DNA from: Clostridia bacterium
GTDB taxonomy: Bacteria > Bacillota > Clostridia > UBA1381
Length of the DNA: 40,673 nt
Assembly (NCBI GenBank): GCA_017443895.1
Contig: JAFSXU010000011.1
Location: forward strand, 1-40,673
Reading direction: 5' to 3'
The translations under genes and the position numbers were made by a program. The notes below the pieces were generated by a model. The model was not told the origin of the DNA. It did not search any database and saw only the letters and a program-made list of their open reading frames with translations. The stretch's first letter is position 1; each line of letters opens with the position of its first letter. Of this stretch, positions 1-40,673 are shown one piece after another.

Positions 1-688
1 ATCGGTGTATCGAAATTCCCGTATACTTTGCAAAAAGGCGTTTTAGCGTTGATGCGCTTGTTTTTGAATGCTTTGCAAGCTCATCTACCGAGATTTTGTC
101 TGAAATATTGCCGTTCATATATTCAACAGCCTTATAAAAGATTTTTGCCTCCTCCGTATCCTCGGTTTTTGAAGTATTCTTGGTTCCCCACAAGGATAAA
201 AGGAGCAACTCCACATATGATGCCACACTTTGAAGATAACCCGCTTCTTTTGCCAAGGGGATAAGATATTTAAACTCCACAGGCACATCATCAAGTTCTT
301 TTCCGCTATGTGCATTTCTCATAAACTCAAGAAGCTCCAAAACTATTTTCTTTTCTTTCTTTGAAAGCTGCAAAACCTTGTCCTCAAAGAAATTCAATAA
401 AGCACCCTTCGCAGAAAAGGTGAAAATGAAAACATTTGCTGCATTTTTATTGTCAAGCCAAAGCCTATGAAATTCCATAGGCTTGTGAAAAATCATTTCG
501 CCCTGCGTGAGGTTATAAATACGCCCATCGCCACTTGCAAAAATATTGCCGTCTATTACATATACACACTCCCAAAAATCATGCGACTCACCGTCAAAAT
601 ACCAGTCTTTTGGAAATTTATTTTCAAAAATCGAATAAAATGCATTTATCTCTATCTGTTTTTCAAGTTCAACTCTTTCCCATGCCAC
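1..688 (-). CDS. AraC-family transcriptional regulator (C-terminal end cut off by window edge)
   Basis: Reading leftward, about 229 residues are visible with no stop before the window edge. The N-terminal part is cupin-like: a segment ECVYVIDGNIF is followed by a glycine-containing turn and then GEMIFHKPMEFH, the usual ligand-sensing fold of AraC proteins. The last visible 40 residues contain a helix-turn-helix with core SVDELAKHSKTSASTLKRLF, the first of the two HTH units of the family; the second HTH would lie outside the window. I start at a GTG at 688 because a GGAGG sits 8 bases upstream (697-701); an in-frame ATG at 703 would place this Shine-Dalgarno sequence inside the gene. The gene diverges from the HexNAc operon and shares its control region, so it is a plausible local regulator of that operon. 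That role is inferred from position only. The effector is unknown. Confidence 0.85.
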   Translation of the reverse strand, partial: MAWERVELEKQIEINAFYSIFENKFPKDWYFDGESHDFWECVYVIDGNIFASGDGRIYNLTQGEMIFHKPMEFHRLWLDNKNAANVFIFTFSAKGALLNFFEDKVLQLSKKEKKIVLELLEFMRNAHSGKELDDVPVEFKYLIPLAKEAGYLQSVASYVELLLLSLWGTKNTSKTEDTEEAKIFYKAVEYMNGNISDKISVDELAKHSKTSASTLKRLFAKYTGISIHR

Positions 689-714
689 ACATACCACCTC
701 CATTTTGACCCAAA

Positions 715-743
715 AGTATATGAAACTGAGCTTTTTGTGTATT
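715..743 (-). promoter_or_regulatory. Possible promoter of the AraC-type gene
   Basis: On the minus strand TATACT (715-720) is a fair -10 box, with AATACA (738-743) 17 bases upstream as a weak -35. Transcription would start near 708, shortly before the GGAGG at 697-701. The -35 overlaps the -35 of the divergent operon (742-747), so the two promoters would compete for polymerase. The weak -35 keeps confidence low. Confidence 0.3.
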
Positions 744-769
744 GATATTTACATTTTTCTTGGTATAAT
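742..769 (+). promoter_or_regulatory. Promoter of the HexNAc utilisation operon
   Basis: TTGATA (742-747), a 16-base spacer and a perfect TATAAT (764-769) make a near-consensus housekeeping promoter. The predicted start is near 776, leaving a leader of about 32 bases with AAAGGA at 794-799, 8 bases before the ATG at 808. Confidence 0.8.
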
Positions 770-793
770 AATACTACAACCAAAACAAAATGT
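751..793. promoter_or_regulatory. Dyad operator candidate over the -10 box and start site
   Basis: ACATTTT (751-757) is mirrored by AAAATGT (787-793), and inside it TTGGT (760-764) by ACCAA (779-783). Both pairs centre on about 771.5-772, so the dyad brackets the -10 box and start site of the operon promoter. A protein bound here would block transcription. The left half, TTGGTATA, resembles a half-site of the GntR-type NagR/DasR operators, but the right half is displaced, so the cognate regulator is uncertain. In RNA the right arm alone would be transcribed, which argues for a DNA site rather than a hairpin. Confidence 0.5.
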
Positions 794-807
794 AAAGGAT
801 TATTTTT

Positions 808-1881
808 ATGAATTTTGATTTAAATGATATTCTCTCCAAATTCAAAATAGACTCTGTAATAAAACCATATGGCAATGGGCACATCAACGATACATATTGT
901 GTGGAACCGCATAAATATATTTTGCAGAGGATAAATACAAGTATATTTAAAAATCCTGATAAGCTCATGCAAAACATTGAAAATGTAACAGCATTTTTGA
1001 AAAAGCAGATAGTTGCCGACCACGGTAATCCTGACCTTGAAACACTTACAATTATAAAAACAGTTGACGGAAACAACTACTATGAGGCTGATAAAAATAA
1101 TGTTTTCAGACTTTATAAGTTTATCTCCGGCACTAAAACCATAGAAGACGGAGCAACTGAAAATGATATGTACAACGCCGGAAAGGGTTTTGGTAAATTC
1201 ACTAAAATGCTCGACCGTTTCCCTATTGAAAAGCTCAATGAAACGATAAAGGATTTTCACAATACGCCAAAACGGGTGCTTGCATTAAAGAAAGCTATTG
1301 AAACGGACACTGTGGGGCGTAAAAAATATGTGAAAAAAGAAATTGATTTTGCACTCCGTAATGCCCATTTTGCAGACAAGGTAACAGGCGCACTTAAAGC
1401 CTCCAAAATACCGTTACGGGTTACGCATAACGATACAAAAATAAATAATATACTCTTTGATGAAAAAAGCAGTGAACCAACCTGCGTTATTGATCTTGAC
1501 ACGGTAATGCCCGGAAGTATGCTATACGATTTCGGTGACGCTTTAAGAATAGGCGCATCAACGGCATCGGAGGATGAAACAGATTTAAAAAAGGTGCATT
1601 TTGACGAGAATATTTTTAAAGCATTTGCAAAGGGATATATAAATCAAGTAAAGGATGTAATAACCGAAACTGAAGCATCGCTCCTTGCATTTTCGGCAAA
1701 GCTTATGACATATGAATGTGGCATACGCTTTTTGACCGACTACTTAAACGGCGATAAATATTTTAAAATACATAAAGAAAATCATAATTTAGACAGAGCA
1801 CGAAATCAATTTAAGCTTGTAGAGGAAATATCAAAGAAGGAAGACATGTTAAATGACATTATAAAGGATCTGATAGAATGA
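808..1881 (+). CDS. nahK: N-acetylhexosamine 1-kinase-like phosphotransferase (NahK/APH fold)
   Basis: This 357-residue protein has the aminoglycoside phosphotransferase/homoserine kinase fold in the version used by NahK, which phosphorylates GlcNAc or GalNAc at the anomeric position. Visible marks are an N-terminal nucleotide-binding region (GNGHINDTY, then YILQRIN), the catalytic-loop motif THNDTKINNILF with the probable catalytic base Asp209, and the metal-binding region VIDLDTV followed by YDFGDALR. Its length matches known NahK proteins (about 355-360). It is first in the operon, and its stop overlaps the next start as ATGA (1878-1881), so the two are translationally coupled. The amino-sugar genes downstream support HexNAc as substrate over other sugars, although exact specificity (GlcNAc, GalNAc or both) cannot be read from sequence. 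The product, HexNAc-1-phosphate, suits the nucleotidyltransferase at the end of the operon. Confidence 0.85.
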   Translation: MNFDLNDILSKFKIDSVIKPYGNGHINDTYCVEPHKYILQRINTSIFKNPDKLMQNIENVTAFLKKQIVADHGNPDLETLTIIKTVDGNNYYEADKNNVFRLYKFISGTKTIEDGATENDMYNAGKGFGKFTKMLDRFPIEKLNETIKDFHNTPKRVLALKKAIETDTVGRKKYVKKEIDFALRNAHFADKVTGALKASKIPLRVTHNDTKINNILFDEKSSEPTCVIDLDTVMPGSMLYDFGDALRIGASTASEDETDLKKVHFDENIFKAFAKGYINQVKDVITETEASLLAFSAKLMTYECGIRFLTDYLNGDKYFKIHKENHNLDRARNQFKLVEEISKKEDMLNDIIKDLIE

Positions 1882-3470
1882 GAATTATTACATGCGACAC
1901 ATATGAGGAGTTATCAAAAAAAGCGGCAAAAATTGTTGCGTCACAGATAACCCTAAAGCCTGACAGTGTTTTGGGACTTGCCACAGGCTCAACACCTGTA
2001 GGTATGTACAGTGCTCTTGCAAAACTGTGCAAGCGTGGTGAGTTGGATTTTTCCGAAGTGAAAACCTTTAATTTAGATGAATACTATCCCATAAGCAAAG
2101 CTAACAAACAAAGCTATGATTATTTTATGCGGAAAAATTTATTTTCAAAAATCAATATAAAAAATGAAAATGTCCATATTCCAAATGGTGAAACAACCGA
2201 TCCGAAAAAAGAATGTGAGGACTACGAAAAACAAATAAAGGCAAGCGGAGGTATTGATCTGCAGGTCCTTGGAATAGGTCAAAACGGACATATTGGGTTT
2301 AACGAGCCTGATGCGAGCCTTAACTCATACACACACCTTGCAAATCTTAGTGAAAATACAATTTCGGCAAATTCAAGATTTTTTGATACACCGTCCGAAG
2401 TACCAAAGCAAGCAATGACTATGGGAATATCCACAATATTGAATGCAAAAAAAATCATACTGCTTGCAAGCGGTGCGAATAAGAGAAGGGTTGTGTCGGA
2501 GCTTATAAACGGAGGAATAAACACGAGTATCCCTGCAACAATGCTAAAGACTCACCCCGATGTCACCTTAATTTGCGACAAGGATGCATACATCGGTGCA
2601 AAGCTTGGCATAGACATAGGCGGAACAAATATTAAAGTGGCGGTTATTGACTCGGATAAGGTAGTTTACAAATGCCATTTTAAAACCGGTGCCACAGAAG
2701 AAAAGATTTTGTCAAGTCTTATAGAAAAAATTAAAAGCATAAATGCATCCTTTAATATTACAACCGTCGGGATAGGAACACCGGGAATAATAAAAAACGG
2801 AAAAGTTACATCTGCAAATCTTCCGTTTTCAGATACACCCTTACAGAGTATAATTGCAAAAGAAACAGGGCTTTGCACGACGGTGGATAACGACGCAAAC
2901 TGTGCAGCTTTGGGAGAGGTCGTTTTCGGGAATACCAAGGACTGTGAAAATATCGTTTTGGTAACACTTGGCACAGGTATTGGCGGCGGAATTATTATGC
3001 ACAGGCAAATACTCCACTCAAACAACAACATGGGCGAAATAGGACATTTTGTTATTCAGGCAGAAAACGGGCGTCCATGTAAGTGCGGTCAGCATGGGTG
3101 CTGGGAGCAATACTGTTCAATGACAGCGTTTATAAAAGATGCAAAGCAATTAGCCTTAGAAAACCCCGACAGTATCCTGTTTGGAATGATAAAAAATGAT
3201 AAGCTCTCAGGCAAAGATATTTTTAAAGCTATTGATTGTGGCTGTGAGGTTGCACAAAAGGTATTTGACCGCTATGTACGCTATCTTGCCCTCGGAATAA
3301 ACAGCCTTGTAAATATTTTCGGACCTGATGCGGTTGTTTTGGCAGGCGGTGTTACAGAGCAAGGCGACAAGCTGTTAAACCCGTTAAAACGGCTTATAAA
3401 AAATGATATTCGCATTGAAATATCAGATCTTCAAAATGATGCAGGAGCATTGGGAGCGGCTATGCTATGA
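1878..3470 (+). CDS. nagB: Fusion: glucosamine-6-phosphate deaminase (NagB) + ROK-family sugar kinase
   Basis: One uninterrupted 530-residue frame joins two normally separate enzymes. Residues 1 to about 238 are NagB, which turns glucosamine-6-phosphate into fructose-6-phosphate and ammonia: phosphate loop LATGSTPVGMY (34-44), FNLDEYY with Asp67/Glu68, and GIGQNGHIGFNEP with catalytic His138. From about residue 242 a full ROK kinase follows: ATP-binding GIDIGGTNIK (244-253), catalytic Asp339 in VDNDAN, LGTGIGGG, and a zinc-binding set with GEIGH (His390) and CKCGQHGC (Cys401, 403, 408). The join has almost no linker. No catalytic residue appears lost in either half, so I expect both activities. 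A ROK kinase beside NagA and NagB most likely makes GlcNAc-6-phosphate from imported GlcNAc (NagK type); ManNAc or glucosamine are alternatives. The stop overlaps the nagA start by 4 bases. Confidence 0.93.
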   Translation: MRIITCDTYEELSKKAAKIVASQITLKPDSVLGLATGSTPVGMYSALAKLCKRGELDFSEVKTFNLDEYYPISKANKQSYDYFMRKNLFSKINIKNENVHIPNGETTDPKKECEDYEKQIKASGGIDLQVLGIGQNGHIGFNEPDASLNSYTHLANLSENTISANSRFFDTPSEVPKQAMTMGISTILNAKKIILLASGANKRRVVSELINGGINTSIPATMLKTHPDVTLICDKDAYIGAKLGIDIGGTNIKVAVIDSDKVVYKCHFKTGATEEKILSSLIEKIKSINASFNITTVGIGTPGIIKNGKVTSANLPFSDTPLQSIIAKETGLCTTVDNDANCAALGEVVFGNTKDCENIVLVTLGTGIGGGIIMHRQILHSNNNMGEIGHFVIQAENGRPCKCGQHGCWEQYCSMTAFIKDAKQLALENPDSILFGMIKNDKLSGKDIFKAIDCGCEVAQKVFDRYVRYLALGINSLVNIFGPDAVVLAGGVTEQGDKLLNPLKRLIKNDIRIEISDLQNDAGALGAAML

Positions 3471-4507
3471 TTTACAAAAATGCTAAAATAAACGGTGAAA
3501 TCAAGGATATACGAATTGAAAACGGCGTATTTACCGAAATAGGTAAGATAAACGAAAACGGGATTGATCTTGAAGGTCAGACACTAATTCCCGGTCTTAT
3601 TGACATTCATACCCACGGTGCTATGGGCGTTGACACAATGGACGGCAAGGATATTGAAAAAATATCTGAGTATCTTCTAAATAACGGTATAACCTCATGG
3701 CTCCCCACTACTATGACAGTGGATATGGCGGATATAAAGCGTGTAACGGATACAATTCCGGATACTAACGGCGCCAAAATTTTGGGCTATCATTTGGAGG
3801 GCCCGTATATATCAAAAAACCGCAAGGGTGCGCAAAATGAAAAATATATAAAAAATCCCGATATTGACGAATTTAAAAGTCTTAAAAATATAAAAATGGT
3901 TACTTTGGCGCCTGAGCTTTCGGGCAGTATGGAATTTATAAAGAACTGTGATGCGGTTGTATCAATAGGACATACCGACTGTGATTATGAAACTGCACTT
4001 ACTGCCATAAAAAACGGTGCAAAATGCCTTACACATACATTTAATGCAATGCCACCTCTTCATCACCGTGAACCCGGTTGTATCGGTGCGGCAATTGATG
4101 AAAATATCTATGTGCAGGTGATTTGTGACGGACTTCACATTCACAAAAGTGTAATTAAAATGCTATACCGTACCTTCGGAGCGGACAGAATGATTTTGAT
4201 AAGCGACAGTATGCGCTCAACAGGTCTTGGTGACGGCGAATATGAGTTTGGCGGACAGATGATAGATGTAAAAGGCGGTGTGGCAAAAACAAAAGACGGA
4301 GCATTAGCGGGAAGCACATCAAATCTTATGGATTGCGTAAAAAAAGCGATAGAGTTTGGCATACCTCTATACGATGCTATCAAAATGGCAAGCGAAACTC
4401 CCGCAAGGCTTTTAGGTCTGAAGAAGGGTAAAATTCAGGTTGGGTATGATGCGGATTTTGTGGTTTTGGACAGGGATTTTAATGTAGAATTTGCGGTTAA
4501 TTCCTAA
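3467..4507 (+). CDS. nagA: N-acetylglucosamine-6-phosphate deacetylase
   Basis: A 346-residue amidohydrolase-superfamily protein that removes acetate from GlcNAc-6-phosphate, giving the NagB substrate. Seen in order: the metal motif IDIHTHG (His48, His50), HLEGPYIS with its metal-ligand Glu, SIGHTDCDY, the substrate-binding THTFNAMPPLHHREPG, CDGLHIH, and the catalytic Asp in ILISDSM. It is somewhat shorter than typical NagA (about 380) but complete at both ends. The start is fixed by the ATGA overlap with the upstream fusion gene (3467-3470). With the fused NagB-ROK protein, only two polypeptides are needed to take GlcNAc to fructose-6-phosphate. Confidence 0.95.
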   Translation: MIYKNAKINGEIKDIRIENGVFTEIGKINENGIDLEGQTLIPGLIDIHTHGAMGVDTMDGKDIEKISEYLLNNGITSWLPTTMTVDMADIKRVTDTIPDTNGAKILGYHLEGPYISKNRKGAQNEKYIKNPDIDEFKSLKNIKMVTLAPELSGSMEFIKNCDAVVSIGHTDCDYETALTAIKNGAKCLTHTFNAMPPLHHREPGCIGAAIDENIYVQVICDGLHIHKSVIKMLYRTFGADRMILISDSMRSTGLGDGEYEFGGQMIDVKGGVAKTKDGALAGSTSNLMDCVKKAIEFGIPLYDAIKMASETPARLLGLKKGKIQVGYDADFVVLDRDFNVEFAVNS

Positions 4508-4543
4508 CGGATATAACATAAGAACACATAGGAAGGTTATCAG

Positions 4544-5386
4544 ATGAATACTCAAATAGTAGTTATGGCTGCCGGCATGGGAAGCCGTTTCGGAGGGCTC
4601 AAACAATTAGAGCCGTTTGGCAAAAACGGCGAAACACTACTCGACTTTTCATTGTATGATGCAAAAGAGGCCGGATTTGACAGTGTAGTTATTATTATAA
4701 AAAAAGAGATAGAAAATGAATTCAGAAATGTTTGCGGTAAGCGTCTTGAAAAGCTTATGAATGTCGAATATGCCTTTCAGGAAAAGGATATGCTTCCCGT
4801 TGGTTTTGATGTCCCCAAAGACAGAATAAAGCCTTGGGGTACAGGTCATGCGATTATTTGTGCCGAAAAGAAAATAACATCACCCTTTGCGGTCATAAAT
4901 GCCGATGACTATTACGGAAAAGAAGCATACAGGCTGATACATAAACAGCTTATTAAATCCGACGATATGTGTATGGTTGGGTATAAGCTCAGAAACACTT
5001 TGACCGAAAACGGAACTGTATGCCGTGGTGTTTGTGAAGCTAAAAACGGTTTTCTTAAAGCTATTACAGAGCATACCGATCTTGACATAAATACACCGCT
5101 ATCCCCCGATACTATCGTATCAATGAATTTGTGGGGGCTTACACCCGATATTATACCATTGCTGAAAAAAGAATTTGTTAAGTTTCTTGAAAATAATATT
5201 GATAATCCCAAGGCGGAATTTTATCTGCCCTCAGCAATAAACAATATTATGAACAGCGAAAATAAGCCGGTCCGAGTTTTAGAAACAAATGAACAATGGT
5301 ACGGAATTACATATAAGGAAGATACGGATTTTGTAAAACAGGCAATCAATAACTTTATAAAACACGGTAAATATAATAAATTTTAA
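4544..5386 (+). CDS. Sugar-1-phosphate nucleotidyltransferase (NTP transferase family)
   Basis: A 280-residue protein of the NTP-transferase (GT-A-like) fold. The N-terminal signature MAAGMGSRFGGLKQL (residues 8-22) binds the nucleotide. A region KPWGTGHAII and the metal motif VINADDYYG (Asp-Asp) follow, as in UTP- or dTTP-dependent sugar-1-phosphate nucleotidyltransferases. An AGGAAGG lies 7 bases before the ATG, and the gene is 36 bases after nagA, ahead of the operon terminator. The context suggests that it turns HexNAc-1-phosphate, made by the NahK-like kinase or by the GH94 phosphorylase of the facing cluster, into UDP- or another NDP-HexNAc. Family members with this N-terminus are poorly characterised, so the sugar and nucleotide are inferred. 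It lacks the C-terminal left-handed helix of GlmU. Confidence 0.85.
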   Translation: MNTQIVVMAAGMGSRFGGLKQLEPFGKNGETLLDFSLYDAKEAGFDSVVIIIKKEIENEFRNVCGKRLEKLMNVEYAFQEKDMLPVGFDVPKDRIKPWGTGHAIICAEKKITSPFAVINADDYYGKEAYRLIHKQLIKSDDMCMVGYKLRNTLTENGTVCRGVCEAKNGFLKAITEHTDLDINTPLSPDTIVSMNLWGLTPDIIPLLKKEFVKFLENNIDNPKAEFYLPSAINNIMNSENKPVRVLETNEQWYGITYKEDTDFVKQAINNFIKHGKYNKF

Positions 5387-5401
5387 TTATTCGCTAAATT
5401 T

Positions 5402-5447
5402 AAAGTGTCGTACACACCCAAACTAACGGTGTGTACGACACTTTTTT
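5402..5447. terminator. Bidirectional intrinsic terminator
   Basis: A perfect 17-bp inverted repeat (arms 5402-5418 and 5428-5444) with a 9-base loop is followed by a T-run on the plus strand (5442-5447). On the minus strand the stem is followed by TTTAAATTTAG, a weaker T-rich tail. It sits between the convergent ends of the HexNAc operon and the large leftward cluster, so it probably serves both. Confidence 0.88.
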
Positions 5448-5450
5448 GGC

Positions 5451-6188
5451 TTAATCATTAACATATCCGTACGGCAAAATCATACTTCCGCCAATCTCCA
5501 ATAAATAATCCCTTGATTTTAATATTTTTACTATATCAAATGATGTTTCGGGCTTTTGTTTGGTTCGCAATGCGCATAGGCCCTCCCAGTCGGGATCATG
5601 TGTATCTGAGCCACCTGTAACGATCAAATTATTTTCTTTTGCATACTTCGCCGCCAAAGCTACTCTTGAATTATGAGCCGGGTGCATATTATAAACCTCA
5701 ATGCCGTCTAAAAGAGAATGGTCAACCCTTACCATATTATCCCTGAAGGGATGTGCCTGAATAAGCAGAGTATTGTCATTTCGCATATCATGTGAAAACT
5801 GCTCCAGTCCACGCCATAAATAGTCATATGCTATTTCAAAAAAGCTCTCGTCAATTCCGAAAAACAGATAATCGTTATGGCTTCCACTAAAACGAAGCTC
5901 CGTACCGACAATTACCGTAACACCCAAATCCACACCTGCACTATATGCATCGTGAAAATCCTTTATGTATTTCTCAATAAATAAACGGCGCTCATTTTTA
6001 TCAGTCCTGTCTTTGATACAGTCATATGCAAAATGGTTGGTAATAACAATGCTGTCAAATCCCAAAGACGCATATGTTTTGATAAGCTCCTTTGCACCTA
6101 TCCGTCCGCACCAGCTTGCAGGACTTGTATGGGCGTGAAGCTCGGTTCTGTATTTGTATTTTTCAGGGTCAGCTATCATATTTGTCAT
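5451..6188 (-). CDS. PHP-domain metal-dependent phosphoesterase
   Basis: A 245-residue protein with all PHP metal-binding motifs: LHAHTSPAS (residues 17-25), VITNHF, GTELRFSG with the ligand Glu, QAHPF, and a C-terminal GGSDTHDPDW. PHP proteins are trinuclear-metal phosphoesterases, acting for example on histidinol phosphate or nucleotides. It is the last gene of the leftward cluster, 7 bases after the TIM-barrel gene, whose stop codon overlaps its GAGG ribosome-binding site, so it is cotranscribed. A small stand-alone PHP enzyme in a glycan operon could release phosphate from a sugar phosphate made by the GH94 enzyme, or remove a phosphate decoration from the glycan. Both are guesses. No signal peptide, so cytoplasmic. 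Confidence 0.88.
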   Translation of the reverse strand: MTNMIADPEKYKYRTELHAHTSPASWCGRIGAKELIKTYASLGFDSIVITNHFAYDCIKDRTDKNERRLFIEKYIKDFHDAYSAGVDLGVTVIVGTELRFSGSHNDYLFFGIDESFFEIAYDYLWRGLEQFSHDMRNDNTLLIQAHPFRDNMVRVDHSLLDGIEVYNMHPAHNSRVALAAKYAKENNLIVTGGSDTHDPDWEGLCALRTKQKPETSFDIVKILKSRDYLLEIGGSMILPYGYVND

Positions 6189-6195
6189 TTTAACC

Positions 6196-7551
6196 TCAAT
6201 TATCTATCAATCCACTCTCTATATCCCTTGTGCTTATCTCACCGTCGGTATTTAGCTTATTGTTTTCATATTTAAACACACGCAGTTTTCGTGCAGGCAA
6301 CTTGAAGCTTCCGTTTATTTTCTCGCCCTCACCGTCGGGCGTATATTCCTGTGCCTTTCCTGCTACTGTAACGGTATCGTCTGCATAGCCATAGTTTGCC
6401 GCAACAATGTATATATCTGTGTTTACGAACAAGCTGACTACCGTATTTTTGCCCTTTTGCGGTATTATTGCAGGTGCATCGCAGTCTATATAACACCATG
6501 TTCCAAACTCTGTAAGGCGTGTGTAGAGTGAAAGCCACTTTAACTGTCTTTCAAAATTCGGTTTGTCCGCCTCGGGTGAGCCTATACCTGTAGTTCCGTT
6601 TCTTACAACCGGGAACTGCATATAAGGTATTGAGTGCAGGTATCTTTCATCATCGTCATCAAGCTTGTAATTAAAATCAGGCACAACATACGGTCTGTAA
6701 AAACTTGTTCTTCTTCTCATAAAGTCAAGATCGGTTATACATTCACCAACCCAAAGATAGTCATAAACACGCATATCTGTGCGGATAGTATCTATGCCCT
6801 CTTTATGAACTTTTACAATACCTCCTCGGCGCTTTACCTCGCCGTATATAAGCGCAAGCAAATCTCCCATTGCTCCGTCATAGTCTGAATTTTCTTCAAA
6901 CGCAAGCACCTCGTCCTCTGCCACCTTTGCCTCGGGTAAATAGTGTGGCTCAATACACATATGATCAGCAGGTCTTGTATAGCCTGTGTCTATATAAACA
7001 CCGTCAAAATTAAACTCGTCAAGTATGCCTGTGTACTGCCTTAAAATTCTCTCACGCCAACCGGGACTTGCAGGCGAGCAATGTGCAAGCTCTCCGCACA
7101 AATCAGCTTCTCTGGGCAATGCCCATGCAGGATTAAAATCATTTGCTATAACTCTGTAGAAATTTGTTGATGTATACGGAAGTACCTTGATACCGTACTT
7201 ATGTGCAATATCTATAAACTCAGCGCATAATTTACCGTCATACGGACGGTACATTTTCTCTCCTAAATGCATCTCCCACTCGTTGGGGTCATCACCCTCT
7301 TTATGGTCTTTTCTCGATACCTTTTCCCAAAGCTGTATCATACCTATCCCGTTTTGGGCGAGATATTTTATAAACTCCTCGTCATTTTCGCTGAACCTGT
7401 CAGATTGCCAGACAAACTGCCCTTGGATATAGTCTGTTACAAGCTGCTTGCTCTTGCTTACCGTACCCGTTTTTTCTACAAGTCGTATATTTTGCAGTCT
7501 GCGGCGGTGATCCTCTACCGTATAGTTATACATTATATTCTTTTTACTCAT
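6196..7551 (-). CDS. Putative TIM-barrel glycoside hydrolase-like protein, family unassigned
   Basis: A 451-residue cytoplasmic protein (no signal peptide) that I cannot place in a numbered GH family. Its pattern is that of a (beta/alpha)8 glycosidase: NGIGMIQLWE, HKYGIKVLPYTSTNFY, a segment CSPASPGWRERIL, then FDGVYIDTGYTRPADH, where an Asp at the end of a strand resembles a catalytic nucleophile, and later YDYLWVGECITDLDFMRR with a candidate acidic partner. The C-terminal 80 residues look like a small beta-sandwich, as in GH27/GH36-like enzymes. The start has GAGAGG 8 bases upstream. It lies between the GH94 and PHP genes, so a cytoplasmic role on imported oligosaccharides or their phosphorylated products is likely but unproven. 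Confidence 0.85.
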   Translation of the reverse strand: MSKKNIMYNYTVEDHRRRLQNIRLVEKTGTVSKSKQLVTDYIQGQFVWQSDRFSENDEEFIKYLAQNGIGMIQLWEKVSRKDHKEGDDPNEWEMHLGEKMYRPYDGKLCAEFIDIAHKYGIKVLPYTSTNFYRVIANDFNPAWALPREADLCGELAHCSPASPGWRERILRQYTGILDEFNFDGVYIDTGYTRPADHMCIEPHYLPEAKVAEDEVLAFEENSDYDGAMGDLLALIYGEVKRRGGIVKVHKEGIDTIRTDMRVYDYLWVGECITDLDFMRRRTSFYRPYVVPDFNYKLDDDDERYLHSIPYMQFPVVRNGTTGIGSPEADKPNFERQLKWLSLYTRLTEFGTWCYIDCDAPAIIPQKGKNTVVSLFVNTDIYIVAANYGYADDTVTVAGKAQEYTPDGEGEKINGSFKLPARKLRVFKYENNKLNTDGEISTRDIESGLIDN

Positions 7552-7607
7552 ATTCTTATCCTCTCATTGTACGCATTTTACCAAAAACACTACCTGACAC
7601 ATCAGCA

Positions 7608-9878
7608 TCAGTCTGTCTTTTTTACTGTAACCTTATGCTGTTTGTTATCATTGTATATCGGAATAAGGTTTCCGTCCAGCTCTTTTCCGTCAACCGTTAC
7701 GGTAAACGCATCACCGCTTTTCACTCCGTCAATAGTTATTTGATACTCACAGCCTCTGTAAACTCTCTTTACCCGGACACTATCCCAAGCATCGGGAATA
7801 TTTGGCACTATCCTAAGTCCGTCAAAATCCGCTCTTACACCAAGTATAAATTCTACAACACCTCTGAACAACCAGCCGCAAGTACCTGTTATCCAGCTTG
7901 AAGGTGATTCTCCGCACCTTGATTCACATTCCGGACCAAGATACATATTTGACATTGCATACGGCTCAACACCTGAATGTTCGGAGCTGTTTTTAGGATT
8001 TGTCGGCAATATTTTATTAAGAGTTTCAAGTGCGCCGTTACCGTCATTTATAAGTGTGTCCGCAACAACCTTGAATGCTACACCGTGATTATATACCGAA
8101 CCGTTCTCATAGCATCCCGGCATAAAATAACTTGATCTGCCGATTGCGTCAGAACCTTTGGAATAACTCGGCCATTGCTGAACATATCCAAAATCACAAC
8201 CCAGCTTCCTTTCTACAAGCTCCATAAGCTTTCGGGCATTATCCCCCTGTATTATGCCTGAAATGATTGCCCATGTCTGCGGATTCAGGAATATCTGTCC
8301 CTCATCTGAATCATATGAGCCTATCCTCTCACCACAGTCGTTTATTCCATATATAAAATGATCCTTGTCCCAGCCATAAGCATATATATCCTCTTTCATT
8401 TTATCTGCCTTGGCTCGGATTGTACACGCTTCGTTATCCATACCAAGCACATCAAGGATATCAATCATATCAAGCGCCGCCTTAATTGTTGCTTCCGACA
8501 GCCATACGCTCTCACCTCTGCCCTGCACTCCGCAGCCGTTTAGCGAATCGTTCCAGTCGCCCTCGCGCCATAAGCAAAGTCCATGCTCGCCCAAGGTATT
8601 CTGTAAATAATTTATACCTCTTAAACAATGACAAAGCACCGTTTCTTGAACATCTGAGTTAAAGTATGGTACCCTCTCGTCAAGAATAGAGAAATCACCC
8701 GTTTCCTTGAGGTAGGTATTAACCGTATAAATCATCCATGCCGCACCGTCGGCATACTCCTGCATCATAAGCGGTTCCCACGCTCTTAACGGGTTACCGT
8801 CCTCACGCTGATATTGAAGCGCATATACTATCCGTTTTCGTGCATTGTGGCTGTCAAGGGACACAAAGCTCGCTATATCCTGCATTATATCCCTGAACCC
8901 CTTACAAAGTCTGCCCCACTGTTTACCGAATTCAAGCTGGCGTTTAAGCCAGATATTGACACGGCTGTTAATCTCTGCATCGGGGGTCTTTACTATGACA
9001 TTATCCTGAAATTTATTTATTTCTCTTATAAGAGTATCATATTCTTTGTTAAATATATCTTCTTTAAGTAATGTCCTTCGTATCTCCCTTGCCTCGTCCG
9101 CATTTTCGGAGGCGCCCAACACGAACAAAAGCTTTTCCCTGCTTTTGGGCTTTAGCTTTAACTTAAATTGTAATACCGCCGTAATTTTATTTTCAAAACA
9201 GGTCGAGCCACAGCTAAGCTTAGCTTCTTTTATACCTACGGGACGGGAAATATCCGAATAAATACCCTTAAACCGCCTGTTGGTGGTTTCAAATGCCGAT
9301 ATTTCTCTGTCTGATGCAAAATATACACCGCTGAGCTTGGTGGGTGACATATACGCATTATGACTTGCATATATGCCGTTTAACTCACCGTCATAAACCG
9401 CCGAGGTGTAAGCGTCGTGAATGGTTATCGACATATCTATATCGGCATACGCATACAGGCTTATTTCTCTTTCTTCTTCACCCGTATTTGTCACCTTAAC
9501 CTCCCACAGCTCTCTGTAGCCTGTTGAGGGCACGAACAATTTAAGCTCCGTTTTAATGCTATGATATTGGGAAATTATATTTGAATATCCCATTCCTACC
9601 CTTGTTTCAAAAACATCAAAGGGTATGCCGTCATAATTTCTGTTTGCCGCATAATACTCACCCGTTCTCTCGTCCTTTATCCAGATAAGACGGTTATCGG
9701 TATCAGAAAGAATGCTGCGCACAAAACCGTTTTCATCGGAATACCTTGACATACCGAATCCAAACTGATTGTAGCAGGATACATGCGTATCATTCCATGC
9801 ATAGTTAAGCCACGGTCGCTTTGGATACATATCTTTTATAACATATTCTTTATTTTTATCATCAAATCTGCTGTCCAT
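7608..9878 (-). CDS. GH94 glycoside phosphorylase (cellobiose/chitobiose phosphorylase family)
   Basis: This 756-residue protein is a GH94 inverting phosphorylase, which cleaves a beta-linked disaccharide with phosphate to an alpha-sugar-1-phosphate plus a sugar. Visible are the N-terminal family block with RPWLNYAWND (residues 21-30), the catalytic GDWND motif (440-444), WPSYSKGSD, the phosphate-binding region EHSGVEPYAM, and SWITGTCGWLFR near the C-terminus. The start at 9878 is supported by GGAG 10 bases upstream and by the family-typical FDDKNKEYVI segment that it adds; it makes the gene overlap the GH38 gene by 43 bases. With GH20, NahK and Nag enzymes around, chitobiose or another HexNAc disaccharide is an attractive substrate, giving GlcNAc-1-phosphate. 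Cellobiose cannot be excluded from sequence alone. No signal peptide, so it acts on imported sugars. Confidence 0.93.
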   Translation of the reverse strand: MDSRFDDKNKEYVIKDMYPKRPWLNYAWNDTHVSCYNQFGFGMSRYSDENGFVRSILSDTDNRLIWIKDERTGEYYAANRNYDGIPFDVFETRVGMGYSNIISQYHSIKTELKLFVPSTGYRELWEVKVTNTGEEEREISLYAYADIDMSITIHDAYTSAVYDGELNGIYASHNAYMSPTKLSGVYFASDREISAFETTNRRFKGIYSDISRPVGIKEAKLSCGSTCFENKITAVLQFKLKLKPKSREKLLFVLGASENADEAREIRRTLLKEDIFNKEYDTLIREINKFQDNVIVKTPDAEINSRVNIWLKRQLEFGKQWGRLCKGFRDIMQDIASFVSLDSHNARKRIVYALQYQREDGNPLRAWEPLMMQEYADGAAWMIYTVNTYLKETGDFSILDERVPYFNSDVQETVLCHCLRGINYLQNTLGEHGLCLWREGDWNDSLNGCGVQGRGESVWLSEATIKAALDMIDILDVLGMDNEACTIRAKADKMKEDIYAYGWDKDHFIYGINDCGERIGSYDSDEGQIFLNPQTWAIISGIIQGDNARKLMELVERKLGCDFGYVQQWPSYSKGSDAIGRSSYFMPGCYENGSVYNHGVAFKVVADTLINDGNGALETLNKILPTNPKNSSEHSGVEPYAMSNMYLGPECESRCGESPSSWITGTCGWLFRGVVEFILGVRADFDGLRIVPNIPDAWDSVRVKRVYRGCEYQITIDGVKSGDAFTVTVDGKELDGNLIPIYNDNKQHKVTVKKTD

Positions 9879-12637
9879 TCTTTTACATCTCCGTGTCCGC
9901 TCGTTTTTTCTGCCTCTATTGTTAAAATTTCATACGGCTTAACAGTTACCTCTTTTAAATCAAGGTCTTTTTCAAATTCCTCGTTAAGGTTTACAGCCCT
10001 TGCATTTTTAAACCTGCCTTTAAATTCACCTGTAACAGATTGTTTTGTTGGATTAAATAGTCGGATAATCAAATTATTGCTATCCTCCGCTTTTTTCAAC
10101 GCTGTAAGAACGAGCTCATCGGGGATTTCAAGAAATGAAGCTGTATCTCCCCTCTTACCGTCTCCCTTTGAGGTCTGAACTGCCTTGACGGGTGCTGATA
10201 ACTTTTCAGCAAGCATTTTCGTTTCATTCCTGTTAAACGGATAGATGCAATAGTTAAAGGTCAATTCTCCCAACGACTGCCCCCCGTCCTCATGCGGGAA
10301 TACTCCCGCACTTCTGAACTCTGTGCATATAATATTTCTTACTCCCCTAAACAGCGTTATTGCAAGTTTTCCGTCTTTGGTTGCTTCATATTCACAGGTA
10401 CAGTTATCGACAAATGAAAATCCGCCATGTTCATCTTCAAGAGTTGTATAATAACCCTTAGGTAAGGTCTGCATTTCGGGATAATACCTATCGCCTGCAG
10501 GAGCGGTGCTTCTCTCATCAACATAGAAATGTCCTGCACTCTTTGCGGTAGAGGTTTTAATACCTGTGTCAAACATCGCCCTCATTCTGTGGTCCTTTGC
10601 GGTATTGTTTATAACAGTCTTTACCTCAACCGCCCTTGCACCCTTTTTAAGTGTATAATATGTTTTTATTTCAATTTCGGTAAGCTCACCGCTTCTTTTA
10701 CTCTCGCCCTCAACCATATTTTTATTGATAATACCGTATGAGGGAACATTCATTTTTATCCTTGCGCATATAGTTGATGAAAGCTCGCCGTTTTCCTCAT
10801 ACCAGATTTGGGCATTTGCGCCGAGAGTGTTATATGTCTTATTATGATACGGAGGATAATATATCCAATAGTCTCCGTGATCACCTGTTTCTTCAAAATA
10901 ATTTAAATTTTTATATTCTCTTCCCGTTGCCTTTTCAGTTAAGGTAAGCGTTCCGTTCTGCTCAACCCTTGCCTTTAAAAACTCGTTTTCCATAGTATTT
11001 ACGCCTGTGATAAGCTCATTGCCACTATATTTTCGCATATCGTGCCAGAAAACGGTTTTACGGTTAAGGTCCTCTGTTTTTACAGCTCTTACCGTCTTAT
11101 ACCCCATCGCAGGCATATTACCTGTTTCCATTACCACCTCAAAGCGGTCAACCTCATACGGCAGCGGTCTGGTATGAAGATTTGAAACAGGTGTAACTAC
11201 CTCTTTTCTTGAAATAATCTGCTTATCAAGCTTCCTGTCCCCGTCGTAAATATCAAAATCCCACACATTCATTGTCTGCGGAAAATCTATATACAGCTTT
11301 ATCGTTTCGTTTCTTTTATACGGGAGAGTATTAAAGAGAACGATTATCATATCATCATCGTCATAGCCTGAAAAATCTATATTCTTTACAATGTTTTTAC
11401 ATGCCGTATTTGATACCGTTTCAGCAATTTCGAGCGCTTGATTTAATCTGTAAACCGTATCGTCTGCCGTTTTATCCTGGGTTACACCGTTTATGCTGTC
11501 ATGCGGATGGGATAAAAGAAGATAATCCACTGCCTTGTCCAAAAATGCACTGTTATATTGATCCTCCATTACCGAAAGAGGCTCAGCAATTTTAAATATC
11601 GCATTCTCAGCTTTTTTATTCAAAACCTTGATTTTCGGTCTTGTTGCAAGTGCGTTTGCACTGCATTTATATGCAGGACCGTCACGCAATTCACCCTTTA
11701 TAGTCTTTAGCTTGGATTTATCAACTAACCTTTTAAAATCCTCAACATATTCTTCAAGTGTTGAAAGTTTAAGCTCTATGTCGGGGAATAACTGCTGTGC
11801 TGTTTTTATTATTTCAACAAGCTGTGGCTGTGCGGTTGACGAATCCGAGCCGTTCATAAGCAGTCTGTTGTCCGGTAGAACCGTTTCGTCCATTGCCTCC
11901 CATGCAAGCCTGATAGCTTCCTTTAGCCTATTTGTATGGATTTTACCGTTATCTTGGATAACAAAATAATCTTCCCAAAAGCCTTTATCGTCTGCTTCGT
12001 GGTAAACCTGACCGTCACGCCCCAACTGCATATAATACTCATCGCTGTTGTAGTCCTTATCGGTAGTTATGGCAAGGAACGCATTCATAAAAAAGTTTGC
12101 TCTGGCGTGTTCGCCAAGTCGTGTCGCAAGCACCCGTGTCCCGTCAGGAGCCTCCCACAAAAATTCACAGTCGGGACACCTGTCCTTTGAGACATTTTTT
12201 GCAACCACAACAAAATCAAGTCCAAACCCCTTATATATCTGCGGTAATTGCGCAGTCTGTCCCCAGCCAAAGGATTCATGTGCAACATTAAGGCGTCTGC
12301 CTAATTTTTTGGATAGCCTGTCGCCCTTTAAAAGATTTCGGATAAGACTTTCTCCGCAAACGGGATAAAGATCGGGGAGTGTGTACCACGGACCTACATC
12401 GATTTTGCCCGCTTTTATGTAGTCCTCAACTTTTTTTCTGTTTTGGGGCTTCATTTCAAGATAATCTTCAATAATTACCGACTGTCCGTCCATTAAAAAG
12501 CATGAGTATTCGGGTTGGGTATCAAGAATTTCCAACAGTTCGTCTATCATATCTATAAGATACTGTCTGTTCTCCCATATGGGGTATCTCCACTCCCTAT
12601 CCCAATGTGTGTGTGTTACAATGTATGCTTTTTTCAT
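9836..12637 (-). CDS. GH38 alpha-mannosidase-like enzyme
   Basis: A 933-residue protein starting with the GH38 signature THTHWDREW (His11 and Asp13 are expected metal ligands). SHPHDSINGVTQD provides the further zinc His of the family, and a large beta-rich C-terminal domain follows. GH38 enzymes are retaining, zinc-dependent alpha-mannosidases acting on N-glycan or mannosylglycerate-type substrates. At the position of the usual catalytic and zinc-binding Asp (D-x-F-G), this protein reads HESFGWGQTAQLPQ, with Glu121 instead of Asp (codon 12275-12277). This may alter or abolish activity, or be a clade trait. I start at the ATG at 12637 because AGAAAGG lies 8 bases upstream; a GTG at 12655 would use that sequence as coding. 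There is no signal peptide, so it acts in the cytoplasm. It ends 43 bases inside the GH94 gene. Confidence 0.9.
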   Translation of the reverse strand: MKKAYIVTHTHWDREWRYPIWENRQYLIDMIDELLEILDTQPEYSCFLMDGQSVIIEDYLEMKPQNRKKVEDYIKAGKIDVGPWYTLPDLYPVCGESLIRNLLKGDRLSKKLGRRLNVAHESFGWGQTAQLPQIYKGFGLDFVVVAKNVSKDRCPDCEFLWEAPDGTRVLATRLGEHARANFFMNAFLAITTDKDYNSDEYYMQLGRDGQVYHEADDKGFWEDYFVIQDNGKIHTNRLKEAIRLAWEAMDETVLPDNRLLMNGSDSSTAQPQLVEIIKTAQQLFPDIELKLSTLEEYVEDFKRLVDKSKLKTIKGELRDGPAYKCSANALATRPKIKVLNKKAENAIFKIAEPLSVMEDQYNSAFLDKAVDYLLLSHPHDSINGVTQDKTADDTVYRLNQALEIAETVSNTACKNIVKNIDFSGYDDDDMIIVLFNTLPYKRNETIKLYIDFPQTMNVWDFDIYDGDRKLDKQIISRKEVVTPVSNLHTRPLPYEVDRFEVVMETGNMPAMGYKTVRAVKTEDLNRKTVFWHDMRKYSGNELITGVNTMENEFLKARVEQNGTLTLTEKATGREYKNLNYFEETGDHGDYWIYYPPYHNKTYNTLGANAQIWYEENGELSSTICARIKMNVPSYGIINKNMVEGESKRSGELTEIEIKTYYTLKKGARAVEVKTVINNTAKDHRMRAMFDTGIKTSTAKSAGHFYVDERSTAPAGDRYYPEMQTLPKGYYTTLEDEHGGFSFVDNCTCEYEATKDGKLAITLFRGVRNIICTEFRSAGVFPHEDGGQSLGELTFNYCIYPFNRNETKMLAEKLSAPVKAVQTSKGDGKRGDTASFLEIPDELVLTALKKAEDSNNLIIRLFNPTKQSVTGEFKGRFKNARAVNLNEEFEKDLDLKEVTVKPYEILTIEAEKTSGHGDVKEWTADLMIKIKNML

Positions 12638-12675
12638 AGATTTACCTTTCTTCACACCAAATATTGGATAAATTA

Positions 12676-15600
12676 TTATTCGTATTCTCTTGCACTCTGC
12701 CTGATTATATCATTTACCCTGTCCGGTATATTATTTCTATCGTAGAGATATACTCCTTCAAAAATACTGTCCGTTGACTTATCTCTTACCTTATCCACCG
12801 TTGCATAATTTGAATGGACAAAATTATAGCCTATAGAGCTTTGCCACAAAGATATTGTGTATATGTTATTGCTTTCGGTATCAATCCCTACATCAATGAC
12901 ATTATTTTTTATTGTCATATATTTTGAGCCTTCATCCGGATATATTCCAACACTTCCGAATGTTTGGCGAGGCTCCTTATCCATAACTATATAATTTCCG
13001 TCAATTACCGTTCCGCTTTGCTGACCAAGGGTATAAATTGCACCTCCGTCCGATGCCCACAGGTTAAAGTTATGTATATAGTTATTCATAACTCTGTTAC
13101 GGCGGCACACCACCGAATCAGGGTAACTGCTCCAGCCCCAGCCCAAGCTTATTGCGGAATAGCTTGCATCTGTAATGCTGTTATGGGAAATATCGCAGTC
13201 TCTGACAAAATAGAATGCTATTGCAGGTGCGGATCTGTTTAATGTTCCCGTATTGCTTATAATATTGTTATATGCCTTATTATTTGCACATACCTGAGCC
13301 TCTGCTATGTATTCATGCCAGGGTCGTCCGCATGAGATTGCGGATGCACCGGTATTGTAAATCCTGTTATTGCATACAGCGGTGTTTGTAACGCCTATTT
13401 CCATAGAAACACCTGCCTTTGCAAAATTCGACAGTTCGCAGTCGGAAATATTGATACTGTCTGCATATGCAAGATGTATTGTTCCGTCAAAAAACCTTGA
13501 ATACTGTTTTCCTGCTCCCTCGCCTGTTCCTATAACGGCAAGATCCGCCTGTGCAACTCTGAAACCGCCTTTGTATACATCATGATAAGTAGCATTTTCA
13601 AACTTCAGACCTGAAAACGAAATGTTATGCGCTTTGTTGCTTTCTCCGCTTCCTTTGATTTGCACGAGCGTGTCAAGGTACGGTGCTTCTGCAACTGCCG
13701 TATTTATATTCTCACCCTGCCTTGGCATATAATAAAGCGTTTTAGTATTTTTATTAAAATAGAACTCGCCCGGATTATCCAAAAGCTCAAATGCATTTTC
13801 TATCGTGTACTCCGACTCGGCAGTCAAAGGATGAACACTTGCTGCACAAGCCGTATTAAAGTTTGGTGTATTTATGCTTATCCGTGTATTACCGTTTACC
13901 GTTTCTACGCTTTGGGCTCTGAAATAATTGTCTATCCAGCTCTTTACTGCACGGACATAGACATCAGAACCGTTTGACAAATACGGCAGCTTATCGTCAG
14001 AAAATGCTATGCCCGCATAATCATATGTACTGCTTCCAAATATCTCCGTTGCCGTAATGGTATTTTCTGTGTGAGCAAGCTGTGCAGGCTGTCCGTTTAC
14101 CAAAAGTCCGTAAATTTCAGACATATTCGGCACATATGCTTGCCATAATCCGTTATCACCCTGCTCAAAGGAAGGCAAATACCTGCCACCTGAAATTTCA
14201 GGAATTTCATCATTGTAATTTTTATATATGATATTATATCCGTTCTTTCCACTGTCAGCGGCAGTAAAGGAAAGCGTTTCGCCAAGAAGATACCTGCCTC
14301 CCTTTATGTAGACATATATATCCCCCTGCATTTTAGAGCTTATCCTTTTTATATAATTTTTCGCCTCAGCTATCGTTCCAAACGGTGCTTCCTCCGTTCC
14401 GTCACCGCCCGTTGCACCCTGCGACACATAGAGCTCTTTCCACGGTCTTGAATACTCAACAACCGCATTTACCGCCGGGATAAGCGGTTTCATATTTTCC
14501 ATGCTGTTCCATAGCATAAGCTTTGTATTTTCACTGTCTTCATTTTCAGGCACAGCAATCTCGCCGTCATCTGTACTGCTTTTTACTAATGATACAAGCT
14601 CACCGTCTGCACCATACCCTGCACATAACGCAATACCGTCTCCGTTTGCCGTATACTGCTCTTCATCATATTTAAGAGTTGCTTCATTTTCACCTATCAC
14701 AAGTTTGGGCAACGGGTAAGCATAAACCTCTATATCATCATACTGCGACCTTATGTATCTTCCCGAAATTGGCTTATCCGAATGTGTTTCAAGCCTTTTT
14801 TCGTCTGAAAAATCGCTCTTCTTTGCCACATATGCCTGCGCCCCGCACGGCTCAACATGATCAATTATGAACTCACTGCCAAGGTCATAAATGTATTCGC
14901 TGTTCTCTTGCGTTTGTGAACAATCAACTTTAACAAGCCTGTCCTTACCGTTCTTGGCAGATGCTTTTATTTCATTTATTCTTACATTGTCCGCACTCTC
15001 TATACCTATATAACGGATTTTTTTGTTTACTGAAACAGCTTCTGGAACATCTTTTTCAAGAGTGAGCTCTGTCGTATATTCGATTTCACCGTCACAGGAG
15101 AAGGTAACATTTATATCTCCACAGCCGGTTATCTCAACCATATCCGTATCACGGCAGTACCCTAAATCAATTGTTGCACTCTTGCCCTCCCAAAAAGTCT
15201 TGAGATCGCCGTCTGTAATTCTGTACGCCGTTTCGGTATCGGCATTTGTATTTGGGATTTTACCAAACGCCATATTGCTCACATCGCCGTGTCCGTCCTT
15301 TGCAAAAACTCTAATCTGGGACAAAACGAGGAAGGACTTGCTCTTACCCTCATATACACGGACATAGCGGTAATTATCAAATCTGCTCTTATTCACCGAA
15401 ACAAGAGCGCCCTTACCTCCAAAGGTTTCATCTTCCCACTGAGCATCAAGCTCATAAAAGCTGTTAAATTCGGGATCGTTTGACAAAAGCACTCGCACAT
15501 CTTCCCTGTCGGTGTTTAAGTCCTGCCTGAAATACACCTCTGTGTGGCTTATATCGTATGCTTTTTTCAGGTCAAGCTGTACATACGGGTTATTATGATT

Positions 15601-16986
15601 TAGCGCAGTAATCGTGAAATAATTTCCGTCAACCGCCGATGAGAGATTGAGGTCTCCGTATACTGAGGCACCATCGGGCATGGAAAGCTCTGCATACGGT
15701 GCTATATTTGTATACTCCTCTGTCTGCGGGTTGGAAAAAACATCTATTTTGTTTACTCCGCTTGCACCGCTGACCCTGATATATCTGTAATAATGCTTCT
15801 TTGCAAAAGCGTTGGGCACAAAGCTATCGGAAGACTTATTACACACCGTAGTCGTGCGCTCGGTTACATTTCCTGCCGTATCATTTCCGCTTGAATAAAT
15901 CGAAAATTCATAGAGCTGTATATCTTTTCCGCTCTTTCTTTTAGCAGCATCAAAGACCAGTCTTGCATAGCGGTATGTCTCGCTTGCATACTCGTCGGGG
16001 ATATAAAAAATCCCGTTCTGCTGCTCCATTTTGACATAGTCGGAAAATTCCTCCGTCTGACCGTAGCTAACATTTGTAAGATATACATCATAGCTACGCT
16101 CCGTTGTTGCGGTTACCTCTGCACTGCCGATAACGCATCGGCTTCCCAAATCCACCGTTACCCATTCTACATCTGTATATCTTACAGGGGTTGCATAAAA
16201 CAGTGTTGATGCATTTCCATCATTTGCATTAGCCACAACATTGCCGTTGTAGCCACCGCTGCCGTATAGCTTTGAAGATATGGATTTTTCCTGTGCAAGA
16301 TTTCCTATTGAATTACCACCGTTTGAAAAAACCGAAAATTCATACAGGCGAATATCCTTTCCGTTGCTGTTTTGCGCTGCGTCAAAAACAAGTCTTGCAT
16401 AGCGGAATTTATCGTATTGATACTGCTCCGGCACATAAAACGAGCCGTTTTTTTCTTCCATTTTGATACATTCTTTAAATTCTTCAGCCGGTTCGTAATA
16501 GTAATTTGAAAGATATACGCTATAGCTTCTTGTGGTTGTTGCCTTTACTGTTGCACTGCTTATTGCACAGGCACTGCCCAAATCAATCGTAAGCCACTCC
16601 ACATCGGTATAGCTTACAGGGGTTGCGATAAACATTGTAGACTCGTCTCCGTCATTTGCATTTGCCGAAACAAAGGTGGAATATCCGCCACTGCCGTATA
16701 GCTTTGACTTGATGGGCTTTCCGGCTGAAATATTTATCTCACTTCCCACGCTCTTTGGTGCAAAATCCGCATCGTTTGACGCTGTTACCTTTGCATTTGA
16801 TACATCTGTTCCTAAAAGACGGATATTGTCAATAGGATATGCACGACCAAGATCAAGGGTATATTTTCCGTCTGAATATACCATATTCTTCCCCTCGGAA
16901 ACATTTATAAGCTCCTCTGCTATGCACATTTGTGCAGAGGTTAAAAGCATACTTGTCGCAAGAATTGCCGATAGTAACTTTTTCAT
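12676..16986 (-). CDS. Secreted multi-domain protein: four discoidin-like domains + right-handed beta-helix (GH141-like)
   Basis: A 1436-residue exported protein (signal peptide about residues 1-23, ending MCIAEE). Two highly similar discoidin-like repeats at about 90-230 and 233-375 each open with SKLYGSGGY and carry ANANDG. Further discoidin-like domains lie at about 427-575 and 575-690, then a beta-rich linker. From about residue 849 a right-handed parallel beta-helix begins with YVSQGATGGDGT, of the kind found in GH141-type and related beta-helix glycosidases. The motifs DGGAIYTLG (about 1314) and YPDEG (about 1347) place acidic residues where a catalytic pair could be. The start at 16986 has AAAGGAG 8-9 bases upstream; an ATG at 17007 has no usable site. 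No SLH, LPXTG or lipobox is seen, so anchoring would be through partners or glycan. A glycan-trimming exoenzyme is the best guess; family number and linkage are not certain. Confidence 0.88.
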   Translation of the reverse strand: MKKLLSAILATSMLLTSAQMCIAEELINVSEGKNMVYSDGKYTLDLGRAYPIDNIRLLGTDVSNAKVTASNDADFAPKSVGSEINISAGKPIKSKLYGSGGYSTFVSANANDGDESTMFIATPVSYTDVEWLTIDLGSACAISSATVKATTTRSYSVYLSNYYYEPAEEFKECIKMEEKNGSFYVPEQYQYDKFRYARLVFDAAQNSNGKDIRLYEFSVFSNGGNSIGNLAQEKSISSKLYGSGGYNGNVVANANDGNASTLFYATPVRYTDVEWVTVDLGSRCVIGSAEVTATTERSYDVYLTNVSYGQTEEFSDYVKMEQQNGIFYIPDEYASETYRYARLVFDAAKRKSGKDIQLYEFSIYSSGNDTAGNVTERTTTVCNKSSDSFVPNAFAKKHYYRYIRVSGASGVNKIDVFSNPQTEEYTNIAPYAELSMPDGASVYGDLNLSSAVDGNYFTITALNHNNPYVQLDLKKAYDISHTEVYFRQDLNTDREDVRVLLSNDPEFNSFYELDAQWEDETFGGKGALVSVNKSRFDNYRYVRVYEGKSKSFLVLSQIRVFAKDGHGDVSNMAFGKIPNTNADTETAYRITDGDLKTFWEGKSATIDLGYCRDTDMVEITGCGDINVTFSCDGEIEYTTELTLEKDVPEAVSVNKKIRYIGIESADNVRINEIKASAKNGKDRLVKVDCSQTQENSEYIYDLGSEFIIDHVEPCGAQAYVAKKSDFSDEKRLETHSDKPISGRYIRSQYDDIEVYAYPLPKLVIGENEATLKYDEEQYTANGDGIALCAGYGADGELVSLVKSSTDDGEIAVPENEDSENTKLMLWNSMENMKPLIPAVNAVVEYSRPWKELYVSQGATGGDGTEEAPFGTIAEAKNYIKRISSKMQGDIYVYIKGGRYLLGETLSFTAADSGKNGYNIIYKNYNDEIPEISGGRYLPSFEQGDNGLWQAYVPNMSEIYGLLVNGQPAQLAHTENTITATEIFGSSTYDYAGIAFSDDKLPYLSNGSDVYVRAVKSWIDNYFRAQSVETVNGNTRISINTPNFNTACAASVHPLTAESEYTIENAFELLDNPGEFYFNKNTKTLYYMPRQGENINTAVAEAPYLDTLVQIKGSGESNKAHNISFSGLKFENATYHDVYKGGFRVAQADLAVIGTGEGAGKQYSRFFDGTIHLAYADSINISDCELSNFAKAGVSMEIGVTNTAVCNNRIYNTGASAISCGRPWHEYIAEAQVCANNKAYNNIISNTGTLNRSAPAIAFYFVRDCDISHNSITDASYSAISLGWGWSSYPDSVVCRRNRVMNNYIHNFNLWASDGGAIYTLGQQSGTVIDGNYIVMDKEPRQTFGSVGIYPDEGSKYMTIKNNVIDVGIDTESNNIYTISLWQSSIGYNFVHSNYATVDKVRDKSTDSIFEGVYLYDRNNIPDRVNDIIRQSAREYE

Positions 16987-17026
16987 AGTCCGTTCTCCTT
17001 TGTTCATATCCTATACTGTTTTCATT

Positions 17027-17086
17027 TTCTTTCACAATCACCCTCTTGCAAGGGTGATTGTGAAAGAAGAGGAAAACCTCTTCTTT
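17027..17086 (-). repeat. Two overlapping, mutually exclusive long hairpins
   Basis: A perfect 18-bp inverted repeat (17027-17044 with 17051-17068, loop CTTGCA) overlaps a second 10-bp inverted repeat (17063-17072 with 17077-17086, loop of four A on the plus strand). The shared bases 17063-17068 cannot pair in both stems at once. The pair fills most of the 115-base gap between the discoidin gene ending at 17102 and the beta-helix gene starting at 16986. Neither stem has a T-run on the transcribed strand, so RNA stabilisation or processing fits better than termination. Confidence 0.75.
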
Positions 17087-17101
17087 TCTTCAACCGCTTT
17101 A

Positions 17102-19360
17102 TTATTTACCTGCAACATTACCAAATGGAACCATGGTTGTTTTACCCTCTGTATCACATTCCCAAACAAAGCCGTAATAGGCATCGTTTTCGGAAACCTC
17201 ACCTGTCGGTGTAAAGTTGAATGTTAATTCTCCGCTCTGTGATGAAACAGTCTTAACATCTGAGATTGATATTTCTTTAAGCTCTGTGCCATCATAACGG
17301 GCAATTATCATTTTTACATATTTATCTACCTGATAATCTCCCTCAAATGCACAGGTAAGCGTGTATTCGCCCTCACTTTGAGAAATAGTGTTTGTTATTT
17401 CCGTATTGCGTGGCTCTGAGCTTGAAAATACCTTTATTTCCTTTGCGATACACTCTCCGTTACTGTTTGCTGTTACTATAACATATTTATACCTTGTATC
17501 GGTATTTGGAGTATATCTTATCGTTTCACCTGCCGAATATGCGGCATATGATGCTGTTTGCCCTATCTGCAGTGCATTATCCGTATTATTTGATTTTTCA
17601 TTTGACAGATAGACATTATATCCCTTTTTGTTATGCTCGCCCGGAGCTCCACGCATAATTACATCTATCCATTCGATTTTCTGCGGATAGTCAAGCTCTA
17701 CAAGGACGCAGTTATTCGATAAGCCACCCTCTGTTGACTCGTTTCCGTCAACAAAGCTTTCTTTTACCATGCCCCAGTAGTTGTAATCTGCGCCTCTTTC
17801 AGTGCCGTCATCGTTATAAAGCGTAACGCTTCTTTTAAAAGCTCTGTTTTCACATACCGTCTCTGATGTGGGAACATAAATCTCTATTTCTCTTATTCTC
17901 CACGGATTATCTCCGTATCCGTCACTTGGCTCAAAAATACGCACATAACGGTAACCCTCTAAATCCTCTGCTAAGCCTGACGGAGTGCTGTTATACTTTA
18001 CAGGATCGTTGTTATGGTCTGTACGGTATTGCATAGTTGTAAATACCTCATGATTTATAAAGCTCGGATCGTTTGATACCCAAACCTCACCTACAGATGC
18101 TGCATGATAGGAATTATGATATGTCTTTATATTTGTTATTGTATACGAGTTCCCAAGATCAATATCATAGTATTCACCCTGAGTTTCGGCTTTAGCGTAG
18201 TTTATAAATTCGTTTCCTGTTGTATCTCCGTCAGTTAATGCTACAAGTCCGTCATTATGCCCGTAAATCTTACTTGTAACAGCTTTTCCACGAGCAATAT
18301 TTGTCTTTTGGGATACTGCCTTTTGTGCTGCGCTTTTTGTACTGTAGACAGTTATTTCAGCCTGATCCCATACAACATTCGTATGATCTGCACCGTCAGC
18401 TGTGCTGTACGGCTCAACACTGTAATCTATCATTATATATTTAAAGTCTTCACCATATAGCTCCGCCTCACTCGGGTCTATATACCAAGCTGTGTCTTCC
18501 TCATCATAATTAAAAATTGCGCATGATACAAAGCTCGGGTCGTTTGACGCATACACGCCGACAATTTCGCCCTTTCCGTTTGGACCTAAGGTCTGCGTTA
18601 CCATTGTAATTGGATACTCATTTTCCAAATCAATGATAACATCTGCATTTTCGTCCGTCGCACCGTATGCAAGGTAAACCGTGGAGGCATCTCCGTCGTT
18701 AATCATATAAAGCTCTTTTCCAAAGCTTGTACCGTTAAATTTACTGTATACAGGCTTGCCTACAGATACGGGAGCCATATCAAAGGTGTCCGGCGCCCAT
18801 ACCCTGATACGGGGTATTCTGAATGCCGTAGTCTGACCGGTGCCCTTTAAAAGCCTTAACTGAACATATCTGTATGGCGCCACTTTTTCAGGCTCAAAGT
18901 AGGAATTATATCCGCCATTTGATGCCGGTTGGAACTTATCACCTATAACATTGAGCTTAACAGCAGATGCTGGAGCATCATGCTGATTTGCAGGCGCTGT
19001 ATTCATTACATAGCAATCAAACACAACATCGTTACCGTAATTATAGAATTCGCCCTTCGACTGATCTGCGTAATAGCTTGCAACATCAATTTGATTTATG
19101 CTGTATTTTGCGCCAAGATCTATGGTGATTATCTCCATATGCTCTGAGTCCCAGCCACCGTCTGAAATGAATATACCGCTATCCGAGGTTACATTGGCAA
19201 CCGTTCCGCCGGCGTATTCGCCGTTACCGTAGCATGCAGATATGGCGCTCTTACCTTCAGCTACATCAAAATCGGTCGAACCCTTTGCGGCAAGTACCGC
19301 AGTTCCTGCCGGCACAGCCATAATTACGGCTATAAGACCGGCAACAATTTTTCTTAGCAT
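17102..19360 (-). CDS. Secreted discoidin-domain protein A (four F5/8-type-C-like domains)
   Basis: A 752-residue exported protein with a clear signal peptide (MLRKIVAGLIAVIMAVPAG, cleavage near AALA-type VLAAKG). Four discoidin-like domains follow at about 30-190, 195-355, 365-510 and 515-660, each with the strand pattern of a DLG segment, a YRYVQL or YRYVRI-type strand and an I-x-V-type closing strand. A beta-sandwich-like tail (about 665-752) ends the protein. No catalytic domain or wall anchor is visible, so it probably binds glycan or another surface protein. A strong AAGGAGG lies before the ATG. It is a paralogue of the protein at 19850-22120: the signal peptide, domain 1 and domain 4 are nearly identical, while domain 3 and the tail differ strongly. 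A 264-base structured gap precedes it. Confidence 0.88.
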   Translation of the reverse strand: MLRKIVAGLIAVIMAVPAGTAVLAAKGSTDFDVAEGKSAISACYGNGEYAGGTVANVTSDSGIFISDGGWDSEHMEIITIDLGAKYSINQIDVASYYADQSKGEFYNYGNDVVFDCYVMNTAPANQHDAPASAVKLNVIGDKFQPASNGGYNSYFEPEKVAPYRYVQLRLLKGTGQTTAFRIPRIRVWAPDTFDMAPVSVGKPVYSKFNGTSFGKELYMINDGDASTVYLAYGATDENADVIIDLENEYPITMVTQTLGPNGKGEIVGVYASNDPSFVSCAIFNYDEEDTAWYIDPSEAELYGEDFKYIMIDYSVEPYSTADGADHTNVVWDQAEITVYSTKSAAQKAVSQKTNIARGKAVTSKIYGHNDGLVALTDGDTTGNEFINYAKAETQGEYYDIDLGNSYTITNIKTYHNSYHAASVGEVWVSNDPSFINHEVFTTMQYRTDHNNDPVKYNSTPSGLAEDLEGYRYVRIFEPSDGYGDNPWRIREIEIYVPTSETVCENRAFKRSVTLYNDDGTERGADYNYWGMVKESFVDGNESTEGGLSNNCVLVELDYPQKIEWIDVIMRGAPGEHNKKGYNVYLSNEKSNNTDNALQIGQTASYAAYSAGETIRYTPNTDTRYKYVIVTANSNGECIAKEIKVFSSSEPRNTEITNTISQSEGEYTLTCAFEGDYQVDKYVKMIIARYDGTELKEISISDVKTVSSQSGELTFNFTPTGEVSENDAYYGFVWECDTEGKTTMVPFGNVAGK

Positions 19361-19391
19361 TTTCTTTTCCTCCTTAAAAAATTTTGTAGTA

Positions 19392-19442
19392 ATTTAAGCT
19401 ATCGGCGGTGGTTTTTTTACACCAACCGCCATCAGCTTAAAT
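19392..19442 (-). repeat. Long imperfect hairpin in the leader of discoidin gene A
   Basis: Arms ATTTAAGCT (19392-19400) and AGCTTAAAT (19434-19442) pair perfectly, and inside them GGCGGT pairs with ACCGCC across small internal mismatches. The loop carries seven A on the transcribed strand. A run of six T follows about 10 bases after the stem on the minus strand, just before the AAGGAGG of the gene starting at 19360. It could act as an attenuator or a ribosome-access element. Confidence 0.6.
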
Positions 19443-19469
19443 CAAAGAGAGAGAGAACCTAACCTAATT

Positions 19470-19548
19470 GTATCAACTACAGAGTGTACCACCTGCTTAC
19501 TGTGCACGGCTCACACTCTGAGGAATGCATTTGATACATTTTGGTACA
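19470..19548 (-). repeat. Nested inverted repeats, possible structured RNA
   Basis: GTATCAA (19470-19476) pairs with TTGATAC (19531-19537) around an inner stem CAGAGTGT (19480-19487) with ACACTCTG (19513-19520). An alternative pairing, TGTACC (19485-19490) with GGTACA (19543-19548), would break the inner stem. It lies in the gap between the small gene and discoidin gene A. I do not recognise it as a known riboswitch. Confidence 0.5.
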
Positions 19549-19624
19549 GTTTAAGAATGGCACTGATTGCTCACAGCTACAAAGCCTTTGCTGTTTTTTG
19601 CATACCGTTACACTATATCGATAA

Positions 19625-19825
19625 TCAATTATAAAATTCAAACGGTGCAGTGCCTGTGGTACCTGCTACACGCTGAGTCTTTGAAGTAGGATCAACCTCA
19701 ATACCGTTTGATACTACATCATAGTTTGTAGTACCGCCGTCAAATGAAATGGTGCTTGCACATAAAATATCCTCTGCTACGAATTTTGAAATCTCAATAG
19801 CAGGACTTACATAAAACTTTTTCAT
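19625..19825 (-). CDS. Small 66-residue protein between the two discoidin genes, unknown function
   Basis: I choose the ATG at 19825 because a consensus AGGAGG lies 10 bases upstream, which makes translation convincing. The upstream TTG would overlap this site. The N-terminus MKKFYVSPAIEISKF, then AEDILCAS, resembles short hypothetical proteins that are common in gut Clostridia: a K-x-Y-x-x-P-x-I-E-I start followed by E-D-I and a small-residue stretch. The rest is Gly/Thr/Ser/Asp-rich, with one Cys (22). It has no clear signal peptide, membrane segment or known domain. It starts 24 bases after the stop of the discoidin gene upstream and shares its operon. A leader-core type peptide or a small secreted or assembly factor are both possible; no maturation enzyme is seen nearby. 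Confidence 0.75.
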   Translation of the reverse strand: MKKFYVSPAIEISKFVAEDILCASTISFDGGTTNYDVVSNGIEVDPTSKTQRVAGTTGTAPFEFYN

Positions 19826-19849
19826 AATATTTATTCCTCCTATCAATAA

Positions 19850-22120
19850 TTATTCAAACAGTGACGGAACAGCTGTGCCAAGCTTTGCAAAGCTCTCGCC
19901 TACAATGTATGGAATTGCATAGATTGTTGAGCTTAAAGCGCCGCTCATCTGTGCGATTGCGGTACCGAAGGTGCCGTTTTCACGCTTTGTGCTCTCCTGC
20001 CATACGATAGGCTCGCTATCAACTATACTGTTGGTATTTACAAATGCGAAACCGCAGTTTGTAATCTCATCTGTCTCTACATTTGCAGGGGTTGCGTCCC
20101 ATGTCATATACTTAACGCCGTCCTGCGTCTGATTGCCATTTTCTGCCGATACTGACGGCTCAACAACAGGCTCCGGCTCACTGCTTGAAAATACCTTGAT
20201 TTCCTTTGCAATACATTCACCGTTGTTATAGCCGCTTATTAAAACATATTTATATCTTGTATTGGTATCAACATTATATCTTATTGTCTCCCCGTCTACA
20301 TACGGAGCGCTCTCATCGGTTGTTCCTATCGGTAATGCATTTGACAAATTGTTAGACTTTTCATTTGAAAGGTAAACATTATATCCCTTTTTGTTGTTTG
20401 TGCCGGCACCTGACCTCATTACTACATCTATCCATTCAATTTTCTGTGGATAGTCAAGCTCAACAAGGACGCAGTTATTTGATAAGCCACCCTGTGTTGA
20501 TTCGTTTCCGTCAACAAAGCTTTCTTTTACCATTGTATAGTAGTTGTATTCTGCGCCTCTTTCAGTGCCGTCATCGTTATAAAGCGTAACACTTCTTCCC
20601 AAAGCTCTGTTTTCACAAGCCGCCTCTGATGTAGGAACATAGATTTCAACCTCGTTAAGCTGCCAGTCACTAAATGTTTCTTTATTACCCGTAATTCTTA
20701 CATAGCGGTAGCTGCCTACCTCAGACGGAAGAACAGCCTGTGAATATGATGTATAGCAGCTGTAATCATATGTGTCGTTATTGAAACGATACCTGTGACC
20801 GCTTAATTCTACAACCTTGCCGCTGCTAAAGTTAGGGTCATTTGAAACCTCAACCTTTGCTACAGCATATCCGCGCGGTTTATATCCAAGGTTTCCAATC
20901 TTTTTCGTTCTGACATTCTCAATAGTATACGATGCGCCAAGGTCATATGTTATCCGTGGTGTTGTGGCAAATGTAAACCAATATGTACTATCATTTCCGT
21001 CATTTGCATTATCATCATAGTATACATCATAGCCCGGCTCGTTTGAAGTAAAGCTCTTGCCCGTAGCAATATTTACAGTGCTTTTTGCCGAAGCTTGAGC
21101 TGCCGCGCTTTGGGTACTGTAAACCGTTATTTCAGCCTGATCCCATACAACATTTGTGCTGTCACTGCCTACGCCTCCGGAAGTATGCGGTGCAACATTA
21201 TAATCCACTTTTATGTATTTGTATGGCGTACTGTCATCAAGATACCATGAATTGTCACCCGAATCATAGCTAAGTGCTACAGATGATGCAAAGCTCGAAT
21301 CATTTGAAGCATATACTCCCGCAATAGTTCCTATCGGATATGATGCTGTGGTCTGCGTTACCTTTTTGATTGGATATGTATTTTCCAAATCAATTATAAC
21401 ATCGGCATTATCATTATTTGCTCCGTAAGCACTATACACAGTTGAAGTGTTGCCATCGTTTATATTCCAAACACCGCTGCTGTAGGCAGTTCCATCAAAT
21501 CCGGTATATGCCGGCTTGCCTACAGACACGGGCGCAAGTGCCTCCTCCTGCGGTGCCCATACCTTAATACGGCTTATTCTAAATGCAGTATTCTGCTCTG
21601 TACCCTTTAAGAGTCTTAACTGAACATATCTGTACGATGCTGGGCTTGAAAGCTCAAAATGTGAATCATATCCGCCACCCGTACGCGCCTGGAATTTATC
21701 GCCTATAACATTAAGCTTAACCGCAGATGTCGGAGCATCACTTTGACTTGCAGGCGCTGTATTCATTACATAGCAATCAAACACAACATCGTTACCGTAA
21801 TTATAGTAGTCGCCCTGCGACTGATATGCGTAATAGTTTTCAACATCAATTTGGTTTATGCGATATTTGGAACCGAGGTCTATGGTGATTATCTCCATAT
21901 GCTCTGAATTCCAGCCACCGTCTGAAACAAAGATACCGCTATCCGAGGTTACATTGGCAACAGTTCCGCCGCCGTATTCGCCGTTACCGTAGCATGCAGA
22001 TATGGCGCTCTTACCTGCGGCTACATCAACATCCGTCGAACCCTTTGCGGCAAGTGCCGCAGTTCCTGCCGGCACAGCCATCATCACTGCTACTATACCG
22101 GCAATAATTTTTCTTAACAT
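19850..22120 (-). CDS. Secreted discoidin-domain protein B (paralogue of A)
   Basis: A 756-residue exported protein with a signal peptide almost identical to that of protein A (MLRKIIAGIVAVMMAVPAG). It has four discoidin-like domains at about 30-190, 195-345, 360-510 and 515-665, then a different C-terminal tail with GVKYMTWDA and a region ending in SLFE. Domain 1 and domain 4 are near-identical to A (domain 4 shares SVTLYNDDGTERGA and SNNCVLVELDYP). Domain 3 begins VNIATGKSFTSNEPGY where A has TNIARGKAVTSKIYGH, and the two diverge from there. No catalytic domain, SLH or sortase signal. The ribosome-binding site AAGGAGG and spacing match A. Likely role: glycan or surface binding, with A and B possibly differing in ligand through domain 3. 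Confidence 0.88.
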   Translation of the reverse strand: MLRKIIAGIVAVMMAVPAGTAALAAKGSTDVDVAAGKSAISACYGNGEYGGGTVANVTSDSGIFVSDGGWNSEHMEIITIDLGSKYRINQIDVENYYAYQSQGDYYNYGNDVVFDCYVMNTAPASQSDAPTSAVKLNVIGDKFQARTGGGYDSHFELSSPASYRYVQLRLLKGTEQNTAFRISRIKVWAPQEEALAPVSVGKPAYTGFDGTAYSSGVWNINDGNTSTVYSAYGANNDNADVIIDLENTYPIKKVTQTTASYPIGTIAGVYASNDSSFASSVALSYDSGDNSWYLDDSTPYKYIKVDYNVAPHTSGGVGSDSTNVVWDQAEITVYSTQSAAAQASAKSTVNIATGKSFTSNEPGYDVYYDDNANDGNDSTYWFTFATTPRITYDLGASYTIENVRTKKIGNLGYKPRGYAVAKVEVSNDPNFSSGKVVELSGHRYRFNNDTYDYSCYTSYSQAVLPSEVGSYRYVRITGNKETFSDWQLNEVEIYVPTSEAACENRALGRSVTLYNDDGTERGAEYNYYTMVKESFVDGNESTQGGLSNNCVLVELDYPQKIEWIDVVMRSGAGTNNKKGYNVYLSNEKSNNLSNALPIGTTDESAPYVDGETIRYNVDTNTRYKYVLISGYNNGECIAKEIKVFSSSEPEPVVEPSVSAENGNQTQDGVKYMTWDATPANVETDEITNCGFAFVNTNSIVDSEPIVWQESTKRENGTFGTAIAQMSGALSSTIYAIPYIVGESFAKLGTAVPSLFE

Positions 22121-22222
22121 TTTTCTTTCCTCCTTAATTTTTTTTTTAATTTTATAATCAAAACCATAGAATGCACTCTCTCTATGATAAGACCATCAAA
22201 TATTGTTATGAATGTCGGTTTA

Positions 22223-24073
22223 TTATGTTCTCATTATTTTATCTGCGAAAGGAACATGCACAAACGGGGTTTCCTCGCCCGAATACCACAGGCGCTTTTC
22301 TTCAAGCTCTTCTATCCTGTCAGTCTTTGAGTTAAGATAATCGTTTATACGCTCCGCCGCAAATCTGATACGGGCGCACAATCCACCCATTCTGTAATTA
22401 AGATGCTCAAAGCCAAAAGGCTTATTATTTTTAAACCATATATCCTTTAGCATACCGTGAAGCTTGTTTATATTTTGTTCTATAACAATCAGTTCATCTG
22501 CAATTTGGCGCATTTGCTCCTTTGCATTTTCGGCATATGCGCTGTAGAGCCTGTTTCCGATGTCGCATTTTAGATACAGCACCTTTAATAATTGTTTTTG
22601 GTATTCAAACAGGTATGCAAGCTCACCGTGCGCCCCGGCTTTTTCATATTTATCAAGCAAATCCTTATAATGCGTCTTTAAGTCGAGCAACGAATGGTTT
22701 TTATCAAACAAGCCCATAAGCACATCATTATAAAATGCCTGCTTTGAAATTAAGGCATCGTGCGGCTCACACATATCACCAAAATCGTCAATATTGAATA
22801 TGCCAAATTCTTCACTTGTGTAACCGGTGCAGATTTCAAACATTTGCGACAAGCCTTCTTCTGTTACCTCATCGGCATAATTGTATTCGCCGTAAAGCTG
22901 CAAGCTCAAAAGCGCTTCAAAGATACTGCATTCCGCTCCGTCATCGCCCCACATGGTCGCAATAACATTTGTTATACCGTTTTCTCGGCAGGAGGTAAGA
23001 CCTGCGTTCGTGGTTATAAATGCTTTGTCATAGTTAGGCGATAAACCGCTCCATGTCCACACTCCGCCCGCAAAAAGGATTTCCCGTTTTAGCTTTTTAT
23101 GTCTTGCTATATTCAAATCATACAGGCTTTTTTCAATACTGTAATAATCCCAATATACCATAGATATATTTTCAGGCATTATATCCGAAATACTGTTAAA
23201 TACACCTGCATCACTGTCATCATGCTCGTAGTATTCATCGCTGTTGCCGGTGAGCCTGAAAAACATATCGCTCCACATCATAGGCTTGAAGCCATACTTT
23301 TCCGCAATGGAAACCACTTTGTTAAGATGCCTCGTTAAAAGCTCAAGCTGATTGGTATATCCGTGCTTTCTCAGGTAATTCCCAAGACCAACACCCTGTG
23401 CCTCATCCATGCCTATATGAATTTTATCGGTATGATAGCACTCTCTTGATGTTTTAAACATTTCTTCTATAAGCTCATATGTTTTTTCCTCATCAATGAG
23501 CAATACCCTGTCATTATCTTTTATATCGTCTGCGTACTTCCACCTGAGAGTCTTCTCCAAATGTCCGAGCGTTTGGATACACGGCACAAGCTCTATACCG
23601 AAAATCTCACCGTATTTAACAATTTCAACAATCTCTTCCTTTGTATATGCACCACGCATATATCCAAAATAAGGATATTTGTCCATTTTATAGGTGTCCT
23701 CGGTATAAAGCATCATCATATTGAAGCCCATTTTTGCCATATAGACAATAAGCTTTTTAACCGTGTCAACCTTTAATACGGCGTTTCTTGATACATCAAC
23801 CATGACACCGCAAGTATCAAAATGCCTTTTTTGGCTTACACAAAAGTCTTTTTCGCCTTTTTTTATTTTATCCAAAAGGATAGTTAAGCCCCTGAAAAAC
23901 TCAGGCGGAGTATGATAGCTTATGCTGTATTTTGTACCGTCAGAGTATACCTCAAATCCTTCTGCGATTTTTTGTACCGAAACCTCAACACCACTATTAG
24001 CACCGCCGCATAGTATCTGAGCTCCGCATAGTATTTCTTCAACATCTCCAGTAAATTTCATTTTTATAACCAT
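22223..24073 (-). CDS. GH20 exo-beta-N-acetylhexosaminidase, cytoplasmic type
   Basis: A 616-residue GH20 enzyme, which removes terminal beta-GlcNAc or beta-GalNAc by substrate-assisted catalysis. The catalytic pair is Asp223-Glu224 in KIHIGMDEAQG; other family marks are DTCGVMVDVSRN, FNMMMLYTEDTY, QTLGHLEKTLRW, MMWSDMF and TMWGDDGAE. A helical C-terminal region of about 200 residues resembles GH20C-type hexosaminidases. There is no signal peptide, so it acts on imported oligosaccharides and would release HexNAc for the Nag/NahK enzymes. The start is slightly uncertain: AAAGGAG is only 3 bases before the ATG at 24073 and 15 before the next in-frame ATG at 24061. Odd placement: this cytoplasmic enzyme sits in the middle of genes for exported proteins. 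Confidence 0.92.
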   Translation of the reverse strand: MVIKMKFTGDVEEILCGAQILCGGANSGVEVSVQKIAEGFEVYSDGTKYSISYHTPPEFFRGLTILLDKIKKGEKDFCVSQKRHFDTCGVMVDVSRNAVLKVDTVKKLIVYMAKMGFNMMMLYTEDTYKMDKYPYFGYMRGAYTKEEIVEIVKYGEIFGIELVPCIQTLGHLEKTLRWKYADDIKDNDRVLLIDEEKTYELIEEMFKTSRECYHTDKIHIGMDEAQGVGLGNYLRKHGYTNQLELLTRHLNKVVSIAEKYGFKPMMWSDMFFRLTGNSDEYYEHDDSDAGVFNSISDIMPENISMVYWDYYSIEKSLYDLNIARHKKLKREILFAGGVWTWSGLSPNYDKAFITTNAGLTSCRENGITNVIATMWGDDGAECSIFEALLSLQLYGEYNYADEVTEEGLSQMFEICTGYTSEEFGIFNIDDFGDMCEPHDALISKQAFYNDVLMGLFDKNHSLLDLKTHYKDLLDKYEKAGAHGELAYLFEYQKQLLKVLYLKCDIGNRLYSAYAENAKEQMRQIADELIVIEQNINKLHGMLKDIWFKNNKPFGFEHLNYRMGGLCARIRFAAERINDYLNSKTDRIEELEEKRLWYSGEETPFVHVPFADKIMRT

Positions 24074-24099
24074 TAACTCCTTTCACAAAACCGTTCGGG

Positions 24100-24218
24100 A
24101 AAATGCTCTAATCAGAATGCTGTTATGAAGTACGCAGTCGTACTTAATGTACTTCAAGTCCTCAGTAACAGTGCTACGCTACGAGCATTTTTTCAGACTT
24201 CCTCTTCTCCATAACAGC
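24100..24218 (-). repeat. Nested palindromic element between SLH gene and GH20 gene
   Basis: Three concentric perfect arms: AAAATGCTC (24100-24108) with GAGCATTTT (24183-24191), CTGTTA (24120-24125) with TAACAG (24166-24171), and GAAGTAC (24127-24133) with GTACTTC (24149-24155). GTACTT at 24140-24145 allows an alternative inner hairpin, and GCTGTTATG (24119-24127) can also pair with CATAACAGC (24210-24218). The element fills nearly the whole 152-base gap. It may be an RNA processing or partial termination structure, or a small mobile-type repeat. Confidence 0.65.
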
Positions 24219-24225
24219 TTAAACA

Positions 24226-27200
24226 TTATTTATACACAATAACCGACACGGGCGGCCCTTCTCTTGTAAACAGAATAACCTCATCACCGATTTCTACATT
24301 TGACGGAAGGCTTGAGCCGTAGTATTTTTCTATAACATTGTTATCCTTAACAATGAATATCTGCTTTAGCTTTCCGTAAATTACGCTGTCTGTCTGCATA
24401 ACCCCGTATCTCTCACAGGTTTCCATAATAAATGCATCATCTCGCATTTGCTTTGCCGTTCCGTATACAAGACGGAATGACGCACTTGGATACATCGGAT
24501 AAGAATCACCGGCTGAATACCAGTTTCCGTCCTTTGTTGCGGGATATTTTCCCTTAAAAGAGTTATTTGCCTCAAATACACGCTCCGCCGCAACAGCTAC
24601 GCCACCCTCTATCTGAAGTCTTACTATATCGCCGTATTTAAGTGAGGTTATCGGCATTATGTAGTCAGAAACTATCGACATATCGACCCTTGCAGGATCA
24701 ATAAATTTGTGGTCGTCTAACCAGTTCCACTGCTCATGCTGTATATTGTCCGACAGGTAAACATTCTTCAGGTCTAAATCTGTATGATATTCCTGCTCTT
24801 CACCGGTCTGTATATTATAGCCCTTTATCGAATATGTACGCTCTCCGTATTCGTTTTGTGTATATGAAACCTCGGTAACTATTATACCAGGTGAATACTC
24901 GTCCGATATTTCAAGCACACCGCTTTGGCTTACCGCAGAGTACTTTTGATATTTTACGGCAAAGGTTGGGTAATTGTTTTTATCTGCTCCGTAAAATGCA
25001 ACCTCGTCCTTTATCTGCGAAAGGCGTGTAAACGCACGCTCGGTTGTCTCCGCCCTGTAATATCGCTCATAATCCTTTGAGCCAAATGTGCCGTTTACCC
25101 ACGGAATAGTAAAGCTTAATGTATCCTTCCTAAGTGGTAAAACCTGATAGCCATGTGAATATATTCCGCCCGTATCGGGCATATTTACCTTTTCTGTTCC
25201 AAGGTTTACATCCATCTTCACCAGCTTTGAGTTTGACTCTGTTCCTACCTCTTCTGTATCAAGATAGTCTATCTCACCGTCAGAATTTAAAGTGTACATT
25301 ATAAAGCTACCCTTTATCGTGTAGCCCTCATCACGGATCATTTCCCTTATACGGCTTCCTTTATATATCTTGCCGTCTATTGTAACCTTGGACGCAAACG
25401 GGTAATTATCAAACACGCCATACTGCGAGAATATCCTCAATCCTGCAGTGTCCATATCCCATTGACCCGTTATCATAGCTGTTACAAAGCCATATATCTC
25501 GCCCGAGAGCTTCATGCTGTCCTTAGGTATCCATACAAGTCTGCCCGTATCGTCAAGCAGCACGGTTATTGGGTTTGAAAAGATTATTTCATCAAAGTTT
25601 GAGCGGTTTGCCTTATAGTATTCACTGAATTTAACCTTTCTGCCGTCAATGGTAACGCTGTCACTGCCAAGCAACTCAACCGTTCCGTCAAGAATTTCGT
25701 ATGTTTGGTCTATCCACATACTTGCTTTATTATCGGAAAGGTAAACCTTAACCAGCCCGTTCTTATCTATTCTTCCTGCGGTTGACGGTTTTGAGTTTTT
25801 GGTTATTTTAAGGTAATTAAGCTCACTCGCCGATATAACAGTTCCGTCAAGCGAAACAACTGTTATCTTACCGTCAACATTGGATACATAATTTACCGCC
25901 GTTATCTGAGGAACATAACAAAACGCCACATCCATTTTTCCGTCATCATTGTTGTCGGTAAATTCAATATATCCGTCAGGACAGATAAGGTCTTGTGTGT
26001 CCCAGTCCGTAATCGCACTGTTGTTCCTTATTACATACATATCATCAGCAAAAAGGACTTTCTTTTCTCTGTCATTTTCGTCAAGATACTTATATTGGCT
26101 TTTAGAAATCTCTGTTCTGTCGCTGTCATATACCTTTAAAATATCATTCTTTTTCGGTATGATCCATGATGCCAAAATCTTACCTTCGTCTTCTTTGTCT
26201 GTAAGTATTCCGATGTTTCTGCCTATCCACAGCTCTGTCTGTGAGCTTTGATCTCTATAACTGCTATTTCCAATCTTAATATAACCGCTGCCGTTATCCT
26301 TTTCCCTGATAAGAGAGGTGTTGCTGTTCTCACTCATAAGTCCTTCCGTTACCTTTAAGTCAAAAACAGACTCCAGAGCGGTTTCATCAGACTCGGAATA
26401 GTAATATTCTCCGTCAACAATCGAAACATTGTCAAATTTCGGTGTGAGCAGAGCATTATACAAAAACTTTGCGGCATTTGCACGGCTTATAGGCGCCCCC
26501 GACTCAACCGAAATATTTTTCTTGAGCTTCAATTTATTTGAAACAGCATATACTCCGCCCGACCAGCCACCGTTACGCTCAACATAATCCTGATAGTTCA
26601 TAGAATACAATATCAGTTTAAGAAGCTCTGTATCGGTAACAAAATCATTCGGTCGAAACAGCTTATCCGTACTTATAACACCGTTTTTATATGCCGTATA
26701 TATGTAATCTGCCGCCCAATGATCGGCACTGACATCCGAAAACGGCATTTTATCCGCCTTTTGGATTGCCATATTTGAAAATGTGGTTATAACCTTTGCC
26801 GCCTGCGCACGAGTAAGCAACGCATCACCCGCAAATTCGTTCTTGCTTATGCCCTCCATTATGCCAAGGTATGACAAAAGCGTTGCCGCAGGCGCATAAT
26901 CAGTGCCTACAGTATCGTAAAATTCGGATTTTACCTTCATCGTTACAGGATCGTAAAGCTCTCCGTAAACCTCAATCTCGGCAACAACTATATACTGCTT
27001 TGATGCGATCCTGACATACCTAAACGGTGTATCGTATTCGGAAAAAAATGTGTAATCCTGCTCATATTCGCCCGGTGTATCTACTGTGCCTATTGTAACC
27101 GCATCGGAAAAGTTGCGGTTGTTAGCGGCTTGTATAAGCCAACCTGTTCTTGCATCAGGCTGATCAAGACCTCGCCTTGTAACTGCTGTTATTGAGTCTA

Positions 27201-27465
27201 TAAGATAATCTCCGCCCAAGTCTACCGCCACATACTGATAACCGCCTAAAGTACCCTCAAGTGTCACACTTCCCATGGACCATATATCATTATAATTGCC
27301 ATTTGTAACATTCTTCGGGGCATATGAATCGTCCTCGGTATATTGACTGCTGCCATATGTTTCCTTGTCGTATGCAATATTATCCGCCGCCTGTCCGATC
27401 AGATGAAACGCTCCAAAGCATACAAGCATTATTGCAAATGCCAGCCATTTTTTACCTTTTATCAT
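24226..27465 (-). CDS. S-layer homology protein with N-terminal discoidin-like domain and large unknown C-terminal region
   Basis: A 1079-residue exported protein. A signal peptide (about 1-26, ending LIGQAA) precedes one F5/8-type-C-like domain (about 27-172; YVAVDLGGDYLIDS, FRYVRIAS, IEVYGE). An SLH region at about 190-345 follows, with LLTRAQAAKVI, FSDVSADHWAADYI and ISRANAAKFLYNALL. SLH domains bind secondary cell wall polymer, so the protein should sit on the cell surface with about 730 residues exposed. This C-terminal part is beta-rich, has no recognisable catalytic motif, and repeats short K-V-Y-x-S-D and T-I-D-G-(R/K)-type strands. The SLH block being near the N-terminus is the reverse of the neighbour. 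The start overlaps the upstream SLH gene by 4 bases, so the two are coupled and probably made in similar amounts. Confidence 0.9.
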   Translation of the reverse strand: MIKGKKWLAFAIMLVCFGAFHLIGQAADNIAYDKETYGSSQYTEDDSYAPKNVTNGNYNDIWSMGSVTLEGTLGGYQYVAVDLGGDYLIDSITAVTRRGLDQPDARTGWLIQAANNRNFSDAVTIGTVDTPGEYEQDYTFFSEYDTPFRYVRIASKQYIVVAEIEVYGELYDPVTMKVKSEFYDTVGTDYAPAATLLSYLGIMEGISKNEFAGDALLTRAQAAKVITTFSNMAIQKADKMPFSDVSADHWAADYIYTAYKNGVISTDKLFRPNDFVTDTELLKLILYSMNYQDYVERNGGWSGGVYAVSNKLKLKKNISVESGAPISRANAAKFLYNALLTPKFDNVSIVDGEYYYSESDETALESVFDLKVTEGLMSENSNTSLIREKDNGSGYIKIGNSSYRDQSSQTELWIGRNIGILTDKEDEGKILASWIIPKKNDILKVYDSDRTEISKSQYKYLDENDREKKVLFADDMYVIRNNSAITDWDTQDLICPDGYIEFTDNNDDGKMDVAFCYVPQITAVNYVSNVDGKITVVSLDGTVISASELNYLKITKNSKPSTAGRIDKNGLVKVYLSDNKASMWIDQTYEILDGTVELLGSDSVTIDGRKVKFSEYYKANRSNFDEIIFSNPITVLLDDTGRLVWIPKDSMKLSGEIYGFVTAMITGQWDMDTAGLRIFSQYGVFDNYPFASKVTIDGKIYKGSRIREMIRDEGYTIKGSFIMYTLNSDGEIDYLDTEEVGTESNSKLVKMDVNLGTEKVNMPDTGGIYSHGYQVLPLRKDTLSFTIPWVNGTFGSKDYERYYRAETTERAFTRLSQIKDEVAFYGADKNNYPTFAVKYQKYSAVSQSGVLEISDEYSPGIIVTEVSYTQNEYGERTYSIKGYNIQTGEEQEYHTDLDLKNVYLSDNIQHEQWNWLDDHKFIDPARVDMSIVSDYIMPITSLKYGDIVRLQIEGGVAVAAERVFEANNSFKGKYPATKDGNWYSAGDSYPMYPSASFRLVYGTAKQMRDDAFIMETCERYGVMQTDSVIYGKLKQIFIVKDNNVIEKYYGSSLPSNVEIGDEVILFTREGPPVSVIVYK

Positions 27466-30400
27466 TCACTCACCCCCACATTCAACAGCTTTAACAACGC
27501 ATCGGTTATTACTGCCGACTGCGCACGGGTAAGAGACTCATAAGGTCTGAAGCTGTTGTCTTCAAATCCGTTTATAATGCTAAGGCCTGACAAAAATCCG
27601 ACCGCCTCTGTTGCGTAATCCGATATATCATTGGTGTCTGTAAAATCTTTACTTTTACGGAAATCGTAAAAGCCCTCATGGTTTAAAAGATTCATACACA
27701 TAAGCGCCGCATCCTGCCTTTTTATATAGGTATTTGGACTAAACAGTTCCTCACTGACACCGCTCGTAATTTTACACGAAACCGCCACATCAACATACGG
27801 ATAAAACCAGTCAGAAGCATTGCAGTCAGAAAATTTTACTGTTTTATTCGGGTCTGATACCAATGGGAACGCCGCAACAAGCATTTTTATAAATTCTGCC
27901 CTGCTAACAGGTCTGTCAGGCTCAAATAATCCATTTCCAACACCTGCAACAATCCCTTTTTGGTAGAGATTATATACACTGCTTGCCGCCCAGTGATTTG
28001 TCGGCATATCGCTAAAATTCGCTGTTTCTCCTGCACCCGTATTTGATGGAACAGGTAAATCAGATGCATTACCACCCGTTAAGGAAACTCCGACTTTTGC
28101 AAAGCCTCCGCCTGACGATGAGCCACCACCGCCGCCACCGCCGGAGGAACCACCGGTTGTTTTTTGTGTCATAGCCGATATTATGGTTGAAATTTCCTGC
28201 TTTAAGCCGTCGCCCCAGCTTGTCTGTGTTTTATTGCCAAGCCTTTTTGCAATATCGTATATATCAATTCCGCTCTTCCTTATGGCTGATAAGTCAACCT
28301 TCAATATATCGGCATATGTTTCAAGTGCTGATGCAATATCTTCGGTTTTTGCACCCTCAATGTGCGATAATACCGCAGAAAGCTTCAATGTGTCGAAAAT
28401 GTTGACTGAAGTTGTTTTAATCTGCTTAAATACAGTTGAAACCTCAGAATTATTTTCCGTTCCGTCAAATATGTTATCCATAATACTTCCGTATCTGCTT
28501 ATGAGCGAAGCAGTGCTGTCCTCGCCCGCTGAAACCGCATCTATTACCGATGCCACCATAAGAGCATCATGAATATCCTGTGCCGAAATATTTGCCGGAA
28601 CATTCTTTTTCCATTTGGAAATATCCGACATTGCCTTTACAAAGCTTGTGCCAATTCTTGCAAGATGCTCTGACACATACGGAATATCTCCGAAAGATAT
28701 TACTCCAAGCTCTTTATAATATTTATTGTAATTAACCGAAAAATTTGTTGCAGATGTGGTTTTAAACGCCTCTATTGCCTCTGCTAAAAGCGTATCATCA
28801 GGCACGGTTTTGGTAAATGTGTATTCTGCTAAATGTGCCTTTTCAAACACATCGCATATTCCAAGCTTTACAGTATATTCTCCATAGTCTGCCGAAAACG
28901 GAAGATGGTACTCAAATGAATAACCCTCGCCTACAGGCTTTAAGTCTGCAAAAATAAGGTTATTCTCTGTATCGTATATGCGAACATACACTTTGTCCGA
29001 CGCTATCACTCCACCCGTCGGCATAACCGAAAGGCTAATTCCGTCACTGTAAGTCTCACTTGTAATTGCCGTATCAAGCTCTTTGGTTTTTACTTGTTCG
29101 TATACCTCCTCATCACTGCCTATAACATAAATATTACCGTCTAAAAACTCGTGTCCCGCTCCCAAAACGCACTTGCTTTCCTTTGTTAAAAAAGCAACAC
29201 ATCTTTTAGCATAGGCACTGCCTGTTAAAACTATTGATTCCGCCTTTTTTTCTCCGGGTGCTAAATCAACTTGCAATTCTTTTGTCGCAATAACATCTCC
29301 GTACTCATCAAATGCACACGCAAATGCCGTTCTTGTTTCATTGCGGTCATAGCTTATATTTTCTATTGAAAAGCCGATTTCCTCACCCTGTTGATAAAAA
29401 TTGCCAAGAATATCCGTATCAAACGAATTTACCTCAACCTCTGACAGGGATATTTTTTCTCCGTTAGCAGGCAGAATACAGATATATCTGTATTTTTTAT
29501 CCTCCGCCATTTTGGGACTGATTTCTTCCATATTTTCAGGGTCTGTATTGAATAACCCTGCACGAAGCTCAACACTATCGGCGCCCTCGCCCTTGCATAA
29601 AATATTGTTTATGTATGAGGGCACCTCCAAATCAATTATTGCAGATGAGAATGCTTTTTGTGTATCTTCATTTCCGTCTGTAAGAGCTGAACTGTAATCC
29701 CACTTGCCGTCTGTTTTAACACGCTTTGAAAGGGCGCTGTTTTTTGTCATATCCCTTGTTTCTTGGAAAACGGTAAGCTCGTTCACTTCAAAAACCCGCT
29801 CACTGCTCGCCTTTCTTGCCTCGACAATCCTGAACTTTTCCAAGGCATGTTCCTCAGGCAGTCTGTACATACCGTCCTCGCCCTGCTCAAGAAGTATGCG
29901 GTTGGTAAGCTCATCGCCATGTGCGACTCCCACATCATTTGAAACGGAAATCTCAAGCTTTTCCACCTCACGGGATATTTTTATGGAAACCTCTGATATA
30001 TTTATACTCTCACCAAGGTCTATCCTTATCCACTCAACCGGCTTTTCCTCAGTCGGCGTTGAAATAAAGCTCGTTTTATCATCACCGTCATTTGCATTGG
30101 CGCAAACAAAGCCATTAAAACCGCCCTCACCATAAAGGCGTGATAAAATTGGTTTGCCCTCTGAAACAGCAATACTACGGTTAGTAAACTCTTTATCATC
30201 GACAGGCTCATCTTCCGTTTTGTCATACGAATACACCGTCATTTCACGAACTCTGAACAATGATATACTATTGGGAACACGCAAACGAACATATCTGAAT
30301 TTTTCTTTCTCCTTGTCCGCATTCAGAATATATCCATCAGTGCCCTTCTCAAGAACGCTGTATTCAGAAAAATCCTCTGACGCCGATACCTCAACAGCAT

Positions 30401-30698
30401 ATTGACTTACACTTCCTGCAAAGGTAATGCTCACATATGCAATAGTGTATTTTGCTTGTAGGTCTATAACCAGTGAATCTTCAGTGCTTTTCCCTTTATT
30501 GCTATAGAAAAATGTATTGACATTGTCATCATTGGCGTTTGCCGCAACATTCCCGTTATAGCCTTCCTCGCCGTAGACTGTTGAATATATAGGCTTATTA
30601 ACAGATATAGCCTCCGGTTTCTCTGTCTCTGCCACAGCCGGCAGAGACATCATAGAAACAGTGAGCATTATTGCCGTCAAAAACGCTGTTATTCTCAT
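27462..30698 (-). CDS. S-layer homology protein with discoidin-like repeats and C-terminal SLH domains
   Basis: A 1078-residue exported protein with a signal peptide (about 1-23, ending PAVAETE). Discoidin-like repeats at about 30-155 and 175-315 carry the module seen in the 12676-16986 protein (VYGEEGYNG and LYGEGGFNG, each with ANAND). A third weak discoidin-like domain, two beta-sandwich-like regions and a helical region (about 640-840) follow. A linker of mostly Gly and Ser (about 845-865) leads to three SLH units (FSDMPTNHWAASSVY; FSDCNASDWFYPYVD; FTDTNDISDYATEAV) reaching the C-terminus. This is a typical surface-anchored layout with binding modules projecting outward. It starts 15 bases after the beta-helix gene and overlaps the next SLH gene by 4 bases. 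No catalytic domain is evident, so a glycan-binding or scaffold role is more likely. Confidence 0.92.
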   Translation of the reverse strand: MRITAFLTAIMLTVSMMSLPAVAETEKPEAISVNKPIYSTVYGEEGYNGNVAANANDDNVNTFFYSNKGKSTEDSLVIDLQAKYTIAYVSITFAGSVSQYAVEVSASEDFSEYSVLEKGTDGYILNADKEKEKFRYVRLRVPNSISLFRVREMTVYSYDKTEDEPVDDKEFTNRSIAVSEGKPILSRLYGEGGFNGFVCANANDGDDKTSFISTPTEEKPVEWIRIDLGESINISEVSIKISREVEKLEISVSNDVGVAHGDELTNRILLEQGEDGMYRLPEEHALEKFRIVEARKASSERVFEVNELTVFQETRDMTKNSALSKRVKTDGKWDYSSALTDGNEDTQKAFSSAIIDLEVPSYINNILCKGEGADSVELRAGLFNTDPENMEEISPKMAEDKKYRYICILPANGEKISLSEVEVNSFDTDILGNFYQQGEEIGFSIENISYDRNETRTAFACAFDEYGDVIATKELQVDLAPGEKKAESIVLTGSAYAKRCVAFLTKESKCVLGAGHEFLDGNIYVIGSDEEVYEQVKTKELDTAITSETYSDGISLSVMPTGGVIASDKVYVRIYDTENNLIFADLKPVGEGYSFEYHLPFSADYGEYTVKLGICDVFEKAHLAEYTFTKTVPDDTLLAEAIEAFKTTSATNFSVNYNKYYKELGVISFGDIPYVSEHLARIGTSFVKAMSDISKWKKNVPANISAQDIHDALMVASVIDAVSAGEDSTASLISRYGSIMDNIFDGTENNSEVSTVFKQIKTTSVNIFDTLKLSAVLSHIEGAKTEDIASALETYADILKVDLSAIRKSGIDIYDIAKRLGNKTQTSWGDGLKQEISTIISAMTQKTTGGSSGGGGGGGSSSGGGFAKVGVSLTGGNASDLPVPSNTGAGETANFSDMPTNHWAASSVYNLYQKGIVAGVGNGLFEPDRPVSRAEFIKMLVAAFPLVSDPNKTVKFSDCNASDWFYPYVDVAVSCKITSGVSEELFSPNTYIKRQDAALMCMNLLNHEGFYDFRKSKDFTDTNDISDYATEAVGFLSGLSIINGFEDNSFRPYESLTRAQSAVITDALLKLLNVGVSE

Positions 30699-30713
30699 CT
30701 GCCGTCCACTCCT

Positions 30714-33700
30714 TTATTCCAATACTTCTATTCCGGTTTTAAGATTACAAAAACCAATATAGCCCGATAATGCTTTTCGTGTTGCGAGAACGCTCTCCTG
30801 TGGCTCGCCGTTTATCCATATTTGAATTGCACATTTATCAGCCACAGGTTGAAGCTCTACCTTAATCTCATTCGGCTCATTATTTTTAATACCTGCAATA
30901 CTGCCTGTTTTTAATAGCCTGTCCTCACCGTTTATGTGCTCATAAATCGATGCCGTATCTCCGTTTATTTCCAAACGGAAATGCTCATCCTTCTTGTAGA
31001 GCCCATGTACTTCAAAGCCATCGGAGCTGTTTGCGGCAAAGATAAATTGCAAACTCGCTATATCACTTCCGCTTTTGGGGATAAACCGAATTTTCTGTGC
31101 CTCATTTTCGGCAAAATGCTTTCCCCAAATATATGCCGCCTTGTTAATACTTAAATATGTCCGACCCGAATATGATGCTACTTTCGTATTCTTTTCCGTA
31201 GCTACCGTTCTCCACTCATTATCAGATTTTGTAAATATTGGGATTACCGTCCAATATTCGTATTTTTTTATTGTCGGTGAATAAACAGGAAGCTTAAATT
31301 CCCCTGTATAGTCAAGCGCCGTTTCAAATAATGCCGATTTTGCCGTACCCTTTAGTGTTACCTCAGTCTTGCACAGTCTTACATCGGTATTTTCCGGCAT
31401 ATATATCTTTATTGTCCGTGTTTTATCGTCTTTTTCTTCGCCAAGCATTCCGTCCGCCCACAAATAAACAACGCCAAAGCCCGCCTTTGTGTTTACAAAT
31501 TTGCGGTATTCATCCTCTAAGCGTTTAATAAGAGCAAACTCTGCCTCATCTAAGAGAGGGGAGGCGGCATCAAGTCGTATTTTGGACAGTTTATCGGAAA
31601 ATTCCTTTTTTTCTTTTGCTGTAACGGAATTTTCAACGCTTTTATCCTCACTTGTAATCGTATTTTCAAGCTCTGTTTCGCATCGTTTTATAAGCTCGTC
31701 AAGTGTCATTCTTATAACATTGTCTGCCGCCTCATTTATGTATTTTCTAAGCTTTATAAGAGACTCAACATAGTCAGTAGAGCTTTTTGTGCGAACCTCT
31801 TGCAAAGCATCTGTAAGCTTATACTTGTACTGTATAGGATAATCTCCGGGCAAATCTCCAAAGCTTCCCTTTTCAAGTATGGTTTTTGCAACTGTGATTG
31901 TACTGTTTTCAAAAAACTCCCATATCTGAGAATTTGCTTCAAGTATTACCCTGGGCTCCTCAACCTCAAGCTCTGCATCGGGCACTATTAACAACCATTT
32001 TCGTGCCTCACCTTTAAGTCCTGCATTCTTCTTTATTGCGTATGCTTTGGGGTCGTCCTGTCCCGGGAGATATTCACCTGTATTTTCAAGCACATTGTCC
32101 GTTCCGTCATTTCTGTGTATATTATGCCAGCCGTAGCTTGATATAAATTGGTTTTCTCTTATCGTGCTCATCCATATATTATAGTTTCTGAAAACATCCT
32201 CCGAAACATTGTTCCGCCAAATGGAATATGACGAGCCCTCGTCCGGATAAAATGCACCGGCTCCTATAAATACATTTCTGACATAATTTTCTTCAACAAC
32301 CGTTCCTTTTTGCTCAGAGAGCATATATATTGCCGCACCGTCATGCATTGTATTGTTGGTGCTGTGGATATAGTTTCTTGCAATGTGGTTATTTCCGCTT
32401 CCCTGTGCGTTATTGCGCCAGCCCCAGCCAAACATAAGTCCCGAATACGGTATGTCAAATATTTCATTATCGCATATTTCAAGACCCGTTGTATAAAAGC
32501 AGCTTATACCGCCGCCTGAGCATATTGATTCACCGCTTCGGGCGATATAATTGTTTGTAACAGCCGTATCCTGTACTCCAACACAGGTAGTATACGGCTT
32601 GCGGTCGGGGGTTATTGCGGCTACGGCAGATACCGAAAATGTACCCGCTTCCTTTGACCTTATCATCATGTAGCGGTATTTTTCTCCGTTTAAATTTGGA
32701 GTATACTCCGCCATACGGCCTGCAGGCTCATCCTGCTCCGCAATCTTAATATATGTCCCGTCCTTAAAATCCCTGTTATTTGACAAGAGTATTTCATATC
32801 CCATCTTGTTTTCGGACGGCACTGAGCTTGAAAAGCCCATAACTATTTTAGTTATATTATACGGTCTGTCAAAATCATACCTTATCCAGCTTTTCTCACC
32901 CTTTTTAACTGCAAGCGGATCTCCGCTCCATACACCCGTTTTCTCAAGTATGACATCTTCATCATACCAGCTTCCCGTTCCCGAAAGAGTGCCAAAATCG
33001 TCCTCATAATAAGATGTTGCAACCTTTGTCCTTTCGGTTATAAGATTGGTTTTTGCATCCGGCGGAGGAACTACCTGAACACTCTCATATGTTGTTCCTA
33101 TTCCGCCATGCTCATGCCTGCCGACAACTATCGATGCATCTCCAATATCGGAAAAGGCATTGCCGCTTATAACCGTTCCTTTTGCGGCATCAATTATATG
33201 TATTCCCGATGAACCGTAACCAAAGAAATAATTATCCGAAAGCTCAATATCATTTGCTCTTTCAATACTTATCGCCGGCGGAATATACCACGGTACATCA
33301 TTTGTTCTTGTAGTCATTTGTTGCTGAGCAGTTTCTATTCCCGCCTCGTCAGGACCGTAAAAAGCGGAATGGGCGATTTTAAGTCCCTCTATCGTAATGT
33401 TTTCTACTCTGTCATCAGTATCATTGCCGTCAAAGATTATGAGCTTATCCAAGGCAGGTGCAATTACCTCTGCATTTTGGATATCTTCACCTTTTCTCGG
33501 CATATAATACACTGTTTTTTCTTTTTTGTTATAGTAAAACTCACCGGGTTTATCCAAAAGCTCAAACGCATTCTTTACAAGGAACGGCCTGTCGTACCTT
33601 GCACGCAAATCACTTGCGGGAGATTTTGTCATTTTCTCCCACCAGCCCTGTTGCATAAGCACGATAACCTGCTCATCATTGTCCGGGTCGGGAATTATGT

Positions 33701-34343
33701 CCTCCACCTTACAAGTGTTGTTCTTCCAGTTTATCTGCCAGTTAAACTCGATATCCTCCGGATTTTCGTATTTGCCGATTTCAGTTCGGGACATATACAT
33801 ACCGTCGCATTGATAGGCAGTTTTGGGGTCATCATAAAAATCTATGCCCTTTACCTGTCGGTTTGATGTTGCAACATATGATTTTCTTCCGTTTACATAC
33901 ATCTCACGCATCATAGATACGCCCTCAACGGGTGCTTTATATATACCCTCAGTTTCTGTCGGCACAAATCCGGTGATTTTCACTCCGCCTGAAAGCTGTG
34001 GCATATTTTCTCCACGGTATATTATCCTGTGTCCGTTTTTCCCGGAATCCTCCGTCAAAAATACCAGTGGACTGTCCAGAAAATATGTGCCCTCACCAAT
34101 ATGTACAATTATATCTTTGTCCATACCGTCAGATATTTCCCGAACTGTCTCCTGTGCTTTTGCTATTGTCTTAAATGCAGTCGCCTCCGACTCCCCGTCA
34201 TTTTCATCACTGCCGTCAATACTGACATAAAATTCCTTCCAATAATGCTCGTTGTCGGCAAAAACGAATTTGGAATTGGGCAATGCAGTGATTGCAAAAA
34301 TCACTGCACATATAACACAAATCCATCGTGCTTTGTAATTCAT
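30714..34343 (-). CDS. Secreted right-handed beta-helix protein (GH141-like) with inserted discoidin-like domain
   Basis: A 1209-residue exported protein (signal peptide about 1-29, ending FVFADN). The beta-helix starts right after it (FYVSIDGSDENDG, about residue 36) and shares EDSGKNG-x-x-IIY, NAFELLD-x-PGEFY and YYMPR-x-GE with the other beta-helix protein of the cluster. A discoidin-like domain of about 155 residues (430-585; IRYDFDRPYNITKIV, YRYMMIRS) interrupts the helix, which then resumes with DGAAIYMLS (about 667) and YPDEG (about 698), positions of candidate catalytic acids. A helical region (about 790-960) and a lectin-like beta-sandwich (about 1080-1209) end the protein. GGAG lies 5 bases before the ATG, and the gene follows the binding-protein gene by 15 bases. 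It is likely an extracellular glycosidase; the exact family and linkage are unproven. No wall anchor is seen. Confidence 0.88.
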   Translation of the reverse strand: MNYKARWICVICAVIFAITALPNSKFVFADNEHYWKEFYVSIDGSDENDGESEATAFKTIAKAQETVREISDGMDKDIIVHIGEGTYFLDSPLVFLTEDSGKNGHRIIYRGENMPQLSGGVKITGFVPTETEGIYKAPVEGVSMMREMYVNGRKSYVATSNRQVKGIDFYDDPKTAYQCDGMYMSRTEIGKYENPEDIEFNWQINWKNNTCKVEDIIPDPDNDEQVIVLMQQGWWEKMTKSPASDLRARYDRPFLVKNAFELLDKPGEFYYNKKEKTVYYMPRKGEDIQNAEVIAPALDKLIIFDGNDTDDRVENITIEGLKIAHSAFYGPDEAGIETAQQQMTTRTNDVPWYIPPAISIERANDIELSDNYFFGYGSSGIHIIDAAKGTVISGNAFSDIGDASIVVGRHEHGGIGTTYESVQVVPPPDAKTNLITERTKVATSYYEDDFGTLSGTGSWYDEDVILEKTGVWSGDPLAVKKGEKSWIRYDFDRPYNITKIVMGFSSSVPSENKMGYEILLSNNRDFKDGTYIKIAEQDEPAGRMAEYTPNLNGEKYRYMMIRSKEAGTFSVSAVAAITPDRKPYTTCVGVQDTAVTNNYIARSGESICSGGGISCFYTTGLEICDNEIFDIPYSGLMFGWGWRNNAQGSGNNHIARNYIHSTNNTMHDGAAIYMLSEQKGTVVEENYVRNVFIGAGAFYPDEGSSYSIWRNNVSEDVFRNYNIWMSTIRENQFISSYGWHNIHRNDGTDNVLENTGEYLPGQDDPKAYAIKKNAGLKGEARKWLLIVPDAELEVEEPRVILEANSQIWEFFENSTITVAKTILEKGSFGDLPGDYPIQYKYKLTDALQEVRTKSSTDYVESLIKLRKYINEAADNVIRMTLDELIKRCETELENTITSEDKSVENSVTAKEKKEFSDKLSKIRLDAASPLLDEAEFALIKRLEDEYRKFVNTKAGFGVVYLWADGMLGEEKDDKTRTIKIYMPENTDVRLCKTEVTLKGTAKSALFETALDYTGEFKLPVYSPTIKKYEYWTVIPIFTKSDNEWRTVATEKNTKVASYSGRTYLSINKAAYIWGKHFAENEAQKIRFIPKSGSDIASLQFIFAANSSDGFEVHGLYKKDEHFRLEINGDTASIYEHINGEDRLLKTGSIAGIKNNEPNEIKVELQPVADKCAIQIWINGEPQESVLATRKALSGYIGFCNLKTGIEVLE

Positions 34344-34358
34344 ATTAACTCCACCTAA

Positions 34359-35837
34359 TTATTGCTGTGCAACCCACTCATCAACTTGACGCTGAACTTC
34401 ACTTATAAGCTTGTCACAGCCTGCAGCCTTTAGCTTCTTTATAAATTCAGGGTAAGATGAATCAACATCAACAAGACCGTAGTCCAAAAGATTAAGGTAT
34501 TCCGATACTGCCGACTGACAAGCCGATACCTCTACCTTTACATTGTCAAGATCGGGAGAAAATCCCAAAAGCGGGCTCTTGAATGACTCATCGTTTATTT
34601 TCTCGACTTCCTCTGCAAAGTTATCAGGCTCGCCCGGAAGGTTGTATTTGTTGAATGTATTACCAACATTCCATTCTGTCCATGTATACGGCATATCAGG
34701 GTTTAATTCAATGCTGTTCTCGCCTGTCTTTGTATAATTTACACCCTCAAGTCCGTAAACCAAAAGATTGTAAAATTCCGCATCTGTATCTACAAGCTGA
34801 ATAATTTTAAGTGCGCCTTCAGGATTTTTTGATGTTGCCGATATTGCGTTCATTGTTGCTGCAACACTTCCGCTTGTTGTTATCGGACGGCACTTGAATA
34901 TTATCTTCCAATCATAGTCGCTGTTTCTGTTCAATTCAGACAAAACATTTGGTTTGTAACAATTTCCGCGTGTGATATTAGGAACTATAGCTGTCGGGTC
35001 CTCTACATGGTCAAGATCTCTTTCCGTTTCTTCACTTGGCATTACAAGTCCTTCTTCTACCCATTTACGACGCATTTTTATATAATACTTAAACTCTTCG
35101 GATTCATACTGATTTATCAGCTTATACTTGTCCGTTTCATTATCAAGCTGTATTGCACCCGGAAGAAGAGAACCCACTACCTCTTCAATATTGAACATCT
35201 GTGTTCCGTCATTCCATATCTTATTAAGGTTACAATAATTGCCTGTTTTTTCTTTTACTGCACGGAGATATTTTTCCACTGCGGCAAGCGCAGTTTTGTA
35301 ATTTTCACCTGCACCCTCAAAATCCGCATCGGTAAATCCGAGAAGCTCCATATTCTGCTCAGGTATCGCAAAGAATGGACCTCTTGCCACTATCTGCTGA
35401 TTTGGAACCGCATAAATTTTACCTTTTACCTTCATACTATCCCAAAAATATTCAGGCATACTGTTATACAATTCAGGATAATCCTTGAGATAATCGTCAA
35501 GCGGTAAAATAGCGTTCTTTGACACATTCATATAATAGTTATTGAGCCAGTTTGATGTAAACATTATGTCAAAAGGCTCATTTGAAGCTGTAAGAATTTG
35601 CATCTTAGATTCATAATCTCCCGATTCAATGGGTATGATCTCAAGATCTACTCCGGTCTTTTCCTTTGCCATACGCTGTGCCTCGGCAAAAATATCCTTT
35701 TCGTTGACATTGCCGGGATTTGAGAAAAGATACCATTTTACAGTATCACCTTTTCCGCTTTCCTGCGTTTTTGTGCCGCATCCTGCCACCCCTGCCATAA
35801 GTACAGCTGCAAGGATAATGCTTATCAATTTTTTCAT
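34359..35837 (-). CDS. Sugar ABC transporter substrate-binding lipoprotein (LplA/DUF3502 type)
   Basis: A 492-residue family-1 extracellular solute-binding protein. The signal peptide ends in a lipobox VAGC, with the lipidated Cys at residue 20, so it is membrane-tethered outside the cell. The body has the two-lobe binding-protein pattern (VKWYLFSNPGNVNEKD; EPFDIMFTSNWLNNYY; YAVPNQQIV). The C-terminal 130 residues match DUF3502-type proteins of the LplA group (SPLLGFSPDLDNVKVEVS, then EVQRQVDEW). These proteins serve complex oligosaccharides in Firmicutes. I start at the ATG at 35837, 8 bases after a GGGG-type site; ATG 35840 and GTG 35846 are in-frame alternatives. It pairs with the two permeases upstream. 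No ATPase is encoded, so a shared MsmX-type ATPase elsewhere must energise transport. Confidence 0.93.
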   Translation of the reverse strand: MKKLISIILAAVLMAGVAGCGTKTQESGKGDTVKWYLFSNPGNVNEKDIFAEAQRMAKEKTGVDLEIIPIESGDYESKMQILTASNEPFDIMFTSNWLNNYYMNVSKNAILPLDDYLKDYPELYNSMPEYFWDSMKVKGKIYAVPNQQIVARGPFFAIPEQNMELLGFTDADFEGAGENYKTALAAVEKYLRAVKEKTGNYCNLNKIWNDGTQMFNIEEVVGSLLPGAIQLDNETDKYKLINQYESEEFKYYIKMRRKWVEEGLVMPSEETERDLDHVEDPTAIVPNITRGNCYKPNVLSELNRNSDYDWKIIFKCRPITTSGSVAATMNAISATSKNPEGALKIIQLVDTDAEFYNLLVYGLEGVNYTKTGENSIELNPDMPYTWTEWNVGNTFNKYNLPGEPDNFAEEVEKINDESFKSPLLGFSPDLDNVKVEVSACQSAVSEYLNLLDYGLVDVDSSYPEFIKKLKAAGCDKLISEVQRQVDEWVAQQ

Positions 35838-35888
35838 CATTAACACCCCTTTTTTTATTTTTTTATTTTATTGTTTTTAAAAATATTA

Positions 35889-36770
35889 TCAGCCCTTGAC
35901 GGCGCCTACATTTATACCCGCAACAAAATATTTTTGGAAGAACGGGAATACGCACATCATAGGCCCTACCGCAAGAACACATATTGCCATTTGTATACCG
36001 TCGCTTGGAAGGTCATATGTGTTTATTGCACCGCCTGCGGCCCCTGCATTATTTTTCGCAAAATTAACACTGTTTAGAACTCTTACAAGATAATACTGTA
36101 TCGTGCTTTTATCCGCCGTATCAAAGTACAGCATACTTGTATACCAGTCATTCCAGTATGTAAATATCATAAGCAGAGATATTGTCGCAATAACCGTTTT
36201 CTGCAACGGAACAACAATCCTGAAAAAGATTTTCAGCTCACTGCACCCATCAATTTTTGCACTTTCTATTACCTCTATAGGCAACGCCTTACAGGCAACT
36301 CTTAGAATAAATATATTGTATGCACTTACCATGAGCGGCAAAACGAGCACCCATCTGTTATTTAAAAGATGGAGCGACCTGCTTATCCACATATATGTTG
36401 CTACCGTTCCGCCCGAAAAAATCATTGTAAAATAGGCGAAAAATGATAAGAATTTCCTGAACTTAAAATCTTCTCTTGATATTGCATATGCAAACATCGT
36501 CATTATGGTAACGCCTGCAAATGTACCTATTGAGGCTACCCATATACTCATTCCGTACGCACTTAAAATTTGATTTAAATTTTTGAGCAAATACCTGTAG
36601 GAGTCAAGATTTATTTCATGGGGAATTATACTGTAACCGTTTAATGCCATTCCTTTTTCGCTTGTTAAGGATGTTGATATAATTATCATAAACGGAAGAA
36701 TGCATATTATTGAAACCGCCAAAAGCAACACATATACAAAAATCTTTTTATTGATATCTTTTTTTCTCAT
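35889..36770 (-). CDS. Sugar ABC transporter permease (LplC type, CUT1 family)
   Basis: A 293-residue inner-membrane protein with about six hydrophobic segments, starting with FVYVLLLAVSIICILPFMI. The EAA-type loop that contacts the ATPase reads ESAKIDGCSELKIFFRIVVPL in part (about residues 190-210), and the C-terminus PFFQKYFVAGINVGAVKG is typical for LplC/MalG-like permeases. A long G run precedes the ATG as an unusual ribosome-binding site. It lies 12 bases after the LplB-type gene and just before the binding protein, giving the usual order permease-permease-binding protein. It forms the transmembrane channel with its partner. Confidence 0.95.
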   Translation of the reverse strand: MRKKDINKKIFVYVLLLAVSIICILPFMIIISTSLTSEKGMALNGYSIIPHEINLDSYRYLLKNLNQILSAYGMSIWVASIGTFAGVTIMTMFAYAISREDFKFRKFLSFFAYFTMIFSGGTVATYMWISRSLHLLNNRWVLVLPLMVSAYNIFILRVACKALPIEVIESAKIDGCSELKIFFRIVVPLQKTVIATISLLMIFTYWNDWYTSMLYFDTADKSTIQYYLVRVLNSVNFAKNNAGAAGGAINTYDLPSDGIQMAICVLAVGPMMCVFPFFQKYFVAGINVGAVKG

Positions 36771-36782
36771 AATATTCCCCCC

Positions 36783-37736
36783 CTAAAACATAGCATTTTC
36801 AGGGTTTATCTTTCTGATGACCCGGTTTGCACCAAGAACCAGCAAAAGTCCGCATACCGACTGGAAGAAGCTCGCCGCAGATGAACTTGCTATCTCGCCC
36901 GATACCTTTAACGACCTGAATATATATGTATCAATTACATCGGTTACACTGTAGAGTGAACCATAGTTATTCGGAATGTAATAGAAAAGACCGAAATCCG
37001 CTCTGAAAACATTTCCCACTCCCATAATAAAGAGTATTGTAATCGTTGGCATAAGCATGGGAATTGTTATTTTAAATATCCTCTGCATAGTTGAAGCACC
37101 GTCTATCGCAGCTGCCTCATATAAGGTTTGGTCTATGCCCAGAAGCCCGCCATAGTAAAGAAGTGTATTAAAACCGACTGTTTTCCATACATTTGCAAAA
37201 ATCAATATAATGGGCCACGGCTTGGTATCCGTATACCACTGCTTTGGAGCCATGCCTAATTTCACAAAGAAATTATTCAGTATTCCGCTGTCGTATTTAA
37301 ACAGGCCTTGTGCAATAAAGGCAACAACTACCCACGATACAAAGTGCGGAAGAAACATACTTGTTTGAAAAGTCTTTATCATTGTTTTATTCTTTACCTG
37401 TTCAAGAAGAAGCGCACATATAACACCGATAACTATACCGAGTATTATAAATATGGCATTGTAAAACAGCGTATTTCTCAATATCCTGCCGGCGTCGTTA
37501 GATGCAAACAAATATTGGAAATTCTTTAAACCGCACCATTTGCTTCCCCATATTCCCGCTCTGTAGTCAAAATCCTTAAATGCAATAACACACCCGAACA
37601 TAGGAATGTAGGAAAAAATCACAAACCAAATAATTGTAGGTATAGTTAAAACGGATAATTGTAATGTATCTCTCCATTTTAATGTCAGCCTGAATTTTGA
37701 TTTACCTTGCTTAACATTTTCTACCTTGGCAGTCAA
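36783..37736 (-). CDS. Sugar ABC transporter permease (LplB type, CUT1 family)
   Basis: A 317-residue membrane protein with about six segments, the first with LTIPTIIWFVIFSYIPMFG, then FKDFDYRAGIWGS and KNFQYLF as in LplB/YteP-type permeases. The EAA loop reads YEAAAIDGASTMQRIFKIT. The start is a TTG at 37736: AGGGGG lies 8 bases upstream, and no in-frame ATG or GTG gives a full first membrane segment. The C-terminus (KINPENAMF) is typical for the group. It is the first of the three importer genes, 108 bases after the oxidoreductase gene. The gap holds GATTAC/GTAATC, a 6-bp hairpin with a 4-base loop, but no convincing promoter. Confidence 0.94.
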   Translation of the reverse strand: MTAKVENVKQGKSKFRLTLKWRDTLQLSVLTIPTIIWFVIFSYIPMFGCVIAFKDFDYRAGIWGSKWCGLKNFQYLFASNDAGRILRNTLFYNAIFIILGIVIGVICALLLEQVKNKTMIKTFQTSMFLPHFVSWVVVAFIAQGLFKYDSGILNNFFVKLGMAPKQWYTDTKPWPIILIFANVWKTVGFNTLLYYGGLLGIDQTLYEAAAIDGASTMQRIFKITIPMLMPTITILFIMGVGNVFRADFGLFYYIPNNYGSLYSVTDVIDTYIFRSLKVSGEIASSSAASFFQSVCGLLLVLGANRVIRKINPENAMF

Positions 37737-37844
37737 AAGCTTAACCCCCTTCCGATTACCTATGTAATCTGTCTTATTTTTTATCTACTTTATATTTGTA
37801 CATATTAACTACACATTAAACATTAAAGGTGAAATTACCTTTTT

Positions 37845-39125
37845 TTACCGCACTGTTTTTAAGTACTCGTCAAAATCAACTACTGTGCCTGTCTCACGGG
37901 CTTTTTCTGCGGCAAAAGCAATAAGATGATTGTTGCATGAGGTTCTTATATCGGAAATGGACTTCCCTGTATAGTTATCCGTAAGATAATCATACAACGC
38001 CATAACTATGCCCTCGTCTCCGCCGCCGTGACCACCGGTTATACCGTCCGCTGACATCATAGGCACTTGAGTTGTTTCGTCCTGTTCAAAATCGTAGAGC
38101 GTTATCGGCGTTTCGCCATCCAACGCTGCTCTTATTTCACCCTTCGTCCCCATTATATGAATAAATCTGCCACCCTTGTTAAACGCGTTCATAGTAAATG
38201 TTACAGTCACATCTCCCTCAAACAGAAGATTTACCGTCTGATGATCGACAACATCGTTATCACATTTAAAAACACATTTGCCGTACTGTGTTGTACTTAT
38301 AGCTTTTTTGACATCACTGTCAGTTGGGTCAGCCATATGAGTACATGCCGACCTGAACCAATCCCGCCAATGCTTTCCCTCGTTATTGAGGTACACATTC
38401 ACAGCATTATACGGGCACTTGTCACCTTGTGGGCAGCCTTCTATACAAAATTCAGGCGCATCTTTGGGGGCATTTTCCTCTTTAAAATATGAAAGCATTC
38501 CAAATGACTGCACTTTTTTAAGCTCCGTACCTATAAGCCACTGCAAAATGTCCATATCATGACACGATTTTTGCAACAACATACAAGAACTTCGGCCACT
38601 GTTTCCCCAGTTGCCCCGCACAAAACTGTGGCTCTGGTGTATATTTCCGACACACTCCTCGTGATTTATAGACATTACTTTTCCTATCCGCCCATTGTCG
38701 ATAAGGTCCTTTATAGTCATGAATAACGGTGTGTATCTTAAAACATGACAAACAACTATCTTAACACCCTTTTTCTCCGCAGCGTCTGCAATTTTCATAC
38801 ATTCTTGCGGACTCGGACATACCGGCTTTTCAAGCAAAATGTCATATCCTGCAGCTATTGCATTCATACATGGTTCAAAATGCATACGATCCATGGTTGC
38901 TATGATTGCAAAATCGGCAATTTTCCCAAGCGCAAGCAAGTCTTTCCAGTCCGAGAAACACATTTCATCCGAAATAGAGTGCTTGTTTTTTATGTACTCA
39001 CGGCGTGACTCAACCGGCTCTGCTACTGCAATAACTTCATATTTTTCAGGCATATTAGCCATTTGGTCAGTATATGTAATTCCTCTGTTTCCTGCACCGA
39101 TCAATATCGCTTTTAATGCTTTCAT
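37845..39125 (-). CDS. Gfo/Idh/MocA-family NAD(P)-dependent oxidoreductase (possible sugar oxidoreductase or GH109-like enzyme)
   Basis: A 426-residue protein with a Rossmann N-terminus (AILIGAGNRG, residues 6-15), IIATMDRMH, and the family's EKP motif (Glu99-Lys100-Pro101), where Lys is catalytic. HVLRYTP and KSCHDMDILQWLIG fit the C-terminal alpha/beta domain. An extra Cys set, Cys227, Cys231 and Cys237 (CIEGCPQGDKCPYN), could bind metal. I start at the ATG at 39125, since GAGG lies 6 bases upstream; the GTG at 39146 has no such support. It is the first gene behind the cluster promoter. Members either oxidise sugars or, in GH109, cleave alpha-GalNAc using NAD in a redox-assisted way. The HexNAc context makes the second option worth considering, but sequence alone cannot decide. 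No signal peptide, so cytoplasmic. Confidence 0.9.
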   Translation of the reverse strand: MKALKAILIGAGNRGITYTDQMANMPEKYEVIAVAEPVESRREYIKNKHSISDEMCFSDWKDLLALGKIADFAIIATMDRMHFEPCMNAIAAGYDILLEKPVCPSPQECMKIADAAEKKGVKIVVCHVLRYTPLFMTIKDLIDNGRIGKVMSINHEECVGNIHQSHSFVRGNWGNSGRSSCMLLQKSCHDMDILQWLIGTELKKVQSFGMLSYFKEENAPKDAPEFCIEGCPQGDKCPYNAVNVYLNNEGKHWRDWFRSACTHMADPTDSDVKKAISTTQYGKCVFKCDNDVVDHQTVNLLFEGDVTVTFTMNAFNKGGRFIHIMGTKGEIRAALDGETPITLYDFEQDETTQVPMMSADGITGGHGGGDEGIVMALYDYLTDNYTGKSISDIRTSCNNHLIAFAAEKARETGTVVDFDEYLKTVR

Positions 39126-39247
39126 ATTTTGCCTCTTTCCGCACACTGCTATATTATTATTATAACTCTTATAAGCTATATATCTATGTGCCCATCTTCA
39201 CAAAACTTTCTACAAGTCATAAATCCTTAATTTATCCTTTCATTATT

Positions 39248-39275
39248 ATCTTATCACAATCTATGAACATGTCAA
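39248..39275 (-). promoter_or_regulatory. Main promoter of the leftward glycan cluster
   Basis: On the minus strand a perfect TTGACA (39270-39275) is separated by 16 bases from TAAGAT (39248-39253), which is preceded by TGA, an extended -10. The predicted start is near 39241, giving a leader of about 115 bases before the ATG at 39125. No equally good promoter was found in the downstream gaps, so this may drive much of the cluster. Confidence 0.75.
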
Positions 39276-39277
39276 TG

Positions 39278-39298
39278 TATAAAAAGCTCATTTTTATA
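39278..39298. promoter_or_regulatory. Palindrome just upstream of the cluster promoter
   Basis: TATAAAAA (39278-39285) and TTTTTATA (39291-39298) form 8-bp perfect arms around GCTCA, two bases from the -35 box. It may be an operator or simply an A/T-rich upstream element that binds the polymerase alpha subunit. Confidence 0.4.
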
Positions 39299-39315
39299 TA
39301 CTTTTAGCTCAACAA

Positions 39316-39333
39316 AGGTGTGGGCTCACACCT
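39316..39333 (-). repeat. Small hairpin, possible weak terminator
   Basis: AGGTGTG (39316-39322) and CACACCT (39327-39333) form a 7-bp stem with a 4-base loop. On the minus strand it is followed by TTGTTG. It could insulate the cluster promoter from transcription out of the phage remnant. Confidence 0.35.
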
Positions 39334-39590
39334 CTGACTAATTAGCTGCGAAAGCCTACCAAAAAAATCCGTATCTCACTATTTTTTTTACAACAGCATA
39401 AAACAGTTGTAGTAAAATATTTATACATTTTTAGTATAAAATTTGCACCTACTGTATCAACAAGCAACACTGTCACGCCATTTTTTATACAAAAAAAGAA
39501 CAAAGGAAGTTGTATCAATCCCATTGTTCCTCATATGCCTTTATTAAAACTCGTTTACAGTACCAACAGTATTTTTAAGCCAGTTGCTTT

Positions 39591-39929
39591 GTGAATAAAT
39601 CGGTGAATCCACAATCATATATACCACATTCACCGAGTAAAAGTACATCGTCCATGACAGATACGATTAACAAAATCATTGACTTACAATGCGAAATTAA
39701 CAAAGATATTGACAGCCTTGTCAATCTGAAAGAAGAAATCTCACAGGTTATAAACGGAGTCGAGCAGACAGATTACCGTATGATACTTGAAAAGCGTTAC
39801 CTTTGCTTTCATTCCTGGGAGAATATTGCAAACGAAATGTTTTATGATCTAAGATGGTTGCACCGCCTACACGGAAGATCTCTTGAGAGTGCAGGAAGGA
39901 TTTATGAAAAAATGTATGCAGACCACTAA
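39591..39929 (+). CDS. ArpU/DUF1492-like phage protein, N-terminally truncated
   Basis: A 112-residue frame starting at a GTG. From the segment NPQSYIPHSPSKSTSSM onward it follows the DUF1492 phage pattern: a coiled-coil part (INKIIDLQCEINKDIDSLVNLKEEI) and then RMILEKRYLCFHSWENIANEM with YDLRWLHRLHGRSLE, a sigma-region-4-like helix-turn-helix. Such proteins are late-gene regulators near the packaging genes of Firmicutes prophages. Intact members have about 40 more N-terminal residues; here an in-frame stop at 39576 and the absence of a matching sequence upstream show that the 5' end is lost, and no ribosome-binding site is seen. It is probably a remnant rather than a working gene. Confidence 0.75.
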   Translation: MNKSVNPQSYIPHSPSKSTSSMTDTINKIIDLQCEINKDIDSLVNLKEEISQVINGVEQTDYRMILEKRYLCFHSWENIANEMFYDLRWLHRLHGRSLESAGRIYEKMYADH

Positions 39930-39936
39930 AAGCCAC

Positions 39937-39964
39937 TTGAAAACACATTTTATTCTGGTATAAT
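39937..39964 (+). promoter_or_regulatory. Strong promoter before the HNH endonuclease gene
   Basis: TTGAAA (39937-39942), a 16-base spacer and TATAAT (39959-39964), with TGG just before the -10 (extended -10). The start would be near 39971, so the transcript begins with the hairpin leader before the HNH gene. Confidence 0.75.
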
Positions 39965-39991
39965 GGTAGTATGAAAATCGTGTACATGAAG

Positions 39992-40027
39992 AAGCCTTTG
40001 CGGGTAATATTCCTGCAAGGGCTTTTT
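39992..40027 (+). terminator. Hairpin with T-run in the HNH leader (attenuator or terminator)
   Basis: A 13-bp stem with two G-T wobbles (39992-40004 with 40012-40024), a 7-base loop and a T-run (40023-40027). Together with the promoter start near 39971 it would produce a short RNA of about 55-60 bases or attenuate the HNH gene, whose ATG is 24 bases downstream. Confidence 0.65.
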
Positions 40028-40051
40028 CTATGCAAGAAAGGATGTTTATCC

Positions 40052-40420
40052 ATGCCGTACAAACCGAAACGACCGTGTTCATTCCCCAGCTGTCCCCGCC
40101 TTACTGACGGACGGTTCTGTAATGAACACGCAAAAGAAGAAGCAAGACGGTACGAGAAGTATGACCGTTCCTCGGAAGTTAAGAAAAGATACGGACGAGC
40201 GTGGAAAGCTATCCGTGACAGGTACATATCCGCACATCCTTTGTGCGAAATGTGCAAACGAAACGGCAAACTAACCGCCGCCGAAGAGGTACACCATATA
40301 AAACCTTTGTCACAGGGCGGAACGAATGCAGAGGACAACCTCATGTCGCTTTGCAAGGCTTGTCACTCAGAGATTACCGCACGAGAAGGTGGCAGATGGA
40401 CTCCGAGACATAAAAAATGA
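40052..40420 (+). CDS. Phage-type HNH endonuclease
   Basis: A 122-residue protein starting MPYKPKRPCSFPSCP, with AAAGGA 9 bases before the ATG at 40052. An upstream ATG at 39971 would run through the leader hairpin, so I reject it. It has an N-terminal zinc-binding set (CSFPSC and CNEH), then the HNH core: HPLCEMC, EEVHHIKPLSQGG, NLMSLCKACHSEI, where the paired CxxC motifs hold the structural zinc and the His-His pair is catalytic. Length and layout match HNH proteins that lie next to terminase genes in Firmicutes phages and assist DNA packaging. No terminase follows here, so it is an isolated relic, although the frame itself is intact. Confidence 0.9.
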   Translation: MPYKPKRPCSFPSCPRLTDGRFCNEHAKEEARRYEKYDRSSEVKKRYGRAWKAIRDRYISAHPLCEMCKRNGKLTAAEEVHHIKPLSQGGTNAEDNLMSLCKACHSEITAREGGRWTPRHKK

Positions 40421-40456
40421 CTCCCGTTAAAATTACGAGAGCCTTTCTTGTATTAT

Positions 40457-40673
40457 TTAACCGTTATGCCTTCTTTGCAATGAATGAATTGCATCATTGG
40501 TTGAAAGTAAGTATAAGCAATACTGATTCATGCTGATACCTTCAAGCTTTGCGTGTTCCGCTAATTGACGGTGTAAAGACTTGGGCATACGAAACTTGAA
40601 CTGTCCCGAATACGAATCATCCGTGTCAGGTAATGGTATGTCATAGCCGTCTTCGATAGCGGCTTCAAGCCAT
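40457..40673 (-). CDS. HicB-like antitoxin, C-terminal part (cut by window edge)
   Basis: On the minus strand 72 residues are visible, from the window edge to a TAA at 40457-40459. WLEAAIEDGYDIPLPD is the end of the HicB/UPF0150 domain, and SGQFKFRMPKSLHRQL with EGISMNQYCLYLLS is the ribbon-helix-helix DNA-binding tail. HicB neutralises the HicA mRNA-cleaving toxin and represses its own operon. The start, and any hicA gene, lie outside the window. It is convergent with the HNH gene. Confidence 0.8.
   Translation of the reverse strand, partial: WLEAAIEDGYDIPLPDTDDSYSGQFKFRMPKSLHRQLAEHAKLEGISMNQYCLYLLSTNDAIHSLQRRHNG

Follow-up and report, generated by a model that had tools for sequence, protein, structure and literature searches.

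In a glycan-uptake locus of a rumen clostridium, an exported GH141-like protein and an SLH protein (SLH-A) carry copies of one subfamily of F5/8 type C (discoidin/CBM32-like) module, and SLH-A lies in tandem with a second SLH protein (SLH-B). The shared module itself is ordinary; SLH-A and SLH-B are each one half of a repeated two-gene surface pair. The window, that is the whole stretch of DNA analysed, comprises 40,673 nucleotides from a Clostridia bacterium. Our reading, to which we give a probability of roughly 55%, is that the locus combines a shared glycan address with a two-part SLH-A/SLH-B surface unit. SLH-A and SLH-B would be secreted and held on the cell wall via their SLH repeats, acting as one unit, and the F5/8 modules of SLH-A would keep a particular glycan at the cell surface. 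On the GH141-like enzyme, which has no anchor, modules of this type would serve as an address label for that glycan rather than as a protein-protein dock; with the enzyme aimed at the same glycan, cutting would occur where the ABC importer can catch the products, to be finished in the cytosol by GH20C, GH38, a GH94-type enzyme and NagA/NagB. The substrate would probably be a GlcNAc- and mannose-containing glycan, and the pair recurs, with different front ends, in many other loci of the order.

The minus strand reads, in order, an oxidoreductase, two permeases, a DUF3502 solute-binding lipoprotein, a GH141-like exported protein, SLH-A and SLH-B, followed by GH20C, two F5/8 proteins, the F5/8-GH141-like protein, GH38, a GH94-type enzyme, a GH66-like protein and PHP (Table 1; exported proteins are named below by their first coordinate). 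One of the divergent genes (1878-3470) fuses glucosamine-6-phosphate deaminase to a ROK-family kinase. From this gene content the products handled by the locus would include GlcNAc and probably mannose. The N-glycan locus of Streptococcus pneumoniae holds GH38, GH20C and a DUF3502 ABC importer, and here too GH38, GH20C and a DUF3502 solute-binding protein stand together, but no endo-glycosidase was recognised in the window, which has GH141-like and F5/8 exported proteins instead. The GH141 insertion domain (PF21231) scores 28.3 and 34.6 bits in the two GH141-like proteins (cut-off 27), and the Beta_helix model falls below its cut-off in the 12676 protein and above it in the 30714 protein. Signal peptides were read by eye on the 12676, 17102, 19850 and 30714 proteins; none of the four shows an SLH repeat, dockerin, cohesin, LPxTG, lipobox or C-terminal hydrophobic tail, and a pattern for a common C-terminal motif (WD..KPL) gave too few matches to be of use. 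SLH repeats in the window are confined to SLH-A and SLH-B. The initial annotation had described two anchored SLH proteins and four large exported partners without an anchor, which holds, as far as sequence tells, because LPxTG, lipobox, C-terminal tail and dockerin are all missing from the four. It had also called the putative surface complex non-cellulosomal: like a cellulosome, the locus brings SLH anchors together with several exported enzymes, but its proteins are without cohesin or dockerin, and the word is right for them. Elsewhere the same genome does hold a small cohesin/dockerin system, made up of an SLH-plus-cohesin frame, further cohesins and three dockerins (G000:C64:43281-46205, C22:12137-13204, C33:14248).

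Table 1. Coordinates of the features discussed, as positions in the window.
Feature	Position	Strand	Basis
Divergent GlcNAc genes: APH-family sugar kinase-like, NagB-ROK fusion, NagA, nucleotidyltransferase	808..5386	+	
Cytosolic enzymes: PHP protein, GH66-like, GH94-type, GH38-type	5451..12655	-	
Exported protein: F5/8 modules then GH141-like beta-helix, without anchor	12676..17007	-	PF00754, PF22633, PF21231
LYG-type F5/8 module 2 of exported GH141-like protein	15880..16311	-	alignment, Smith-Waterman, profile
LYG-type F5/8 module 1 of exported GH141-like protein	16315..16731	-	alignment, Smith-Waterman, profile
Exported protein with four F5/8-like modules, without anchor; module 1 a decayed LYG relative (19076-19264)	17102..19360	-	
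Paralogue of the 17102..19360 protein (62% identical); module 1 an LYG relative (21836-22027)	19850..22120	-	
GH20C-type beta-hexosaminidase, without signal peptide	22223..24073	-	PF18088, PF00728
SLH-B: F5/8 module (26995-27351), SLH repeats (26635-26922), unnamed core	24226..27465	-	
SLH-B core, unnamed family; predicted string of small OB/SH3-like beta-barrels	24229..26418	-	AF2 pLDDT 79
SLH-A: LYG modules, stem, Gly/Ser linker, three C-terminal SLH repeats	27462..30698	-	
Three SLH repeats of SLH-A	27501..28016	-	
SLH-A stem: beta part then helices, common to other SLH-A proteins	28182..28925	-	
LYG-type F5/8 module 2 of SLH-A	29745..30176	-	alignment, Smith-Waterman, profile
LYG-type F5/8 module 1 of SLH-A	30219..30608	-	alignment, Smith-Waterman, profile
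Second GH141-like exported beta-helix protein, without anchor	30714..34343	-	PF21231, PF13229
ABC importer: DUF3502 solute-binding lipoprotein (lipobox) and two permeases	34359..37736	-	

Both module-bearing genes are real open reading frames (1443 aa for the 12676 protein, 1078 aa for SLH-A), the former extending to 17007, since the 16986 boundary given initially is an internal ATG. They share one F5/8 type C subfamily in four copies, two per protein, with pairwise identities of 31-61% and 21 invariant columns in the full-length alignment. Smith-Waterman z scores against shuffles are 20-64 among these LYG-type modules and 0.6-9.7 when they are compared with the other F5/8 modules of the locus (tested pairs). 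By blastp the 12676 protein matches SLH-A at 3e-29 and 3e-22. All LYG modules are assigned by Pfam to F5/8 type C (PF00754, PF22633), with scores above the curated cut-offs in the 12676 protein (PF22633 69.4 bits, PF00754 65.2 bits) and in SLH-A (57.7 and 63.5 bits). The first description had a domain opening with LYGxGGYNG and containing ANANDG twice in the 12676 protein. Two domains are indeed present, with ANANDG at residues 115 and 259, but the exact opening occurs once (LYGSGGYNG, residue 247), in this one of the four copies; the others are variants, beginning with LYGSGGYST at residue 103 of the same protein. The divergent pair that it reported in the SLH protein is borne out, with VYGEEGYNG at residue 41 followed by ANANDD at 53, and LYGEGGFNG at 188 followed by ANANDG at 200. 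A-x-A-x-DG is an ordinary signature of the F5/8 type C family, and it is the LYGxGGYNG opening that is special to this module. The modules weakly resemble sugar-binding structures, namely fucolectin FBP32 and the CBM32-type domain of a glucanase/chitosanase (E 0.003-0.006).

A search for the module in other loci of the genome had been suggested by the initial annotation, and it confines the subfamily to this locus: a profile built from the four copies has no match elsewhere in the 2.7 Mb genome (99.5% complete), which does contain other F5/8 domains, outside the LYG subfamily. Within the locus, the N-terminal modules of the 17102 and 19850 proteins are decayed relatives (CYGNGEY..VAN; profile E 4e-7 and 2e-6), and SLH-B bears an F5/8 module of its own that is distantly related to the LYG type. 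Among 60 relatives, strong copies occur in one congener only. A pattern scan of the GTDB species genomes, built on the module alignment (that of SLH-B being too divergent for such use), finds the subfamily only on a contig of the rumen MAG RUG12844 ("uncultured Ruminococcus sp."), evidently the one already seen in the congener; its remaining matches are distant F5/8 domains at 24-32% identity. In this congener gene order is kept, with the solute-binding protein, GH141-like protein and SLH-A on one contig and SLH-A, SLH-B and an F5/8 protein on another (66-89% identity across both). Between the two species the F5/8 modules are 72-74% (SLH-A) and 85% (SLH-B) identical, as against 59-66% for the SLH-A stem between modules and SLH repeats, and we argue from this better preservation that the modules do something. 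Of the module-bearing enzyme the last 176 residues lie on a third contig (93%) and the module part lies beyond the contig break, which leaves only a single genome in which anchor and enzyme can be seen to share the module, a point against our reading.

SLH-A has the customary three SLH repeats (108 bits), and SLH-B has two clear ones and a faint third (59 bits). No Pfam or NCBIfam model matches the SLH-B core. Its AlphaFold model (pLDDT 79, pTM 0.49) is a string of small OB/SH3-like barrels whose structural matches are generic OB/SH3-type barrels only, none with Z >= 8, and for this reason we draw no function from it; the S-layer array protein EA1 ranks 44th (E 7e-3, TM < 0.1). Foldseek returns no match with E < 0.7 for a model of the SLH-A stem (pLDDT 71). 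The genome is unusually rich in SLH, with 112 repeats in several dozen reading frames over its 2.7 Mb.

In a search of relatives, matches to the two SLH proteins fall side by side. We sampled about 80 regions from some 20 genomes, chosen from the best SLH-B matches per genome and not for the presence of SLH-A; genes were called and then classed by profiles. SLH-A proteins combine a variable front with C-terminal SLH repeats; in SLH-B proteins the repeats lie close to the N-terminus, and the core measures 550-730 aa. SLH-A lies directly upstream on the same strand in 50 of the 73 SLH-B genes, most gaps being -4 to 40 nt, and downstream in eight; about 12 have no SLH-A adjoining or within, which weighs against our reading, and A-type genes make up 9% of all genes in the sampled regions. 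By domain coordinates, three single genes are A-B fusions (L100:5507-11608, L104:7866-12119, L153:7218-11531), of which a stricter rule counts one; the fusions include one of 2034 aa. A YtcP/LplB-type permease lies at most seven genes away in 31 of 74 cases. In the genome of the window, which holds at least 15 SLH-B genes, the neighbours of such loci (n=60) include 12 ABC permeases and many glycan enzyme families (GH1, GH36, GH38, GH39, GH43, GH127, GH130, heparinase-type enzymes, and rhamnogalacturonan and pectate lyases). A better conserved SLH-B of about 860 aa is found in many genomes of the order (for example L054, L056, L050, L060 and L057) and is perhaps the founding member or a main S-layer protein.

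SLH-A and SLH-B might instead be structural S-layer proteins that stand in glycan loci incidentally, their modules binding the cell's own wall polymer or S-layer glycan. The beta-barrel string modelled for the SLH-B core is what a structural array protein might look like, and SLH-B relatives do occur elsewhere in the phylum, in 21 of 397 other genomes sampled (E up to 1e-10). These matches are single and weak, from which we conclude that the expansion belongs to this order. Against a structural role, copies are many and divergent within a genome, have different front ends and lie near ABC importers and many glycan enzyme families, which makes it quite improbable.

Sharing of modules between SLH-A and its neighbours was examined for 68 SLH-A fronts, with signal peptides removed and overlapping regions excluded, by seeking the best non-SLH relative in the fetched loci of each genome (the whole genome was used for the window's LYG module). 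A relative was detected for 16 of the 68 and lay in the same locus for 13 of these 16, where gene numbers predict 1.2; such sharing is therefore not peculiar to the window, although only a minority of SLH-A proteins show it. That low share counts against our reading, as does the fact that tandem duplication can by itself produce shared modules within a locus and would lead to the same pattern. The sharing might then be a by-product of duplication and module shuffling between neighbours, devoid of common function. The 17102 and 19850 genes are clear tandem duplicates (62%), and the module tree leaves unsettled whether module 2 of SLH-A is nearer to the modules of the enzyme. The identity of these two paralogues extends over 650 residues and their last 100 residues cannot be aligned, as if tails had been swapped. 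We nevertheless regard a mere by-product as unlikely: between species the modules have changed less than the stem, and they have remained intact in two proteins of very different kinds.

The initial annotation had left two functions side by side: binding of the same glycan, or assembly of the exported partners on the SLH proteins. In the latter case the modules would be protein-protein docks, F5/8-F5/8 contacts gathering the unanchored proteins on SLH-A or SLH-B into a surface complex that needs neither cohesins nor dockerins. The four anchorless exported proteins do share a conserved locus with the two SLH proteins, and all carry F5/8-like modules. We know of no precedent for F5/8 domains as self-docking modules, the modules are found, like ordinary CBMs, on glycan enzymes next to importers, and for 52 of the 68 SLH-A proteins no module relative could be detected in non-SLH genes of the fetched loci; docking thus appears very improbable. 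F5/8 domains bind many things, including lipids and proteins as well as glycans, which counts against a glycan address. The same-glycan option nonetheless fits all findings (the F5/8 fold, the company of glycan enzymes and an ABC importer, the confinement of the module to this locus, its better preservation and the same-locus sharing) and is better supported than docking, for which we have no positive evidence.

That CAZymes can carry F5/8 modules, and that they can be anchored by SLH repeats, has long been known, and SLH-anchored CAZymes and CBM proteins are familiar from Paenibacillus, Caldicellulosiruptor and thermophilic clostridia. The present locus resembles the F5/8 type C/CBM32 modules of gut and soil CAZymes in fold (PF00754, PF22633), in tandem N-terminal copies on exported enzymes and in A-x-A-x-DG, but the LYG subfamily is narrow (this locus and one congener) and is also found on an SLH anchor. 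With SLH-anchored CAZymes it shares (predicted) wall anchoring by SLH repeats and glycan-active or glycan-binding parts; here, by contrast, anchor and enzyme are separate genes with a common module, and there is an A-B pair with an unnamed core in B. The literature searched, an incomplete set with no paper that treats SLH in Monoglobus, yielded no description of the pair or of the SLH-B core, so that novelty is provisional; neither tandem SLH pairs nor SLH combined with discoidin modules are described there, and two camel rumen papers only count SLH domains (PMC9177762, PMC6071333). Tentatively, and as something possible rather than probable, SLH-A/SLH-B could be an undescribed wall-bound glycan-capture pair of this clostridial order, reused in many glycan loci, whose interchangeable fronts are matched to the secreted enzymes of each locus, in a SusC/SusD-like role. 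The comparison is one of analogy only: Bacteroidota likewise repeat a two-gene surface pair, SusC/SusD, across many glycan loci, each with its own enzymes, but there is no homology, and here we deal with a Gram-positive wall, SLH anchoring and ABC import.

Little is known of how uncultured rumen and gut clostridia that lack large cellulosomes retain enzymes and glycans at their surface. The conserved SLH pair, repeated many times and possessing an unnamed core, provides a handle on clostridial surface glycan use, and the repeated anchor pair, found here in the glycan locus of a rumen clostridium, deserves study. The deeper question is the role of SLH-B and the reason for its association with SLH-A, for which a two-part unit would be the natural guess. 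SLH pairs often mark glycan loci, and front modules common to anchor and enzymes would help to tell what a locus eats.
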